Assembly: GCA_030145275.1 (NCBI GenBank)
Contig: JAQYVV010000005.1
Coordinates: forward strand, 1 to 64,000
From: Desulfurivibrionaceae bacterium
GTDB lineage: Bacteria > Desulfobacterota > Desulfobulbia > Desulfobulbales > VMSU01
Direction: 5' to 3'
DNA: 64,000 nt
In this document: positions 1-64,000 of the stretch, one piece after another
Position numbering within the stretch: the stretch's first letter is position 1
How the letters are laid out: each line of letters begins with the position of its first letter
Position numbers and translations under genes: made by a program
Notes under the pieces: generated by a model
Database searches by the model: none
What the model saw: the letters and a program-made list of their open reading frames with translations, nothing else
Told to the model about the DNA's origin: nothing

Positions 1-2147
1 AATATCCCTGGACAAATAAAGAAAATGAAGGGATTGTCCAAGGTTTGAAAAAAGAGTGGCCCAAGGGCAGTATCAGCTTTTCGACTGAATATCTTGACAC
101 AAAGCGCCTCAAATATTGCGAAGAGTATCAGCAATTCTTTTATACCTACCTCCGAAATAAATATATAAACTATCTCCCTGATATAATTTTCAGCAGCGAT
201 GACAATGCCCTTGATTTTCTGCGGCGCTATAAAATCGATCTTTTTCCCAATGTTCCAGTAATTTTCTGTGGGGTTAACAATCTCTCAATAAAGCCGCAAC
301 TGGATCGGCAACAGTATGTTGGGGTTTTTGAAAAAAAAGAGATTGGGCCTAATCTGCAACTCATCCAGACAGTAAACCCCGATCTGGATCATATCCTTTT
401 TGTGGGGGATGCTTCACCCACGTATAAGGCAATTGAAGCTGAGATTCGACACGAAATTGTTTTACAATTACCTCACCTGCAATTTGAATTTATATCTGGC
501 AATAACCTCAAGTTGCTACTCCAGCAGATTTCTACCCATATGAGAAGCCACTCTGCTAATAACAGCGGTGCAATCTTTTTAACAACCATTGGTGCTATGC
601 TGGAGGAACAAGGCGCGCTTGTTCCACTGCAAAAGACAATATCTGCCATCGCTTCTACTGGGAATGAGGTAAAAATAGTAAGCATGGAGGATGTTTACCT
701 GCAGGAAGGCGTGCTTGGAGGTTATGTGACAAACGGTGCAGCTCAAGGCAGCAAGGCGGCAGAACTTGCAACCCAAGTCCTGCAAGGGCAAGCGCCCCAG
801 GGATTGTCCCTGGTCGAAAAAAGCCCGAATGTTTTCATGTTTAATTATCCGCAGTTGAAAAAGTTTAATCTTACCCCTGAATCACTTCCTCCAGGTAGTA
901 TTATAATAAATAAACCACACAGTTTTTATAAACAGTTTAAGGCACATATTTATGCTGGTTTAATCTTTGTTGTTTTCCTAATGGTAATCATCCTCTTTCT
1001 CGTTCAAAATATTGTAAAACGGAAAAGGGCGGAAGAGGCTCTGCTGGCGAGTGAGAATAAATACTATCACCTTTTCGATGATGCCCAGGCAGGGATATTC
1101 AGATTGAAGCTGGATAATTCTTTTCTGGAAGTCAACAAGACGCTTGCCGATATTTTTGGTTATTCGGTTAAGGAAATGCTGGCTATAACTTCTTCTGAGC
1201 TTTGGGCAAACCGGAAAGATTTGCAACAGATGCAGGAGTTAACTCGAAAAAAATTAATTCTAAAAAACTTTCAATTAAATATAATAACCCGAAATGGAAA
1301 GATCCGAAATCTTTTGACCACCATTAAATTTATAAAGGAGGGGCCTCTCCTTGAAGGGTCAGCCGTTGACATAACCGACTTGTTACTTCTGCGCAAGGAG
1401 TTGGATGTTGAACGGATGAAGCTGGCCCACGCTGGTCGTTTGACCTCCCTTGGCGAGATGGCCACCGGCATTGCCCACGAGATTAATCAGCCTTTAAACA
1501 TAATTAACCTTGGAGTCACTGTCCTGAAAAGACATTTTGCTGCCCATGACAGTAATATTGTCAGAGACTCTGTGACTAAAATAGAGGAGCAGGTAGAGCG
1601 GGCCACCAAGATTATCACCAACATGCGCTCCTTTGCCAGAAATGGTAAAGGTGAGGTCAGGATGGTTAATCTTCAAGACCCCATTGAACACTCACTCACT
1701 TTTTTTAAGGAGCAATTTCGCCTGCATGAGATTGAGTTAGAGGTCGTGCTGGCAGACAAATTGCCCTTAGTCAAGCTCGACCCCCAAAAAATTGAACAGA
1801 TAATAGTAAACCTGTTATCCAATGGTCGTTATGCCGTGGAAAAGAAGGCTGAAGCTGCAGGCGCTGGTTTCCAAAAGAAAATTTCCATTAGTCTCTCTTC
1901 TAATCCTGGTGCCAATGCCGTTATTTTAGAGGTTATTGATAATGGTATCGGCATGACCGACAACGAAAAGGATCGGTGTCTGGAACCTTTTTACACGTCC
2001 AAAGAAGTTGGTAAAGGGACGGGGTTGGGATTGTCAATAATTTATAATATTATCTCGGAGTTTGGTGGCAGGCTGGAGATAGAAAGTGAATCTGGCAAAG
2101 GGAGTCGTTTTCGGATTATTATTCCAATGATTGAGTCAGGAGAATAA
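1..2147 (+). CDS. Sensor histidine kinase with periplasmic substrate-binding-like domain (5' partial)
   Basis: The reading frame is open to the left edge, so the true start lies outside; the first possible start inside is TTG at 45, and residues are numbered from it. The N-terminal ~295 residues resemble the ABC substrate-binding-protein sensor domain (PF04392-like). One membrane segment follows at about 300-325, then a PAS domain (about 335-445), a HisKA domain with the phosphoacceptor in [10 protein letters not shown] (H478), and a HATPase domain with DNGIGM and GTGLGLS. This architecture fits a membrane sensor reading a periplasmic small molecule; the ligand is unknown. It ends 2 nt before the next kinase gene, whose ribosome site (caggaga) lies in its last codons, so the two are probably co-transcribed and act together. 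Confidence 0.9.
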   Translation, partial: YPWTNKENEGIVQGLKKEWPKGSISFSTEYLDTKRLKYCEEYQQFFYTYLRNKYINYLPDIIFSSDDNALDFLRRYKIDLFPNVPVIFCGVNNLSIKPQLDRQQYVGVFEKKEIGPNLQLIQTVNPDLDHILFVGDASPTYKAIEAEIRHEIVLQLPHLQFEFISGNNLKLLLQQISTHMRSHSANNSGAIFLTTIGAMLEEQGALVPLQKTISAIASTGNEVKIVSMEDVYLQEGVLGGYVTNGAAQGSKAAELATQVLQGQAPQGLSLVEKSPNVFMFNYPQLKKFNLTPESLPPGSIIINKPHSFYKQFKAHIYAGLIFVVFLMVIILFLVQNIVKRKRAEEALLASENKYYHLFDDAQAGIFRLKLDNSFLEVNKTLADIFGYSVKEMLAITSSELWANRKDLQQMQELTRKKLILKNFQLNIITRNGKIRNLLTTIKFIKEGPLLEGSAVDITDLLLLRKELDVERMKLAHAGRLTSLGEMATGIAHEINQPLNIINLGVTVLKRHFAAHDSNIVRDSVTKIEEQVERATKIITNMRSFARNGKGEVRMVNLQDPIEHSLTFFKEQFRLHEIELEVVLADKLPLVKLDPQKIEQIIVNLLSNGRYAVEKKAEAAGAGFQKKISISLSSNPGANAVILEVIDNGIGMTDNEKDRCLEPFYTSKEVGKGTGLGLSIIYNIISEFGGRLEIESESGKGSRFRIIIPMIESGE

Positions 2148-2149
2148 AA

Positions 2150-3706
2150 ATGGGTAAACAAATACTGGTTGTTGATAATAACCCTGTCATTATCAGACTT
2201 TTTGAGAATTTTCTAAGCAAACTGGGCCATGAAGTACAAACGGCAGCCAACGGCCTGATTGCCCTGGAAATTATAAATAACTATGTCCCAGACATTATGT
2301 TTGTCGATCTGGTGATGCCGACAATCAATGGTCGTCAATTCTGTCGTGCCGTCCGGGAAAAACCCACGTTCGATAATACCGTCATAGTTATTGTGACCGC
2401 AACTGCGGCTGAAGATGAAGAAATTTTTTTTCACCAGTTTGGTGCAGACTACTGCATTGGCAAAGGACCTTTTAATGAAATGGCACAATATATTCTGGAG
2501 GTCATGGAGCTTCCGCGTCATTTTATCCAAGAAGGAGACAAAGAGTTCATCTATGGTTCCGATAGATTGTATAAGCGCGAAGTAACCAAAGAACTGCTTG
2601 TTAGCAATAAACACCTTGAGATGATCCTTAGATATGTATCGGATGGTGTTATTGAGTTTACAATTGACAGGAAAATTATTTTTTCCAATCAGGCGGTGGA
2701 AAAGATTACCGAACAATCCGAAAACAGTCTGCTGTCCACTGATGTCCTGCAATTATTTGAGGAAAAGGATCGTATCATCGTTCAGAAAAAAATAGTTGAA
2801 GCTAACCAGAAAAGAGAGGCGACCAGGCTTGACATACCATTACGGCTTGGGAAAAGGATGGTCATGATAGATTTTTTGCCCCTCTCTGATGATCGCCAGA
2901 AATGTTGTATTGCCGTGGCCCACGATGTGAGTTCTGAACTGGAAAAAGAGGTTGCAGAAAATCGGCTTGAAAAGCAGGTGAAAATCGCCCATGTAGCCCG
3001 GCTATCTGCTATTGGAGAACTTGCCTCAGGGATTGCCCATGAAATGCGGCAACCAATCTCGGTCATAGATCTTGCCGGTACGTATTTGCAAGAAATTATA
3101 GGGAAGGAACAGACAGAACATCAGGCAGTTGTCGATAAAATTAGAAGCCAATGCAAAAGGCTCTCTGTCTTGAGTGAAAACGTACGTTTGTTTACCAAGC
3201 CAAACGATGAAAGCAACCATCATTTAGTCTTTTCTGAGACGCTAGAAAGGGCTCTTTCATTTTTTAAGGAGCAGTTTCGACTGCACCAGATAACAATTCT
3301 CCAGGAAATCCCTGATTCGCTCCCCAAAGTCCAGATAAATCCATATAAATTTGAACAAATATTTGTCAATTTTCTCAGCAATGCCAGGTATGCCGTCGAT
3401 GCCAGAGCAGAAATGGAGACAAGTGGATATGCCAAGGAGGTAGGCATAAAAATTTATCAGACCGATGCAAAAATTATCATTGAGGTGAGTGATAACGGCA
3501 TTGGAATGTCTCCCGAAGTGCGCCGCCAATGCCTTGATTCTTTTTTTACGACAAAAGACGGAAAAGAGGCCACAGGGCTCGGCCTTACCATTGTTGCTAG
3601 CATGGTGGCCAATTTTGGCGGTCTCCTTGAAATTGAAAGCCAGGAAGGGCATGGCAGCACATTTAGAATTATTGTCCCTGGTGTAACTATTATGGTGGGG
3701 CCGTAA
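2150..3706 (+). CDS. Hybrid protein: receiver, PAS and histidine kinase
   Basis: 518 residues. The N-terminal receiver has VVDNN and the phosphorylatable Asp53 in FVDLVMP. A PAS-like region spans about 150-265. HisKA follows with H297 in GIAHEMRQP, then a HATPase domain with DNGIGM and TGLGLTIV. There is no membrane segment, so it is a cytoplasmic kinase whose input is probably phosphotransfer to its own receiver, plausibly from the kinase encoded just upstream. It shares the kinase style (FFKEQFRLH...NARYAVE) with its upstream neighbour and with the minus-strand kinase at 8409, so these look like related paralogues. The output partner is not visible. Confidence 0.9.
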   Translation: MGKQILVVDNNPVIIRLFENFLSKLGHEVQTAANGLIALEIINNYVPDIMFVDLVMPTINGRQFCRAVREKPTFDNTVIVIVTATAAEDEEIFFHQFGADYCIGKGPFNEMAQYILEVMELPRHFIQEGDKEFIYGSDRLYKREVTKELLVSNKHLEMILRYVSDGVIEFTIDRKIIFSNQAVEKITEQSENSLLSTDVLQLFEEKDRIIVQKKIVEANQKREATRLDIPLRLGKRMVMIDFLPLSDDRQKCCIAVAHDVSSELEKEVAENRLEKQVKIAHVARLSAIGELASGIAHEMRQPISVIDLAGTYLQEIIGKEQTEHQAVVDKIRSQCKRLSVLSENVRLFTKPNDESNHHLVFSETLERALSFFKEQFRLHQITILQEIPDSLPKVQINPYKFEQIFVNFLSNARYAVDARAEMETSGYAKEVGIKIYQTDAKIIIEVSDNGIGMSPEVRRQCLDSFFTTKDGKEATGLGLTIVASMVANFGGLLEIESQEGHGSTFRIIVPGVTIMVGP

Positions 3707-3924
3707 AACGTGCATTCCCACCAAAACTGTAATTTCAATGGTCTCTCCTGGCCAAAGAAGAAATTAATGGCCTCCGCTACACAGTTGCTGTACAGTCAGC
3801 AATAAAACTTTACTTTTAACATTGTTTGTGAGCAAACTTTAAGAGGAAAACCAATAATATGTTTTGTGGTCTTTACTCGATGTTAGTTTATGGGTAATTA
3901 ACTAATTTTTTTGGGGTAAATTTC
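3707..3924. other. Intergenic region before the hydrogenase operon
   Basis: 218 bp that should hold the hydrogenase promoter. A perfect inverted repeat, TTGCTG-6 nt-CAGCAA (3785-3802), is a possible operator. I could not identify convincing -35/-10 or sigma-54 elements. Confidence 0.35.
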
Positions 3925-4971
3925 ATGATTTTCAGGGTATTTGCCAAAGAAGAGCTGGAAAACCTCTATGACATTCTTGCCGTCAATCATATGGTTGGTG
4001 CAGTCAGCAAAGGGATTGGCACCTCAGGGCCGCTCTTTGATTTTGATTTCATTTATGATTTTAAAGATCTACGGCTAGATTTCAGCACGACAATCCATTC
4101 ACTCAAGCGTTTCCTTCTGCCGCCTGTAGAGACTTTGAGTACATTTGAGATGCAAAAAGAGACATGGCAAAAGCATGTGGATTATAATTTATCCAAGCCA
4201 ATTGTTTATTTCGGTCTGCATACATGTGATATAAATGCCTTAAATAAGCTGGACAAGGTTCTTTGGGGCAGTGTTTATCCCGATCCTTTTTACGCCGCCA
4301 AGCGGAAAAACATGTTCATAATTGGGAGCAACTGCATGCCCCAGCCTTTTTGTTTCTGTAAATCCATGGGGACGGACACGGCCTTGCACGGTTTTGATAT
4401 GTTTCTCACCGATATAGGAGACTCATATTTTGTTGAAATTGAATCAGCTCGGGCCTTTGATTGTATCAGTAAACTTAAGAACAGAGAGCCCGATGTCGAT
4501 GACCACAACCTGTTTATGCAGGTAACAGAGGCGAAAACAAAACAATTTAGCTGCCATGTTGATACGACTGACCTGACCAAGATACTTGATATGGAATTTC
4601 AGTCCGAGGCCTGGAAAGGTTGGGGTGAAAAATGCCTTTCCTGCGGCACCTGTGCCAACGTCTGTCCAACCTGCTATTGCTATGGGGTCACTGAAAACGT
4701 CGATCTTGATCTACAAAAGGCCCAGAAAATTAAGCAACTTTACTCTTGCAATCTTATTGATTTTGCCCAGGTCTCCGGCGGCCATAACTTTCGACCTGAA
4801 AGTCATAGCCGCATTAAATATCGCTATTATCACAAACATCGTGGGTTTGTCGAGGCCTTTGAGGAATCGCTCTGCGTGGGCTGTGGCCGCTGTGGAGTTT
4901 CCTGTCTGGCTGATATTACGGTGCCTGAAGTGATAGCCTCTGTCCGTGGTAAGGAGGGACATAATGGATAG
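3925..4971 (+). CDS. hydB: Sulfhydrogenase beta subunit, iron-sulfur protein (HydB-like)
   Basis: 348 residues. The C-terminal third carries two ferredoxin-type clusters: CLSCGTCANVCPTC (from C237) and CVGCGRCGVSC (from C317). The N-terminal part matches the beta subunit of group 3b hydrogenases and the related anaerobic sulfite reductase subunit A. It should carry electrons between the flavin subunit and the [NiFe] module in a soluble, cytoplasmic NAD(P)-linked hydrogenase. The gene order beta-gamma-delta-alpha is the same as in the archaeal hydBGDA sulfhydrogenase operon. A GGGG stretch precedes the ATG. Its end overlaps the hydG start by 8 nt. Confidence 0.88.
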   Translation: MIFRVFAKEELENLYDILAVNHMVGAVSKGIGTSGPLFDFDFIYDFKDLRLDFSTTIHSLKRFLLPPVETLSTFEMQKETWQKHVDYNLSKPIVYFGLHTCDINALNKLDKVLWGSVYPDPFYAAKRKNMFIIGSNCMPQPFCFCKSMGTDTALHGFDMFLTDIGDSYFVEIESARAFDCISKLKNREPDVDDHNLFMQVTEAKTKQFSCHVDTTDLTKILDMEFQSEAWKGWGEKCLSCGTCANVCPTCYCYGVTENVDLDLQKAQKIKQLYSCNLIDFAQVSGGHNFRPESHSRIKYRYYHKHRGFVEAFEESLCVGCGRCGVSCLADITVPEVIASVRGKEGHNG

Positions 4972-5863
4972 TCTGCCATTTGTTGATGTAATGGCTAGTT
5001 CAACCAGCCATGTAGGTAAAAGCGATATGAAAAGTTTTGAATATACCTTCCAGGCGGAAATAACCAATGTTTACCCCCTAACCGCAACGGAAAAGCTCTA
5101 TCAGATACAGCTTATTGATCCCGCTGAGCGCCAACGCTTTACCTTTAAGCCTGGACAATTTGTTATGCTCGAACTGCCTGGGATCGGTGAAGCGCCATTT
5201 TCCATTTCCTCCTCGCCGATCAGGCATGGGGACCTGGAACTCTGCATCCGGGGCGTGGGCAATATGACAAATTTTCTCGCCAAGGTGCCCAGGGGAACCA
5301 AGGTGGGAATCAGCGGCCCTTTTGGTACCAGCTTTCCGGTGGGAAAAATGTATGCTCAGGACATAATGCTCATAGCCGGGGGCCTTGGTCTGGTGCCCTT
5401 ACGGGCGCCCATCGCCGCAGTACTTGAAAACCGCAGCCGTTACGGCAATATTGATATTGTTTACGGGGCGCGCAATCCTGCCGAACTTCTCTTTACCTAT
5501 CAGTACGACATGTGGCGGCAGTTTGATATCGATTTAAGCATTATCGTTGACCAGGGGGATGACGCCTGGGACGGCCCGGTGGGCCTGATCACCTCAATTC
5601 TTGCTCAACGTATCGCTGCGGCCAGAGATATGAAAAAGAACACCTATGCCATTGTTTGTGGACCTCCGGTGATGTTCAAGTTTGTCTGCGACATGCTGAT
5701 GAAGGCAGAGCTGCCCATGCAGAAGATTTTTGTCTCACTGGAGAGGAGAATGCATTGCGGCCGTGGAAAATGTTGCCGCTGCAATATTGGTTCTACCTAT
5801 ACCTGTTTGGAGGGGCCGGTTTTTGATTACTGGACGGTGATGAATTTGAAAGAAGCGATATGA
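4964..5863 (+). CDS. hydG: Sulfhydrogenase gamma subunit, FAD/NAD(P)-binding (HydG-like)
   Basis: 299 residues from ATG 4964, chosen because AAGGAGGG ends 5 nt upstream; a GTG at 4946 is less likely. It has a ferredoxin-reductase fold: FAD-binding region (FKPGQFVMLELPG, PFSISSSP), NAD(P)-binding region (IAGGLGLVPLRAP, CGPPVMFKF) and a C-terminal [2Fe-2S] cysteine group (HCGRGKCCRC...YTCLEGPVF). Members of this family (HydG, AsrB) exchange electrons with NAD(P)H. It overlaps hydB by 8 nt, which suggests translational coupling. Confidence 0.9.
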   Translation: MDSLPFVDVMASSTSHVGKSDMKSFEYTFQAEITNVYPLTATEKLYQIQLIDPAERQRFTFKPGQFVMLELPGIGEAPFSISSSPIRHGDLELCIRGVGNMTNFLAKVPRGTKVGISGPFGTSFPVGKMYAQDIMLIAGGLGLVPLRAPIAAVLENRSRYGNIDIVYGARNPAELLFTYQYDMWRQFDIDLSIIVDQGDDAWDGPVGLITSILAQRIAAARDMKKNTYAIVCGPPVMFKFVCDMLMKAELPMQKIFVSLERRMHCGRGKCCRCNIGSTYTCLEGPVFDYWTVMNLKEAI

Positions 5864-5868
5864 TGTTA

Positions 5869-5897
5869 GTTGAAAGTTGAAAGTTGAAAGTTGAAAG
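5869..5897 (+). repeat. Heptanucleotide tandem repeat (GTTGAAA)x4
   Basis: Four perfect GTTGAAA units plus one base lie between hydG and hydD, just upstream of the hydD ribosome site AAGGTGG. Slippage would change only the leader spacing. It may be neutral or may tune expression. Confidence 0.9.
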
Positions 5898-5920
5898 ATA
5901 AAAGATGAAAGGTGGAATTT

Positions 5921-6706
5921 ATGAAACCTGAGGAGCGGATCTATCTTGGGGTGGCACTTGCCAAGCCGAAAGTGGCTTTTTTTGAGTTGAGCTCCTGTGA
6001 AGGGTGTCAGTTGCAGTTGCTTAATAAGGAAGCAACTTTGTTGGATTTTTTGTCTTTGCTTGAGATTGTTCAGTTTCGGGAGGGGATGACTGAGAAATCT
6101 GATGATTATAGCATAGCCCTTGTGGAAGGTAGTGTTACCAGGGGCGATGAGATTGAGCGCTTGAAAAAGATTCGCCAGCAGGCCACGACTTTGGTGGCTT
6201 TGGGCTCCTGTGCCTGCTTTGGCGGGGTGAACCAGTTAAAGAATCGCTTTGAGCTGGATTGGGTGAAAAAAGAGGTTTACGGGGAGCATCCCATCGACAC
6301 CCGGGAAGTCCAGCCCTTGTCTGCTTATGTCGATGTTGACTTAGAGATTTATGGCTGCCCGATCAAGAAGGAAGAGGTGGAAAGGATCATCCATAACCTT
6401 ATCTTGGGTAAATCCGTTGAGCATCCCTGTTATCCGGTCTGTATGGAATGTAAGGCAAATCAAAATGTCTGCCTCTTTGATCTTGGCGAGGCGTGTCTTG
6501 GCCCCATAACCAGGGCTGGCTGTGATTCCTGGTGTCCCTCGAATAGAAGGGGCTGCTGGGGCTGTAGGGGGCCGTCAGAGGAGGCTAATGTCAGTCAGTT
6601 GTTGGAGATTATGAAAAGGTATGGTTTTTCCGAAGAAACGATACTGGATCGGTTAGAATGTTTCGGCGGGTTTTCAACCTATGTGGAAGAAGTTAAAAAA
6701 GGGTAA
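5921..6706 (+). CDS. hydD: Sulfhydrogenase delta subunit, small [NiFe] hydrogenase subunit (HydD-like)
   Basis: About 261 residues from ATG 5921 (AAGGTGG ends 6 nt upstream); an in-frame GTG at 5912 is an alternative. Cysteine motifs of the small subunit are present: SCEGCQLQLL (C26, C29), GSCACFGG, and the C-terminal cluster region with CYPVCMECK, C-x6-C-x5-C type spacing and GCWGCRGP. There is no Tat signal peptide, which agrees with a cytoplasmic group 3 enzyme. It would carry the FeS clusters next to the [NiFe] site in HydA. Confidence 0.92.
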   Translation: MKPEERIYLGVALAKPKVAFFELSSCEGCQLQLLNKEATLLDFLSLLEIVQFREGMTEKSDDYSIALVEGSVTRGDEIERLKKIRQQATTLVALGSCACFGGVNQLKNRFELDWVKKEVYGEHPIDTREVQPLSAYVDVDLEIYGCPIKKEEVERIIHNLILGKSVEHPCYPVCMECKANQNVCLFDLGEACLGPITRAGCDSWCPSNRRGCWGCRGPSEEANVSQLLEIMKRYGFSEETILDRLECFGGFSTYVEEVKKG

Positions 6707-6738
6707 CTTACAGTTAAAAAAAATGGCCAAAGAGAAAA

Positions 6739-8013
6739 ATGAAAATAACCTGTGATATCAAGGTAAATCGTCTCACCAGGGTTGAGGGACATGGCAATAT
6801 CCGCATAAAAATCCTAGATGGCCAAGTGCAGGAAGCGTCCTGGAACGTAGTTGAGACGCCGCGTTTTTTTGAGGCCATGCTGGTTGGTAAACATTGGGAA
6901 AATGCCCCGTATATCTGCGGCAGAATCTGTGGAATCTGTTCGATTGGGCACACACTGGCAAGTATCAGGGCCATAGAAAATGCCTTTGGCGTGGTCCCGG
7001 ACAAGCAGACAGCAATGTTACGACTTATTTTGAAGCATATGGAAACCCTGCAAAGTCACCTGCTGCATCTTTATTTTCTTGCTGCCCCTGATTTTTTGAA
7101 GGTGGGCAGTGTGCTGCCTCTGGTGGAAAGCCATCCAGAGGTTGTGCAGCGGGCCGCCAGGATGAAACTGCTGGCCAATGATGCCTGTGATATAATCGGT
7201 GGCCGCAGACTGCATCCTACCAGACCCGTGGTTGGTGGTTTTACCATGCTGCCGGAAAAGTCTGAACTGGAGTTGATAAAGTCGCGTCTTGAGGCCTTGG
7301 TGCCTGACCTTTTGGCAACTTCTGATCTTTTTCAAACCTTTAATCTACCCGATTTTGTCAGGGAAACAGAGTTCGTTTCCCTGAAGGGAGAGGACCATTA
7401 CCCGTTTATTGGTGGAGATCTTCTCTCAACTGATGGGGTTTTGAAGTCGGAAGAAAATTACCTGGAAATGACCAATGAGTATATTGTGGACAGTTCAACC
7501 TCTAAATTGAGCAAGCTCTCCCGTGATTCGTTTGCTGCCGGAGCTTTGGCACGTTTGAATAATAATTTTTCCTTACTGCATCCGACAGCCCGGGAAATTT
7601 CTGAGAGTTTTTCACTGACTCCGGTGAACCATAACCCATACATGAATAACATTGCGCAGCTGGTGGAATGTGTGCACGTGGTACTGGACAGCGTCACTAT
7701 GATTGAAGAGCTATTGGGCAATCCGTGGCAGGAGCCACGCCAGCCGGTAACCGCAAGAGCGGGCCTAGGGGTAGGGGCTGTAGAGGTTCCCCGGGGGATT
7801 CTCTACCACTGTTATGAGTTTGATGATGCCGGAAAGGTGCTTAATACCGATTGCGTTATTCCCACCAGTCAGAATAACGCCAATATCCACTATGACATAA
7901 TAGAGCTTGCCAGACAGTCCGCCGAGCAGGGAAAATCAGACAGCGAAATCCAATTTCTTGCCGAAATGCTGGTGCGGGCCTATGATCCCTGTATCTCCTG
8001 TTCTGTTCATTAG
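6739..8013 (+). CDS. hydA: Sulfhydrogenase alpha subunit, large [NiFe] hydrogenase subunit (HydA-like)
   Basis: 424 residues. The N-terminal motif RLTRVEGHG and the two nickel-binding motifs are present: RICGICSIGH (C64, C67) and DPCISCSVH (C418, C421, H424). The reaction is reversible H2 oxidation or production. The protein ends exactly at the histidine where the maturation endopeptidase normally cuts, so no C-terminal extension is encoded. The last base of the TAG stop is the first base of repeat element A1. If A1 (8013-8391) is removed, the frame still stops right after the same histidine (CAT TAA), so the missing extension probably predates the insertion. No maturation genes are visible in the window. 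Confidence 0.93.
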   Translation: MKITCDIKVNRLTRVEGHGNIRIKILDGQVQEASWNVVETPRFFEAMLVGKHWENAPYICGRICGICSIGHTLASIRAIENAFGVVPDKQTAMLRLILKHMETLQSHLLHLYFLAAPDFLKVGSVLPLVESHPEVVQRAARMKLLANDACDIIGGRRLHPTRPVVGGFTMLPEKSELELIKSRLEALVPDLLATSDLFQTFNLPDFVRETEFVSLKGEDHYPFIGGDLLSTDGVLKSEENYLEMTNEYIVDSSTSKLSKLSRDSFAAGALARLNNNFSLLHPTAREISESFSLTPVNHNPYMNNIAQLVECVHVVLDSVTMIEELLGNPWQEPRQPVTARAGLGVGAVEVPRGILYHCYEFDDAGKVLNTDCVIPTSQNNANIHYDIIELARQSAEQGKSDSEIQFLAEMLVRAYDPCISCSVH

Positions 8014-8391
8014 TAAATATTCGGCAACACTCCATGACGGAGTCTACACTACGTTTCGCTTACCTGTGCCCGCCCAACGGAAGTGCCCTTGGGGTGCGAT
8101 CAGGCTGACTCACGTAGAACTACTACGCTTCGCCAACCTGATCGAACACATCTGAAGCGACGGAGTCTGCGCTTACCTGTCAAACATTTACATTTTGTTG
8201 GCTATAAAATGCACACCTACAAGTCCCCCTTCGAAGTCTCCTGCGTCGCTTATCTGCAAAGGGGGATTTAGGGGGATTTTTATTTGGCCATTGTCTCATG
8301 TCCGAAAGCCAAAGAGCGAGCTAGTCTCCAGTGAATTAAAGGTGCTTTTACTGCCTACTCTGATGCAGATGGAGTCATGCCGAATATTTAC
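8013..8391. repeat. Family A inverted-repeat element, copy A1
   Basis: It fills most of the gap between hydA and the minus-strand kinase gene. The termini are perfect 13-bp inverted repeats, GTAAATATTCGGC (8013-8025) and its complement (8379-8391). The first 179 bp are shared with A2, A3 and A4. Inside are a 27-bp module (8038-8064), the shared block CAACGGAAGTRCCCTTGGGG (8075-8094), a GATCAGG/CCTGATC hairpin, a 17-bp module (8161-8177), and a CCCCCTT/AAGGGGG hairpin whose loop holds a 23-bp module (8232-8254). No target duplication is visible. Short open frames here are repeated between copies and are not genes. Confidence 0.8.
8232..8254 (+). repeat. 23-bp form of the CGGAGTCT/CGCTTACC module
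   Basis: CGAAGTCT, 7-nt centre, CGCTTATC. It lies in the loop of a stem formed by CCCCCTT and AAGGGGG. Taking it out restores the simple palindromic hairpin CCCCCTTTGCAAAGGGGG. Confidence 0.7.
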
Positions 8392-8408
8392 AATCATTTT
8401 TTGACAGA

Positions 8409-9548
8409 TCAGGTGCTTACAGGCAGGCATATCTTAAAGGTTGCCCCTTGGCCGGCATTGTTTTTTAGGGACAGGACTCCGCCATAACGCTCTATTATCT
8501 GGCGGCTGATACTGAGACCTATGCCGGTGCCGGTGCCTGCTGGCTTGGTGGTGAAATATGACTCAAAAATAGCCTCTTCATCTTTGATGGGGATGCCACC
8601 CCCATTATCTTCAACCTCAATATATACCTTATCTCCATTTCTCTCAGAACGAACAGCAATGAATGGACTGATCTTATCTTTTTTACACCTTTCTTCCACG
8701 GCGTAACGCGCGTTGATGACAAGGTTGAGCAAAACCTGCTCAAATTCTGAAGCAGCAATGTCAACAAACGTATCATTGTGTATATCCTGCCGCAGTTCAA
8801 CTCCATGACTTTTCAACTGCACCTGGCAAAAAGACATGATGTTATGGATGGTATCAGCTATGTTTATTGTGCTTATTTTTTGCTGATGGCGGCCAATGCT
8901 TCTTATCTGGTCAATAATACTCGTGATTCTTTGCACATTATTTAAAACAGTATCGATTTCACCACTGACCTTCTCAAGGGTCAGGATCTTCTTTTTGTCG
9001 AACAATTTCCATGACTGCACTGTAAGGTTGATAACACTTAAGGGCTGGTTGATTTCATGGGCTATGCCCGTGGCCATTTCACCGAGTATGGCCAGACGAC
9101 CGATATGATTCATCATGTCCTTTCTTTGCTTGGCTTCTTGGGTGACTATTTTAGTGCGCAGTAATTTTTGCTTTTTCAGGGCCTTTTCTACTATAACATT
9201 GAGGTCTTCAGGTTGGGGAGGTTTGATTATATAACCAAAGACGCCTAAATCAAGGGTGGCAATGGTTGCCTTTACATCATCACTTCCGGTTAAAACAATG
9301 ACCAGCATATCTATTTCTTCCGGATACATGGCCTTGGCCTTGCGGATCAACTCAAAGCCGTCCATCTCAGGCATGGTAAGGTCCGTAATAAGAAGATCCA
9401 CAGGCCCTTTTTCAAGGATAGACCAGGCCTGTATACCGTTAGCTGCTTCAAGAATATCAAAATTATTTCCGTCCAGCATATTGCAATATAAGAATCTGCT
9501 GCTGGCGTCATCATCCACCAGTAATATAGATGCTTGGACATTATTCAT
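8409..9548 (-). CDS. Response regulator-histidine kinase hybrid
   Basis: 379 residues. Receiver domain with Asp56 in [13 protein letters not shown], then a HisKA domain with H164 in [13 protein letters not shown], and a HATPase domain with [14 protein letters not shown] and TGTGIGLS. No membrane segment. It is the last gene of a minus-strand set (receiver, CheA-like, this kinase), 15 bp after the CheA-like gene. Such soluble REC-HK proteins usually relay signals between phosphorelay partners; the likely partners are the two neighbours. It faces the hydrogenase operon tail to tail across element A1. Confidence 0.9.
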
Positions 9549-9563
9549 ATATTGTCTCCCGAA

Positions 9564-11657
9564 TCACAGATAATTATAAATATCACTGAAATTAAAGACC
9601 AGGATTGGCTTGCCGGTTCCAACTACAGCAGAGCCAGCAAACACCATATTGGCGGCAAGAAATTCTTGCTCAAATCTGGAGACGACAACCTTAACCTTGT
9701 ATTTCATACCATTTACACCGCAGGCCAGGCGACGTTGTTGTTCATCTTCAATAATTATTATGCGCTCTAATGGTTCTTTGCCTGTGTCATTGCCATATAA
9801 AAACTCCCCTAGATTGATAAAATGGAGCATGTCACCACGGTAGTCCATATATATTTCGTTCTTGAATGGCAACAAGGTTATGTTGTCCCCCCTTATAACT
9901 TCAACCAGGGAGCGATATTCGATACCATAGACGTCACCGCCAATTTTCACTAACTGTACATCCCTGGTTTTACTGCCCATATCCAGGGGCAGATAAAGAT
10001 CAATAGTTGTCCCTTCTCCATTCTTGGAAACAAGTTGCAGCCTGCCTCCTCTGGACTCAACAGCAGTGCGCACAACATCCATGCCTACGCCACGCCCGGA
10101 TACACTTGTGGCGACTTCATGGGTTGAAAAACCAGGCGCAAAAATCAATTTCTGCAGATCCTGATCACTGATCTCAGTTCCGGCCTCGATTAATCCTTTT
10201 TTTATCGCTTTAGCGCGTATCTGTTCAGGGTCTATCCCCTTACCGTCGTCTGAAATTGATATTTTTAATAAACCATCATCCCTGGTAGCAAAGATATCCA
10301 TTTTGCCCTGTGGATTTTTATTCACCTCCTTTCTTTGCTCGGGTGTTTCAACGCCGTGATCTACACTGTTACGGACAATATGCACCAGAGGGTCCTGCAA
10401 GGCTTTAACCAGACCGCGCGGGATTTCAATATCTTCACCTGACAGATTCAAGACTATATCTTTGCCAAGTTCGTCTGCTAAACGTGACACCTGGCCCGGC
10501 AGACGCTGAAATATATCACGTAATAACCTGTTGTTGAGGCTGGAGACCTTTGTCTCCAAATCATTTACGGTATTGTCAAGATCACTGTAACTATCTTTTA
10601 GGTGTTCACGATATTCTGATGGCAGCTTAGGGCCTATTTCCTGGACTAGATTTTCAAAGTTATTTCTATTGGCAACCAGTGAACCAACCTGCTGGGCAAC
10701 ATCTTGCAAAATCTTGCCGGAAATCCTGTAAAATTCTTCCTCTGCTGGTTTTTCATTCTCTGCCGGGGACGCAATACCGTCAGATGTGCCTTCATTAGAA
10801 GTTTTGGGACCTTTTTTCCAGATAATCTCAGCGCATTTTTGTAGCCCTTGCACCCAGAAACGATCAAATGCCTGCATAACAACCTCTGGCATGGTGTCGT
10901 ATACGTCGGTTATTACATCCCAGGCAAGAATTTCTTTCTTGTTTGGCAAAAATGAGCTTATTTCCTCAAAACCAGCGAAAATGTCTACAAGATCAAGTTT
11001 ATATAAAGATTCTTTGCCGCCCATGGCCATAGCTTCTAAGGCCTCAAGTTGACTACAGGCAATGGTGGTGAAATCTCTGCCATCTATGGATAATTTTTCT
11101 ATGGTTTTATAGTCAATAGGTATTACCGTTCTCTCTTGCTTTATTTTGATTTTCTCAAGAATTGCTTTTAAGGCATCAACAGCGGGAATAAGGGTGACAG
11201 GTTCAAGCTCAATGGATTTTTTGCTTACTTCACTACTTATTTGCTCGATTAATTTCTGCAAACTTGATAGTGAACTGTCTTTATAGCGGAGCTTATTAAG
11301 ACTGGTCAGCACCTCGTCAAAGGCAGGTTTTTCAAGAAATGCGGAATCCCTGGCATTTACAACAGCATCTCCCATAAGAGAAAGGGCTCCAAGCAGACAT
11401 TCTCCTTCTTCCGGTTCAAGTCCGCTTTTTACTTCCTGTTTGTCTCGAACAAAATCTTCTACCTTATGGATAAAGCTGGAAAGTGGCAGCAGATCTATAA
11501 AACCGCTGGTGCCTTTAAGAGTGTGCAGACATCTGAATATTAAATTCACCCCCTGGGCACTGCATTCTGCCATATTCAACGGTTCTTTGGCATCATCAAG
11601 CAAGGTCAGACTTTCCTGAATGAAATCTTCCAATAATCCTTTATCTGCAATACTCAT
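9564..11657 (-). CDS. CheA-type histidine kinase with Hpt, ATPase and CheW-like domains
   Basis: 697 residues. Hpt domain with H45 in CLHTLKGTSGF, a long middle region, a dimerisation/ATPase core (IVRNSVDHGVE, DDGKGI, GRGVGMDVV) and a C-terminal CheW-like domain. This is the order of chemotaxis-type kinases, but there is no adjacent receptor. It sits between a stand-alone receiver gene and a receiver-kinase gene, so it probably works in a dedicated phosphorelay rather than in flagellar taxis. The hydrogenase next door may be a target or signal source, but nothing in the sequence proves it. Confidence 0.9.
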   Translation of the reverse strand: MSIADKGLLEDFIQESLTLLDDAKEPLNMAECSAQGVNLIFRCLHTLKGTSGFIDLLPLSSFIHKVEDFVRDKQEVKSGLEPEEGECLLGALSLMGDAVVNARDSAFLEKPAFDEVLTSLNKLRYKDSSLSSLQKLIEQISSEVSKKSIELEPVTLIPAVDALKAILEKIKIKQERTVIPIDYKTIEKLSIDGRDFTTIACSQLEALEAMAMGGKESLYKLDLVDIFAGFEEISSFLPNKKEILAWDVITDVYDTMPEVVMQAFDRFWVQGLQKCAEIIWKKGPKTSNEGTSDGIASPAENEKPAEEEFYRISGKILQDVAQQVGSLVANRNNFENLVQEIGPKLPSEYREHLKDSYSDLDNTVNDLETKVSSLNNRLLRDIFQRLPGQVSRLADELGKDIVLNLSGEDIEIPRGLVKALQDPLVHIVRNSVDHGVETPEQRKEVNKNPQGKMDIFATRDDGLLKISISDDGKGIDPEQIRAKAIKKGLIEAGTEISDQDLQKLIFAPGFSTHEVATSVSGRGVGMDVVRTAVESRGGRLQLVSKNGEGTTIDLYLPLDMGSKTRDVQLVKIGGDVYGIEYRSLVEVIRGDNITLLPFKNEIYMDYRGDMLHFINLGEFLYGNDTGKEPLERIIIIEDEQQRRLACGVNGMKYKVKVVVSRFEQEFLAANMVFAGSAVVGTGKPILVFNFSDIYNYL

Positions 11658-11723
11658 TCTAATATCCCATTATGTTTAGCATGGTTTCTATGAACATTGT
11701 CAAAGGCGGTTGAGTCATAATTA

Positions 11724-12152
11724 TCAAAACTCAGCAAGGCGATTCTGCCAATACAGATGCCGTTTATACATGGTGCCCACCGCCTGCTCCAACTCCTCAA
11801 GATCTACCGGCTTGAAAAATATATATGAGGCGCCATAGCGTTGGGCCCGGACCACGTTTTCCAGATTTTTATGGCCGGTTACAACTATGACCTGGCAATT
11901 GGGTCTTTCCTGTCTTAGCTGTCGGATCAGGGCATAGCCATCAACAAAGGGCATGCATATATCGGTGATTAGTACATGGTAAGGATTTTTCAAAAACTCT
12001 TGCAGGCCTCTGACAGGGTCGGAAAATGAAGAAACGTTATGCCCGGTCAAGCCTTCAAGGCTATTGGCCATTGCTGTGGCTATTTCAACTTCATCATCGA
12101 CAACCATTATGTTGAATCCAGTATTTTTTTCTTTGCTCCTTTTTTTAGTCAT
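11724..12152 (-). CDS. Single-domain response regulator
   Basis: 142 residues, one receiver domain with VVDDE, phosphoacceptor Asp64 in LITDICMPFVDG and the conserved Lys in FFKPVDL. No DNA-binding domain. First gene of the minus-strand set; 66 bp separate it from the CheA-like gene. Likely partner of that kinase. Confidence 0.9.
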   Translation of the reverse strand: MTKKRSKEKNTGFNIMVVDDEVEIATAMANSLEGLTGHNVSSFSDPVRGLQEFLKNPYHVLITDICMPFVDGYALIRQLRQERPNCQVIVVTGHKNLENVVRAQRYGASYIFFKPVDLEELEQAVGTMYKRHLYWQNRLAEF

Positions 12153-12830
12153 TTTTACTCCTTGTCAAGCAACTGTGTGTTCTGAGGCCCTTATCAAGGG
12201 GCATAAATGTTTGAAAAAAGCAGTTCCGTTATAATGGAGAAGTCAGTGGGTAATTTGCAATGATTATTCCAATAATCATTTTCATCTTGAAAATAAGTAG
12301 GAGCAGAGCAGGGATTGGTTTTATCGGAGTAATTGTGCAAAACGTCCTGGCAAATAATTCATGATGACAATCCTTGCAATAAATGTTGCTGACGTATGAA
12401 GCAATATGCCCAAAATCAACGTAACTATCGGTTATCTACTGATATTCCCCCTCTTCTCCTCTTGCAACCCAAATACAATTTGTTGCAGGCTTTTCCTTTT
12501 TTGTATTTGATCTGCGGGGGAGATAACTCCGAGCCAGTGGAAATGGCTAGTTATTTGATTCCTCGCCGATCCGGCAGTACTGCTTATTTATGGGTTTAAC
12601 TTTTTGACAGAGTGATTTTACGGCAGCAAATTTAAGTCGAAAGACTGTGTGTAAGTTGGATATTACCCTCGCTGGCATAAAATTAGCATTCTCGCTGAAG
12701 TGAAGAAATAAGATTCAGTTAAATGCGGGCTGTAATTTTAGCATAAGGTGATCAAAGCCGTTAGCTGTTAGCCTGGAAGCTGATAGCACAATTTAACATA
12801 AAATATTAAATCAACAGGGAGTCTGACATT
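12153..12830. other. Divergent intergenic region between receiver gene and chemoreceptor
   Basis: 678 bp. It must hold the promoters of both flanking transcription units. A sigma-54-like site is listed separately. A short open frame (12396-12599) has no ribosome site, no recognisable motif and an unremarkable composition, so I do not call it. None of the A-G elements was seen here. Confidence 0.5.
12673..12688 (+). promoter_or_regulatory. Possible sigma-54 promoter for the chemosensory cluster
   Basis: TGGCATAAAATTAGCA matches the -24/-12 pattern TGGCAC-N5-TTGCA with the key GG and GC pairs at the right distance and two mismatches in the conserved boxes. It lies about 143 bp before the chemoreceptor start. 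Weak evidence by eye only. Confidence 0.28.
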
Positions 12831-15095
12831 ATGAAATCACTGGCAAAACCATCCTCCTCTCGACCATCCTCGCAACAACCGTCTCTAACAACCGTTGTTG
12901 GCAAAAAAGAAAATGAAGATCTTAGCAGAAAGAGAGATACTGCCAAGAGGCAGGCCCAGGCCAAATCCCAGGCGCGAACGTTGGCAAAGCAACAGGCCAA
13001 CGCCGAAAGAATAGCGACAGCCTCGGAGCAGCTTTCGGCCTCAATTGAACAGGCCAACGCCGCTTCGAACCAACTGAAAGATTTAATGGAGTTGTCAGCG
13101 ACTTCAGCGGAAGATGTTCGCCTCAAAGGAGAAAACCTTCTCCACAGCGCTGATGAAGTAAACACCGCCAGCAGAACCAGCAAGGATCTTACGGTTGAAT
13201 ACAATAAGACCATTGATGAAATGAATATAAAATCATCGGACACCCTGAAAGCTATTTCTGACCTAAATACCAGTGTTGGCGCCACCACTGACAAGGTGCT
13301 TGAGTCAGCAAAATTGATTAATCAGCTCAAAGACAAGGCCGAAAACATCAGCGGCATTATCAAGGTGGTCACCAGGATTGCTGACCAGACAAACCTCCTG
13401 GCTCTCAATGCCGCCATTGAGGCAGCCAGGGCCGGAGAACATGGTCGAGGTTTTGCGGTTGTGGCAGATGAGGTAAGAACTCTGGCCGAGGTGTCGGAGA
13501 AATCTGCTGAGGAGATAAAAAATGTCATAAATGAATCATTGGTGCAGGTGGAAAAGGTGGTGGAGTCTGTTTTTGGTTTTGAGCATCTATCCAGGGGTAA
13601 CCTCAAAAAAATGGTGCTCATCACCAGGGCCTGCGAGACCATTAAGGGAAATTCCGGCAATATTGCAGGAATTATAACTGAGGTCGGCAGCAATGTGGAA
13701 TTGGTCCATGCGGCTGCCGAAGACGTGAATGAGCAGGTCAATGTGCTCAGCGCTGCAGTTGAAGAGATTGCCGCCTCCTGTGAGCAGATTACCAAATCAA
13801 CCGGTGAGCAGACAAATGCCTTTGAAGAGGCAAGTGATGCCTCATCAGAACTTGCCAGCATGGCTGATGAACTGCGGACCTCCACAGATATGGAGAAGTC
13901 ATCGGAAGAGGTTGCTGCTGCCGCCGAAGAATTATCGGCAACCGTCGAAGAACTTGACGTTTCAGCAGATGAAATAAACTCAGCCATTACGGAAATAGCC
14001 ACAGGGGCAGCCGAAACAAACAAATCTTTTGAATTAATCCATAGTAAATTTACCTTAGACGGTCTTGAAAAACTTAAAGTTCTGGAGGGAGAGTGGGATG
14101 AAATTGGTAGTATAGGCCAGAGCACCCGAGACCAATTGGAAATGGTCAAGGCCCTTGATCATATCATTTTCATTGAAGAGCTGGAAGATTGCGTCAAGAA
14201 TAATAATAAATTCATGGGACAGCTGGACCCATGCAAATGTGCCTTTGGTCGCTGGTACGCGACCTATCAGCCGGAGGACAGTGAAGAGGAAAAAAGTTAT
14301 AATGACATCAAAGACCCACATGACATGGTGCATTTGGGAGCAGCAGATGTCGTTGCCAACCTCAAGGATGGCAACACCCAGGCTGCTAAAGCAGTCTTGG
14401 AGGAGAAAGTGAAACCCGCAGTTGATCAATTCAAGAAATTATTCAGGGAATTTCACCATGGCATCGAGATGGTGGCCACTGGGATTAAAAACACTACCAA
14501 CTCAAACAATACCATAATCAATGAGGTTAAGGACTTGGACAAGGAGTTTTCCAAGGTCAATAAAATTGTCGAGACCATTAATAATGTTTCTATTCAGACC
14601 AATATGCTGGCCGTTAACGGTCATATTGAGGCGGCCCGGGCCGGTGAATTTGGCCGGGGGTTTTCGGTGGTTGCCGGTGACATCCGCTCCCTTGCCAATG
14701 AGAGCGCTGAAAATGCTGATAAAATCAGGGGCATCCTTGACGACATGAGAGAACAGGTCTCTCTGGTCCGCAATGAATTAGGGGTTATTTCCAGTATGAT
14801 TCAAGGCCAAATAGATAAGGCGGACATCGGTGTGAGCAATCTTACCGGTATTACACAATTTCTTGCCAACGCTGTAACCCTTAGGCAGCAGAATCAGGAC
14901 AAAGTTACAGAGACTATCAGTGAGGTTGAAAAGGCCATAGAGGTAGTTGGGGAAGGCAAGAAAGATGTTGAAAGTCTCGAGGGCAATTCCAAGCAAGCCA
15001 ATCACTCTGCTGATGAACAGATTAAGGGCTTGAAAGAGATAGCACACGCGGCAGAGGATGTAGCTAGTCTGGCAGATGAAATGCAGAATGGCTGA
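12831..15095 (+). CDS. Soluble chemoreceptor with two signalling hairpins and a central zinc-binding (CZB) domain
   Basis: 754 residues without signal peptide or membrane segment. A first MCP signalling tip lies at about 185-235 ([34 protein letters not shown]). A chemoreceptor zinc-binding domain follows at about 440-530, with H444, C470 in CAFGRWY, and H497/H501 in HDMVH. A second, divergent tip is at about 588-640 ([32 protein letters not shown]). CZB domains bind zinc and are linked to sensing of zinc, pH or hypochlorite in known cases. Two tips flanking CZB is unusual and may come from an internal duplication. It heads a cluster with CheW, CheB, CheR and CheA. Confidence 0.88.
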
Positions 15096-15100
15096 TTTAG

Positions 15101-15154
15101 CTAACTATTCGGGCGCACCTTATCTCGGAGTCTAACGCACTCCTGAACAGTTAC
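15101..15154. repeat. Family B element, degenerate short copy B1
   Basis: CTAACTATTCGG at the left and CTGAACAGTTAC at the right match the family B termini. Between them is a degenerate module (15126-15143, CGGAGTCT then AACGCACTCC). It starts 6 bp after the chemoreceptor stop. No target duplication was found. Confidence 0.5.
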
Positions 15155-15197
15155 GCTTTGGAGTTAAGGGTAATTTAAAACTCCATCTGAAGATACG

Positions 15198-15385
15198 ATT
15201 TTAGTGCCTTATAACTGAAATCCTGTCACAAAAAACCAGATAAGCGAAGACTTCGGATAAGCGAAGACTTCGGATAAGCGAAGACTTCGGATAAGGAAGA
15301 CTTCGAGAATTCCCAAAAAAGAACAATGCTCCCAAGATGTTGCAGACAACTGTTAAGGCACTTATTTCCGGTTTATCCGGATTAG
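15198..15385. repeat. Family C element, copy C1, interrupted by a tandem module array
   Basis: The left end TTTAGTGCCTTATAAC and the right end GTTAAGGCACTTATTTCC...CCGGATTAG are inverted relative to each other. The reverse complement matches C2 (58627-58745) almost throughout, except that 67 bp of tandem modules (15239-15305) sit where C2 has none. The right end supplies the AGGAGA ribosome site of the CheW gene. Confidence 0.75.
15239..15305 (-). repeat. Tandem array of four 17-bp modules
   Basis: Units GATAAGCGAAGACTTCG at 15239-15255, 15256-15272 and 15273-15289, then a 16-bp unit at 15290-15305 lacking one base of the CGC step. Head to tail with no spacers. On the minus strand each reads CGAAGTCTTCGCTTATC, the same module found singly elsewhere in the window. 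Confidence 0.9.
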
Positions 15386-15396
15386 GAGATAATAAT

Positions 15397-17004
15397 ATGG
15401 CTACAATTGAAGAACGGGAACAGCATGGAGGCGTCAGGCAAATGGTCCTTTTCCGCCTGGCCCAAGAGCAGTTTGCCCTGGAAATTAATAAGGTAAAAGA
15501 GATAGTCAGGCTGCCGGCTACCACCAAATTGCCAAAGTCACCTGCATATATTGCTGGTATTGCCAATCTCAGGGGGAATGTCCTGCCAATAATTGACACT
15601 CGGCAGCGACTTCAGCTCGATATGGCTGAGCATACCGAAAGTTCCAGGATACTGGTGACGGAGGTCTCAGGTCATTTACTCGGCCTCCAGGTGGATTCCG
15701 TCTTGACCGTAAAAACAGTTGATGCGGATCATTTCAAATCTTCGCCTCCTGTATCCCAGAATATTGATAAGGATTATATTTCCGGGGTTATTCAGGAAGA
15801 CGATGATTCATCCCTTACCTTGATTTTAAATGTTGAGGAAGTGGCCTCAATCAGTATTGAGCAGGGAGAAAAGAAAGAGGCTGTTGCGACTGCTGCAATT
15901 GAACAAAAAGAAACTGAAGAGGACAGCAATAGTGAGGGGGAACAATTTGTTACCTTTGCCATGGGCCGGGAGGATTATGCCTTTGAGGTTGAAACGGTGA
16001 GGGAGATAATGAGGGTGACCACGATCACCGACATTCCCAACGCGCCATCCCATGTAAAGGGCTTGATTACAGTGCGTGATTCCGTGATGCCGGTCTTTGA
16101 TCTGCGCGCCTTGCTTAGCCTGCAGACGGAGATTAGCAGTGAAAACGAAAGAATCCTTATTGTTGAAACCTGCGGTTTTACTCTCGGTTTAATTGTTGAT
16201 CGGGTTAAAGAAGTGAGAAGATTTCCTGCGGAACTTATCCAGATTCCGCCGGACAGTGATGATGTCCAAGAGTTGAAAGGTATTGTCAAGGTAGATAATG
16301 GCAAGAAACTGATCATGATATTAAACCAGGATAAACTTCTTGCCGAAAATGAATCTGCCTCGGTACGGCAGTGGATGGATGATGAGGGAGTAAATTCCAT
16401 GACAGCGGAAAGGAAGCAGGGTGAATTGGGGCAGGGGAACGGAGACGAAGAGGTGCAGCTGGTGACCTTTAATGTTGGCGAAGAGGAGTATGGTATCCAT
16501 ATTACCAAAATTCAAGAGATAAACAGGCTTGATGAAATTACACATCTGCCTAGATCACCCCATTTTGTTGAGGGAGTTACCAATCTTAGGGGAAACGTAA
16601 TTCCCGTTCTAAATGTCAGAAAACTTTTTGGCCTGCCTGAAAAGGAAAATGATGACCGAACCCGGATAATCATCGTTGATATAGGTGGTCGAAAAACAGG
16701 CTTATGTGTCGATCAGGTGGACGAAGTGCTGAGGTTGTCAAAAAGTAATATTGAGCCGCCGCCTGCCATTGTAAGCAGTAGTGAAGCTAATCGCTTTATG
16801 GAAGGTGTTTGCAAGCTGGACAAGGGCAAAAGAATGGTCATTCTGCTTGATGTTGAACAGATACTCGATAAGCAGGAGCTTGAATCCTTCCAGTCTATTG
16901 ATACTCCTGATGATGTTAAAGACTCGGAAGTGGAAATTGTCGGCAAAAAACAGCCTAGCAAAAAGAAAAGGCTGTCCAAGCCTAAAACGGTAGTTGATAA
17001 ATGA
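15397..17004 (+). CDS. Coupling protein with three CheW domains
   Basis: 535 residues from ATG 15397, placed 7 nt after AGGAGA; an upstream in-frame ATG at 15337 lies inside repeat C1 and is unlikely. Three CheW domains in a row begin about residues 10, 185 and 365, each with the IxxV/IxEI...LPxxPxxVxGxxNLRGxxxPVxD pattern (for example SPAYIAGIANLRGNVLPIID and SPHFVEGVTNLRGNVIPVLN), joined by acidic linkers. A multi-CheW protein could tie several receptors or both CheA kinases into one array. Its last four bases overlap cheB (ATGA). Confidence 0.9.
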   Translation: MATIEEREQHGGVRQMVLFRLAQEQFALEINKVKEIVRLPATTKLPKSPAYIAGIANLRGNVLPIIDTRQRLQLDMAEHTESSRILVTEVSGHLLGLQVDSVLTVKTVDADHFKSSPPVSQNIDKDYISGVIQEDDDSSLTLILNVEEVASISIEQGEKKEAVATAAIEQKETEEDSNSEGEQFVTFAMGREDYAFEVETVREIMRVTTITDIPNAPSHVKGLITVRDSVMPVFDLRALLSLQTEISSENERILIVETCGFTLGLIVDRVKEVRRFPAELIQIPPDSDDVQELKGIVKVDNGKKLIMILNQDKLLAENESASVRQWMDDEGVNSMTAERKQGELGQGNGDEEVQLVTFNVGEEEYGIHITKIQEINRLDEITHLPRSPHFVEGVTNLRGNVIPVLNVRKLFGLPEKENDDRTRIIIVDIGGRKTGLCVDQVDEVLRLSKSNIEPPPAIVSSSEANRFMEGVCKLDKGKRMVILLDVEQILDKQELESFQSIDTPDDVKDSEVEIVGKKQPSKKKRLSKPKTVVDK

Positions 17005-18083
17005 TTAAGGTCCTTGTTTGTGATGACTCGGCTCTCATGCGGCGCAGTCTGAAAAAAATAATTGAATCAGACCACCAAATTGAGGTGGTAGCTGCAGCCA
17101 GAGACGGGCTTGATTCAGTTGATAAGGCCAGGAGTCTGCGTCCTGATGTAGTGACAATGGATATTAATATGCCGGGGATGGATGGCATAACCGCCATGCA
17201 GATAATAGTTGATGAAAAAATTGCCCCGGTAATCATGGTTTCATCGTTGACGGAAGAGGGCGCTGAAGCAACATTTGAATCCCTTGCCCTTGGCGCCTTT
17301 GACTATGTCGCCAAGCCCGGCGGTACTGTTTCTGTCAATCTTGATGCCGCAGCAAAGGAGATTATCGCCAAGATAAAGGCCGCCTGCGGTCAAGGAACCT
17401 TAAACAGGCTGCTCAGCCATAAGACAGGGGGGGAACTCAAAAAGAAACCCCCTCCTAAAAAAAGAATTTTTAACAGGGTTAAACCCGCCAGTGATGCTTC
17501 TATACCCGATTTCATGGGGGTGGCAATTGGTATTTCCACTGGCGGCCCTAAAACTATTTTTGAGGTGTTACCGTATATACCCAGTGATTTACCGGCGGCA
17601 ATTTTTCTTACCCAGCATATGCCTGCAGCATTTACCGAGGCCTACGCTGAGCGGATAGACCGGGCTAGTCCTATGAAATGCGTGCATGCCAGGGCCGGAA
17701 TGACTGTAAAGCCAGGGACCATTTATTTGGCCAGGGGTGGTTTCCATATGACCCTCTACCAGAAACCATCAGGAGATGTGGTAATCAGGACCCCCAAAAA
17801 ACCAGAACATACCTTTATGCCTTCGGTGGATATTATGATGTCTTCTGTTTTTAGCATCTTTGGCGCACGGACCATAGGAGTTTTGATGACCGGTATGGGA
17901 GATGACGGGGCTGACCTTATGGTGGAATTGACCGAGTCCGGTTGTCCAACCATTGCCGAGAGTGAAGAGACTGCAATAGTTTATGGGATGCCGCAACAGG
18001 CCATCATGCGTGGCGGCGCCACGAAAATAGCAGCCAGCTGGGATATTGCCGAAGAAATCATAAAAAACGTGGAGGCAGCCTAG
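17001..18083 (+). CDS. cheB: Chemoreceptor methylesterase/deamidase CheB
   Basis: 360 residues. Receiver domain with D54 in VTMDINMPGMDG, then the methylesterase domain with catalytic S179 (GISTGGP), H206 (TQHMPAAF) and D302 (GMGDDGAD). It removes methyl groups from chemoreceptor glutamates, with CheR as its counterpart. ATGA overlap with the CheW gene indicates coupling. The stop TAG contains the first two bases of repeat element F. Confidence 0.95.
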   Translation: MIKVLVCDDSALMRRSLKKIIESDHQIEVVAAARDGLDSVDKARSLRPDVVTMDINMPGMDGITAMQIIVDEKIAPVIMVSSLTEEGAEATFESLALGAFDYVAKPGGTVSVNLDAAAKEIIAKIKAACGQGTLNRLLSHKTGGELKKKPPPKKRIFNRVKPASDASIPDFMGVAIGISTGGPKTIFEVLPYIPSDLPAAIFLTQHMPAAFTEAYAERIDRASPMKCVHARAGMTVKPGTIYLARGGFHMTLYQKPSGDVVIRTPKKPEHTFMPSVDIMMSSVFSIFGARTIGVLMTGMGDDGADLMVELTESGCPTIAESEETAIVYGMPQQAIMRGGATKIAASWDIAEEIIKNVEAA

Positions 18084-18261
18084 GAGGCTGTCAGAGAATA
18101 GCTACCCCACTGCAGGTAAGCGCAGACATCGAAGCCGCAGAAATTGGCCCATTTTCCCGCTAATTTTCGTTCAATAGCGCTGCTATTCAGCGAAAATGAT
18201 CGAAAAACTGGTCTCAATTCTGCGACTTTTCGCTACGGCTTCTATTCTCGGACAGCCTCCT
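18082..18261. repeat. Family F inverted-repeat element
   Basis: 180 bp with 20-bp termini AGGAGGCTGTCAGAGAATAG (18082-18101) and, inverted, 18242-18261; 19 of 20 match. It holds a 17-bp module in reverse orientation (18115-18131) and an inner hairpin around ATAGCGCTGCTAT. It starts inside the cheB stop codon. No target duplication was seen. Confidence 0.75.
18115..18131 (-). repeat. 17-bp module in element F
   Basis: GGTAAGCGCAGACATCG; the minus strand reads CGATGTCTGCGCTTACC, followed by TG as in most other copies. Confidence 0.7.
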
Positions 18262-18296
18262 GGAACGGTTTTGTTGAAAAAGACATAGGTGTTGAT

Positions 18297-19361
18297 GTGG
18301 AAAATTTGCTTAAGCAATTACAGAGTGGCGATGAATCAGAACGGATATATGCAGCCGAGGATCTTGGTGATCTATTAAAAGCTGAGTTCGCTATTCCCCT
18401 GGTCAAACAGCTTGTCGTCGAAAGATCAGATGCTGTTAAAAGCGCCATTGTTGCCGCATTGAAACAGGTCGACATCAGCCTTGCACTGGAAGATATCTTT
18501 GTCCTTTTTGATTCAACCGATGCCTTTCTGCGTAATGCGGCGGTAGTTATCTTTGGCGAAGGTGGTGAGGAGGCTGTAGCCTTTCTTACTTCCAAATTAG
18601 ATCACAGTGACGAAGAAGTCAGGAAACTTGTTCTTGACGCTATGTTTGAAACAGGCAGTCCTGAAACTATTTTTGTTATCAGAGCGGGCCTCTACGATGA
18701 TTCGCCTAATGTGAAGATTACGGCGGTGGAATATCTTGGCAGACTGGCTGATAGTGAAGCAGTACCGGAGATGGTCGAACTTTTTCATAATAATAACGAG
18801 CCGATGCTCAGGGCCGCAATACTAGAGAGTTTGGCAATGGTCGGTGATAATGTTTCCATTAAAGATATCATAGAAGATCTCATCCCAGATGGTGAAATTG
18901 GGGCAATTGACCCCATATTTCTGGCACCGTTAACCGAACTGACTTCGAAAACAGGAACAGTTGAGGATATTGTCGGACTTGCTTCATCTATAAAAGATAT
19001 TGAATTATATGGCCTTGATATTTGTGAAATGGTTACCAAAGGACTGAAGAGATATCCCACTCTTTTGAACGATACCCTGTTGCGGCAGCAGATGGTGGAT
19101 ATAATAAAAACAGTATCCACAGGCGAGGAAGCACGCTATCAAGCCGTTGACTGCCTTCTTTCCGGCCACAAAATGGAAGAAGTGTCTGTCTCTATCCTGC
19201 GGGAGCTTGGGACAATGCTTGTTGATGACCCAGACTCGAATATGGCCTTGCCGGGGGTCCGACTTCTGGCCGCAGCCGGAGAAAATAAAAAGATTAAAGA
19301 AATTATTGCCAATACCAAAGATGATGATCTTCGGGAATTGTGTACGGAAATTATCCCATAA
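18297..19361 (+). CDS. HEAT-repeat protein of the chemosensory cluster
   Basis: About 354 residues from GTG 18297 (AGGTG 6 nt upstream); an upstream ATG in the same frame (18144) lies in repeat F, so I reject it. The body is a run of ~30-residue helical repeats of HEAT/PBS type (for example DAVKSAIVAALKQVDI, DEEVRKLVLDAMFETG, PNVKITAVEYLGRLAD). No catalytic motif. Such proteins act as protein-binding scaffolds. Position between cheB and cheR suggests a role in this sensory system. Confidence 0.75.
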   Translation: MENLLKQLQSGDESERIYAAEDLGDLLKAEFAIPLVKQLVVERSDAVKSAIVAALKQVDISLALEDIFVLFDSTDAFLRNAAVVIFGEGGEEAVAFLTSKLDHSDEEVRKLVLDAMFETGSPETIFVIRAGLYDDSPNVKITAVEYLGRLADSEAVPEMVELFHNNNEPMLRAAILESLAMVGDNVSIKDIIEDLIPDGEIGAIDPIFLAPLTELTSKTGTVEDIVGLASSIKDIELYGLDICEMVTKGLKRYPTLLNDTLLRQQMVDIIKTVSTGEEARYQAVDCLLSGHKMEEVSVSILRELGTMLVDDPDSNMALPGVRLLAAAGENKKIKEIIANTKDDDLRELCTEIIP

Positions 19362-19400
19362 CAGCAATATCATAATGACTATGCCAGGCCAAGTTTCCAT

Positions 19401-19509
19401 CTGCTCCAGAGGGAGGCGATCAGGCTGACCAGCTATACTCCCCTCCCCCCCCTTGTATGCTGGGCGGACTGATTACCTCCCTCTGGAGCGGACAGAATCT
19501 TCGCTTACC
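19401..19509. repeat. Family G hairpin with adjacent degenerate module
   Basis: CTGCTCCAGAGGGAGG (19401-19416) pairs with CCTCCCTCTGGAGCGG (19476-19491), 15 of 16 bases. The interior shares GCGATCAGGCTGAC with family A. A degenerate module, CAGAATCTTCGCTTACC (19493-19509), follows directly. It lies in the 200-bp gap before cheR. Confidence 0.65.
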
Positions 19510-19561
19510 CTATGCGGAATAGTTGCAGCCAAATAACCACACTGACGGAGTTTAATCATCA

Positions 19562-20398
19562 ATGATCTGTGACCTTGATGTATATGATTTTGATCGGCTC
19601 GCTGAGGTGATTTATCGTAAAGCCGGTATTCGCTTTGAGCAAAAAAAAATATATTTCCTAGCCAAAAGGGTGTGGAAAAGGATGCAGGCCCTGGGTATCA
19701 AAACCCCCGGTAATTATGTTAGATATTTAAAGTTCCAAGACCATAGCGGTACTGAATTGCAGCATTTTTTAAATCTACTTACCGTAAACGAGACCTATTT
19801 TTTTCGCGATTTCAGTCAGTTGCAGGCCTTTGCTGAATATTGCCTTGAAAAGACGATAAGTAAAAAAAAAGAGATTGGTGATAGAACTATCAGGATATGG
19901 TCGGCTGGGTGCTCCTCCGGAGAAGAACCTTATACCCTCGCAATTATTCTTCTGGAAATGCTCGATGACCCAACAGAGTGGGATATCAAAATACTTGCCA
20001 GTGATATTGACCAGGAAGTAATAAAAAAGGCCAGGGCTGGGGTATATAAGCCAAGAAGTCTCAAAGACGTGCCGGCTGAATATATCCAGAAATATTTCCG
20101 CCAAGCAGCAGGTATGTATCATCTTGATGACGAAACGAAAAATATGGTTAATTTCCGGCACATCAATCTATCTGATCGGTGGCAGATACGAAAATGTAAC
20201 AATTATGATTTTATATTCTGCCGTAATGTGCTGATTTATTTTGATGATATTTCACGTAAAAAAGTAGTGGATCATTTTTATATTGCCTTGAATAACGGTG
20301 GGTATATTTTTCTTGGTTCCAGCGAATCGGCAAGTCGTATCAATCCGGCCTTCAAAATCGAAAAATCTGGAAGTCACTTGGTCTATCGTAAAAAATAA
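19562..20398 (+). CDS. cheR: Chemoreceptor methyltransferase CheR
   Basis: 278 residues. N-terminal helical CheR domain (NLLTVNETYFFRD) and a SAM-dependent methyltransferase domain with IWSAGCSSGEEPYTLA, LASDID and the FCRNVLIYFD motif. It methylates glutamates on chemoreceptors using S-adenosylmethionine. It is followed 33 bp later by a CheY gene. A clear ribosome site is not visible. Confidence 0.95.
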   Translation: MICDLDVYDFDRLAEVIYRKAGIRFEQKKIYFLAKRVWKRMQALGIKTPGNYVRYLKFQDHSGTELQHFLNLLTVNETYFFRDFSQLQAFAEYCLEKTISKKKEIGDRTIRIWSAGCSSGEEPYTLAIILLEMLDDPTEWDIKILASDIDQEVIKKARAGVYKPRSLKDVPAEYIQKYFRQAAGMYHLDDETKNMVNFRHINLSDRWQIRKCNNYDFIFCRNVLIYFDDISRKKVVDHFYIALNNGGYIFLGSSESASRINPAFKIEKSGSHLVYRKK

Positions 20399-20431
20399 CC
20401 TCTGACGGCCTAATTAAAATGGTTTGATAAT

Positions 20432-20791
20432 ATGAAATATGTACTTGTGGTGGATGATTCAAGATTTGTCAGAAATTTCCATACCAATCTTCTCAAGGCT
20501 GCCGGTCTTAAGGCTGAAGGAGCTGTTGATGGTGTTGATGCCCTGGAAAAATCACTGGGCCGGAAATATGATCTGATTCTTACTGATATTAACATGCCCA
20601 ATATGGATGGTATCGTCTTTACGGAAACGTATCGTCAGAGAGATAAAAAAACACCAATTATTGTAATATCAACGCAGGCGGAACAAGCTAACAAGGACAA
20701 GGCAATTTTGGCAGGGGCCAATCTTTATATCGTAAAACCCGTGAAGCCCAATAACTTGGTGCTCCATATAAAAATGCTTATTGGCGAGTAA
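20432..20791 (+). CDS. cheY: CheY-like single-domain response regulator
   Basis: 119 residues: VVDDS, Asp52 in LILTDINMPNMDG, Thr/Ser in VIST, Lys in IVKPVKP. No output domain. The last codon and stop (GAG TAA) are partly made by element B2; before that insertion the gene read GAT TGA, so only the final residue changed from Asp to Glu. Likely phosphorylated by the CheA encoded at 21291. Confidence 0.93.
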   Translation: MKYVLVVDDSRFVRNFHTNLLKAAGLKAEGAVDGVDALEKSLGRKYDLILTDINMPNMDGIVFTETYRQRDKKTPIIVISTQAEQANKDKAILAGANLYIVKPVKPNNLVLHIKMLIGE

Positions 20792-20938
20792 CTATTCAGC
20801 TGCACCCCATCTGCGCGCGAACAGTCCTTCCAGTATACCGATGTATCGCTGAAAGGACTGTTCACACACACCTGGGGCACATCTAAACAGTTACATTCGG
20901 TGGTTATGCCCGTTTTTTGGCCCTACCTGAATAGTTAC
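20788..20938. mobile_element. Family B MITE, copy B2 (module-free)
   Basis: 151 bp with termini GTAACTATTCAG and CTGAATAGTTAC. It is flanked by a perfect 8-bp target duplication ATTGGCGA (20780-20787 and 20939-20946). It has no protein-coding capacity. It is the shortest full-length B copy and contains none of the 17/25-bp modules found in B3, B4 and B6, so it serves as the empty reference. Confidence 0.92.
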
Positions 20939-20984
20939 ATTGGCGATTGACCAGGCTACCTTAGCTTTAAGGAGATAACGCGGT

Positions 20985-21272
20985 ATGAAGTTGTATAAGA
21001 GAAAAGGCAAATTGAGCATAACCATGCCGGAGAAAGCTGTTTATACCTGTGTTGCAGAACAGCATGGGAAAATTTGTGCATGGCTAAAAGAAGATGTAGA
21101 GGAAATTATCATCAAAGTAAAGCCTCTCAAAAAAATTGATAGTACCTGGTTTACCTTATTTCTGGCAATTAAAAATGTATCCCAGAAAAAAGGGATTAAT
21201 TTCGCCGTAGAAGGTGAATCTGAGGAGTTAAACAGGATTTCCAGGCTTTATAATATTAGGCTACACCCATAA
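20985..21272 (+). CDS. STAS-like domain protein
   Basis: 95 residues. The fold pattern (short strands, conserved DSTWFTLFLAIKNVSQKKG helix region) resembles STAS/anti-sigma antagonist domains, with a Ser in the IDSTW position where such proteins are phosphorylated or bind partners. AAGGAG precedes the ATG. It lies 18 bp before the large CheA, so it may be an output or regulatory partner. The assignment rests on overall pattern. Confidence 0.6.
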   Translation: MKLYKRKGKLSITMPEKAVYTCVAEQHGKICAWLKEDVEEIIIKVKPLKKIDSTWFTLFLAIKNVSQKKGINFAVEGESEELNRISRLYNIRLHP

Positions 21273-21290
21273 CCTATTCCGGAGTTTAAT

Positions 21291-24200
21291 GTGGATAAGG
21301 AAATGCAGTCCTTAATTAATGAGTTCGTGCAGGAATCAGAGGAAGTTCTGGATAATATTGCTGACGATATTATCAGGGCCGAGGCAGAAACTGAATATAT
21401 TGACATTATCAACTCCATATTCAGGGGGGTTCATACCATAAAAGGCACGTCCGCCATGCTTGATGGTATGGAAATATCTGTATTTGCTCACAGTATGGAA
21501 GGGATGCTCAATGCATTAAGGGATAAAGAGCTTGAGCTTGATGCTGATATAGTCGACCTTGTCTTGACCGGATGTGATCAACTTCGCAACATGATGCTTG
21601 CTTTTAAGGCAGGCAATACAATACAGGCAGATGAAGAACTTATGGGTACTTACAAGTCCTATCGTGTTCCTCCTGACAAACTGAAAAAACCGGTTGCAGA
21701 TAAAGATACAGCAGATAAAGAGGGTGTCTCAGTGGAAAATACCCATGAAGTAGACAATGTTTCGGGGCTGCCCACAGAAGCTTCTAGTAAATTTGCATCT
21801 CTAATGGAGCAGAAGCTCAAATTTTTCAAAATAAATCTTACCCATACAGAAAAAGATCTGGCCATGGGTAAAGACCCCCAGGATATACTAACCATATTGC
21901 AGGATAATGCCTCGGCCATTTATGTTAACTCAAACTTTGTTTTTGAGGCAGAAAGCCTGCAGGATTTTTCCCCTTTTGCCATAAATATCAAAGCGCAAAT
22001 CTATATTGCTACCGAGCTGCAGGTACTTGAGGTTTTCAACCTTTTCGATGACATGTCTCTGATGGATATTGAGGAGCTGCCCGTCAAAAGCAAAACCGAA
22101 GTCCCCGTTCCAGAAGAAACTTCAGCGGGTCATATCACTATCGATGCGGAAGACCTCAGGGAGTTTCTCTTAGGTTGTCAGGAACATATAGAGATAATGG
22201 AAAAGGCGGTTATGGACTATGAAGAAACTGGTTCAGCCGAGTCTATAAATGAACTGTTTCGCGGAGCCCATACTATAAAAGGTGATGCCGATTATATGCA
22301 GATGGAACAAACAGCCAAGTTTGCCCATGAACTGGAAAATGTTTTATCCCGCCTGCGCGAGGGAGAATTAGAAAGAAATAGTGAAATTATAGATTTATTA
22401 CTTAAATCAGTAGACTGTTTAAAGGATATTATAGAGCGTCTGGCCAGAGGCGAAAAAATAAGCACTTTACCACCTATCTACAGGGATTTACGCACTCTCT
22501 GTGGCGTGCCGGAAACCGCCAGGGAGGCTGAGTCCCCAAGTGAACCCATAGTACCCGATGAGCTTCACGGACTTGGAGAAGACACCAGAGAGGTCTTTCT
22601 CGAGCAGGTAATTCAACAGCATGCTGTTCTTAAAAGGTATGGTCATCCTCCTCTGGAAAAAGAGAGGCGTGAAATAATTGCCAGGGCCGTTAGCGGACTT
22701 AAAAGTGCAGCTAATTTTGTCAATCTACCAAGTTTTACAGCTATAGTGGACAGAGCCTCTGCTGCTATTAAGGGTGATGAAGATAAGTTGATGAACGCTG
22801 TTTCTTCCCTGGAAAGTTTTATTACAGGTTTGAGTCAAGGACCAAGAACGATTGGGCAGATTCTTGTTGATGAAGGTAAGGTCCTTGAATGTGATGTTGA
22901 TGCAGCCCTGCAGCAACAAAAAACATTGGGGAAAATACTGGTCGATCAGGGTAAGGTCACGGAAGATGAGGTTAGTGATGCACTTGCAGAACAGAAGCCG
23001 ATGGGGAGAATACTGGTTGATCAGGGTAAGATAAAAGAAGCAGATGTGGAAGATGCCCTGCAGAAACAGGAAGTTATTGAGGTTGCCAGTCAGCTTAAGG
23101 AGACTGCTATAAGCAGGGAAATCCGCACCATGAGGGTGGATGAGGGAAAGATAGAGAGTTTTTCCAACCTCATTGGTGAAATGCTTATTGCCCGTAATTC
23201 TTATGAGTATCTGCTCGGTGAATCGACATCTAATGTAGGAAGCAGCGGTGGGATGAAAAACCTCAAGGATAATCTGCATCTTTTTTCACGCCTTGTTAAT
23301 GATATGCACCACGGCATAATGGCCATGCGAATGATACCTATCCAGGGCATCTTTAAAAAATTTAATCGTGTCGTTCGTGATATTTCCAAAAAACAGCATA
23401 AGCTGATAACCCTCGTCATTCAGGGTGAAGAGACTGAGATAGATAAAAAGGTAGCAGATATAATCTCAGACCCATTAATCCATCTGATAAGAAACTCTTG
23501 CGATCACGGGATCGAATTGCCTGAAGTCCGTAAGGCCGCCAATAAACCAGAAATGGGTACTGTTATCCTTTCTGCAGGCCAGGAAGGCGGGAATCTGGTT
23601 ATCAAGATAATCGATGACGGTAATGGCATAGATGGTGAAAGGTTAAAGGCCAAGGCGGCTGAAAACGGGGTTGATGTGGAAAATATGACTGATAACCAAA
23701 TTCTCGGTCTTATTTTTGTGCCCGGCCTTTCCATCAAAGAAAAGGCGACGGATCTTTCTGGTCGTGGTGTTGGCATGGATGTGGTTAAAAGTACCATCGA
23801 TTCCCTGAAAGGAACAGTCCAGGTTCATTCCGAAATGGGCAAAGGTAGTGAGTTGGCTCTTAGCATACCAATGACCATGGGGATTTCCGTTATTCTGCTT
23901 ATTGAAATATCGGATCAAAGCTATGGGATTCCTTTTGAACAGGTACTAGAAGCAATAAAAATTGAACCTTCTCAATTACATTGCAGCAGCAAAAGCATGT
24001 TTTTTCATTATCGTCACCAAATAATCCCGGTAGATTTTTTGGAGAATTATCTGGTTGATAATGGTGCATCGCCTAAAGTTGTTGATTTTAATAGCGAGGC
24101 GGAATTATCCCTGGTAATTCTCAACGCCGGTAATCGTAATTTTGCCGTTATAGTTGATTGTTTTGTCAAAAATATGGAGGTAGCCATAAAACCACTGCCG

Positions 24201-24293
24201 GGAAATCTTACCGGTATAGACTTGGTAAGTGGTTCATCAATCCTGGGAAATGGGCAGCTTGTCTTAATTCTTAATCCCGAAAAAATCGTTTAA
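21291..24293 (+). CDS. cheA: Large CheA hybrid kinase with two Hpt domains
   Basis: 1000 residues, GTG start with GGAG 6 nt upstream. First Hpt with H48 (GVHTIKGTSAM), a CheY-binding-like P2 region (about 170-260), a second Hpt with H327 (GAHTIKGDADYM), then three short repeats of the type GxILVDQGKVxExDVxxAL (about 522-600) like those in type II secretion ATPase N-termini. The dimerisation/ATPase core follows (LIRNSCDHGIE, DDGNGID, GRGVGMDVV), then a C-terminal CheW domain. No receiver domain is fused; the two separate CheY genes flanking it probably accept the phosphate. Two phosphohistidines allow two parallel outputs. Confidence 0.93.
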   Translation: MDKEMQSLINEFVQESEEVLDNIADDIIRAEAETEYIDIINSIFRGVHTIKGTSAMLDGMEISVFAHSMEGMLNALRDKELELDADIVDLVLTGCDQLRNMMLAFKAGNTIQADEELMGTYKSYRVPPDKLKKPVADKDTADKEGVSVENTHEVDNVSGLPTEASSKFASLMEQKLKFFKINLTHTEKDLAMGKDPQDILTILQDNASAIYVNSNFVFEAESLQDFSPFAINIKAQIYIATELQVLEVFNLFDDMSLMDIEELPVKSKTEVPVPEETSAGHITIDAEDLREFLLGCQEHIEIMEKAVMDYEETGSAESINELFRGAHTIKGDADYMQMEQTAKFAHELENVLSRLREGELERNSEIIDLLLKSVDCLKDIIERLARGEKISTLPPIYRDLRTLCGVPETAREAESPSEPIVPDELHGLGEDTREVFLEQVIQQHAVLKRYGHPPLEKERREIIARAVSGLKSAANFVNLPSFTAIVDRASAAIKGDEDKLMNAVSSLESFITGLSQGPRTIGQILVDEGKVLECDVDAALQQQKTLGKILVDQGKVTEDEVSDALAEQKPMGRILVDQGKIKEADVEDALQKQEVIEVASQLKETAISREIRTMRVDEGKIESFSNLIGEMLIARNSYEYLLGESTSNVGSSGGMKNLKDNLHLFSRLVNDMHHGIMAMRMIPIQGIFKKFNRVVRDISKKQHKLITLVIQGEETEIDKKVADIISDPLIHLIRNSCDHGIELPEVRKAANKPEMGTVILSAGQEGGNLVIKIIDDGNGIDGERLKAKAAENGVDVENMTDNQILGLIFVPGLSIKEKATDLSGRGVGMDVVKSTIDSLKGTVQVHSEMGKGSELALSIPMTMGISVILLIEISDQSYGIPFEQVLEAIKIEPSQLHCSSKSMFFHYRHQIIPVDFLENYLVDNGASPKVVDFNSEAELSLVILNAGNRNFAVIVDCFVKNMEVAIKPLPGNLTGIDLVSGSSILGNGQLVLILNPEKIV

Positions 24294-24311
24294 GCATAAG
24301 GTGGTTAAATC

Positions 24312-24481
24312 GTAACCGTTTAGAACATTCCTCTCAAATAACAAAATTCTGGAACTCCGGCTCAAAACATGCCGGAAAGACGAAATAAATCCCTAAGTCG
24401 TCATCCCTGAATGTCTTTATCAGGGATCCATGTTACTGCTAAAATAGAGGCCGGTCCCCGGTTAGTTCGCTGAATAGTTAC
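24312..24481. repeat. Composite repeat region (B-like ends, D-like hairpins)
   Basis: GTAACCGTTTAG at the left and CTGAATAGTTAC at the right resemble family B ends. Inside are a CCGG...CCGG hairpin and a CATCCCTGAATGTCTTTATC type hairpin like family D (63236). No target duplication or module was found. It fills the gap between the large CheA and the second receiver gene. Confidence 0.5.
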
Positions 24482-24507
24482 CCTTAAGTCAACATAAAGA
24501 GTATGTA

Positions 24508-24906
24508 ATGAAAACATTAATTATCGAAGATGAATTAACGGCGAGATTCTTGTTAAAAAATTTTCTCATTGATTGTGGTCAGTGTGACGAGGCGGTTGAT
24601 GGTGCGGAAGGTGTTAAGCTTTTTGAGAGAGCCCTGAAGGAGGGTGCTCCGTACGATCTTGTCTGTTTGGACATCGTCATGCCCAATGTTGATGGCCATG
24701 AGGCATTAAAGCGAATAAGGCAGATTGAAAGGGACTTTAATGTCAAGCATCGCAATGGGGTCCATGTCGTTATGATAACCGTCAAGGATGATATGGAGAA
24801 TATAAAAAATGCTTTTGGACGTGAATGCTCCTCATATATTAAAAAACCAATCGACAAGAAGAAACTTTTAGATACACTTAGAGGACTTGGATTTGAGCTG
24901 GAATAG
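24508..24906 (+). CDS. CheY-like single-domain response regulator
   Basis: 132 residues: IIEDE, Asp55 in LVCLDIVMPNVDGHEAL, Thr in MITV, Lys in IKKPIDKKKL. It has the slightly longer alpha4 region typical of CheY proteins in non-flagellar systems. Second candidate phosphate acceptor for the CheA ending 214 bp upstream. Its end converges on the minus-strand ATPase-like gene. Confidence 0.9.
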   Translation: MKTLIIEDELTARFLLKNFLIDCGQCDEAVDGAEGVKLFERALKEGAPYDLVCLDIVMPNVDGHEALKRIRQIERDFNVKHRNGVHVVMITVKDDMENIKNAFGRECSSYIKKPIDKKKLLDTLRGLGFELE

Positions 24907-24940
24907 ACATAAATTTCATCATTCCTCTGTCACCCCTGCA

Positions 24941-25492
24941 TTAATGCGATAACTCAGGAACGATCTCCAAGTTTATTTCTGCTTCATATCTGGCGCCACA
25001 TCCCATAGGACTATACACTGAAATATCCCCACCCAAAATGATTGCGATGCATTTGGCGATGCAGAGATTGTTCGGCAAGGTGGATGATCCACTTGACTCT
25101 TGCCTGGACGGTTGAAACATCATCTTTTGCATTTGAGGTGGTATTCCCATCCCGGTGGTGGTTAAACAGAAATTGATTCGATGGTGTTGATTGCTTTCTG
25201 GGATTGACTTAACGTCCAAGACAACACCACCATCGTCGATATGATTGAGAGAGTAAAAGGCCATATTGTTGATGAGATCTTTGATTTGCGCCGCGTTTCC
25301 TTTAAAAAAACGAGGCATGTCTGGTGCTATTCTTATTGCAAAAAACAAGTGCTGTTTCTCTAAAAAATCAGCGAATTTAGCCCCTAATTTCGCAATTAAA
25401 TGGCGCAGATCAATGTCACTGTTTGTTAAAGCAATCTTGCTGGCACCAAAAAAGGCTACTTGTTCACGCCCATATGTTCCATCTTTTATCAT
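24941..25492 (-). CDS. Stand-alone, degenerate histidine-kinase ATPase-like protein
   Basis: 183 residues that align with a HATPase domain only: N box region IKDLINNMAFYSLNH, G1-like TTTGMGIP, and final GCGARYEAEINLEI. There is no dimerisation/phosphoacceptor domain. The G1 box has Thr where the adenine-binding Asp (DxGxG) is expected, so ATP binding is doubtful. It may be a pseudo-kinase partner of the chemosensory cluster. Converges with the receiver gene at 24508. Confidence 0.6.
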   Translation of the reverse strand: MIKDGTYGREQVAFFGASKIALTNSDIDLRHLIAKLGAKFADFLEKQHLFFAIRIAPDMPRFFKGNAAQIKDLINNMAFYSLNHIDDGGVVLDVKSIPESNQHHRINFCLTTTGMGIPPQMQKMMFQPSRQESSGSSTLPNNLCIAKCIAIILGGDISVYSPMGCGARYEAEINLEIVPELSH

Positions 25493-25828
25493 GTTGACAT
25501 TCTCCCCTCTGAAATTTTTTCATTACGTGTCTACTATAAGGATTTTTGCTATATTTGTGCCAGTTGAAATAAAATATAGATTAAATTTACTTTGCTGGGC
25601 GGGCAGAGAGAATTAGGTAAGGCAAGGAGGATGATGTGGGAAGTATTTTCGGGGAAAAACCTGCAACAAATTGTTCTGGGGTGCAAGCTAATATTGTAGT
25701 TGTAAAATAGCTTAGTGACTGCGTCAAAAGATTTAATGGCTATTGGCCGTTGCAACATTTGTTGCAGGGAGATGCTTTTACCCCCCCCTAAAAAAACTAA
25801 ACAATCACCAGCATAAGACAGTTGTTAT
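25493..25828. other. Intergenic region with perfect inverted repeat
   Basis: 336 bp. A perfect inverted repeat TGCAACA-TT-TGTTGCA lies at 25751-25766, and a related GCAACAAATTGTT lies about 90 bp upstream, so it could be a pair of operator sites. AAGGAGG at 25624-25630 precedes GTG 25636 by 5 nt; this opens a 24-codon frame to 25710, which I regard as a weak small-ORF candidate only. Confidence 0.4.
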
Positions 25829-26521
25829 TTAGTTTATAGGAGTATTGCCATATCCCATGATTAACCCAGCCACTTGAAAGAGGGAAATATTGAGGTCATG
25901 GACAGCTTGGCTCCAGCTTTTACCTGCCTGATGTTGTTTTGCTATTGCTGTGGGCTGAATCCCTTTTTTATGGGACAAAATAAAAACCAGGGACATCTCT
26001 TTTTCATTCAAGCCTGACTGCCTTAATTGTTGGACAGCTTGGGGTGGTACACTATAAAATTCAGTTATAAGGGTATTAGCAATTCGGGGTCCGACAATCT
26101 CGACATCCTTACCCTTCAGCAGTTCGATCAACAGAATATCTTTACTGGCCTTTGCAGATATTTCAGGCATAGATAAAATCTCTTTCCATGCTTTTTTCTG
26201 TTTTCTCAGATTTAACAGTTGTTGAAGCTCATATCCGCAAATCTGAGAAGCCCGTAATGCGATAATGAGATCTAAATGTGTCGCGCCTCCCTTCATCTTC
26301 AGGAAAACTATTTGTCTTTTAGGAATATTGTACATCTTAGACATTAAACTGTTAAAGCTGGTTGCCAAGAGGTACTCATCTGAGCCAAATCGATCAGCAG
26401 GATCGTAGACTCTATTCTTAAAACAGTGGCAGGAATTGGTTTCTGCAGAAAAAATATCCTGGGATGTCATAAGGAAACCAATAACGCAAAGAGAAATAAT
26501 AATAGATCTGGGCAGCTTCAA
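25829..26521 (-). CDS. Secreted protein of unknown function
   Basis: 230 residues. The N-terminus (MKLPRSIIISLCVIGFLM...FSAETN) is a clear Sec signal peptide. The mature part begins with a CHCF cysteine pair and is largely helical, with no motif I recognise. Presumably periplasmic. Runs upstream of nothing obvious on the same strand; 60 bp separate it from the cupin gene that precedes it, so they could share a transcript. Confidence 0.7.
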   Translation of the reverse strand: MKLPRSIIISLCVIGFLMTSQDIFSAETNSCHCFKNRVYDPADRFGSDEYLLATSFNSLMSKMYNIPKRQIVFLKMKGGATHLDLIIALRASQICGYELQQLLNLRKQKKAWKEILSMPEISAKASKDILLIELLKGKDVEIVGPRIANTLITEFYSVPPQAVQQLRQSGLNEKEMSLVFILSHKKGIQPTAIAKQHQAGKSWSQAVHDLNISLFQVAGLIMGYGNTPIN

Positions 26522-26581
26522 GATTTTGGCTCCTATTTTCTTGGATTAGCGTCCTGGCGGAGTTCTTTGGAAACTTTCTTA

Positions 26582-26896
26582 CTAGATTGGCGGAGCAATA
26601 GTTACGATAATTCTCATATCAGTTCTTGCTTTAACACCGTGAGGCACACTAATGTCACAGACAAGCATATCACCGGTTTTTGCGGGTATAGATGAATCAT
26701 CACCAAGAAATTCACCTTCCCCTTCAATGACTATCATGCTCAATTGTCCCTCAATATCGTGGGAATGGACGGGGAAAAGCTGACCAGCTCCTATATTAAA
26801 GTTAATGATTTTAAAATAGGCGGAATCGTGAAGCACAAAATTTTTGATCGCTATTGGGCTAAATTCTCTTGTCTGATCCAATTGAATCTTTTTCAT
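26582..26896 (-). CDS. Small cupin-domain protein
   Basis: 104 residues with a single cupin barrel: the metal-binding motif is seen in FPVHSHDIEGQLSMIVIEGEG and PHGVKAR in the second half (His residues HSH and PHG). Single cupins of this size serve as metal-dependent enzymes or small-molecule sensors; the substrate cannot be told. Likely first gene of a two-gene minus-strand unit with the secreted protein. Confidence 0.8.
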   Translation of the reverse strand: MKKIQLDQTREFSPIAIKNFVLHDSAYFKIINFNIGAGQLFPVHSHDIEGQLSMIVIEGEGEFLGDDSSIPAKTGDMLVCDISVPHGVKARTDMRIIVTIAPPI

Positions 26897-27004
26897 TATA
26901 GATCTCCATGTTGAATTATAAAAACAGGTGTCTTAACATCATTTAATTATAGGTACACCCAATTTATATGAGGTGATAATATATCACGAATATATCCCCG
27001 GTCA

Positions 27005-27018
27005 TTGACTTAAATCAA
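27005..27018. promoter_or_regulatory. FNR-like binding site
   Basis: TTGACTTAAATCAA matches the FNR/CRP half-sites TTGAT-N4-ATCAA at 9 of 10 positions. It lies between the divergent cupin gene and the zinc-ribbon gene, in a 327-bp region that otherwise shows only AT-rich sequence. It could give anaerobic or redox control to either side. Confidence 0.45.
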
Positions 27019-27223
27019 ATGATGAAAATCACTATGCAGTGAAGCAAAATAACCGTGTGACCAAGCCTCTTATAAATAAAAAAAGATGGATCCCTCGACT
27101 ATACTTTTCTAAGTCCATGTCATCTGCGATGCCATCAAGATTGACATCAGCACAACCATTGTTTACACTCTCTGTCTTTCTAAAAACTTTGCAACAGAAG
27201 TCCTATCCAAGGAGGAGAGGAAA

Positions 27224-27391
27224 ATGAAATTATGGGTTACACCGAAGGGAGACAAATGGCTCTGCAACGAGTGTCAAAAAGAATTACAAGAAGTTATAGA
27301 GCAGGAGAAATGGCGTGCCGCCCTTGAAAAATTTGAACCCATGCTCAGATGCTCAGAATGCAATCATGGCGATGTGGAAATTTTCGATTAA
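27224..27391 (+). CDS. Small zinc-ribbon-like protein
   Basis: 55 residues starting MKLWVTPKGDKWLCNECQKE. Two CxxC pairs (CNEC and CSEC, about 30 residues apart) suggest one zinc or iron site. A strong ribosome site AAGGAGGAGAGG lies 4 nt before the ATG. 23 bp later begins a membrane protein gene, so they are probably co-transcribed. Function unknown. Confidence 0.75.
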   Translation: MKLWVTPKGDKWLCNECQKELQEVIEQEKWRAALEKFEPMLRCSECNHGDVEIFD

Positions 27392-27414
27392 ATCATAGAA
27401 CTTAGGAGGGCTGC

Positions 27415-27822
27415 ATGCGAATAATTATCATTTTAATCCTGAGCCTTCTTTTTCTTCTTGTTCTATTTGTGAGCGATTTTTTCCTGACCAATGTCATCAA
27501 AGAAAAAGTAAATGAGTGTAATAGACAGACCCAGGAACATAACAATTTCAAAGCAGTCACCCTTTTTAAAATCATACTGCTCAGCGCCCTTGTTTGGTTG
27601 CTCCCTTTAGAACTTCTTCCTGAAGCCTTTAAACTCGAATACAAAATAATCCTAACCCTTCTTTATTGGTCTATTCTATTCTTCCTTATCTTCTACTACC
27701 TGAGCAAAAAAACAACCAGTCTTCTTGCCCAAAAGAGTTGGGCACTTTTAGTAATCCCGGCTTTTATTAGTGGTATTATTATTGTGCCATTCTTTGTAAT
27801 CATGAAAGAACTTTTCCGCTAA
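27415..27822 (+). CDS. Small integral membrane protein, unknown
   Basis: 135 residues with an N-terminal membrane segment (about 1-25) and three more hydrophobic segments (about 50-70, 78-97, 105-130). No motif recognised. Ribosome site AGGAGG. The stop TAA lies in the left end of repeat element C3 (CTAATCCGG), so the C-terminus may have been set by the element. Confidence 0.7.
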   Translation: MRIIIILILSLLFLLVLFVSDFFLTNVIKEKVNECNRQTQEHNNFKAVTLFKIILLSALVWLLPLELLPEAFKLEYKIILTLLYWSILFFLIFYYLSKKTTSLLAQKSWALLVIPAFISGIIIVPFFVIMKELFR

Positions 27823-28122
27823 TCCGGATAAACCGGAAATAAGTGCCTTAACAGTAGAGTGTTACATTTTTATTTCAAAATACTTTGTAACTGTTCAGCT
27901 GCACCCCATCTGCGCGCGAACAGGACTTCCAGCATACCGATGTATCGAAGTCTCACTTTGTTCGCTTATCTGCTGAAAGGCCTGTTTACACACACCTGGG
28001 GCACATCTAAACAGTTACAACTAGGTGGTTATGCCCCGCTTTTGGGCCCTACCTGAATAGTTAAAATACTTTTTAGTATTTGGTGTTTTTTTATGACAGG
28101 AATTCAACGTTAAGGCACTAAA
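27819..28122. repeat. Family C element, copy C3, with a family B element nested inside
   Basis: Left end CTAATCCGGATAAACCGG...AAGTGCCTTAAC; right end GTTAAGGCACTAAA, which abuts the ATG of the helicase gene. Element B3 (27887-28064) has inserted in the middle. The whole space between two genes is therefore repeat DNA. Confidence 0.75.
27887..28064. mobile_element. Family B MITE, copy B3
   Basis: 178 bp, from GTAACTGTTCAG to CTGAATAGTTAA (last base changed). It is flanked by an 8-bp duplication AATACTTT (27879-27886 and 28065-28072). Compared with B2 it has one extra 25-bp module (27946-27970) in GATGTATC/GCTGAAAGG. Inserted into family C element C3. Confidence 0.9.
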
Positions 28123-30090
28123 ATGAGCAAATCACCTCCTGAGTCCCAGCAGCAAATAAACGAAATTATCGAGGCTGAAGAAAAGGCCCTCACTGAAATC
28201 AATGGTGCTGTGGATGATTATGCCTTACACCGCATTGAGCAATTGCAAAAGTTCCATAATGATCTCAATGAGATTAAAAAGGAGCGCCTTGCCAGCGTCA
28301 ATTGGAATGAAAAGAACAAACTCACTCAAAAATTAGCTGAAAAAGAGGCCTATAATCCCAGATCTTTTCTGCCTGAATTTCACAATATCGACTCTCCCTA
28401 CTTTGCTTCTTTTTCCATTAAAGATGACAACCCGAGAATTGGCTGCCAACAATTTCTGCTTGGTAAACAAAATCTTTTCAAAGAAAACAAGGTGGTCATA
28501 GTAGATTGGCGCCAATCTGCCATTTCTTCTCTCTATTATGAATACGAGCCCGAGAATGAATACGATGAAGATATTAACGGCAGAGAGCGAACCGGTATAC
28601 TGACCGACAAAAAGAGATACACCATAAAGGCTCGATCCCTTTTTAGAATTGAAGGGGATTCGTTTGTCCTTGAAAAGAAAAATGGGGAGTGGAATAGATC
28701 AGGAGATGATCAGCCCGTATCTACATCAACAAGAAAAGAAGAATCAGCAGAGCACCACCTCTGCGATATAGTTTCTCTTATAAGCCCCGAACAATTCCAC
28801 CTCATTACAAAACAATACCATGGCTGTCTACGCTTGCAGGGATCAGCCGGTGCAGGGAAAACAACCATTGCCTTGCATCGTCTCTCCTATTTGGTCTTCA
28901 ACTATCCGGATAAATTTCGTCAGGATAAATGCATGGTGCTTATGTTTAACCGAGTGTTGCGAAATTATGTCGCTGCTGCGGTTGACGATATGCTCGGGCC
29001 GGAAACTGTGGTTGAAACATTCCATTCCTGGGCGGCAATGTCACTTAGAGGGCTTGGGTTGAAAAAGATCTCATTTAGCACCGGGGTTCCGTCTCAATAT
29101 GACATAATTAAAAAATCCTCCGGCATGGCAGCCCTGGTTAGCGAATATGCAGAAAACGCCAAAGATGCTGTGGCCACCGAGCACCTGTTTCGCATGTACA
29201 GTTCCAAATCTCTAACCCAAAAACACCTTGGCTCAGATTTTGAGGAATCTATTCTTCAGGGGTTCAGAAACTATTATAGCAAACAATTATCCGAGATAAA
29301 CTCTCAGAGCAGGGAAATTGGCTTTTCCGATGCGGGTGTTCTTTTGCGCCTCTTTCAAATTCGCACGATTGCCAAAAACCCGAAGGCATCAAATCCAGCT
29401 TTAAACTATTTCGACCACCTGGTTATTGATGAAGCCCAGGATTTCAGCCAGATTGAACTAGAGTGCCTTTTTAATGCCACGACAGAAGAAAGATCCATCA
29501 CAATATGTGCGGATCCTAATCAGCAGATCTTGCATTTTATAGACTCATCCGGTCTTGAAAACTTTAAGCTTAGCTTACAAAAAAGTGGCATAAGCTCAGA
29601 ACAGTTAACCGTAAGCTACAGATCAACAAAAGAAATTATGCAAGTGGCCAATCATGTTCTTAGCCTTGATAAGATTGAAGATGGCAGAAGAGGGGAACCG
29701 GTATTTTGGGGTAAGTACCCGAACAGGGATGATGCCCTTATAAGTTTAGAGGAAATTGTCCGACATGAGCAAAGCAGGTCACCCAACGGTCTTATTGCCG
29801 TCATCTGCAAACACAAGAGTGAGATTGAAAAACTCTACCAGAAGATCAGAACCATTCCAGGGGTGAGAAAGGACCCGCGTAAATTCCAACCAGGGGTTTT
29901 AATAACCAACGCTCACCAAGTCAAAGGCCTGGAATTCACCTCGGTTATCGTCTGGAATGCAACCAAAAAGAACTACAATGACACCATAGGTGACCGCAAT
30001 CTTCTCTACGTAGTTGTCTCCAGGGCCTGTGACCGATTGGCCATACTCTGTTACGACACCCCCACCCAGTATCTAAAAAAGTGTTTTTGA
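28123..30090 (+). CDS. HelD-like UvrD-family ATPase
   Basis: 655 residues. An N-terminal coiled-coil region (about 1-75) is followed by the HelD-type segment with VVIVDWRQSAISSLYYEYE, then Walker A GSAGAGKTT (about 239-248), DEAQD (about 434), SYRSTKEI and the C-terminal motif ITNAHQVKGLEF...YVVVSRA. HelD proteins bind RNA polymerase and free stalled complexes; others of this family are DNA helicases. The DWR segment favours HelD. The start codon directly follows repeat C3 and the 3' end is followed by repeat A2. Confidence 0.85.
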   Translation: MSKSPPESQQQINEIIEAEEKALTEINGAVDDYALHRIEQLQKFHNDLNEIKKERLASVNWNEKNKLTQKLAEKEAYNPRSFLPEFHNIDSPYFASFSIKDDNPRIGCQQFLLGKQNLFKENKVVIVDWRQSAISSLYYEYEPENEYDEDINGRERTGILTDKKRYTIKARSLFRIEGDSFVLEKKNGEWNRSGDDQPVSTSTRKEESAEHHLCDIVSLISPEQFHLITKQYHGCLRLQGSAGAGKTTIALHRLSYLVFNYPDKFRQDKCMVLMFNRVLRNYVAAAVDDMLGPETVVETFHSWAAMSLRGLGLKKISFSTGVPSQYDIIKKSSGMAALVSEYAENAKDAVATEHLFRMYSSKSLTQKHLGSDFEESILQGFRNYYSKQLSEINSQSREIGFSDAGVLLRLFQIRTIAKNPKASNPALNYFDHLVIDEAQDFSQIELECLFNATTEERSITICADPNQQILHFIDSSGLENFKLSLQKSGISSEQLTVSYRSTKEIMQVANHVLSLDKIEDGRRGEPVFWGKYPNRDDALISLEEIVRHEQSRSPNGLIAVICKHKSEIEKLYQKIRTIPGVRKDPRKFQPGVLITNAHQVKGLEFTSVIVWNATKKNYNDTIGDRNLLYVVVSRACDRLAILCYDTPTQYLKKCF

Positions 30091-30091
30091 T

Positions 30092-30271
30092 GTAAATATT
30101 CGGCAACACTCCATGACGGAGTCTACACTACGTTTCGCTTACCTGCGCCCGCCCAACGGAAGTGCTCTTGGGGGGCGATCAGGTTGACTCACGTAGAACT
30201 ACTACGCTTCCGCCAACCTGATCGAACACATCTGAAGCGACGGAGTCTTCGCTTACCTGTCAAACATTTAT
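30092..30271. repeat. Family A element, copy A2
   Basis: Begins GTAAATATTCGGC two bases after the helicase stop and shares the 180-bp A core, including the 27-bp module (30117-30143), the block near 30154-30173 and a 17-bp module (30241-30257). A clear right terminal repeat was not found; the shared sequence may extend to about 30307. Confidence 0.75.
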
Positions 30272-30329
30272 ATTTTCTTGGTTACTGTTGCTTTCCAGTT
30301 GTTTACCCAGGTATTTTAAAAAAGCACTT

Positions 30330-30809
30330 TTAGCTCTGCAATTTCAGGCAAAGTTCCGCCACTCTTTTGCCAAGTTTCATGCCGTCGGAAGATGCGGTTT
30401 CATCTGGCTCGCCCTGGCAGGCAACACCGTAGTGTCCTGAGGCTTCCATGGGATCGCCAACAATAATCATCCCGTAAATCATCATACATTGTAGAATTGA
30501 GAAAATCGTCGTTTCCTTACCGCCACTATGATGGTTTGAGGTTGCAAAAGCTGCCCCGACTTTGTTTTCCATTTGTCGGCGAAGCCCAACAAAATCATCA
30601 AATATTTTTTTCAGTTCTGCAGCCATTACCCCAAAATAAACAGGGGATCCGGCAATAACTCCGGCAGCGTTGGCAAAATCATCTTTGCTTACCTCTGAGG
30701 TGCTTTTCAAGACGGCCTCCACACCAGCATCTTCAACCCCTTTGGCAATTGTTTCAGCTAGTTTCTTAGTATTCCCACCTTTTGAATAATAGAGAACGAC
30801 AACCTGCAT
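30330..30809 (-). CDS. Flavodoxin-like/NADPH-quinone reductase-type flavoprotein
   Basis: 159 residues: N-terminal FMN-phosphate loop YYSKGGNTKKLA, the SPVYFGVMAAELK loop and ATSNHHSGGKET, as in WrbA and related flavodoxin-fold proteins. It should bind FMN and act as electron carrier or quinone reductase in the cytoplasm. Shorter than WrbA (about 200). Its promoter region is largely occupied by MITE B4. Confidence 0.85.
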   Translation of the reverse strand: MQVVVLYYSKGGNTKKLAETIAKGVEDAGVEAVLKSTSEVSKDDFANAAGVIAGSPVYFGVMAAELKKIFDDFVGLRRQMENKVGAAFATSNHHSGGKETTIFSILQCMMIYGMIIVGDPMEASGHYGVACQGEPDETASSDGMKLGKRVAELCLKLQS

Positions 30810-30845
30810 AAAGACCTCCTTGATAAAAGTAATTCAATAGCAATC

Positions 30846-31065
30846 GTAACTGTTCAGCTGCACCCCATCCGGAGTCTACGCTTACCTGCGCGCGCCCAAC
30901 GGAAGTACCCTTGGGGTGCGAACAGGCCTTCCAGCATACCGATGTATCGAAGTCTCACTTTGTTCGCTTATCTGCTGAAAGTCCTGTTCACACACACCTG
31001 GGGCACATCTAAAAAGTTACAATCCGGTGGTTATGCCCGTCTTGGGGGCCTACCTGAATAGTTAC
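30846..31065. mobile_element. Family B MITE, copy B4
   Basis: 220 bp, GTAACTGTTCAG to CTGAATAGTTAC, with a perfect 8-bp duplication TAGCAATC (30838-30845 and 31066-31073). Compared with B2 it has a 17-bp module (30870-30886) after CCCCATC, the 20-bp block shared with family A (30897-30916) and a 25-bp module (30948-30972). It lies 37 bp upstream of the flavodoxin-like gene start. Confidence 0.93.
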
Positions 31066-31167
31066 TAGCAATCAATGTTAAGAAAAAGTAGAGTAAATTA
31101 GAATAACATTATGAAGAACCAGCAAACAATTCAACCTATTTTTCACCAACATTCATCAAATAAATAA

Positions 31168-31515
31168 ATGAATAAATTAGAACTGTTAAAACTGCATGAA
31201 AAAATCTCTCTTGAGATCAGCGCAACTGCAAACAAAATAGAAAACCTTAAAGAACTCATAAAACCAGTTGCCCCAGACAATGCTCTTGGTAGATTGACGC
31301 GCCTCGACGCCATTGGTTCAAAAAGTATTAATGAGGCCGCCTTAAGTCAGGCAAGAGATAAATTGAACAAATTGCGCTACGCCAAAGCAAATATTGACAA
31401 ACCTGGATTCGGCATTTGTTCCGAGTGTGAAAAAACAATTCCGTTTGCCAGAATATTGATAATGCCGGAAAGCAATCTTTGCGTTTCATGCGCCGAGGAT
31501 CTGGAAAATTTGTAA
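31168..31515 (+). CDS. DksA/TraR-type zinc-finger protein
   Basis: 115 residues; helical N-terminal half and C-terminal C4 finger CSECEKTIP...NLCVSCAEDL. DksA-family proteins bind the RNA polymerase secondary channel and tune transcription; members this short act as DksA-like or RNAP-associated factors. The acidic tip motif of true DksA is not evident. No clear ribosome site precedes the ATG. Confidence 0.8.
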   Translation: MNKLELLKLHEKISLEISATANKIENLKELIKPVAPDNALGRLTRLDAIGSKSINEAALSQARDKLNKLRYAKANIDKPGFGICSECEKTIPFARILIMPESNLCVSCAEDLENL

Positions 31516-31614
31516 TGGAAATTGTTTTAGGAGGGGATGAGGTGCACTAGAGTAAGTTGGGGTGAACAATGCTCTACCAGATGGGTACAGCCTCCTCGTG
31601 GATTGAGCCAATAT

Positions 31615-31950
31615 TTAAATTTCATCGAATGCTTCGGTATAGTGTACAGTTAGCCAGATTGTTTCTGCACCAGGAACAGTCCAGAGGATTTTATGCCTGG
31701 TATGAGGAGGAATTGTTAAATAATCTCCTGCCCCCATAACAGTAACTTCTTCTTTTTCTTCAAACTTAAGTTTCGCCCCACCCTGGATTAGTAAGACAAA
31801 TTCCGTAGTTTCCTGGTCGTACCAAAACTCGTTGGGAGATTTATGCCCCTTTGAAACAATTCTTTCTATGCGAACATCTTTTGACTTCGCCAGGATCGTA
31901 ACAATTTCGTCTGGAAGGCAGGTTGGTATGCCGGCATACAAGTTTCCCAT
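31615..31950 (-). CDS. Cupin-domain protein
   Basis: 111 residues. Cupin motif with FWYDQETTEFVLLIQGGAKL and IPPHTRHKILW (PHTRH metal-binding histidines). The first motif has a tyrosine/glutamine region rather than the usual HxH, as in many small cupins of anaerobes. Upstream neighbour on the same strand (31979) is 28 bp away and probably in the same transcript. Substrate unknown. Confidence 0.8.
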   Translation of the reverse strand: MGNLYAGIPTCLPDEIVTILAKSKDVRIERIVSKGHKSPNEFWYDQETTEFVLLIQGGAKLKFEEKEEVTVMGAGDYLTIPPHTRHKILWTVPGAETIWLTVHYTEAFDEI

Positions 31951-31978
31951 TACATCCTTGGTGTGAGGTTTTAATTTT

Positions 31979-32206
31979 TCAGCCTACATTTAAATGATCA
32001 TCATCATTTACTTCATAAACCAGAGCCCCATTGTATTGTGGCCTTTTTCGGCCCTCTAAGTCATCATCGGGAAACTCAGTTCTCTCATTGGCCCAATCCA
32101 GCAACTCCTTAATTTCCGTACGCCCAAGATAAAGAGCCCAACATTTATGTCCGGTTTTGCTGGCGTAGATTTCCATCTCCTTTTCGAGACGATCCGTAAT
32201 ATGCAT
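31979..32206 (-). CDS. Small acidic protein, unknown
   Basis: 75 residues from the ATG at 32206, chosen because GGAGGAG lies about 4 nt upstream; an in-frame start 18 codons further up lacks such a site. The body (YASKTGHKCWALYLGRTEI...LDWANERTEFPDDDLEGRK) has no recognised motif. Probably soluble and co-transcribed with the cupin. Confidence 0.65.
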   Translation of the reverse strand: MHITDRLEKEMEIYASKTGHKCWALYLGRTEIKELLDWANERTEFPDDDLEGRKRPQYNGALVYEVNDDDHLNVG

Positions 32207-32368
32207 TTTCTCCTCCAAAAAAATATCTTCAAAAAAAAATTTATCACTAACAACAGTCACAAGATATCATGTAACTCTATTTTAAATAAAATGAAAACCA
32301 AATTTGCGTGTTGCCTGGCATCACGCCGAATAGTTACGAGGGGTTTTAGTCAAATTAATTTTGTGGCC

Positions 32369-35300
32369 CTATTCTGTCACTGATTCCTGCTCCTCATCCT
32401 TCATAAACGGAGTAAAAATTGCGAATGGTAATGTGAGGGTGTCGGTTATAAAGTCGAGGGTGGCTTTGCCGATGGCAGTGGGAGAGAGCGGTGTGACGGA
32501 TGGGTCTCCAATTGGTCCTTTAACTCTCACGGGGAAAGTTAGAATGGCTCCCTTTTTGCCACCAACGATTCTGCCGACCAAGGGAATACTTGTGACAACT
32601 GAGTCTAGCATTTTAAAGGGTGCAACAAAAACGGTTAAGTCTGTTGTTGCATCTTTGAAATCCACGCTCCCCTGGCCCGTAAGATTGAGTCCTTTTCCCT
32701 TTAAAAAGGCCTTGTCGATTATCAATTTATGCTGATCGATATGGCTTTCCAATACCAGGTCGTTATATTGAAGTCCTTCTGTGTCCATATCTGGCAGGTC
32801 TTTGAAAGTCAGAAATTCTGTAAAATTGACTACACTAAAGATATTGGACAGAATTTCCATCCTTCTAATAATTCCATTCGGTGAAGTGATTGTCAGTTTG
32901 CCTTTTTTCCAATTATCCGGGGTTCCGCTTAACTCTGCTCCTAGTCTGAAATCTCCCTCGATAACACTCTGATTGATACCAAGGCAGGGAAGGGTTTGCT
33001 GGAAACTAAGTTGTTCTGTGTCGTTAATATAATAATTTGCATTCGTTTTATCTGTTTTGGATATCCATTGCCCTGAAACTTCAATGCCGCAGAGTTGGGC
33101 CGATAAAAAATCAATCTGCATATCTTTGTCTGCAAAAACAGCCTCGCCTGTAATCTGTGTCCAGGGGAAGGATTTGTCCTGATCCTGGTTTGCAACCGAG
33201 TCAAGGTCTTCTTCTGAAATAATACTACGGGAATCATTTTGACTTTGAGGAGATGTTTCTTGGGTTGAATAGATGAAGTTATCAATAGAAAATTCGACTA
33301 TGCCACTGACAATTGGCAAGCCGGGTTCCCCATCTTTTAGGAGAATATCAGTGCTGGGTGGTGGGGCCAGGCCATCAATTTTATTTTTAAAAAATGAGAG
33401 GGCTGCCTCTATGCTTTTAGAGGTAAGTTCTTTGGATGTAAGTTCCAGATCCATATCAAAATATTTAGTGTCTGTTACGATGGAACCGCTAAGCGAGGCT
33501 GAGCCTCCCTGCTGAAATGAAATATTTGATTTGGAAATTTGAATATTATCTTCATTGCCGTTGAGCAGGAGTGTGTCTATTACAAAAGGGGCAGTCCCTT
33601 TTCTGCTTTGCCATTGGAGATTATTGGCTTCAATGTAGCCTGAATATGAGGGGGTGTCCGTATCAGTTTTGGACTTTAGCAGGCTGAAAACACCATTAAC
33701 TTTGCCACTGGTAAAAGGGTGGCGGCTAAAAAAGCTGTCAAAAGTGTTGTTGCTCAGAGCGCCTTTCCAAGTCAGGAGAGTTTTCTGCGGAGTGCCGTCC
33801 CATAAGTTATAAACAAGTTTTCCGGCCTCTTTTTTACTAGAGAAAGATATGTTGTTTTGGAATTGGTTTTTTAGGCGGTTTATATCAAGTTCAAGAGTCG
33901 CTTGATCCGCCCCATCTTTATCGGCGATAACCTTCCCTGATAATTTAAAACGGTTTAGGGAATTTCCTTCGGTGCTCAATTTTATTTCTTCTGCGAAAAG
34001 AGGTGTTTTAAATTGGAAGGCGGGTGGTATAACTTTTTTACTGTCGAGCCAGTCAATTAATTGTTGATTGATAGTTCCTGAGAATAGAGTTTCCCCTTGC
34101 CAATAGGTGAGATTTTTATGTTTATAATCTGCCATTAATTGAAAGGAGTCATTGAGAAGTTTTGCCTTAGTCGAAAGGGAAATTTTATCACTGCCGATAG
34201 TAGCAGAGGACTGGTTAAGGGAAATTTTACCAGGAAGATGCGGAGAGTGAAGGGCAATATTATTAGCTTCAAGGTCAGCCTGATATTCCCACGCACTTGG
34301 GGTTATTGCCGGACCTGATAGTTGAGCGTTGCTAACACGTATAATCCCATTTAGTCCAGTCAGATAGGGGGAGAAGAAATCTTTAGAAGTATATGTTTCT
34401 TCACCTATAAGAATGTTTCCTTCTTTAAAAAAAGATAGTCCATCTATATCTGCTTTAAAATTTTCGACCATGATAACGGCCTGATCTTCCCAGGAAACCT
34501 GAGCTGAATTTTTAAATATGTGGTGAGGTCCGAGGGTAGCCTCGACAGATTCCCATTTAGTTTTGCCAGGCAAGATTGTCAGTGAACCAGACTGTATTGA
34601 GAAAGGCCAGGGAAGTCGGTCATAGACACCATTTGCTTTAATTTCTTTGACTTCAACGGTGGTGTTTAAATCGTCGAGATTGTCTCCTAGGGACAGGTGC
34701 CCCTTGGCCCTTCCCGTAAGGTCCTTAAAGTGAGTTAATTCTTTTTGGAAACCAGGTTCATCGACAATGTTTTCCAAAACATCTTTGAGTTTGGCCACAT
34801 CTATATCCAAATCTAAATCTAGTTGAAAGGCGGTGGCATCGTCTTTTAAATCTAAAAGAAGGCTACCATTTGAACCGGAACTGGAAGATATTTCAGCCGT
34901 TAGGTTGTCTCCGCTCAAAACTCCGTCTAGAATGGAAATTGAACCAGTTGCCCCATCGAGTTGCAGGTCTATCTCTGGTATCAAAATTGGTGCATTGGCG
35001 ACATCAACCCATATTTCCATTGCACTGATATGTTCAAAATCGGCAGCAGGGCCACTGAAAACATATCTGGCACTGTTGGCTTTTCCACCTTGGACAATAT
35101 TGCAGACTATTTGCGCTATCTTATTTTCGCCCCAAAGATTTAAAACAAATTCCCGAGCCTGATTAAGATCTAAATCCTGGGCAATGAGATCAAGGTTCCA
35201 GATTGGTAGAGCTGTTTTTTGTTGATACCGTCGGGATATTTTGCCGTTGAGTTCTAGTTTTGGATAGTTGAATTGGAATTTGTTGAAGTTGATAAAGAAA

Positions 35301-36130
35301 TCGTCATCATATTTTTCTATGCTGATTTCTGAAACATGGTCATTGTCAACAGTTAAGGATGTTATCTCGTTTAACTCAAAGGCGGGGAGATTACCCTTTA
35401 GTCGGAGTTTGAAGTTTTTGGTTGTGACCCCTTCAAGGTGTGCTGAAAAATTATTTAGTTGATCAACTGGACATATTTTTTCACTTATGGATTCAGTCAG
35501 GGTGAAAAAATTGAAATTCTTATAGAAAAAATCAATTCGATAATAGGAGTTGTTGAAATCAATGCGGCCGGTACTTGCAATTTCACCACAAAACGAGGCT
35601 TTACCTGATAAATCATATTTTATTCTATTATTCTCAAAGGTTAAATTTGCGTTAAGATTTGAAAATGTATTTTTCTTTAGTCTGGTGCTGTCGTAAATTA
35701 TCCATTCGGGCAGGCTTATTGAAGCGTTTTCAATTTCAACCTCGAAGTTGCGGTCCAGGTTAACCATTTGCGCTATGGTGGTATTGTCATCTTCAGGGAT
35801 GCTTTTGATTTCTACGACGGGGTCAATTATTTTTATTTTACCTAAGACCAGTTGCTTATGGAGAAGAGATTTCCAGTCAGGCACGGCACGTAATCGGGGG
35901 AGTTGCACTGACAGCTTGTCGTTTCGGGCCTGAACTTCCCCAATGAACAGGTGTGGGTATGGGAACCAATGCAATGAAACTTCCCCAATGGAAACCTCCA
36001 TGCCAAGGGCCTGGTTCACCTTAACGGTTATCTGGTCCTGTATTTTATCAAGTTTAAGAAAATGGGGAGATAAGTAAAGAAAGGCTAAAAGGCCAAGAAA
36101 GAAAGCTGTTATTGCCAGGAGCTTTTTCAT
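32369..36130 (-). CDS. AsmA-like protein (YhdP/TamB class), inner-membrane anchored
   Basis: 1253 residues. One N-terminal membrane anchor (KKLLAITAFFLGLLAFLYLS), then an AsmA/DUF3971-like N-terminal domain and a long beta-rich body, ending with the AsmA C-terminal motif region FPVRVKGPIGDPSVTPLSP. Proteins of this class span the periplasm and are involved in lipid traffic to the outer membrane, so it points to a diderm cell. The length is close to YhdP (about 1266). Monocistronic, divergent from the recD2 region. Confidence 0.85.
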   Translation of the reverse strand: MKKLLAITAFFLGLLAFLYLSPHFLKLDKIQDQITVKVNQALGMEVSIGEVSLHWFPYPHLFIGEVQARNDKLSVQLPRLRAVPDWKSLLHKQLVLGKIKIIDPVVEIKSIPEDDNTTIAQMVNLDRNFEVEIENASISLPEWIIYDSTRLKKNTFSNLNANLTFENNRIKYDLSGKASFCGEIASTGRIDFNNSYYRIDFFYKNFNFFTLTESISEKICPVDQLNNFSAHLEGVTTKNFKLRLKGNLPAFELNEITSLTVDNDHVSEISIEKYDDDFFINFNKFQFNYPKLELNGKISRRYQQKTALPIWNLDLIAQDLDLNQAREFVLNLWGENKIAQIVCNIVQGGKANSARYVFSGPAADFEHISAMEIWVDVANAPILIPEIDLQLDGATGSISILDGVLSGDNLTAEISSSSGSNGSLLLDLKDDATAFQLDLDLDIDVAKLKDVLENIVDEPGFQKELTHFKDLTGRAKGHLSLGDNLDDLNTTVEVKEIKANGVYDRLPWPFSIQSGSLTILPGKTKWESVEATLGPHHIFKNSAQVSWEDQAVIMVENFKADIDGLSFFKEGNILIGEETYTSKDFFSPYLTGLNGIIRVSNAQLSGPAITPSAWEYQADLEANNIALHSPHLPGKISLNQSSATIGSDKISLSTKAKLLNDSFQLMADYKHKNLTYWQGETLFSGTINQQLIDWLDSKKVIPPAFQFKTPLFAEEIKLSTEGNSLNRFKLSGKVIADKDGADQATLELDINRLKNQFQNNISFSSKKEAGKLVYNLWDGTPQKTLLTWKGALSNNTFDSFFSRHPFTSGKVNGVFSLLKSKTDTDTPSYSGYIEANNLQWQSRKGTAPFVIDTLLLNGNEDNIQISKSNISFQQGGSASLSGSIVTDTKYFDMDLELTSKELTSKSIEAALSFFKNKIDGLAPPPSTDILLKDGEPGLPIVSGIVEFSIDNFIYSTQETSPQSQNDSRSIISEEDLDSVANQDQDKSFPWTQITGEAVFADKDMQIDFLSAQLCGIEVSGQWISKTDKTNANYYINDTEQLSFQQTLPCLGINQSVIEGDFRLGAELSGTPDNWKKGKLTITSPNGIIRRMEILSNIFSVVNFTEFLTFKDLPDMDTEGLQYNDLVLESHIDQHKLIIDKAFLKGKGLNLTGQGSVDFKDATTDLTVFVAPFKMLDSVVTSIPLVGRIVGGKKGAILTFPVRVKGPIGDPSVTPLSPTAIGKATLDFITDTLTLPFAIFTPFMKDEEQESVTE

Positions 36131-36475
36131 TAACGGGTAGCCTTGTTAAGATAAATAGTTGCAATATTTTTGCGATGCAGGTTTAGGGGGAAGTTGGAAT
36201 TATGAGTGACAGAATTTAGTTACGGGGTTGTTTGCTATACTGACATCCGTCCAGGAATTATGACATGGTTTTCTGTCGGTCTTTATCCACCATGTAAATA
36301 TCTCACCAGCCTAGTTTTCGCTGTTTATTTAAGGATCAATTATTATTTATTTTACAATATTAATCAAGGCATTAAGAGGGGGGCTCTTTTAGAAATTCAT
36401 GGACAGAAGAAGCTATCCAATATAAATTAGCATTTTGTTTCCCCTGTAAAATATTTTAATCCCAAAACCTTCCCT
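36131..36475. other. Intergenic region, AsmA-like gene/recD2
   Basis: 345 bp, AT-rich, must hold the promoters of the divergent AsmA-like gene and the recD2 unit. A TATACT hexamer at about 36236 could be a -10 box, but no matching -35 is seen. None of the repeat families was found here. Confidence 0.4.
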
Positions 36476-36640
36476 ATGAAGCCATTATCAATTGCCAGCG
36501 AATTAAATCAATACGGATTTTACCTTGTGCAGGTGCTGTTGCTTTTGTTATGCCTTGCACCTCTGTTTGGCATGATAGGTTACCTTGAATCAGAAGAGAT
36601 AGTTTCATCTATTAAAAGGTTATTGGCACCCAATGCCTGA
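36476..36640 (+). CDS. Small one-pass membrane protein, unknown
   Basis: 54 codons: MKPLSIASELNQYGFYLVQV, then a leucine-rich membrane segment (residues about 15-38) and a short tail. Its last 8 bases overlap the recD2 start codon (ATGCCTGA), which suggests translational coupling. No obvious ribosome site, so confidence is limited. Confidence 0.45.
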   Translation: MKPLSIASELNQYGFYLVQVLLLLLCLAPLFGMIGYLESEEIVSSIKRLLAPNA

Positions 36641-39128
36641 ATCTGCTGAAATTCTTAATGCGGTAGTCGAAAGAGTTACCTATCACAACGAAGAGACCGG
36701 TTGGTCAGTTTTGCGGGTTACTCCGGTTGGGCGACTGTCGGATCCAATTGTTGTAACTGCCCATCAGGTAAAGATCTTTCCTGGTTCTACCCTTGAATTC
36801 ACCGGTAAGTGGATGCACCATTCCAAATTCGGGCGGCAGTTCAAGGCCTTTTCTGTTGTTGAGAAAAAACCGGCGACTTCTGCCGCCCTGGAAAAATATC
36901 TTGGTTCCGGTCTTATTAAGGGGGTTGGGCCTAAAACGGCAACTCGAATAGTCAGGCATTTTGGCAAGGATACACTGGAAGTCTTTGAAAATGAGATAGA
37001 TAAACTTCTGGAAGTGCCTGGGATAGCAAAGAAAAAATTAGAGCAGATCAGAGAAGCATGGTACGAGCATAGTGCCATTCGTGATGTTATGATTTTCCTG
37101 CAGTCCCATGGAATCAGCACCCTTTTTGCAGTGCGCATATTCAAAGAATATGGTGATAAGGCCATTGCTTATGTTAGCGCCAACCCATATCGTTTGGACC
37201 ATGATTTTTACGGTATTGGTTTTCTTACGGCAGATAAGGTTGCCTTAAGTCTCGGGATGACCAAAGACAGTCCGCAACGAATTATGGCAGGTATTCGCCA
37301 TGTACTTGCCGGAAGTCGTGAATTTGGCCACTGTTATCTGACCGAAAAACAAATTGCCTCCCAGGTCCATGAACTTGTTCAAGTCCCTGTGCAGCGGGAA
37401 ATGCCGGCGTTTCTTCTGGAACTTGAAAGGGCAGGGGATTTGAAGACCAGGCAATTATTGGATGAACTCAAAAATCCTTTTACCTGCTTTTATTCTAAGT
37501 CACTCTATTATGCTGAAACTCTCGTTGCCGGGAAAGTGCAAAAAATGTGCTGCCCGATCCCTATTGATTCTGAAAATGTGGCTAAAAACCTTGCTCAAAT
37601 CAGCAAAAAGGAGGACGTTCAGTTAAGTGAGGAACAGGCTGCCTCCGTTCTCGGTATTCTCGGGCAGAAATTTTCAATTCTAACCGGTGGGCCTGGCTGC
37701 GGCAAAACAACGACCACAAAAGCACTAACCACAATGCTGCGTTTACTTGATTATTCCATTGCTTTGGCAGCACCAACTGGGAGAGCCGCCCAGCGGATGG
37801 GAGAGGTGATTGGCTCTGAGGCCAAGACCATTCACCGGCTTCTTGAATGGCAGCGTGGTCAGTTTAAAAAATGCAGCGATAACCACCTGGAAGCTGATTT
37901 TCTGATCGTTGATGAATGTTCCATGCTGGATATTCTGCTCACTGCAGCTTTAGTAGATGCTGTTCCCGAGACGTGTCAGGTCCTTTTTATTGGGGACCCG
38001 GATCAGCTTCCATCAGTTGGTGCAGGGAATGTTTTACGCGATCTGCTGGCTTGCAAAAATGTGCCTCATTTTACTCTTTCCAAGGTGTTCAGGCAGGCCC
38101 AGAAATCCCACATTATTAGATATGCGCATCAAATCAATCATGGCAAAATTCCCCATGTCGAATCACCATTTTTTAAGCCTGAAGTATGGCAGGGGCAATC
38201 AGATTGTCTCTTTATCGACTCAGAAGAGGCTACCCAGGAGCAGCTTCGGTTTATTGCCAGAGCCAAGAAGCACCCCGTTCTGTTTGAGCCTCTTGTGAGT
38301 GAATCAAAAGAGAGGGGCGGGATGGCCGCATTGTATGAGTTCCAAACAAAAGAGGCAAATAAATCACCATACGAGACGGATTTTATTGTGCCGAAAAAAT
38401 ACCAGCACGTAGATTTTGATAAACTTAAAAATGCCTCAACTCTGGCAGAGGAGCTTAAGGCTGTAGTGAAAAAGCTCCACCCTTGGTCTGCCCTCAATTA
38501 TGGTTTAACTGCTGCCCAGGTTATTGAAAAATTGTATCTTGAATGGATTCCTAAATACTACGGCAAAGAGTGCGAAATTCAAATACTCTCACCAATGACC
38601 AGAGGATCTCTAGGGACTGCACGAATCAATGAGCTGATCCAGGCTAAAGCTAATCCTTCTTGTTTGGGCAAGGCAGAAATGAAAATAAGTGAAAAGATCT
38701 TTCGGGTTGGAGACCGTATTATTCATCGGAAAAATAATTATGATCTAGGCGTTTTTAACGGTGATATTGGTAGCATTGTCTCAATCAACAATGAGACAAT
38801 GTCTTGCACCGTTCAATTTTCCAACGATGGACGCCAGGTTGTCTATGCAAAAGAGGACCTTATGGAAATTGAACACGCCTTTTGTATTACTATCCATAAG
38901 AGCCAGGGAAGTGAATTTGAAGTTGTGGTTATCCCTATTTTGACCCAGCATTTCAGAATGCTTTATCGGAACCTTATTTATACTGGCCTGACCAGGGCCA
39001 GAAAGCTTGCAGTGTTTGTAGGGACAAGAAGGGCCATGGCACTGGCAGTGAAAAATGTCGATACTGCTTTAAGGCAAACTGCGTTGAAAAATTTGGTAGA
39101 GGAATCCGCTCCCTTTTGCGTTGCTTAA
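36633..39128 (+). CDS. recD2: RecD2-type ATP-dependent DNA helicase
   Basis: 831 residues. N-terminal OB-like domain and helix-hairpin-helix region (GPKTATRIVRHFG, VPGIAKKKLEQI), then the SF1B helicase core with Walker A TGGPGCGKTTTTKAL (about 350), IVDECSMLD, GDPDQLPSVGAGNVL and the C-terminal HKSQGSEF and YTGLTRARK motifs. It is a RecD without RecBC partners nearby, so RecD2 in type, acting in DNA repair. It is about 90 residues longer than usual, with an insertion around 510-640 before the LSPMTRG motif. Confidence 0.92.
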   Translation: MPESAEILNAVVERVTYHNEETGWSVLRVTPVGRLSDPIVVTAHQVKIFPGSTLEFTGKWMHHSKFGRQFKAFSVVEKKPATSAALEKYLGSGLIKGVGPKTATRIVRHFGKDTLEVFENEIDKLLEVPGIAKKKLEQIREAWYEHSAIRDVMIFLQSHGISTLFAVRIFKEYGDKAIAYVSANPYRLDHDFYGIGFLTADKVALSLGMTKDSPQRIMAGIRHVLAGSREFGHCYLTEKQIASQVHELVQVPVQREMPAFLLELERAGDLKTRQLLDELKNPFTCFYSKSLYYAETLVAGKVQKMCCPIPIDSENVAKNLAQISKKEDVQLSEEQAASVLGILGQKFSILTGGPGCGKTTTTKALTTMLRLLDYSIALAAPTGRAAQRMGEVIGSEAKTIHRLLEWQRGQFKKCSDNHLEADFLIVDECSMLDILLTAALVDAVPETCQVLFIGDPDQLPSVGAGNVLRDLLACKNVPHFTLSKVFRQAQKSHIIRYAHQINHGKIPHVESPFFKPEVWQGQSDCLFIDSEEATQEQLRFIARAKKHPVLFEPLVSESKERGGMAALYEFQTKEANKSPYETDFIVPKKYQHVDFDKLKNASTLAEELKAVVKKLHPWSALNYGLTAAQVIEKLYLEWIPKYYGKECEIQILSPMTRGSLGTARINELIQAKANPSCLGKAEMKISEKIFRVGDRIIHRKNNYDLGVFNGDIGSIVSINNETMSCTVQFSNDGRQVVYAKEDLMEIEHAFCITIHKSQGSEFEVVVIPILTQHFRMLYRNLIYTGLTRARKLAVFVGTRRAMALAVKNVDTALRQTALKNLVEESAPFCVA

Positions 39129-39152
39129 TATTATTAAATTATTGAGGTTATT

Positions 39153-40430
39153 ATGTCTTCCCCAAAAGAAAAAAAATATATCCCCCCCAAAAAAGCCCAA
39201 CAGCCGGGAGGATACCGTCCCAACTTTTCGTATGCCAGTTTTGTCCATTCCATAATAGCCAAATCAGGTAAAAAACCAGACAGTTTTGCCCTGCACAATG
39301 AACCTTTAGCACGTTTTCCCTATGCCGCTGAACTTGAAATAAAAAATGATGCTTTGGGGCTTTTTTGGCAGAGGCATAATTTGTCAGGATCTCCGGAAGA
39401 AATAAGAGAGTCTCCGAGGCAAAGGCGGTATAGAACCACCTCACAGCGAAGGGCATCTTATCAGGGAAATAAACTCTACCTCGTCTTTGGGGACACAAAG
39501 AAAGAGCGTCCCAAAAAGGTTTTTGAGGAATCGCTTCTTGAGCCACGAGAACATGCAGAAATTTATACCTTTCTCCAGAAAAAAATAAGCGATCCCGATA
39601 ATAGGATTGTTGCAACCCATCTGAACTATCTTATTATTCGAGGTAATTACAAAGACCGGAGTGTTATCTTTAATGTAGATCTCTTGAATGGAGCAATTGT
39701 TCGAAGATTAAAAATACTTGCAGGGCAGCTTCAAAAACTTTCCCAGCCGGTGCATGCTGCCTTTATCTACCTTGATCCAAGCAAATCAAGTTATTATCTT
39801 GAAAATAAAAAAACCGAGGCCCCAGTTCAATTTAAAAAACTTTTTGGGCCTGCATTTCTGTCGGTGCAACATGGGGGAAGCAAGTTGCAGTTCCATCCAA
39901 CCTCCTTTTCTCAGGTCAATGAGTCCATGGTTCCAGTCATGTTGGCGGAAACACGGTCGCTTATTTCACCTAAAGCCAATGAAAGATTGGTCGATTTATA
40001 CTGTGGTTATGGACTTTTTAGTTGTTTTTTAAGCAAGGATTATAAACAGGTTTTGGGAGTAGATGCGGAAGGTCCATCGATTCAAGCTGCTAAAACAAAT
40101 GGCAAATATAGTGCCGGAAAATCCAACATTCGTTTTATGGCCAACCGTATAACTGCTGCTACTGCGGCAGAGACTTTGCCTAAAGGAACTATGACGGAAA
40201 CGATCATTCTTGACCCACCAAAACAAGGCCCAAAAGATGGGGTTATTGAGTCTCTCTGCCAGCGAAATCCTAGAACAGTTCTCCATATTTTTTGCGGGGT
40301 CGATCAAATTCCACTTTCGATAAAAACCTGGCAGAAAAATGGTTATCAGGTTGAAAAAGTAGTGCCCCTTGATATGTTTCCCGGCACGGTAAATCTTGAG
40401 ATTCTTATCCTGTTGAAACCTGAAAGGTAA
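39153..40430 (+). CDS. TrmA/RlmD-type RNA (uracil-5-)-methyltransferase-like protein
   Basis: 425 residues. C-terminal SAM-dependent domain: LVDLYCGYGLFSCFL, VDAEGPSIQAAK, ILDPPKQG, a possible catalytic Cys in HIFCGVDQIP, and the late motif DMFPGTVNLEILILL. These agree with uracil-C5 RNA methyltransferases, though the catalytic Cys context and the PxTxHVE end motif are altered. No TRAM cysteine cluster. Target base uncertain. GAGG lies 7 nt before the ATG, 24 bp after recD2. Confidence 0.75.
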   Translation: MSSPKEKKYIPPKKAQQPGGYRPNFSYASFVHSIIAKSGKKPDSFALHNEPLARFPYAAELEIKNDALGLFWQRHNLSGSPEEIRESPRQRRYRTTSQRRASYQGNKLYLVFGDTKKERPKKVFEESLLEPREHAEIYTFLQKKISDPDNRIVATHLNYLIIRGNYKDRSVIFNVDLLNGAIVRRLKILAGQLQKLSQPVHAAFIYLDPSKSSYYLENKKTEAPVQFKKLFGPAFLSVQHGGSKLQFHPTSFSQVNESMVPVMLAETRSLISPKANERLVDLYCGYGLFSCFLSKDYKQVLGVDAEGPSIQAAKTNGKYSAGKSNIRFMANRITAATAAETLPKGTMTETIILDPPKQGPKDGVIESLCQRNPRTVLHIFCGVDQIPLSIKTWQKNGYQVEKVVPLDMFPGTVNLEILILLKPER

Positions 40431-40509
40431 AGAAGGCTCTTTTCTGCATCCCTTAAAAAATTGGTGAGAGATCAATTAAGTACACCCAAGATTGCATAAA
40501 CCCCAGTCC

Positions 40510-40617
40510 GTAAGCGTTTCAGGGGCACCCCGATGTGCGTGATCGAGCCACGCGATTATACCCCCTGTATATCACGGGGTTCGATCACGTGCAGCGGGGT
40601 GTTCATGGAGCGCTTAC
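40510..40617. repeat. Family E imperfect palindrome
   Basis: GTAAGCG (40510-40516) and CGCTTAC (40611-40617) end a 108-bp imperfect palindrome with inner arms CACCCCGATGTGCGTGATCG and its complement. The right end encodes the last residues and the stop (…V-S-A-P, TGA) of the minus-strand transporter gene. Similar GTAA termini occur in families A, B and D. Confidence 0.7.
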
Positions 40618-41385
40618 AAAAATTGTTGCCAGGATTTTACTTGCGGCAAGGATGATAATTATGGCGAGCAGGCGGCGAAGCAGGACTATTGAACACTTTT
40701 GGCTCATGATGCTGCCTAAATAGACTGCAATTGGCACGGTCATGATTATGGGTACGGTCAAAGGCCAGTTAATTTCGCCAACAAGCGCTTTACCGCAAAA
40801 TCCCGCAAAAGAGGCAAGGGTGACGATTGCCAAATTGCTGCCGATGGCTATACGGGTTGGGATTTTGATATAGGCGGTCATTAACGGTATGAGGATAAAG
40901 GAACCGCCCTGTCCAACCAGGCCGCCGATAAATCCAACTGTCAGAGCCGTCCCCACGGCCTTAAATTTATTGAATACCAGTTTAGATATATCAGGTTTGT
41001 CGGAGTCGGATGATTCTTTTCTGAGAATGAGCCAAGCGGCGACTACTGCCAATACCGCAAAGAGAACAAGAAGAAGGTCATTGGAGGCGAACTTTGTGGC
41101 TGCTCCACCCGCCAGTGATGCGAGAAAAATTGCCCCCCCCATGTAGGCGACTAATTTGTTGGAGACATAATGAAAGCGCCGATGTGTCAATGTCCCGCAA
41201 ACACAAGCGATAAAGGCTTGAAACAGGGTCAGACCTGTTATGGCCTTCATGGTAAAAGCAGTGAAACCAAAGAGGGAAGGGACAAAAAGAAGAAGCGGCG
41301 CCATAATGATGCCGCCGCCAATTCCGAGAAGACCTGAGGTGAATCCTGTGATCAGGCTTATGCAGCCGATCAAAATAAATTCCAT
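40603..41385 (-). CDS. TauE/SafE-family sulfite/sulfonate exporter-like membrane protein
   Basis: 260 residues with about eight membrane segments and the duplicated TauE signature: GCISLITGFTSGLLGIGGG in the first half and VGFIGGLVGQGGSFILIPL in the second. Family members export sulfite, sulfoacetate or related anions; the substrate here is unknown. 4 bp from selD. The last four codons and stop lie in repeat E. Confidence 0.88.
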   Translation of the reverse strand: MEFILIGCISLITGFTSGLLGIGGGIIMAPLLLFVPSLFGFTAFTMKAITGLTLFQAFIACVCGTLTHRRFHYVSNKLVAYMGGAIFLASLAGGAATKFASNDLLLVLFAVLAVVAAWLILRKESSDSDKPDISKLVFNKFKAVGTALTVGFIGGLVGQGGSFILIPLMTAYIKIPTRIAIGSNLAIVTLASFAGFCGKALVGEINWPLTVPIIMTVPIAVYLGSIMSQKCSIVLLRRLLAIIIILAASKILATIFVSAP

Positions 41386-41388
41386 TTT

Positions 41389-42441
41389 TTATTCCACGGT
41401 GATGCCTACGGTATCATCCGTTACATGAGCAATTTGGGCAGCGGTTTGAACACCTGCATCTTTAATGGCCTGGATGAGTTTTTCTGCTTGGCTGTCAGGC
41501 AGGGCTAAAAGTAAGCCCCCCGAGGTCTGCGGGTCATAGAGTAGTTCTTCTTCCGCGCTAGATAAGCTGAGAGAAATATCTAAATTGTGGCGGGCAACCA
41601 TGGCTCGATTGGCTTTATTGCTGCCGGTACTCTCTCCCTTTGCGTACATATCCAAGGCAAAAGGGAAAAATGGCAGAGATTTGTACTGCGTGATTATCCT
41701 GGAATTGCATCCATGTGCCATTTCAAGAAGGTGTCCCAGGATACCAAAGCCGGTAACATCGGTACAGGCATGGATGTCAAAATCGAGGGCTGCCCCCATG
41801 GCTGGTCCGTTAAGGAAGGCAAGGGTCGGTAGAATTTCACGCTCAAGGTCTTGGTACGGCAGTTTCTTCGAACGAGCCGCGTTGAACAAGACACCAGACC
41901 CCAGTGGTTTTGTGAGCACCAAGGCATCTCCTGGCTCAGCCCCGGCGTTGGTGAGGACTTTATCAGGGTGGACGACACCATTTACACAGAGGCCGTATTT
42001 CGGTTCCTCATCGTCAACGGTATGTCCGCCTACCAGGCAAGCTCCAGCTTCTACGACCTTGTCATGTCCGCCACGCAGAATGTCGCGCAATATTCCCATG
42101 TCAAGTTTTTTTGAGGGGAACATGACAACATTAAGGGCGGTAAGGGGTTTGCCTCCCATGGAATAAACATCAGAAATGGAGTTTGCGGCAGAAATCTGAC
42201 CGAACCAATATGGATCATCAACCGGTGGGGTAATAAAGTCCACCGTGTTAATCATGGCTACCTGGTCGGAGATACGATACACGGCGGCATCGTCTGAGGT
42301 TTCAATGCCTACGAGCAGGTTCTTGTCATCTGGAGGTGAAAGTCCCGCTAATGCGTCCGACAAGTCCGCCGGACCAATTTTCGCTGCTCAACCGCAGGTT
42401 CTTGCTAAACCGGTCAGGGTCTTTTTTTTGAAAATGGCCAT
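41389..42441 (-). CDS. selD: Selenophosphate synthetase SelD, a selenoprotein (in-frame UGA)
   Basis: 350 residues when the UGA at 42388-42390 is read as selenocysteine (residue 18). From ATG 42441 the protein reads MAIFKKKTLTGLARTCG-Sec-AAKIGPADL, where Sec occupies the catalytic Cys/Sec position of SelD. The rest shows the AIRS-type ATP-binding fold (TSDDAAVYRISDQVAMI, GTAGTV-like GGHTVDDEEP). Reaction: selenide + ATP gives selenophosphate. A simple gene call would start after the UGA (42363) and lose the active site. A GTCCG/CGGAC hairpin begins about 13 nt after the UGA and could be part of a bacterial SECIS element. The length matches the family. Confidence 0.93.
42388..42390 (-). other. 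Selenocysteine codon of selD
   Basis: TGA on the minus strand in the context CG-Sec-AAK. The frame is open and conserved on both sides. Confidence 0.9.
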
Positions 42442-42472
42442 TTGTCCTGCTCCTTGTATAATTATATTTATT

Positions 42473-42524
42473 GTAACTATTCAGCTGCACCTCATCCGGA
42501 GTCTGCGCTTACCTGAACAGTTAC
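42473..42524. mobile_element. Family B, minimal 52-bp copy B5
   Basis: GTAACTATTCAG to CTGAACAGTTAC enclosing only 10 bp plus one 17-bp module (42497-42513). Flanks TATTTATT (42465-42472) and CATTTATT (42525-42532) match at 7 of 8, fitting an aged target duplication. It lies just upstream of selD. Confidence 0.75.
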
Positions 42525-42600
42525 CATTTATTTTTTTAAAAATGTTAATATTAAATATATTCCGTTACTTATTTAATTAAAAGAGAATAGTGGCGAGGGT

Positions 42601-42612
42601 GTGAGATCTCAC
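42601..42612. promoter_or_regulatory. Perfect 12-bp palindrome
   Basis: GTGAGATCTCAC, 39 bp before the preferred start (42651) of the GIY-YIG gene; possible dimeric-regulator site. No regulator can be named. Confidence 0.35.
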
Positions 42613-42623
42613 ATTGTTTCAAC

Positions 42624-42902
42624 ATGTATAGCCCAAACAACAAAGACCTAATGAAAATTACATGGTTCGTTTATATTGTTCGATGCGCAGATTCGACGCT
42701 TTATACGGGAATTACAACTGATCTTGAGCGAAGAGTAAATGAACATAATTCGGAAAAAAAAGGGGCGCGATATACAAAAGCAAGAAGGCCAGTTCGCTTG
42801 GTATATTTTGAGAAAGTTGTGTCTCGTTCGGCGGCTGCCAGCCGAGAGTATGCCATTAAAAAAATGACCATACATGATAAGCGTGCTCTGATAGGGAGCT
42901 GA
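42624..42902 (+). CDS. GIY-YIG domain protein (YhbQ-like)
   Basis: 92 residues, or 83 from the more likely ATG at 42651 (MKITWFVYIVRCADS). Motifs: VYIVRCADSTLYTGIT, LERRVNEHNS, ARYTKARRPVRLVYFE. Single-domain GIY-YIG proteins of this kind are uncharacterised nuclease-fold proteins found in most bacteria, thought to act on DNA. No repeat termini enclose it directly. It is unlike the second GIY-YIG protein at 62866. Confidence 0.85.
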   Translation: MYSPNNKDLMKITWFVYIVRCADSTLYTGITTDLERRVNEHNSEKKGARYTKARRPVRLVYFEKVVSRSAAASREYAIKKMTIHDKRALIGS

Positions 42903-42910
42903 AGGTTGTG

Positions 42911-43354
42911 TTAATGTTCCTCGTTGGTTTTTCCTCTGCTTTTTTTTAAGCGGGAGCGAATTTTTTTATTAGAAAGTCTTTTTAGTTTTTGACCTTTGGA
43001 TACCGTTGTCTTTGTGCGTCGTTTTTTTCTGACCAAAGCTTGGCGGATAAGAGTGCAGAAATTTTCAATAACCGCCATTTTATTTGCGTTTTGACTTCGA
43101 TGCTTATACGAAACAATGCGTAATACACTATTCTTATTGATTCTTGAGGTGAGCTTTTCTTGAATAATCTCTTTTTGTTTAGCAGAGAGATTATTTGATT
43201 TTGAAATATCGAACCAGAGTGTGACCCGTGTGTTGACTTTGTTAACGTGCTGGCCACCAGGCCCAGAACTACATGAAAAGGTAAAGGACAGTTCCCTTAT
43301 GGGGATGCTCACTGTTTGATTAATCTGAATTGGTGAGGGCATTTTTAAAGCCAA
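42911..43354 (-). CDS. arfB: Peptidyl-tRNA hydrolase ArfB (ribosome rescue)
   Basis: 147 residues. The GGQ domain is seen in FSCSSGPGGQHVNKVNTRV, and the C-terminal tail is very basic (KKRRTKTTVSKGQKLKRLSN), as needed to enter the empty mRNA channel. ArfB frees ribosomes stalled without a stop codon. A second ATG four codons in is an alternative start. Converges on the GIY-YIG gene (8 bp gap). Confidence 0.9.
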   Translation of the reverse strand: MALKMPSPIQINQTVSIPIRELSFTFSCSSGPGGQHVNKVNTRVTLWFDISKSNNLSAKQKEIIQEKLTSRINKNSVLRIVSYKHRSQNANKMAVIENFCTLIRQALVRKKRRTKTTVSKGQKLKRLSNKKIRSRLKKSRGKTNEEH

Positions 43355-43386
43355 GTATTACTTTAGCTGATATCGAGAATAATCAC

Positions 43387-43420
43387 AAAAAAAAAAGACC
43401 CCGCGTAAAACGGGGCCTTT
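43387..43420 (-). terminator. Rho-independent terminator of the cold-shock gene
   Basis: On the minus strand, GGCCCCGTTTTACGCGGGGTC forms a hairpin (stem CCCCG/CGGGG) followed by a run of ten T. It lies about 20 bp after the csp stop. Confidence 0.9.
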
Positions 43421-43441
43421 TTAAATGAACACGTAATTTAC

Positions 43442-43642
43442 TTATATAGTTTCAACATTATCGGCAGCAGGACCTTTGTTTCCTTCAACAATATCGAATT
43501 TCACCCGTGCACCTTCATCGAGACTTTTGTAGCCATCTGTTTTGATTGCAGAATAATGAACGAATACATCATTGCCTTCATCTGTTTCAATAAAGCCAAA
43601 CCCTTTGGACGCGTTGAACCACTTAACTGTTCCTTCTGACAT
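43442..43642 (-). CDS. Cold-shock-domain protein (CspA family)
   Basis: 66 residues: [15 protein letters not shown] (RNP1) and DVFVHYSAI (RNP2), the single-domain Csp length. Binds single-stranded RNA/DNA. Strong own terminator and a long 5' leader (about 165 nt if the proposed promoter is right), as is usual for csp mRNAs whose leader refolds with temperature. Confidence 0.95.
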
Positions 43643-44138
43643 CTCTAACGACTCCTTTGTTGCAGTCCCAATGAGGACCTCATTAAATCTTACAGGCGGT
43701 TAAGAAATTTAACTCACCTTTCTGGCAATGGTTAACAGATATTTAACTGTCTGTGGTGTCATCAAAAGATTGACTCAACCTAACCATCACACACCATATC
43801 TACACATTTTTATCACATGAAATTGCTGCTGGTCAATGTTTTATTTTATGGGGATAAAAAAATTACCGGTGTCCTGGAAAATTATTATTAAATCAACTCT
43901 CATTTTATTCAGTCCTTTGGAACCATTCAGCAACTGTATAATAAACTAAATCATAAACGAAATTTATTGATCTATTGAATGATCCACTGCAAATATAATA
44001 TATTTTTATATATACCAAATATCTAAAAAATTGTCATTTTAACTAAATATACATTACAAAAAAACTAAAACTGTAGTACGAAATGTACTAAATAATCCTT
44101 TTAATGGGGATAAGTAACCTTAATATTATGGAGGAATA
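43643..44138. other. csp leader and AT-rich intergenic region
   Basis: 496 bp. The left 165 bp are the probable csp 5' leader, with several short inverted repeats (for example CAATGAGGACCTCATT around 43668). The rest is very AT-rich with no repeat family and no convincing open frame. It must also hold the promoter of the recombinase-like gene. Confidence 0.5.
43808..43836 (-). promoter_or_regulatory. Candidate csp promoter
   Basis: Minus strand: TTGACC (-35), about 17 bp, then TGTGATAAAA (extended -10 like). Placed about 165 nt upstream of the start codon. By eye only. Confidence 0.35.
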
Positions 44139-44807
44139 GTGGAGGTTGTCGGATATACATGTGCTCTAAATGAAAAAAAAAGATTTTCTTCCGTTGGCAA
44201 GCAGGCGACTGCAATACGAAAATTATGCGCTGGAGAAGGTTTCTCTCTAAACAAAATATTTCATGACGATCAAGATGGCAGAGAGAGTGGACTAGCTCCT
44301 CAGTTTTGCAACATGCTTAATGATATGCTTCTTAAAAACATGAGGACAATCGTTGTCGATAGTTGGGATGCCATACCTGTAAGTAAAAGCACTTTTGAAA
44401 GTTTGATTATTTTTCTTCTCTCTAAAGGGGTAGAAGTCGTGACTTGTAGAACTTCTTCGCAAGCACTACAGGCTATTATTGGGCAACCTCCGCACCGAGA
44501 ACGGGTGAAAATACAGAAGGAGTTTTCACGATTCGATCTTAATTTTGAAAATGTTAAACGAATACAAGCAAGGAAGGAGATACGCCTTAGCCAAGGGAAG
44601 TGTGAGGGACGAAAATCGTATGTGGAAGTTGCACCAGATACAATAAAAGAGATTCGTAGATTGCGAAGAAAACGATTGGGTAGAAAAAGTAGAACATATC
44701 GAGAAATAGCCAAAATATTAAATGCTACTGGATATTTAACTGTCTCCGGTAAAAAATTTACAGGAAATAATGTTTCTGTGATTTTCCATAGGCTGAAGAC
44801 AACATGA
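44139..44807 (+). CDS. Catalytically dead serine-recombinase-like DNA-binding protein
   Basis: 222 residues, GTG start with GGAGG 5 nt upstream. The N-terminal half follows the resolvase fold (VVGYTCALNEKK...GKQATAIRKLCAGEGF, KIFHDDQDGRESGL, TIVVDSWDAI), but the RVS motif with the catalytic Ser is replaced by CAL and the conserved LDRLGR arginines by WDAIPVS. The C-terminal part is a recombinase-type helix-turn-helix (GRKSRTYREIAKILNATGY). It probably binds DNA without cutting it, as a regulator or a domesticated relic. Confidence 0.7.
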   Translation: MEVVGYTCALNEKKRFSSVGKQATAIRKLCAGEGFSLNKIFHDDQDGRESGLAPQFCNMLNDMLLKNMRTIVVDSWDAIPVSKSTFESLIIFLLSKGVEVVTCRTSSQALQAIIGQPPHRERVKIQKEFSRFDLNFENVKRIQARKEIRLSQGKCEGRKSYVEVAPDTIKEIRRLRRKRLGRKSRTYREIAKILNATGYLTVSGKKFTGNNVSVIFHRLKTT

Positions 44808-44840
44808 TTTTAAAAGTAATTTTCGCAAAGGGGGGAAAGA

Positions 44841-44942
44841 GTGATTGGAACAATTTTATTTACAATTTTTGCAACTATCGGATTTTCTTTGTTTTTTCTT
44901 TTTCTTTGGTCTGTGTTTAGAAAGCACAGGGAGCAAGGCTGA
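44841..44942 (+). CDS. Small membrane protein (33 residues)
   Basis: GTG start after AAAGGGGGGAAA. The product begins MIGTILFTIFATIGFSLFFL and is one hydrophobic helix followed by a short basic tail (RKHREQG). 34 bp after the recombinase-like gene, so possibly co-transcribed. 18 bp later element A3 begins. Confidence 0.6.
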   Translation: MIGTILFTIFATIGFSLFFLFLWSVFRKHREQG

Positions 44943-44960
44943 ATCAATTAGATTTTTGGG

Positions 44961-45137
44961 GTAAATATTCGGCAACACTCCAGCTGCGCCCGCCCAACGG
45001 AAGTGCCCTTGGGGTGCGATCAGGCTGACTCACGTAGGACTACTACGCTTCGCCAGCCTGATCGAACACATCTGAAGCGACGGAGTCTTCGCTTACCTGT
45101 CAAACATTTACATTATATTGGTTATTGTTGTATTTAC
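44961..45137. mobile_element. Family A element, copy A3
   Basis: From GTAAATATTCGGC to TATTTAC, 177 bp. Flanks TTTTTGGG (44953-44960) and CTTTTGGG (45138-45145) match at 7 of 8, suggesting an 8-bp target duplication. It lacks the 27-bp module found in A1 and A2 at the same place and carries one 17-bp module (45081-45097). A further GTAAATATTCGGC end begins at 45145, so it appears to have inserted next to another A end. Confidence 0.75.
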
Positions 45138-45209
45138 CTTTTGGGTAAATATTCGGCCTGCTACCGAAAAATGGGGTCAGGTTTGAATGACAGAAGGTGG
45201 AGCGGATAT

Positions 45210-45857
45210 TTATTTGTAAATTCCAGGGTTGAGTTTATGGGCGCAATCAGGACAAATTCCGTGGGTGAATTCTACCTTGGAACGTTTCTGGATATACATT
45301 TCAATTTTGTTCCATGCACCTTTATCATCTCTGATTTTTTTGCAACTCGCACAAATAGGTAATAGCCCTTTCAGCGTATGAATCTGTTCTATGGCATTTT
45401 GGAGTTCAGAAGTTCGTCTTTGAACCAGAGTTTCTAGTTCGTCGCGATGTGTTTTCAGCTCAAGATGGGTTTTGACTCGTGCTGCTATAACAGATGGAGA
45501 TGGCGGCTTGGATATGAAATCAACGCAACCGGCTTTGAATCCTTTAACCTGTGTTTTTTCATCTGCATATGAGGTTACAAAAATAATGGGGATATGATCG
45601 GTTTTTGGGTTTTCTTTAAGATGTTTACAAACTTCAAAACCATCCATCTCAGGCATAATTATATCGAGGAGTATAAGGTCTGCGGTTTTTTTCTCGAAGA
45701 ACTGGAGGGCTTCTTTTCCATTATTTGCACGTTCTACCTCAAAATTTTCATTTTCGAGAATACTCCTCAGGAGTTCTAAATTGATTTTTTCATCGTCAAC
45801 AATTAAAACTGTAAAATGAAAAGTATCAAAGAAAGTGTTATTGTTATCTCTTTTCAT
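45210..45857 (-). CDS. Response regulator with C-terminal zinc-finger-like tail
   Basis: 215 residues. Receiver domain (LIVDDE, Asp65 in LILLDIIMPEMDG, FISKPPS), a coiled-coil (about 140-172) and a C-terminal segment ICASCKKIRDDKGAW...FTHGICPDCAH with two CxxC pairs. This tail is common after receiver or PAS domains in many bacteria; its role is not established, though metal binding is likely. Orphan gene between repeats A3 and C4. Confidence 0.88.
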   Translation of the reverse strand: MKRDNNNTFFDTFHFTVLIVDDEKINLELLRSILENENFEVERANNGKEALQFFEKKTADLILLDIIMPEMDGFEVCKHLKENPKTDHIPIIFVTSYADEKTQVKGFKAGCVDFISKPPSPSVIAARVKTHLELKTHRDELETLVQRRTSELQNAIEQIHTLKGLLPICASCKKIRDDKGAWNKIEMYIQKRSKVEFTHGICPDCAHKLNPGIYK

Positions 45858-45866
45858 ATAAGATCG

Positions 45867-46026
45867 TAATTAGGATAAACCGGAAATAAGTACCTTAACA
45901 GTAGATGCAACACCTTTAAATGAATATACCTTTTTCATTTCTTGCCACTCAGTTCAGTACCCCCCTGTGGGGTGTAAAAAACACGAGATAAGCGCAGACT
46001 TCGAAATGATTTATAAGGTACTAAAC
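45867..46026. repeat. Family C element, copy C4
   Basis: Left end TAGGATAAACCGGAAATAAG and TACCTTAACAGT; right end TTATAAGGTACTAAA. A 17-bp module in reverse orientation lies at 45987-46003 (GATAAGCGCAGACTTCG). It fills the divergent gap before the DUF4912 gene. Confidence 0.65.
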
Positions 46027-46049
46027 TCTTTCAGGTCTTTAACTACAAA

Positions 46050-46679
46050 ATGGATTCATATCATAAAAGCATATATCAATTGTCTGGCCCCAAAAGTCAA
46101 GACCGTTGCTCCGGCAAAATGCATGATCTGCCAAAATCGTATTCAGACAATACCTTTGTCCTGATGCCGGTAGAGCCTGGAAAAGCCCATGCCTATTGGG
46201 ATTTTTGCTTCACTTCAGCAGATGAGCATGGAAATATCGTAAAAAAATTAGATGCAAAACTAGGAACTAGTTGTTGGCAGGCAAGGGTACCTGTTATTAG
46301 AACGTACAAGATGGGCGACTCTGAGGATATAGCAAAATCAATTTCATTTACGGAATATCTGGTTGATTCCCCGCGTCGTTCTCTTTTTCTGGACCTCAAT
46401 TGGCAGGAAAACAGATACCAAGCGGCACTTGGTTTTTTTAACGGAGACGGTGATTTTCTGCCAGTTGTTTTATCCAATGCTATTGGTATGTTTCGACAAC
46501 CCCTTTTTGAAAAAAACCTTGTCCTGGAAAAATCAATATCTAACACCTCGCAGGCAAAACATGATTATCTGGTGAACCACTTGTCTCGCAAGAAACTTTC
46601 ACCATTAACCGCCGAATGTGAATTGAAGTTTAGAACAGGCATTTCCTCCGTAGTTTTAGCCAAGTTGACAAGCATATGA
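46050..46679 (+). CDS. DUF4912-domain protein
   Basis: 209 residues with a central DUF4912-type module (VLMPVEPGKAHAYWDF...YLVDSPRRSLFLDL). Such proteins are regularly encoded beside GH57 glucan enzymes, as here: its stop overlaps the start of the GH57 gene (ATGA). Likely a carbohydrate-binding or accessory partner. The start at 46050 lies 24 bp after repeat C4; no strong ribosome site. Confidence 0.8.
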   Translation: MDSYHKSIYQLSGPKSQDRCSGKMHDLPKSYSDNTFVLMPVEPGKAHAYWDFCFTSADEHGNIVKKLDAKLGTSCWQARVPVIRTYKMGDSEDIAKSISFTEYLVDSPRRSLFLDLNWQENRYQAALGFFNGDGDFLPVVLSNAIGMFRQPLFEKNLVLEKSISNTSQAKHDYLVNHLSRKKLSPLTAECELKFRTGISSVVLAKLTSI

Positions 46680-48253
46680 ATGGTTATCTTGCCATAGTGT
46701 TGCATGCTCACCTCCCTTTTGTCCATCATCCTGAGTTAGATGATGCCCTTGAGGAAAACTGGCTGTTTGAGGCCATCACAGAGACTTATATTCCCTTGCT
46801 GCTGATGTTTGAGAAATTGCGCAAGGACAATATTCCATTTAAAATAACAATGTCGTTGTCACCATCTTTGCTGGAGATGTTTGCAAACCCGATCTTGATC
46901 TATCGTTATGTGCGAAGACTTGATAGACTTATCACTTTGGCTGCAAAAGAAATAGAAAGGACTGAAAATGACGATAAGCTTTATGTTCTCACATCACTGT
47001 ATCAACAAAGATTAGTCCAGGTTAAAGATGCCTTTATTAATTCATATCAAAAAAATCTAACTAAGCAGTTCAAAAAACTTCAGGACGAAGGCTATATAGA
47101 AATACTTGGTAGCACTGCCACCCATGGTTATTTACCACTTCTTGAATTTGATGATAGTTCTGTGCAATCCCAGATAAAAATAGGGCTAGATTATTACCAA
47201 GATGTTTTTCACCTCAAACCTAAGGGGATGTGGTTGCCTGAGTGTGGTTACTATCATGGCCTTGAAGAACTTCTTTCACGTAATGGAATTAGCTTTTGCT
47301 TTCTTGAAACCCATGGCCTTACGCGAGCGCAACCTTCGCCAAGGTATGGGGTTTATGAGCCGGTTGTAACTGAAGAGGAAGTCTTTTTCTTTGGCCGTGA
47401 TCCCGACTCCTCAAAATTGGTTTGGAGTGCTGATCAAGGGTATCCTGCAGATCCTGTTTATCGCGATTTTTATAGGGATATATCCTATGATTTGGATTTT
47501 GACTATTTACGCCCATTTATAAGTAGTCCTGAGTTGCGGATCGACTCAGGTTTTAAATATTATAAAATTACAGGCTGTACGGATCAAAAGGAGTATTATG
47601 ATCCCATTGAGGCCATAAATATGCTTAAAAATCATGCTGAGGATTTTGTTCATAAAAAGGTAGAGCAAATAAGCAAACTACAGCTTGAAATGCACAAAAA
47701 ACCAATTGTCGTAGCACCTTTTGATGCTGAACTCTTCGGACACTGGTGGGGAGAGGGGGTTGACTGGCTCGATTGTGTAATTAGAAAAGTAGCCCAGATT
47801 CCAGAAAAAATTTCATTGCAAAACATCAGTACCTATATTCAAGAGAGCCCAAAGACTTGGCAGGCGCTCCCTTCACCATCAAGTTGGGGTGCAAATGGGT
47901 ATAATAAGGTCTGGCTTAATGAAAAAAATGCATGGATTTATCCACATCTGCATCATGGCGCCCAAGAATTAGGCAAACTTGTGCGAGAAAATCCAGCAGC
48001 TTCCGGGATAATTAAAAGATCTCTGCAGCAGGCAGCCCGTGAACTTTTATTGGCCCAATCAAGTGACTGGGCATTCATGATTGGCTGTGAGACATCGCCA
48101 GGGTATGGGAAAAAGAGGGTTGAGACTCATATTATGAATATAAACAAACTTTTTTCATTTATTAAAGATGGTGAAATGGATGAGGAATGGCTGGCAATGA
48201 TTGAAAGTTTAAACCCAATTTTTAGAGATATCGATTATAAGGTATTTGCTTGA
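46676..48253 (+). CDS. GH57 family 1,4-alpha-glucan branching enzyme-like protein
   Basis: 525 residues. N-terminal GH57 motif LHAHLPFVHHPE, the nucleophile region MWLPECGYY, the acid/base region FDAELFGHWW, and the C-terminal DUF1957 part. GH57 branching enzymes build alpha-1,6 branches in glycogen-like polymers in the cytoplasm; amylase-type relatives exist, so the exact reaction is an inference. Coupled to the DUF4912 gene. Confidence 0.9.
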   Translation: MNGYLAIVLHAHLPFVHHPELDDALEENWLFEAITETYIPLLLMFEKLRKDNIPFKITMSLSPSLLEMFANPILIYRYVRRLDRLITLAAKEIERTENDDKLYVLTSLYQQRLVQVKDAFINSYQKNLTKQFKKLQDEGYIEILGSTATHGYLPLLEFDDSSVQSQIKIGLDYYQDVFHLKPKGMWLPECGYYHGLEELLSRNGISFCFLETHGLTRAQPSPRYGVYEPVVTEEEVFFFGRDPDSSKLVWSADQGYPADPVYRDFYRDISYDLDFDYLRPFISSPELRIDSGFKYYKITGCTDQKEYYDPIEAINMLKNHAEDFVHKKVEQISKLQLEMHKKPIVVAPFDAELFGHWWGEGVDWLDCVIRKVAQIPEKISLQNISTYIQESPKTWQALPSPSSWGANGYNKVWLNEKNAWIYPHLHHGAQELGKLVRENPAASGIIKRSLQQAARELLLAQSSDWAFMIGCETSPGYGKKRVETHIMNINKLFSFIKDGEMDEEWLAMIESLNPIFRDIDYKVFA

Positions 48254-48281
48254 GTTTATCCTGAAATTGTGAGTAATCTAC

Positions 48282-48294
48282 GTAAATATTCGGC
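48282..48294 (+). repeat. Solo family A end
   Basis: GTAAATATTCGGC, 35 bp upstream of the PilZ gene and 29 bp after the GH57 stop. No partner end found. Confidence 0.6.
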
Positions 48295-48328
48295 ATCTGT
48301 TGTGAGATGAAATAGGAGTCAAAGAAAG

Positions 48329-48706
48329 ATGAAGTCTGTAGAAAGGCGTACCCACCAGCGTCTGGCAATGGCCATCGGCTCAAGGTTAAAACTTCCTGAT
48401 GGCACGATTTTACCAGGGAAGACGCGAAACATAAGTTTCGGAGGAACATTTGTTGATTTTGATCGGGTTCCAATCGTCAAAGAAGGTGATTATTTCAGTT
48501 TACGAATCTTGGGACGGATTGAATTTACTGTCAAGGTGATTCACAGTAACAAGGGCGGCATGGGCTTTCAATTTGACTTCATTTTAATTAAATATTATGA
48601 ACATTTTAAAAAAATGATGCTGAGTAATGCCCCTGACCCTGATAGTATGATTAAAGAACTAGGAAGACAGGCAAAGAGAATCTCGCTTACCTGCGAAAAG
48701 AAGTAA
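48329..48706 (+). CDS. PilZ-domain protein
   Basis: 125 residues: RRTHQRLAMAIGSRLK supplies the N-terminal R-rich c-di-GMP motif and SFGGTFVDFD approximates the DxSxxG part (here with Phe-Gly-Gly). It probably binds c-di-GMP, linking to the HD-GYP enzyme at 57231. The C-terminal codons read AGAATCTCGCTTACCTG, which resembles the 17-bp module and may be a coding-region relic. 3 bp before the S4 gene. Confidence 0.8.
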   Translation: MKSVERRTHQRLAMAIGSRLKLPDGTILPGKTRNISFGGTFVDFDRVPIVKEGDYFSLRILGRIEFTVKVIHSNKGGMGFQFDFILIKYYEHFKKMMLSNAPDPDSMIKELGRQAKRISLTCEKK

Positions 48707-48709
48707 TAT

Positions 48710-49096
48710 ATGGCTGTGAGACTTGATAAATGGCTTTGGGCCGCCCGATTTTTTAAGACCAGGTCGATTGCAACACAAGCTGTCTCAGGTGGCAAGGTGC
48801 ATTGCAACGGCAAAAGGGTCAAACCTGCAAAAGAAGTCAGCGTTGGCGATGAACTGAGAATTCATAAAGGACCCTATGAGTTTATTATTATTGTTATGGG
48901 CCTAAATGATAAAAGAAGGCCGGCGAAAGAGGCTATTCTGCTCTACGAAGAAACAGCAGACAGTATTGCCGCCAGAGAAAAAATTCGTGAAGGAAAACAA
49001 CTTCTCAGGCTAGGTGCCGAACAATTTGGGCCTGTAAAAAAGCCGGGAAAAAGAGATAGAAGGCTTATTAGAAGTTTTACGAGACAAGATTCGTAA
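48710..49096 (+). CDS. S4-domain RNA-binding protein (Hsp15-like)
   Basis: 128 residues. S4 fold: VRLDKWLWAARFFKTRSIAT, VHCNGKRVKPAKEV; basic C-terminal tail. Hsp15 family proteins bind free 50S subunits with nascent chains. The stop TAA is formed with the first bases of repeat A4 (TCG TAA ATG); without the element the frame would end one residue later (TCG AAA TAA). Confidence 0.9.
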   Translation: MAVRLDKWLWAARFFKTRSIATQAVSGGKVHCNGKRVKPAKEVSVGDELRIHKGPYEFIIIVMGLNDKRRPAKEAILLYEETADSIAAREKIREGKQLLRLGAEQFGPVKKPGKRDRRLIRSFTRQDS

Positions 49097-49278
49097 ATGT
49101 TCGGCAACACTCCAGCTGTGCCCGCCCAACGGAAGTGCCCTTGGGGTGCGATCAGGCTGACTCACGTAGAACTACTACGCTTCGCCAACCTGATCGAACA
49201 CATCTGAAGCGACGGAGTCTTCGCTTACCTGTCAAACATTTACATATTGTTGTTTTTCAGTGTTAGTCGAATATTTAC
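49093..49278. repeat. Family A element, copy A4
   Basis: GTAAATGTTCGGC (49093-49105) to GTCGAATATTTAC (49266-49278), 186 bp, with the block CAACGGAAGTRCCCTTGGGG (49127-49146) and a 17-bp module (49213-49229). Flanks GACAAGATTC and GAAATAATTC match at only 7 of 10. Confidence 0.75.
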
Positions 49279-49361
49279 GAAATAATTCAAACAAATTTAT
49301 TAATTTTAACGTAACTTCTCCAAAAGTGGTGAAAAAACTCCTGGATCCCCGATAACGACAT

Positions 49362-49378
49362 CGGAGTCTGCGCTTACC
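49362..49378 (+). repeat. 17-bp module in D1, filled site
   Basis: CGGAGTCTGCGCTTACC between GACAT and TCGGGG. The corresponding sequence in D2 (63236-63262, minus strand) reads GACAT directly followed by TCGGGG, so the module is an exact 17-bp insertion. Confidence 0.88.
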
Positions 49379-49437
49379 TCGGGGATGACGATCGTAACTA
49401 CTCGTAAGTCCGTCATTCCGTCATGTTGTTAGCCGGA

Positions 49438-49454
49438 GGTAAGCGTAGACTCCG
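49438..49454 (-). repeat. 17-bp module in D1, reverse
   Basis: GGTAAGCGTAGACTCCG after GCCGGA. D2 has a module at the matching place. Confidence 0.85.
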
Positions 49455-49519
49455 ATCCAGAAAGTCAAAAACAACTATTTACCACCACTTTTGGAGAAGT
49501 TACATTTTTAACATGTTAC

Positions 49520-49560
49520 CTTAATTATAGTTAAGGTACTTATTCGGCTCATCTGGGTTA
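49520..49560 (+). repeat. Degenerate family C right end before purH
   Basis: GTTAAGGTACTTATTCGG and GGGTTAAGGAGATAG resemble the C1 right end and, as there, give the AGGAGA ribosome site of the next gene. Confidence 0.5.
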
Positions 49561-49570
49561 AGGAGATAGT

Positions 49571-50191
49571 ATGAAAAAGATTGAAAGAGCATTAATTAGT
49601 TTAACGGACAAGTCTGGTATTGAAACATTCGCCAAGCAGTTGAGCGATTTGGGTATTGAAATTCTCTCCACAGGAGGGACTGCAAAAAAAATGAGGGATA
49701 ACGGCATAGATGTTATCGGTGTCTCCGATTATACAGGGTTTCCTGAAATGCTTGATGGCCGGGTTAAAACTCTTCACCCTAAAATCCACGGAGGGATCCT
49801 AGCTCAGCGTGAAAATGCAGATCATCAAGCTCAGATGAAAGAGCATGACCTGTCCTACATAGACCTGATAGCCGTTAATCTGTATGCCTTTGATAAGGCA
49901 ACATCTGACCCAAGTTGTACTCTGGCCAATGCCATAGAAAATATTGACATTGGCGGCCCCACCATGCTTAGGGCTGCGGCAAAAAATTTCCAGGACGTCA
50001 CGGTCATTGTGGATCCGGATGACTACCCTCAAGTTATTAAAGAGATTAAAGAGACGGGGAATACAACCCTTGAAACCCGATTCAGATTGATGGTCAAAGT
50101 CTTTGATTTAACCAGCAGATACGATACCGCGATTACGGCCTGGTTGAAAAAAGTTAACGTTGAAACCAATTCCCATTTCAAGGGAGATTAA
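49571..50191 (+). CDS. purH: Stand-alone IMP cyclohydrolase (PurH N-terminal domain)
   Basis: 206 residues that cover only the IMPCHase domain of Pur[68 protein letters not shown]. The AICAR transformylase domain is missing, so another gene must perform that step, as is known for several anaerobes. Reaction: FAICAR to IMP. AGGAGA precedes the ATG. Next gene purN starts 4 bp after the stop. Confidence 0.92.
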
Positions 50192-50195
50192 GCCC

Positions 50196-50771
50196 ATGAA
50201 AATGGCTGTTTTACTATCCGGAACAGGAAGAACTCTTGATAATTTTTATAACAATATCAAAAATGGAACCATGCAAGGTTCCGTTGAGGTTGTTCTTTCA
50301 AACCAGAAGGATGCCTTAGGGCTAACTAAAGCCGAGCAGTATGGATATCCTGCTTTTCACGCATCTGGAAATGAGGCAATAAATAAAATTATAGATCAGT
50401 ACCAGGTGGACCTCGTTGTGCTGGCTGGATTTTTAAAATTGTATACTCCGCCAGCGCGCCTGCAGAAATCGGTCTTGAATATTCATCCTTCGCTTATCCC
50501 CTCTTTTTGCGGGGCGGGTTTTTATGGAATGAATGTCCATAATGCCGTCCATAAACGAGGGGTTAAATTAACCGGTTGTACCGTTCATTTCGCCAACGAA
50601 GTTTATGACGAAGGTCCGATTGTAGTGCAAAAAAGTGTAGCCGTTACTGCTGAAGATACCCCTAAAGATATAGCTGCAAAGGTATTTGAATTGGAGTGTT
50701 TAGCATACCCTGAGGCGATCAATCTCGTGGCTGAAAAGGGGATTGATTATTTTTGGAATATTTCCAGGTAA
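50196..50771 (+). CDS. purN: Phosphoribosylglycinamide formyltransferase PurN
   Basis: 191 residues from ATG 50196 (AAGGGAG about 9 nt upstream); an in-frame start at 50160 lies inside purH and is less likely. Motifs: VLLSGTGRTLDNFY, LAGFLKLYTP, NIHPSLIPSF (catalytic Asn/His), TVHFANEVYDEGPIV (catalytic Asp). Transfers formyl from 10-formyl-THF to GAR in purine synthesis. Confidence 0.9.
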   Translation: MKMAVLLSGTGRTLDNFYNNIKNGTMQGSVEVVLSNQKDALGLTKAEQYGYPAFHASGNEAINKIIDQYQVDLVVLAGFLKLYTPPARLQKSVLNIHPSLIPSFCGAGFYGMNVHNAVHKRGVKLTGCTVHFANEVYDEGPIVVQKSVAVTAEDTPKDIAAKVFELECLAYPEAINLVAEKGIDYFWNISR

Positions 50772-50794
50772 TTTAAAAAGTGAGATGCGCTAAA

Positions 50795-51340
50795 GTGGCT
50801 AAAAAACAACATGTAATTATGAGTGCCAGTGATATCGAAAGATCATTGGCTCGGATTTCCCTCCAGATCATCGAAAAGAATGAAGGGGTTGAGAATATAG
50901 CGATTATAGGTATCCATACAGGTGGGGTCTTTTTGGCCCAAAGACTTAGGGAAATAATCAATAAGACGGAAAACCGCGAGGTTCCTTTTGGTACCCTTGA
51001 TATCACTCTTTATCGCGATGATTGGAGTCTGGCCTCCCAAAATCCCTTGGTCAAAAAGACAGACATTAATTTTCAGGTGGAAGACTATTCTGTTATTTTA
51101 GTAGACGATGTTCTTTTTACCGGCAGGACCATCCGGGCAGCCTTTGATGCAATCATGGATTTCGGCAGACCTAAATCCATTCAACTTGCTGTCTTGGTTG
51201 ATCGTAAGTGTGGTAGGGAACTGCCTATCCAGCCAAATTACTCAGGAACTGAGGTTCTTGAAAATGTCAATGAACATGTCAATGTCCACCTGAAAGAAAA
51301 AGGTGGAACCGATGAAGTAATCCTTGCATCTGATTTCTGA
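50795..51340 (+). CDS. pyrR: PyrR-type pyrimidine regulator/uracil phosphoribosyltransferase
   Basis: About 181 residues from GTG 50795 (MAKKQHVIMSASDIERSLAR); GTG 50780 is an alternative. PRPP loop VILVDDVLFTGRTIRAA and the PyrR signature LVDRKCGRELPIQ are clear. In Gram-positives PyrR attenuates pyr operons; in proteobacteria it often acts mainly as a UPRTase. No attenuator is visible here. It follows purN by 23 bp and the kinase gene starts 3 bp later. Confidence 0.9.
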   Translation: MAKKQHVIMSASDIERSLARISLQIIEKNEGVENIAIIGIHTGGVFLAQRLREIINKTENREVPFGTLDITLYRDDWSLASQNPLVKKTDINFQVEDYSVILVDDVLFTGRTIRAAFDAIMDFGRPKSIQLAVLVDRKCGRELPIQPNYSGTEVLENVNEHVNVHLKEKGGTDEVILASDF

Positions 51341-51343
51341 TAA

Positions 51344-52726
51344 ATGAAGAAGGCATCTCTCTCAGATCTTGCTTCTATGCGGGAAAGGGCAAAACAGAAG
51401 CGGCAGGACTACGTCCGTTATGACTTCAGCCAGAAAAAAAATGATGCCTTAAAAACATTTTTTGATCTTGCCCAGGAATATGACGAGGTCGATGATTTAT
51501 ACCGAATTTGTGTTGTCGTTCTAGAGGAAATGTTTCAGGTTGAATGCAGACTGTATATTCTGAATAATCTTACTCAGCAGCTTGAACTTATATGTGATAG
51601 TCAGACAGGCATACTAAATCCACCCAAAAAGTCGGATTCACATGTCTGTCTTTCCGACAAACCTTATAGTGCGAAAAGTTCTTTTTTTGCCCCTATAGCC
51701 TCTAAGGGGCTCGCCGTAGAGGGGGGAGTTTCTCCAAGTCCAGGCCCTGTGCTTATTGGTGTTCTAGAGGTGTATCCTCTTGCCAAACTAACAGAGGCCG
51801 ATAAGTTTTTTCTGACAAAATATACCAACAGGATCGGCTATAATTTGCGCAAGAAAATGCTTGCCCAGCAAAATATTTCCCATTTGAAATTTATAAAAAA
51901 CCTTGTGGCAGATATTGAGCATAATGTCATTATTCCTAATATGTATTTCAAGCATCTTTTTCGACAATTGCGAAAGAGAATTTCAGAGTTAAATCAATTG
52001 AAAGAGTTTGTCCAGAAGGCAAATGATGAGATCGGCGCCAGTCCCAAGTGCCAGGAAACCCTATGCAAAATTTCAGATCTTAAAACTGAACTTGGTAAGG
52101 CCTACACTGAAATAGACAAGCACCACGTAAATACAACTATGTTTCTTGAAAGTCTTTTTCGCAGAGATCATTTTGAAAAAGGCCGCTTTGTTCTCCATAA
52201 TAAAATTTTAAATGTTGAAAAAGAGATCATTAAACCGCAGCTTGATCATTATAAAAATCGGCTTTTGGAGCGAGGCATCAGAATAGAGCTGCCAACAGAT
52301 ATTAGAAATGAAAATTTTACCATACAAGCAGACCTTGGTCTTCTCGCTCAAGTCTACGCAAATTTCTTCTCCAATGCGGTAAAGTACACCAAAGAGATTA
52401 TAGATAAAGAGGGTAGGCCTCGTAAAATAATGGCGTATGGGAGGAGGGTCCTGCATGATTATTATGGGCCTGATAAGCCAGGAATAAAATTAAATGTTTT
52501 TACCACAGGGCCGCATTTATCTTCAGAAGAAGCGAAAAATATCTTTATTGACGGCTTTAAAGGGTATGATAGTAACGAAATTAACAGCCATGGACACGGC
52601 CTTGCCTTTGTCAAAATGGTTATTGAGCTTCACGGCGGAAAAGTCGGCCATGATATGACCGAGCAAGGTAATAACTTTTATTTTATTTTGCCTATTGTGA
52701 ATTTTGAAGCCCAGACTTCCTGGTAA
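51344..52726 (+). CDS. GAF-domain histidine kinase-like protein
   Basis: 460 residues. A GAF-like domain (about 40-175), a helical dimerisation region with VADIEHNVIIPNMYF, in which His could be the phosphoacceptor, and a HATPase domain (QVYANFFSNAVKYT, HGHGLAFVKMVIELHGG). The G1 box reads VFTTGPHL and lacks the usual Asp, so kinase activity is uncertain. Soluble. Placement 3 bp after pyrR suggests a shared transcript without an evident functional link. Confidence 0.8.
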   Translation: MKKASLSDLASMRERAKQKRQDYVRYDFSQKKNDALKTFFDLAQEYDEVDDLYRICVVVLEEMFQVECRLYILNNLTQQLELICDSQTGILNPPKKSDSHVCLSDKPYSAKSSFFAPIASKGLAVEGGVSPSPGPVLIGVLEVYPLAKLTEADKFFLTKYTNRIGYNLRKKMLAQQNISHLKFIKNLVADIEHNVIIPNMYFKHLFRQLRKRISELNQLKEFVQKANDEIGASPKCQETLCKISDLKTELGKAYTEIDKHHVNTTMFLESLFRRDHFEKGRFVLHNKILNVEKEIIKPQLDHYKNRLLERGIRIELPTDIRNENFTIQADLGLLAQVYANFFSNAVKYTKEIIDKEGRPRKIMAYGRRVLHDYYGPDKPGIKLNVFTTGPHLSSEEAKNIFIDGFKGYDSNEINSHGHGLAFVKMVIELHGGKVGHDMTEQGNNFYFILPIVNFEAQTSW

Positions 52727-52817
52727 TTTCTACAAAAGTGTTCATCCGTATATATTATTAGCCTGACAGGCTTCTGTTTTTCTAATCACCTATTTTTTCT
52801 ATTCTACCTATTCCCCT

Positions 52818-55016
52818 ATGAATAAACAAAAAAGATCCCCCCAGCCTAAAAAAGGACTGGAGCTATTAGCACCGGCAGGAACCCTTGAAGTTTTTGAGGC
52901 GGCAATAGAAAATGGTGCGGATGCTGTTTATGTCGGTGCTCCCCTTCTAAACGCCAGGGCCTTGGCAAAACCTTTTTCAATGGCTGAGATTGCGGCCATG
53001 ACCGACTATGCCCATAAAAAAGGTGCTCGTCTCTATATTGCCATGAACTCTCTTTTGAAGGATGGGGAGGTGCGCGATCTTGTTAAAACATTATTGATTC
53101 TTGGTAATATAGGTGTTGATGCCCTCATAATCCAGGACCTTGGTATCTATTCACTGGTTAAGAAATATTTTCCGAAATTTAGAATCCACGCAAGTACGCT
53201 CTGCACTGCTCATAATTCCATTTCTGTGCAGCAGCTCGAATCAATGGGTTTTGATAGGGTCGTTCTGGCTCGGGAAATGACCCTTAATGAAATTAACAAT
53301 GTTCGTAGCCGGACCAAGGTAGAACTAGAAGTGTTTGTGCATGGTGCCATGTGTTTTTCGTATTCAGGACTCTGTCTCTTTAGCAGTTTTCTCGGGGGCA
53401 AAAGTGGTTTGCGGGGAAGATGCGTGCAGCCCTGCAGACGTCGTTATACCTGGCAGGGGAAGGGAAAGGGGAAACCAGGAAAGGCAGGTTATCTTTTTTC
53501 CATGAATGATCTGGAAGGACTAGATCTTATAGATAATTTTCGCAAGGCAGGGGTCACCTCTTTAAAACTCGAAGGAAGAATGCGCAGCAGGCATTATGTT
53601 GCTTCAGTGGTAAAGGCATACAGGATGGTTCTTGATGCTGGACCTGATAAAAAAGAGACCATCTTGACCGCCAAGAATATTTTATCTGAGGCCATGGGGA
53701 GAAAAAGCTCTCCCGGGTATTTTTTGGCATCTTCAAATCCGGACCTAATCGCTCATCAGCATTCAGGCAACATGGGACAGTTTGTCGGCCGTATTGACAG
53801 GGGCGGGCCCCAAAAAGGAACCCTGCGGCTGCAATATGATATCCAAATTGGGGATCGATTTCGCTTGCACTCGGAAAAATCAGGAGAGCGAGTCTCCTTT
53901 ACCCTGAAAAATATGTGGAAGGGTGGTGCAAACGTTAATGATGCAGATCGGGGGGATACTGTCGATATAGGCATTCCTGGTTTTGTGAGCAAAAACGACA
54001 GCCTTTACAAAGTACATACAAAAGAATCCCGTGCCGCAGATAATAAGAAATCTTGTTTGAATCCAGGGCCGTATAGGCATAAAATACAATCACTCAAGCA
54101 TAAGAATCTTATTACCAGGATCTGTTACTCAATTGAGGAACAACTGAAAGGTCCACAGGGAGTCCAAAGAAAGAAAAAAGTCAAATTTTCATATAAGGAA
54201 ATGAAAACAGGACGAAGAACTCAATCTCGGTCAAGTATGCCTCTTCCATGGTGGCTCAAAATTGATAGTATTAATTCCTTAAAAAACATAGGTGGGCAAA
54301 CCCCAGATAAAGTACTGTTTGCTGTCGACAAAGAATCAATTGCGCAAATAGTACAGATAAACGGTATTCGCAAGAGGTTTAAAGGTGTAGTCCTGGCATT
54401 GCCGCCCATTATTGAAGAGGACAATGTTGCTCACTTCCAACGAGCCATACAGAAATTATTACAGACTGGACAGAATGAATGGCAAATAAGCCATCTAGGC
54501 CAGCTTCAATTTTTTGCACGCCATTCAGGGAAAAACCTGCGTATATATGGTGATTTTTCTTTGAATGTTTTAAACGGCCTGACCGCATATCAACTAAAGG
54601 AATTCAAACTGGCTGGTTGCCAACTTTCCATCGAAGCAGATAAGGAGTGTATGACTGCCATCTGTAAGAAATTCCGCGGTATGGATCTCGGCCTGACAGT
54701 TTATGGCCTGCCGCCTTTATTTACGGCCAGACCAATGCCGCAATTTTTTCAGTACGATAAAAATTTTGTAAGCCCTAAACAGGAACGCTTTGTTCTCAAG
54801 AAAAATTATGGTCAAACGGTTGCCTTACCTGTAAAACCGTTTTCTCTTTTACCTTGGCTCGTTGAACTGGCAGAAATGGGATTAGATTATTTTGTAGTAG
54901 ATTTGACTAATATGCCGTTGAGCAGAGGTACTCTTCCCGCCATCATGAAACAGGCCGATGGTAAAAAAAGTAGGGACTCCGCCAGTTCATTTAACTATAA
55001 GGGAACTTTACTGTAG
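52818..55016 (+). CDS. U32-family protein (RlhA/TrhP type)
   Basis: 732 residues. U32 signature region ELLAPAGTLEVFEAAIENGA, LYIAMNSLLKDGE, HASTLCTAHN, VFVHGAMCFSYSGLC, GGKSGLRGRCVQPCRRRY, with conserved cysteines. The C-terminal half is a second, more divergent region. Family members (RlhA, TrhP) hydroxylate 23S rRNA or tRNA bases rather than acting as proteases; which applies here is open. MITE B6 begins 8 bp after its stop. Confidence 0.85.
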   Translation: MNKQKRSPQPKKGLELLAPAGTLEVFEAAIENGADAVYVGAPLLNARALAKPFSMAEIAAMTDYAHKKGARLYIAMNSLLKDGEVRDLVKTLLILGNIGVDALIIQDLGIYSLVKKYFPKFRIHASTLCTAHNSISVQQLESMGFDRVVLAREMTLNEINNVRSRTKVELEVFVHGAMCFSYSGLCLFSSFLGGKSGLRGRCVQPCRRRYTWQGKGKGKPGKAGYLFSMNDLEGLDLIDNFRKAGVTSLKLEGRMRSRHYVASVVKAYRMVLDAGPDKKETILTAKNILSEAMGRKSSPGYFLASSNPDLIAHQHSGNMGQFVGRIDRGGPQKGTLRLQYDIQIGDRFRLHSEKSGERVSFTLKNMWKGGANVNDADRGDTVDIGIPGFVSKNDSLYKVHTKESRAADNKKSCLNPGPYRHKIQSLKHKNLITRICYSIEEQLKGPQGVQRKKKVKFSYKEMKTGRRTQSRSSMPLPWWLKIDSINSLKNIGGQTPDKVLFAVDKESIAQIVQINGIRKRFKGVVLALPPIIEEDNVAHFQRAIQKLLQTGQNEWQISHLGQLQFFARHSGKNLRIYGDFSLNVLNGLTAYQLKEFKLAGCQLSIEADKECMTAICKKFRGMDLGLTVYGLPPLFTARPMPQFFQYDKNFVSPKQERFVLKKNYGQTVALPVKPFSLLPWLVELAEMGLDYFVVDLTNMPLSRGTLPAIMKQADGKKSRDSASSFNYKGTLL

Positions 55017-55024
55017 AAGTTTTT

Positions 55025-55259
55025 GTAACTCTTCAGCTGCACCCCATCCGGAGTCTTCGCTACCTGCGCGCGCCCAACGGAAGTACCCTTGGGGTGCGAA
55101 CAGGCCTTTCAGCATACCGATGTATCGAAGTCTCACTTGGTTCGCTTATCTGCTGAGAGGTCTGTTCACACACACCCGGAGTCTGCGCTTACCTGGGGCA
55201 CATCTGAAGAGTTACAGTCTGGAGTTAAGGGTAATTTCCAGCCTATGCTGAATAATTAC
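55025..55259. mobile_element. Family B MITE, copy B6 (three modules)
   Basis: GTAACTCTTCAG to CTGAATAATTAC, 235 bp. Flanks carry the 9-bp repeat GAAGTTTTT (55016-55024 and 55260-55268). Relative to B2 it holds a 16-bp module (55049-55064), the A/B shared block (55075-55094), a 25-bp module (55126-55150) and a 17-bp module (55177-55193, inserted in CACACC/TGGGGC). Confidence 0.9.
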
Positions 55260-55300
55260 GAAGTTTTTTGCCAGCCGCACGGGCTGGAATTTGATTAGGC

Positions 55301-55516
55301 TCAGGAAAAGCCTGGTTTAGATGCGCATCTGGACATACTACCTATAGGCGCAGAGCTCCTCGATCCAGCCAAACGATAGCTTGCAGCTGTTATCGTCTTT
55401 TTGACATTCTGACTTTTGCATTTGTCACAAGTGATGTTCTCTTCTCTTGATGACGACGACATAATTTTCTCAAAATATGTTTTGCAATCCTTGCATTGGT
55501 ATTCGTAGATTGGCAT
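55301..55516 (-). CDS. FmdB-type zinc-ribbon protein
   Basis: 71 residues: MPIYEYQCKDCKTYFEKI and CDKCKSQNVKK form the four-cysteine FmdB ribbon. Regulatory role was proposed for FmdB in methylotrophs; in most bacteria the function is unknown. Monocistronic and just after MITE B6. Confidence 0.9.
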   Translation of the reverse strand: MPIYEYQCKDCKTYFEKIMSSSSREENITCDKCKSQNVKKTITAASYRLAGSRSSAPIGSMSRCASKPGFS

Positions 55517-55623
55517 GATACAAACTCCATGTATGTGTTAAGTGATACAATATTTATGAAAAGTAATGCCTGTGAGATTATGTGTCAACTCACACCCTTA
55601 TCGAAAATTGTTAGGAAGCTGGT

Positions 55624-56235
55624 ATGGATATCCAAAAACATCTTGAGAACTCGCTGAATATTGTAAAATCGGAGCCACTGGTTGTAATAGCTGGTGGTCT
55701 GGTTGTTGTGGTTTTGAACCTCGTTAGTTTTGGATTTCTTTCAGGGCCTCTTCTCGGAGGTTACCTGCTTATGATGATACACATGCTGCGAGACGGCAGA
55801 AAACCGGATTTTAATGATCTTTTCGTCGGATTTTCACGATTTGGTCAACTGTTCCCTTTCTTGTTTCTCTGCCTTCTCATTATTATCGGTTTTATGTTTT
55901 TTGTCATACCCGGAATTGTCATGATGACTTGGTGGCTTTATGTTCTGATGCTAATGGTGGATAAAGAGATGCCATTAGGTCAGGCTATGGGGCTAAGTAG
56001 AGCAAAAGTCACGGAACAAGGTTTCTTTATGCACCTTGTTTTTATTTTTATGATAACCTGCGTGCCAACCCTGCTGATTAATTTCGCAGCCGCCATTTTC
56101 CCTCCCCTTGAAATACTAAATATCATCTTAATGCCCTTTCAATGTGCCTGTCTTGCAAGCCTATATTTAGAGCAATTTGATCATAACTCTCCACCTCCAC
56201 TACCCCCACTTCCTCCAGAAAAAGACAGCTACTAG
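55624..56235 (+). CDS. Multi-pass membrane protein with proline-rich tail
   Basis: 203 residues with about five to six membrane segments (about 18-50, 75-110, 137-165, 166-190) and the tail NSPPPLPPLPPEKDSY. The pattern resembles the DUF975/GPDP membrane-domain family. Function unknown. Its last 36 bp overlap the end of the convergent VanZ-like gene. Confidence 0.75.
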   Translation: MDIQKHLENSLNIVKSEPLVVIAGGLVVVVLNLVSFGFLSGPLLGGYLLMMIHMLRDGRKPDFNDLFVGFSRFGQLFPFLFLCLLIIIGFMFFVIPGIVMMTWWLYVLMLMVDKEMPLGQAMGLSRAKVTEQGFFMHLVFIFMITCVPTLLINFAAAIFPPLEILNIILMPFQCACLASLYLEQFDHNSPPPLPPLPPEKDSY

Positions 56236-56568
56236 TCCACCAAATCCATCAGCAATAATATCTGCTCCACTGGGAAATCTCATGGGAGTAAAAGACTGAT
56301 GCCACTCATCAGATATTCCATAGGTTAGGCACATGAGAATGATAATTGTATCAAAGAACCGTTTTGATACCTGTTTTTGCAAGTCACCAAGAGCATATAT
56401 ATAAGAAAAGCCCAGAATGGCGTATGTAAGAGCATGCAGAACTTTGTCAATATGCAGGCCAAACGGTATTCTGATCGTATCACCGGGCTGATGAGAAAGA
56501 AAAAAGATTAGCCCCATGATGAACATGGCAGGAACAAGACGCATAGTTTTTTGAGCAAGTGTTGTCAT
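56200..56568 (-). CDS. VanZ-like family membrane protein
   Basis: 122 residues, about four membrane segments, with DKVLHALTYAILGFSYIYAL and SDEWHQSFTPMRFPSGADIIADGFGG, the conserved D-K-xxH and DExHQ...R...SxxDxxAN core of VanZ-like proteins. The family includes teicoplanin-resistance VanZ, but most members have no known role. Overlaps the neighbour tail to tail by 36 bp. Confidence 0.88.
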   Translation of the reverse strand: MTTLAQKTMRLVPAMFIMGLIFFLSHQPGDTIRIPFGLHIDKVLHALTYAILGFSYIYALGDLQKQVSKRFFDTIIILMCLTYGISDEWHQSFTPMRFPSGADIIADGFGGLVAVFFWRKWG

Positions 56569-56605
56569 AACGCTACAGGAAAAATTTTTCCTGAAAAAGA
56601 GTGGG

Positions 56606-56644
56606 CATAAAAAAAGCAGGCCTGTTAGTTGAACAGACCTGCTT
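56606..56644 (-). terminator. Rho-independent terminator of the SEC-C gene
   Basis: AAGCAGG-C-CTGTT and AACAG-A-CCTGCTT pair in a hairpin; on the minus strand it runs into seven T. It lies 23 bp after the stop of the SEC-C gene. Confidence 0.9.
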
Positions 56645-56666
56645 GAGATTATGAGAACGGTCCGTC

Positions 56667-57152
56667 TCAGTCTACATGGATACTTTCCAGAAGTTGGCTG
56701 GAGAAACTCCGGTTTACTCTTTGGATTGCTGAATGAACCGCCGAATGTGGGAAGTTTTGATGTACCTCTGTGGTGTCGTCAGCATACGCGGTAGTTGTAA
56801 ATTTTTTATCTTTGATCTCAAAACGGTGAGACCAGTTGACCTCAATTGTCTCCTGTTTTTCAGTAATGTCGACATCTATTTTTTCTCCGCCTTTAGCTAC
56901 TTGAAGCGCATCTTTGTCAGACAACTCCAGAAGCCATCCATCCCCTTCTGCCGTGGTAATGAAAATGAAGACGCCAATATTTTTTATGGACTCTTTTTTG
57001 GCTATTGCTGTCTCCTGTAATTTTTCAACTTCCTGGCTTACCGAAATTTGAGTGGGAGTAGTTGCCTCGGTAATATTTTGTCCAATACAACATTTCTTGT
57101 ATTTCTTGCCGCTGCCGCATGGGCATGGTTCATTCCTGCCGATTTTTGTCAT
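56667..57152 (-). CDS. SEC-C-motif protein
   Basis: 161 residues. The N-terminal zinc-binding SEC-C motif [16 protein letters not shown] is perfect. It is followed by an unrecognised domain ([22 protein letters not shown]) without known function. The motif alone suggests metal binding and contact with protein or nucleic acid. Single gene with its own terminator. Confidence 0.88.
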
Positions 57153-57178
57153 ATATTTTCTCGTTAATTAAGGGTTAG

Positions 57179-57226
57179 CTGTTGCATCTACTGTTAAGGT
57201 ACTTATTTCCGGTTTAACCGGATTAG
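57179..57226. repeat. Partial family C element, copy C5
   Basis: Right half only: TACTGTTAAGGTACTTATTT then CCGGTTTAACCGGATTAG. It ends 5 bp before the stop of the HD-GYP gene. Confidence 0.6.
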
Positions 57227-57230
57227 ATAT

Positions 57231-58547
57231 TTACAGAATTTCTTCTCCATGAAGTTCCTTTCTAATTCTTTTGAATGTCTCTTCGTGGACGAGAAATGCC
57301 TCAACAATATCGGGGGCAAATGATACTTCTTTTTCTTCTAAGATAATACTTTTTGCTTTTTCGTGACTGAAGGCATCTTTATAGCATCTTTTTGAGGTAA
57401 GGGCATCGTAGACATCGGCAAGGGAAACTATTCGAGCTGAAAGAGGTATTTCCTCCCCCTTTAATTGGCTTGGATATCCTTTTCCATTCCATTTTTCGTG
57501 GTGGTAATAGGCTATTTCCTTGCCTATGGTCAGGAATGACTGATTTCTAAACTGTTTATCAATGGCCGACAAGGTTTGACCGCCAAGGACGGAGTGAGTC
57601 TTGATTTGTTCAAATTCCTCTGCGGTGAGTTTTCCTTCTTTTAATAAGATATGGTCCGGAACCCCGACTTTACCAATGTCGTGGAGAATAGAAGACTGGT
57701 ATATGTCATCAATATAGGATTCGGTAATATAATCTTGATATTGTGGCTGTTGGGACAATTCCTCGGCCAATACCTTGCTGAATTCACGAATTCTCTCAAG
57801 GTGGCTGCCGGTGTCGTTGTCTCTGTATTCTGCTAATTTTGCCAATCCTAAAATAACACCGGTTTTTGCTTCTTTAACATTTTCAAGAGATTCAAGAAGG
57901 CTTTTTTCAAGCATTCTTTTCTCTGTAATATCTCTGGCTATACCTCTAATTCCTACGGACCTTGAGGACGAATCTGTTATTAGTGAGGCAGATAGATCGA
58001 TGATCTTTTTCCCTCCTCCCTTTATAAGAAATTCACACTCAAGAGGGGTTGTCAGCATTTTGTTGGTGGTGATGCCCTGGAAGGTTTCAGAAAAAATCTG
58101 TTTATATTGTTTATCTACATAAGCCAACATATTGGTGTTAAGGATCTTGTCTTTTTTGCGTGCCAAAATTGCGCACATGGAGTTATTGAGAAAGGTGAAA
58201 TTTCCCTGTAGATCGACTTCGTAATAACCCTCTTCTATGCTTTCAAGAATTGACCGGTATTTTTCTTCGCTTTCACTTAGGTTCTCCTCGGCCTTTCTGC
58301 GTTTTTTAATATTGCTTTGTACATGGGAGCCAAAAAGAATAAATAACACACTCACAGCCATCTTCTCGTAAAGCTGGAATTCTGACCCAATAACAATGAG
58401 TTGCCAGTTGGTGCTGGGTGAATCCATAAAGCGCAGCAGAGAGGAAAAAAACCAATAAAACAGAGTAATGCCAAGGCCAAAACCGAGCATGGCATTAGCG
58501 AGACGATCGTTTATTGAATTTTGTTTGTTTGGTTTGCTTGGTTTCAT
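57231..58547 (-). CDS. Membrane PAS-HD-GYP cyclic-di-GMP phosphodiesterase
   Basis: 438 residues. Two N-terminal membrane segments (about 18-36 and 55-75), a PAS domain (about 90-205) and a HD-GYP domain: NDTGSHLERI, SILHDIGKVGVPD, HSVLGGQTL, HHEKWNGKGYP and ADVYDALTSKR with all metal-binding His/Asp. It should hydrolyse c-di-GMP in response to a signal sensed by PAS. A PilZ protein (48329) is a possible reader in the same region. Confidence 0.93.
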   Translation of the reverse strand: MKPSKPNKQNSINDRLANAMLGFGLGITLFYWFFSSLLRFMDSPSTNWQLIVIGSEFQLYEKMAVSVLFILFGSHVQSNIKKRRKAEENLSESEEKYRSILESIEEGYYEVDLQGNFTFLNNSMCAILARKKDKILNTNMLAYVDKQYKQIFSETFQGITTNKMLTTPLECEFLIKGGGKKIIDLSASLITDSSSRSVGIRGIARDITEKRMLEKSLLESLENVKEAKTGVILGLAKLAEYRDNDTGSHLERIREFSKVLAEELSQQPQYQDYITESYIDDIYQSSILHDIGKVGVPDHILLKEGKLTAEEFEQIKTHSVLGGQTLSAIDKQFRNQSFLTIGKEIAYYHHEKWNGKGYPSQLKGEEIPLSARIVSLADVYDALTSKRCYKDAFSHEKAKSIILEEKEVSFAPDIVEAFLVHEETFKRIRKELHGEEIL

Positions 58548-58626
58548 AATACCCGTGGAAGTTTGCCTAAAACCTTTTTGGAATGATCGAAAAATTTCAA
58601 CTTTCAGGCAATTATATCCATAGATT

Positions 58627-58745
58627 CTAATCCGGATAAAGCGGAAATAAGTGCCTTAACAGTGGTCTGCAACATATTGGGAACATTGTTCTTTTTTGGA
58701 ATTCTTGTTTTTTGTGACAGGATTTCAGTTATAAGGCACTAAATC
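58627..58745. repeat. Family C element, copy C2 (module-free reference)
   Basis: CTAATCCGGATAAAGCGG to TTATAAGGCACTAAATC, 119 bp. Matches the complement of C1 except for the four-module insertion in C1, which falls after GAATTC and before TGTTTTTTG-type sequence. Confidence 0.8.
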
Positions 58746-58830
58746 TTGCGATTAAGGCATATTCGTTGATTGCGGGAATAAAATCGACTACTTTGAAGGC
58801 GGTCAATTATCATTCAAATCACATAAAAAG

Positions 58831-58880
58831 GTAACTTTTCAGGTAGGGCTTGAAATGACCCTAAACGTTATAATAGTTAC
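58831..58880. repeat. Short family B-like copy
   Basis: GTAACTTTTCAGGTAGGGC matches the B right end reversed; the other end is ATAGTTAC. 50 bp, no module. Confidence 0.5.
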
Positions 58881-58921
58881 TGAATATTAAACATTATTGT
58901 CCAGGAAGATGCAACAATTCA

Positions 58922-61900
58922 ATGACACAGCTAAATGACTATCAATACCCCGACAACCTCCCTATTGTAGCCCATCGCGAGCAGATTATTGAGGCAATTC
59001 AAGAAAACCAGGTTGTTATTGTCGCAGGTGAAACTGGTTCAGGTAAAACGACCCAACTCCCGAAAATGTGCCTGGAAGCTGGTAGAGGCGCCAAAAAGGT
59101 AATTTGCTGTACGCAACCTCGCAGGATAGCCGCTTTTTCCGTTGCTGCCAGGGTGTCAGAAGAGTTGGCTCTCTGTGGCGAAAATATTGTTGGTTACAAA
59201 ATAAGGTTCAAGGATAGAACCTCTTCCAGTACCAAAATAAAATTTGTCACAGATGGCATGCTTTTGGCGGAAACACAAAGGGACCAGAAGCTCAAGGCCT
59301 ATGACACTATTATCATCGATGAAGCCCATGAAAGAAGTCTAAATATTGATTTTATTTTAGGAATCCTGACCACGCTTCGAGAAAAAAGAAGTAATCTTAA
59401 AATTATTATATCTTCCGCAACCCTTGATGTGGATAAGTTCTCAGGCCATTTTAAAGGGGCGCCAATTATCAAGGTCTCGGGGCGTTCCTATCCGATTCAA
59501 ACCCAATATATAGAAAAAGAGGCAGAGGAAAAAGATGATTTCAGCCATATAGAGCATGCCGTCCAAAAAGTATTGGAGATTGCCGACTCTCGCGAGCCTG
59601 GAGATGTTCTTGTCTTTATGCCGACAGAGAGGGATATCTTGGAGGTATCTGAAGGCCTTTCGGGGCAGGAGAATATTACTGTGCTGCCGCTTTTTGGCCG
59701 CATGGCCGGTAAGGAGCAGAGCCGTATTTTTTCTAAAGCCAACCGACGCAAAATTGTCGTTGCCACAAATGTAGCTGAAACATCGATTACCGTTCCTGGG
59801 ATTCGTTTCGTTATCGATTCTGGTTTGGCACGGATATCAGGCTATAACGCTCGAGCTCGAACCACGAAGCTTCCTGTGCTGAAAATTTCAAAAGCAAGTG
59901 CTGATCAGCGTCAAGGCAGGTGCGGCAGGATTGGCCCAGGCATCTGCTATCGTCTCTATAGTGAGGAAAATTATAACAACAGAGCAGAATTTACAACGCC
60001 TGAAATTGTTCGCTCAAATCTTGCTGAAGTTATTTTAAGGATGATGAACCTCAGGCTTGGCCATCCTGCCAAATTCCCGTTTATAGATAAGCCCTTGCCG
60101 CGATCTATTGCCGATGGCTTTAAACTCTTAGAAGAACTTGGCGCCGTTTCAGAAATTGCCAGAACCAAAATGTCATCCCATGGCCTGACCAAGAGAGGCA
60201 GGTTTATGGCCCAACTCCCACTTGACCCAAGAATTTCCAGAATGATCATTGAATCAAAGCAGCGCAATTGCTTAAGGGAAATTCTGGTAATTTCATCGGC
60301 ACTTTCGGTGATGGACCCACGGATTAGGCCATTGGATAAACAAAAGGCCGCCGATGAAGCCCATGCAAAGTTCATAGAACCAGGTTCCGATTTCTTTTCC
60401 TATCTGAAAATTTGGGAACTATATCATCACACCTCGAAAAAGGTCGCTAGCAGGTCAAAACTACGTGCTTTTTGTAAAAACAATTTTCTCGGTTATCAGC
60501 GGATGCGGGAATGGTGTGATATATACGAGCAGTTGTGCCGTGTAGTCAGGCAAGAAAAAGGATTTGGCCTCAATTCAATTCCTGCTTCAAGCGATGCTGT
60601 GCATCAGGCAATTTTGAGTGGTTCGTTGAGAAATATTGCCGTTAAAAAAATAAAAAAAATCTTTACTGGAGCCCAAGGTAAGGAGCTTATGATTTTTCCG
60701 GGTTCTGCCCTGTTTGAAAAACCAGGGCAATGGATCATGGCAGGAGAAATTGTCGAAACATCCAGGTTGTATGCCAAAACTGTAGCCAGTATAGATCCGG
60801 CCTGGATTCAGCCATTAGCGGCAAAACTATGCAGATACACCTATTCAGCCCCCCATTGGGAAAAAAAACGTGGAATTGTGGCGGCTTCTGAGAAGGTTTC
60901 TCTTTTTGGTTTGATCATTTCAGCCAACAAAAAAGTCAATTATGGCCCAATTGATAAAAAAGAGGCCAGAGATATTTTCATACAAGCGGCCCTGGTGGAG
61001 GGACAATGTCTTAAAAAATATTCATTTCTCCAACAGAATAAGGAACTGATTAAAAAATTTCTGGAGATAGAAGAGAGGCTCAGGAAAAAAAGAGTTATTG
61101 ATGATTATGCCCTGTTTCATTTTTATGATCAGCGTCTGCCAGAAAATGTTTTTGACCTGCGCAGTCTCGATCAAGTCCTGCGCCAGCTTGAAGAAAAGCT
61201 GGTATTAAAAGAAGAGGATGTCCTACAGGAAGATGGGGGACAATTCCAGGCCGATCAGTTTCCTGAAAATATAAGGGTAGGGCGCCACACCTTCCAGCTT
61301 TCCTATCGCTTCGCCCCTGGAACCATTGAAGATGGGGTGACCTTGATCGTACCGATTGATATTGTTCCTCACCTGAATCCCGGCGATTTTGACTGGCTCG
61401 TTCCAGGTTTGATTGATGAAAAAATAGCCTGGCTTTTAAAGGGCCTGCCTAAAAAAATCCGCAAAAAACTTATACCAATTACGGCAACATCTGAAGCCAT
61501 TTGTCAAATTATACAATTTGGCCAGGGTTCTCTCTTTAAAGCGTTGGAAGATGGGATCTGGAAAAAATATCAGGTACGAATTGTACGTGCGGACTGGCAG
61601 CTTGAAAATATTCCTGAACATCTTAAAATGCGATTTTGTGTGAAGCAAAAAGAAAAAGTCCTTTGTGCCAGCAGGAAGTATTCTGAACTTCTAGGGCAGA
61701 AAGAGAGCAGTGGTATTGAAAATCTTATCCTTAAAATGCAGGTGAATTACGAACGTGAAAATATAACTGATATTGATTTTCCCGCACTTCCTGAACGTCT
61801 TCCTGTTTATGATAAAAACAAGGACCTTGCCGGCTTTGCTTTTCCAGGACTAAAAAAAGAGAAAGATGGCTCAATTTCATTAAAACTTTTCCTTGCTGAT

Positions 61901-62680
61901 GAGCCAAGGTGTCAGAAAACAAGGCTGGCGCTTCTGGATCTTTATAAGTTGCAGGTTGGCCGACAGGCAAGGGAATTGTCAAAAAGCCTTATGCTAAAGC
62001 AGTCCGAATGGCCACTTTTTGAGGGGCTTGGAACCTTTAAAGAGATAAACGAGCTCATTTTGACTTTTATTGAACGGCAGCTTTTTAAAGTTAATGATGG
62101 TCTTATTCCATCAAAAGAAGAATTTCAGCAAAGGTTGTCGAGCTTAAGCAAAGGTGAACTTCTCTTGAAAGGCCAGGAACTCTTTGCCGCAATAAAAACT
62201 GTTCTTAGTGAGCGCCGTATAACAATTGACCATATCTATGAATTTGAAAAAAAGGCCAAAAACTCAAATATTCATCTGCAAAATGTGCTCAAAAACGCAA
62301 CAGAGCAGGTGCAAGAAATTTTTTCCGAAGCCTCTTTTTATGAAAATAGGGCAGATAGACTGAAATTACTGCCTCGTTATTACAAGGCAATCCGAATCAG
62401 ATTAGAGAGGGCCTTTATCAATCTTGAGCAAGACAAGAAAAAATTACAACAACTTGCTCCCTTTATAGAATATGTCAGGCAATGCAGCAAAATATTAACC
62501 AAGACAAGACTGCCTAAACAACAGGCTGAATTGCAGAAATTGGTACAGGAATATTGGATAATGGTGCAAGAGTATAAGGTTTCACTTTTTGCCCAGGAGC
62601 TTAAGACCTCGCTCCCCGTTTCGCCAAAAAGACTAGAAAAGAAATGGAAGGAAATTGGTGAGGTGTGTGCAGAAGGGTGA
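58922..62680 (+). CDS. hrpA: HrpA-type ATP-dependent RNA helicase
   Basis: 1252 residues. DEAH-box helicase core: Walker A GETGSGKTTQLPK (about 35-47), IIDEAHERS (about 129-137), SATLD, VATNVAETSITVPGIRFVID and QRQGRCGR; then ratchet, OB and the long DUF3418 C-terminal region typical of full-length HrpA (about 1300). In E. coli HrpA resolves stalled or collided ribosomes. An AGGAAG lies rather far (about 13 nt) from the ATG. Confidence 0.93.
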   Translation: MTQLNDYQYPDNLPIVAHREQIIEAIQENQVVIVAGETGSGKTTQLPKMCLEAGRGAKKVICCTQPRRIAAFSVAARVSEELALCGENIVGYKIRFKDRTSSSTKIKFVTDGMLLAETQRDQKLKAYDTIIIDEAHERSLNIDFILGILTTLREKRSNLKIIISSATLDVDKFSGHFKGAPIIKVSGRSYPIQTQYIEKEAEEKDDFSHIEHAVQKVLEIADSREPGDVLVFMPTERDILEVSEGLSGQENITVLPLFGRMAGKEQSRIFSKANRRKIVVATNVAETSITVPGIRFVIDSGLARISGYNARARTTKLPVLKISKASADQRQGRCGRIGPGICYRLYSEENYNNRAEFTTPEIVRSNLAEVILRMMNLRLGHPAKFPFIDKPLPRSIADGFKLLEELGAVSEIARTKMSSHGLTKRGRFMAQLPLDPRISRMIIESKQRNCLREILVISSALSVMDPRIRPLDKQKAADEAHAKFIEPGSDFFSYLKIWELYHHTSKKVASRSKLRAFCKNNFLGYQRMREWCDIYEQLCRVVRQEKGFGLNSIPASSDAVHQAILSGSLRNIAVKKIKKIFTGAQGKELMIFPGSALFEKPGQWIMAGEIVETSRLYAKTVASIDPAWIQPLAAKLCRYTYSAPHWEKKRGIVAASEKVSLFGLIISANKKVNYGPIDKKEARDIFIQAALVEGQCLKKYSFLQQNKELIKKFLEIEERLRKKRVIDDYALFHFYDQRLPENVFDLRSLDQVLRQLEEKLVLKEEDVLQEDGGQFQADQFPENIRVGRHTFQLSYRFAPGTIEDGVTLIVPIDIVPHLNPGDFDWLVPGLIDEKIAWLLKGLPKKIRKKLIPITATSEAICQIIQFGQGSLFKALEDGIWKKYQVRIVRADWQLENIPEHLKMRFCVKQKEKVLCASRKYSELLGQKESSGIENLILKMQVNYERENITDIDFPALPERLPVYDKNKDLAGFAFPGLKKEKDGSISLKLFLADEPRCQKTRLALLDLYKLQVGRQARELSKSLMLKQSEWPLFEGLGTFKEINELILTFIERQLFKVNDGLIPSKEEFQQRLSSLSKGELLLKGQELFAAIKTVLSERRITIDHIYEFEKKAKNSNIHLQNVLKNATEQVQEIFSEASFYENRADRLKLLPRYYKAIRIRLERAFINLEQDKKKLQQLAPFIEYVRQCSKILTKTRLPKQQAELQKLVQEYWIMVQEYKVSLFAQELKTSLPVSPKRLEKKWKEIGEVCAEG

Positions 62681-62865
62681 CACTTTATATCAAAGTGGGT
62701 ATCCAGTTAGCTCAACTTGATTCAAAATTCTTAACAAATGGTGGTTATACCTCCTGGATTCCCGTTAAAAGCGTACGGGAATGACGACATAAAGGAGTTT
62801 TTCACATCTAGCACCGTCATCGGAGTCTGCGCTTATCTCCCGCATGTAGTTAGCGGGAATTATGG
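62681..62865. repeat. Family D left part with module, before the GIY-YIG gene
   Basis: From about 62727: GGATTCCCGTT...ACGGGAATGACG hairpin, GGAGTTTTTCAC, then a 17-bp module (62821-62837) directly 5' of a TCCCGC...GCGGGA hairpin. It is related to D1 in order but diverged. Confidence 0.6.
62821..62837 (+). repeat. 17-bp module 5' of a hairpin
   Basis: CGGAGTCTGCGCTTATC between GTCAT and TCCCGC; removal gives the common ATTCCCGC hairpin border. Confidence 0.8.
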
Positions 62866-63165
62866 GTGATAGGAATTAATAAGCAGCCCTCAGTATACAT
62901 ACTCGCAAGCAAAAGAAATGGTACCCTTTACGTGGGCGTTACTTCTAATCTCGTCAAAAGGATATGGGAACATAAAAACAATTTGGTAGAAGGATTCACC
63001 AAACGCTATGGAGTTCATCAACTGGTTTGGTATGAAATGCACGAGACCATGGAATCTGCAATTCAGCGGGAGAATAGATTGAAAGGGTGGACGCGAGCAT
63101 GGAAATTAAAATTGATTGAAAGCAGCAATCCTGATTGGCATGATTGGTACCTAACGATTGTCTGA
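62866..63165 (+). CDS. GIY-YIG endonuclease nested in a D-type repeat
   Basis: 99 residues, GTG start; no ribosome site is obvious, so the real start may be a few codons later. Motifs: VYILASKRNGTLYVGVT (GIY-YIG), LVKRIWEHKNN, GVHQLVWYE, the catalytic Glu region AIQRENRLKGW and KLKLIESSNPDW. It belongs to the short bacterial GIY-YIG family often annotated as uncharacterised. The gene sits between a D left part (62727-62865) and D2 with modules on both sides (62821, 63172). It may be an active nuclease coupled to the repeat, or a passenger. Confidence 0.85.
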   Translation: MIGINKQPSVYILASKRNGTLYVGVTSNLVKRIWEHKNNLVEGFTKRYGVHQLVWYEMHETMESAIQRENRLKGWTRAWKLKLIESSNPDWHDWYLTIV

Positions 63166-63171
63166 CTGGAT

Positions 63172-63188
63172 CGGAGTCTGTGCTTACC
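63172..63188 (+). repeat. 17-bp module after the GIY-YIG gene
   Basis: CGGAGTCTGTGCTTACC between GGAT and TCCGGC. D1 carries a module (49438) at the matching place. It starts 7 bp after the nuclease stop. Confidence 0.85.
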
Positions 63189-63298
63189 TCCGGCTAACAA
63201 CATGCCGGAATGACCGACTTACGAGGAGTTACGATCGTCATCCCCGAATGTCGTTATCGGGGATCCAGGAGTTTTACCATCACTTTTGGAGAAGTTAC
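63189..63298. repeat. Family D element, copy D2 (first module site empty)
   Basis: Reads in the reverse orientation of D1 and ends with ACTTTTGGAGAAGTTAC. It matches D1 from the terminus through both hairpins. D1's first module is absent. The other terminus is replaced by the GIY-YIG gene. Most of D2 is also the 3' end of tsaB. Confidence 0.8.
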
Positions 63299-64000
63299 AA
63301 GTTTTTTGGGTACCAAAATTTAGTTCGGCATCAGAGGCACGGACATACATGGGGGTGGCGGTTGCCGGATCAAGAAAATCACCTTGAGCGAATTTGTCTA
63401 AGGCAAGCAGGCCAACAGCGGCGGCACGGGCAAAATATAACCCCTGATAACAAAATTCGGCCAAATCCCCCAAATTTTCAGCAATGATTGTTTTATAAAC
63501 AGAAATTCCATCGCCTATAAAAAAGGTTGGTTCACTGATCAGTTCTGCAAGAGCTTCAGGAGAAACGGCTCGGTATTCGCACAGTCGGAGAAGTTTACCT
63601 TCTGCATCATATTTGTACAGGGATGTATAAACCTCACCTTTTCTGGCATCCAATATAGGACAAATCTGTTTTTCTGTTCGCGGCAATTGATGGGCCAGAG
63701 CATCGAGAGTTGCCACACCGATTATCTTTTTCCCAAAAGCCATGGCGAGCCCTTTCACTGTCCCTAAGGCTATACGTAGTCCCGTGAAACTTCCGGGGCC
63801 CAGGCTTACCGCAATCGCCTCAATAGCATCCCATTGCAGACCTGATTCCAAAAGAGCCGTATCAATTTGCTGGATAAGCCTTTTTGAGTGGGTCCGCTTT
63901 GAATACAACGATTGTTCGTATATGCAGAGATCTCGGCAAACCAGAGCAATGCTGCCACACATGCTGGAAAGTTCAAGAGCCAGAATAATTGGCGGTTTTA
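63219..64000 (-). CDS. tsaB: tRNA threonylcarbamoyladenosine protein TsaB (5' edge partial)
   Basis: The frame is open to the right edge and reads PPIILALELSSMCGSIALV, the usual TsaB N-terminus, so its start is at or just beyond the edge. GPGSFTGLRIALGTVKGLA and IDARKGEVY-type motifs (PILDARKGEVYTSLY) follow. TsaB works with TsaD and TsaE in t6A synthesis. The last 26 or so residues (CNFSKSDGKTPG...GDDDRNSS) are encoded by repeat D2, so the native C-terminus near YVRASDAEL has been extended by the repeat. Confidence 0.92.
   Translation of the reverse strand, partial: KPPIILALELSSMCGSIALVCRDLCIYEQSLYSKRTHSKRLIQQIDTALLESGLQWDAIEAIAVSLGPGSFTGLRIALGTVKGLAMAFGKKIIGVATLDALAHQLPRTEKQICPILDARKGEVYTSLYKYDAEGKLLRLCEYRAVSPEALAELISEPTFFIGDGISVYKTIIAENLGDLAEFCYQGLYFARAAAVGLLALDKFAQGDFLDPATATPMYVRASDAELNFGTQKTCNFSKSDGKTPGSPITTFGDDDRNSS

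Follow-up and report, generated by a model that had tools for sequence, protein, structure and literature searches.

A predicted hairpin of 17–27 bp that behaves like a micro-insertion in genomes of the Desulfobulbales

Introduction

The small dispersed repeats (SDRs) of Nostoc, which Elhai et al. reportedly described in 2008 in Genome Res., are said to be dispersed sequences of 21–27 nt that lie inside minitransposons and tandem repeats and are nested in themselves. Some SDR families are also said to share a secondary structure with compensatory changes. We know of no enzyme that moves them, and how DNA as short as about 20 nt could be mobile has, to our knowledge, remained an open question since these cyanobacterial repeats were described. 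MITEs are longer elements that end in terminal inverted repeats and duplicate their target. Integron attC sites, like other hairpin sites of single-strand recombination, fold their bottom strand and leave conserved bases unpaired.

Here, we analyse a module of 17 bp in its commonest form, noticed in a 64 kb window (the whole stretch of DNA that was analysed, 64,000 nucleotides from the genome of a Desulfurivibrionaceae bacterium, a relative of sulfate reducers). The initial annotation knew of nothing described that matches the module in size and behaviour; this view has to be withdrawn, as the SDRs of Nostoc, which are mentioned in PMC2884548 and PMC3116915, are of the same kind. Like the SDRs, the module is a very short dispersed repeat with many copies, empty and filled sites, insertion in other repeats and in itself, and a structure with compensatory changes. 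It differs in its occurrence in Desulfobulbales, in its shortest form of 17 bp, this commonest form being below the size reported for SDRs, in the several length classes built on one core, in tips that resemble stable DNA mini-hairpins and in the T before and after it. We regard the module as a new, smaller family of the SDR kind in another phylum.

The other systems are more distant. The REP/REPIN–RAYT repeats (PMC3116915, PMC3733652) share with the module the short length, intergenic location, palindromic character, high copy number, insertion into one another and the idea of a single-stranded hairpin, but the module lacks a GTAG/CGTC tag with a palindrome of 20–40 bp and has no Y1 gene that lies near it or tracks its copy number. 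As with MITEs, the module would be short, non-autonomous mobile DNA, and many of its copies are hosted by MITE-like repeats; it has, however, only imperfect inverted ends and shows no target duplication at empty sites. A folded strand with unpaired conserved bases is reminiscent of attC, but the module is much shorter and carries no cassette.

Results

Copies in the window

The pattern CGRAGTCTNCGCTTAYC, allowing up to three mismatches, gave 19 matches in the window, against a mean of 0.70 and a maximum of 3 in 100 shuffles. The match at 49717 (three mismatches) is probably due to chance. The count of about 25 copies given by the initial annotation is right once the 16 bp unit at 15290 and six long forms are added to the pattern matches. 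Nothing in the window reached the gathering score in Rfam.

Modules of 17 bp lie on the forward strand at 8161–8177, 30241–30257, 30870–30886, 42497–42513 (flanked by GTAACTATTCAG and TGAACAGTTAC ends), 45081–45097, 49213–49229, 49362–49378, 55177–55193, 62821–62837 (a mixed type with G at position 3 and T at position 16) and 63172–63188 (one mismatch). On the reverse strand they are found at 18115–18131 (one mismatch, A4 to T), 45987–46003 (GA..TC type) and 49438–49454, the last in the other arm of the palindromic repeat that holds the 49362 module. A tandem array at 15239–15305 (reverse strand) consists of three 17 bp units and the 16 bp unit. A further 16 bp form at 55049–55064 (forward) has lost one T, and a degenerate copy at 19493–19509 (forward; two mismatches, followed by C) is doubtful.

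The long forms, all on the forward strand, keep the ends and differ in the centre, as had been noted; the core is shared, and what distinguishes the length classes is the tip. Two forms of 27 bp (8038–8064 and 30117–30143) have the centre ACACTACGTTT, two of 25 bp (27946–27970 and 30948–30972) the centre CACTTTGTT and a third of 25 bp (55126–55150) the centre CACTTGGTT. The 23 bp form (8232–8254) has the centre CCTGCGT with CCCCTT and AAGGGG arms on either side.

Empty and filled sites do occur together in the window, as first proposed. The site at 63233–63261 (reverse strand) is empty and both of its 14-base flanks are identical to those of the module at 49362. An empty counterpart of the 25 bp sites (27946, 30948 and 55126) lies at 20833–20861 (forward), and module-free counterparts of the 27 bp sites (8038 and 30117), in which three flanking bases differ, lie at 44972–44999 and 49104–49131 (both forward).

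Abundance and spread

In the 3.09 Mb genome the exact 17 bp module occurs in 226 copies (128 forward and 98 reverse), and a gapped form (gap of 2–32) gives 144 matches, including adjacent or tandem pairs read as one; both reversed-pattern controls gave none. The sequence is exact in 141 of 191 copies. The location is intergenic: 2 of 174 copies are inside ORFs of at least 120 aa, with ORFs covering 81%.

The search of the genome and its relatives confirms that the module reaches far beyond one repeat family and one genome. Within the order Desulfobulbales the distribution is patchy, with copy numbers from 0 to more than 200 and one family (f11) that includes both genera without copies and genera with many, and at least two long forms are present in 92 of 193 genomes; the single matches found in 28 of 120 genomes may be chance. 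Among the matches listed, 52 of the 80 named ones carry Desulfobulbales names, and the cultured hosts include Desulfogranum marinum and Desulfobulbus rhabdoformis. Single matches in Planctomycetota, Bacteroidales, Paenibacillus, Pseudomonadota and Nitrospirae may be fortuitous, because about 480 exact matches are expected arithmetically in 257 Gb. Five 17-mers of the module were absent from the literature searched, and nothing on the module appeared among the papers listed on repeats of Desulfobulbaceae/Desulfobulbales.

Empty and filled sites

The comparison of insertion sites covered 808,682 bp of the window's genome, where 132 non-tandem copies fall into 47 flank contexts; confinement to one repeat family was thus not found. 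A strict empty site (at most three differences in 28 flanking bases, with one base between) exists for 20 of the 47 contexts, and for 14 of 47 with at most one difference. By the strict rule, 27 of the 47 have no empty counterpart within the sequence that was examined. A looser rule, which also admits weak matches and sites adjacent to other modules, gives 31 of 47. In a genome from another family (G033) the strict rule is satisfied in 8 of 10 contexts. The insertion-like behaviour in unrelated repeat families that had been described is thereby upheld. The number of copies overstates the number of events, because many copies are inherited together with the host repeat.

One and the same site may be empty or carry modules with different centres. 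In one repeat family, of which 28 copies were found and 24 used, there are five insertion positions with many filled combinations, and three different centres occur at one position. On the weakly resolved tree of this family the fewest changes are 8 for 9 filled copies, 10 for 10 and 7 for 7, counts that cannot separate gain from loss. Tandem arrays contain both GG..CC and GA..TC units, and one module was found inside another, for which partial duplication is an alternative explanation. At one locus on a viral contig, where an empty allele was sought, six of six matches had the same 17-base spacing.

The earlier claim that removal of the module restores the empty sequence does not hold exactly in every case. 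In contexts 2, 3, 13 and 35 the base is A, G or C in 32 of 33 empty copies (strict count) and T in the filled copies listed, and in context 7 filled and empty copies differ by a three-base change. Replacement of one target base on insertion, which was missed at first, is possible. A T follows the module in 46 of 47 contexts and precedes it in 41 of 47; the following T, said to be nearly constant, is so in this genome but is weaker in G033 (T in 31 of 41 copies, G in 10). The insertion site lies within a predicted hairpin loop in 22 of 47 contexts; of 611 control positions in the neighbourhood, 25% do so.

Structure of the module

Judging from its sequence variants, the module is a hairpin with two conserved 8 nt arms and a tip of variable length, a feature overlooked by the initial annotation. 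Covariation strongly supports pairing of positions 3 and 16, where G–C is found 104 times, A–T 65, G–T 3 and A–C 2 (n = 174); searching for the two remaining types returned C–G 67, T–A 1 and C–A 3 (n = 71). The pair 7/11 is well supported: it is of Watson–Crick type in 27 of the 41 rows kept of 68 typed (p = 2 × 10⁻⁵ against one third) and in 12 of 15 rows in which the centre is known from unchanged modules (seven T–A, four G–C and one A–T), with the caveat that T–A can be reached through two common transitions. The search for this pair yielded 189 matches, of which G033 contributed 104, and the reversed pattern about 95 (both are sums); as the number of matches outside G033 is at control level, the evidence lies in which letters occur. 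The pair 2/17 is weakly suggested by A–T in two genomes (four rows in G108 and one in G124) and is otherwise at control level. For 5/12, 9 of 19 kept rows pair, eight of them as A–T, while 4/13 is unsupported, with fewer matches than in the control.

Covariation also shows that the long centres form a small stem of their own. A pair scan that assumes no structure ranks 2/8 (44 of 50, z = 8.2) and 3/7 (42 of 50, z = 6.3) best for the 9 nt centres and 3/9 (26 of 29) and 4/8 (25 of 29) best for the 11 nt centres. The 8 nt centres give the weakest of these signals, the pair 3/6 across a 2 nt loop being present in 16 of 21 centres, and in 23 of 33 and third-ranked in the structure-free scan. A TNC loop, which is GNA on the complementary strand, closes 22 of 50 of the 9 nt and 23 of 29 of the 11 nt centres, and many tips read on the complementary strand fit GNA and GNNA loops. 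DNA mini-hairpins with such loops are described in PMC4686876 as exceptionally stable and nuclease-resistant. The match hints at a single-stranded DNA form, and GNA-type loops and most of the pairs are compatible with RNA too. Energy folding of single modules on both strands gave no fold clearly above shuffles, and the weak folds contained pairs other than those proposed; this is not decisive, because the models are believed to lack terms for loops of the GNA/GNNA type.

Discussion

The module is probably a mobile hairpin micro-element that is non-coding, belongs to the SDR kind and is handled as single-stranded DNA. The hairpin strand would be GNTAAGCG-tip-AGACTNCG, in which the invariant G and A beside the tip may form a sheared G–A pair that yields GNA or GNNA loops. 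It could be joined to a T-flanked target by an enzyme encoded elsewhere or by a host repair step acting at single-stranded or hairpin-loop DNA, with one target base at times replaced by the T after the module, and amplification of the host repeats would then produce more filled copies. A fuller version is more speculative, and we put it forward as possible but doubtful: the whole mobile unit would be the 17–27 nt hairpin, a nuclease-resistant single strand with a sheared G–A tip, joined into T-flanked single-stranded sites with replacement of one base, the work of an enzyme or repair pathway for which no link with mobile elements is known yet, acquiring new tips on a fixed core and spreading through much of the order.

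Two known enzyme classes deserve consideration as movers, and we judge each of them unlikely to the same degree. The module might be REP-like and owe its movement to a Y1 transposase (RAYT or IS200/IS605 type) that recognizes single-stranded hairpins, which suits the imperfect stem, the intergenic place and the absence of target duplication; a Y1 match is present in 52 of 58 genomes. The genome that contains the window (84% complete) nevertheless has no Y1 match, yet among the 58 it has the largest total of typed modules. A Y1 partner was rejected because its count is not in step with module number (rho = 0.16, p = 0.22); moreover, just one of the 30 best-scoring Y1 loci (91,826 bp) contains a module-like sequence, and the core CGNAGTCT..CGCTTANC does not have the form of a palindrome with a GTAG or CGTC tag. 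A route by way of an RNA copy that is reverse-transcribed, reportedly suggested for cyanobacterial SDRs, would equally produce compensatory structure changes, and two RVT_1 matches are present in the genome of the window. Such matches are absent from 7 of 18 genomes with at least 20 modules, several of which are incomplete, and reverse transcriptase numbers show no association with those of the module (rho = −0.007); the 2 nt loop of the 8 nt centres, although the weakest centre signal, also suits DNA better than RNA.

Readings in which nothing jumps fare worse. That the module was an early component of the repeats and was later precisely deleted, or is only shuffled among repeat copies by recombination, is improbable, as is ancestral presence followed by loss in general. 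Most copies do sit in repeats that may recombine, the parsimony count is blind to gain versus loss and over half of the contexts have no strict empty site, but the 47 flank contexts, several positions in one repeat, differing centres at one position, mixed tandem arrays and self-nesting argue against it, and precise loss that leaves no flanking duplications would need to recur. Least credible of all is a selected protein- or RNA-binding site in palindromic repeats that does not move: the conservation and the structural constraint are what a bound hairpin would show, yet many copies of these same repeats lack the module, which is patchy across the order and occurs nested and in tandem arrays.

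A shortened transposon that has lost its middle was rejected, as half-sites outside modules number 32 and 39, against about 49 each by chance (808,682 bp, equal base frequencies). Among 680 ORFs of at least 80 aa in the same 808,682 bp, multi-copy genes beside modules amount to just four families, each with two copies at 60% identity, and family search recognized none of them.

If a mobile hairpin is the correct reading, the module would rank with the smallest known pieces of mobile DNA. That another phylum holds a second such system, with a covariation-backed structure, several tip classes, variable copy number and cultured hosts, makes the question of how such short pieces move testable. In alignments of intergenic repeats, micro-insertions of this kind can look like ordinary indels.

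Abundance in the host genome

The module consists of CGRAGTCT, a variable centre and CGCTTAYC. The window contains 19 matches to its 17 bp form (CGRAGTCT-N-CGCTTAYC, up to three mismatches), while 0.70 are expected. The window spans bases 1-64000 of contig 13. The genome to which it belongs, a 3.09 Mb draft that is 84% complete, holds 226 exact copies of this form and none of the reversed pattern; forms with longer centres come on top of these. Allowing up to two mismatches, 191 copies were counted in an 808,682 bp sample of this genome (the window plus further stretches): 141 match the pattern exactly, 33 differ at one position and 17 at two. The centre measures 1 nt in 132 of them, 2 nt in 20, 9 nt in ten, 8 nt in eight, 7 nt in seven, 11 nt in seven and another length in the remaining seven. 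Because the reversed control yields 22 matches in the same sample, every one with two mismatches, the two-mismatch copies are partly due to chance and are excluded from later counts. Open reading frames of at least 120 amino acids cover 81% of the sequence, yet only two of 174 copies lie inside one, and judging by their flanks both sit in the repeats.

Insertion and target site

The module behaves as an insertion. The 132 non-tandem copies with at most one mismatch were sorted by their flanks into 47 contexts. A strict empty site (no more than three differences across the 28 bases of flank, a single base separating the flanks and no adjoining module sequence) is present within the same stretches for 20 of these, 14 of them at no more than one difference, and a looser rule gives an empty site in 31. 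Context 2 has 16 strict empty copies and nine filled copies, whose centres are A, G, CGCATACT or a truncated form. One MITE-like family (28 places found, of which four were dropped as not being this repeat) shows five insertion positions, on both arms, with many filled combinations among its 24 copies. The fewest changes on its tree, set against the number filled, are 8 for 9, 10 for 10 and 7 for 7, a count that is blind to gain versus loss on a tree with one of 21 inner branches well supported. Tandem arrays combine units of differing types, and one module is nested within another, although partial duplication could also have produced it. The same behaviour is seen in a genome of another family, G033, where 41 copies occur in 392,500 bp; the 39 non-tandem ones fall into ten contexts, and strict empty sites are present in eight of these, including context 6, an odd tandem case.

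Counting one copy per context in the host genome, T precedes the module in 41 of 47 contexts and follows it in 46, with the next base being G in 26 and C in 11. In contexts 2, 3, 13 and 35 the filled copies have T where A, C or G stands in 32 of 33 strict empty copies. The mobile unit is therefore likely to be the module plus T, with one target base replaced; the alternative is insertion into rare T variants. In contexts 5, 7 and 16 additional bases adjoining the module are altered. The T rule is not absolute, since in G033 the following base is T in 31 of 41 copies and G in ten. When the two flanks are joined, folding prediction puts the insertion site in a hairpin loop for 22 of the 47 contexts, compared with 25% of 611 nearby control positions that are mutually non-independent (binomial p = 0.001).

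Hairpin structure

The module is a hairpin. Its positions 3 and 16 are paired: 174 copies contain 104 G-C pairs, 65 A-T pairs and five mixed combinations. A search of 58 genomes for other types gave 71 matches, namely 67 C-G (the majority from a single genome, G002), one T-A and three C-A. Pair 7/11 was proposed first, and copies altered at both positions were searched for afterwards. This gave 189 matches, 104 of them from G033; as the reversed pattern gave about 95, the number alone is uninformative outside G033. The matches listed include 68 distinct entries, and 41 of these combine pairing at 3/16 with a centre of accepted length. Watson-Crick pairs are found in 27 of the 41 (21 T-A from 18 genomes, five G-C and one A-T). 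Where the centre is known from unchanged modules the proportion is 12 of 15 (seven T-A, four G-C and one A-T; p = 3e-4 for an expected one third), and with centres of 1-2 nt it is seven of nine, all T-A. The G-C forms weigh more because two common transitions can yield T-A. All 20 G033 entries among the matches listed are G-C and were probably passed on as part of one repeat. For pair 2/17, A-T is seen only in genomes G108 and G124 (five entries), the remaining matches being at control level; 5/12 is paired in nine of 19 entries kept from 25 picked by eye out of 94, and the search for altered copies gave no support for 4/13.

Long centres make a second small stem. Among the centre sequences in the matches listed (more exist), a structure-free scan of all position pairs ranks 2/8 (44 of 50) and 3/7 (42 of 50) as the top two for the 50 distinct 9 nt centres. 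The best pairs in the 29 centres of 11 nt are 3/9 (26) and 4/8 (25); in the 33 centres of 8 nt, 2/7 is best (24) and 3/6 third (23). An earlier count on fewer sequences found 2/6 paired in seven of seven 7 nt centres.

Pairing in the 8 nt centres spans two bases, and pairing across a two-base loop is easier for DNA than for RNA. Read on the complementary strand, 1 nt centres give the tip C-G-N-A-G, 2 nt centres C-G-NN-A-G, and most longer centres C-G-A-stem-G-A-G. The T and C flanking the centre correspond there to a facing G and A, resembling a sheared pair. The loop TNC (complement GNA) occurs in 22 of the 50 centres of 9 nt and in 23 of the 29 centres of 11 nt, against a random expectation of 1 in 16. 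A GNA or GNNA loop together with two or more G-C pairs characterises exceptionally stable, nuclease-resistant DNA mini-hairpins (PMC4686876). These tips and the two-base loops hint at single-stranded DNA as the mobile form, without proving it. Standard energy models speak against it, giving single modules no fold clearly better than shuffles on either strand.

Distribution

The 17 bp form occurs in 32 of 58 genomes, the host included; across the order, 120 of 193 genomes carry forms whose centre measures 6-13 nt. Of these 120, 92 have two or more matches and 56 ten or more (the highest counts being 259, 226, 221 and 204); the single matches in the other 28 may be chance, the controls being 0 to 2 per genome. 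Within one family (f11), some genera (g45 and g46) have none in all genomes drawn and others (g53 and g59) have dozens. Among the 80 of 111 named stretches with the module that were listed, 52 bear Desulfobulbales names, 22 broader or neighbouring ones (Deltaproteobacteria, Desulfobacterales, Desulfobacteraceae and the like) and six other names. Desulfogranum and Desulfocapsaceae are placed within Desulfobulbales, as are the other names counted under that order, and the host genome is itself probably a member. Locus L079, one of the six with other names, carries a second, long-form copy and is possibly a relative under a wrong name. At L193:9808, a match with two mismatches and a 10 nt centre, lying in an apparent tRNA-Ser anticodon/variable arm, is probably chance.

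Several modules per contig are seen in viral-collection sequences (L162, L167, L174 and L176; IMG/VR contigs 3300029216_000023 and 3300033153_011881), some lying within repeats of short words such as ATTCGTTATTCG. Small dispersed repeats (SDRs) of Nostoc likewise sit in heptamer repeats. Heptamer tandem repeats of GTTGAAA (word GTTGAAAGTTGAAA) are among the commonest varied-flank words in the 808,682 bp sample.

Relation to known systems

No Y1 transposase match was found in the host genome (84% complete), match numbers across genomes show no relation to module copy number, and in the 30 Y1 loci examined no module adjoins Y1, with one exception. Numbers of reverse transcriptases are likewise unrelated to copy number, and the host stretches contain no gene family with three or more copies; gaps in draft genomes weaken each of these negatives.

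The closest known kind is the SDRs of Nostoc (Elhai, 2008). Their reported size class, hosts, nesting and structure match those of the module, which differs in phylum, in minimum size and in its system of length classes. REPINs with RAYTs (PMC3116915) share the hairpin and the genomic location but have a transposase link, which was tested and not found for the module. The module therefore belongs to a known but poorly understood kind, within which it is a new variant.

Other possible small insertions

A second, unrelated micro-insertion candidate, the 26 bp piece CCCAACGGAAGTRCCCTTGGGGTGCG (CCCAACGG...GGTGCG), has a precise present/absent site in the GTAAATGTTCGG repeat family and is also found in two further repeat contexts of the host genome. 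Its 15 copies in the 808,682 bp lie at 8075, 30154, 30897, 44995, 49127 and 55075 of the window and at nine places in other host stretches; the other loci examined gave one weak match. This suggests that the genome may hold more than one micro-insertion family.

Module-bearing MITE-like palindromic repeats with ends GTAACTTCTCCAAAAGTGG lie at 49300-49510 and 63140-63305 of the window. At L206:9271, a MITE-like copy carries an extra 27 nt piece (TGCCGCGAAGCAAATGCCCTTGGGGTG) near its module, possibly another small insertion.
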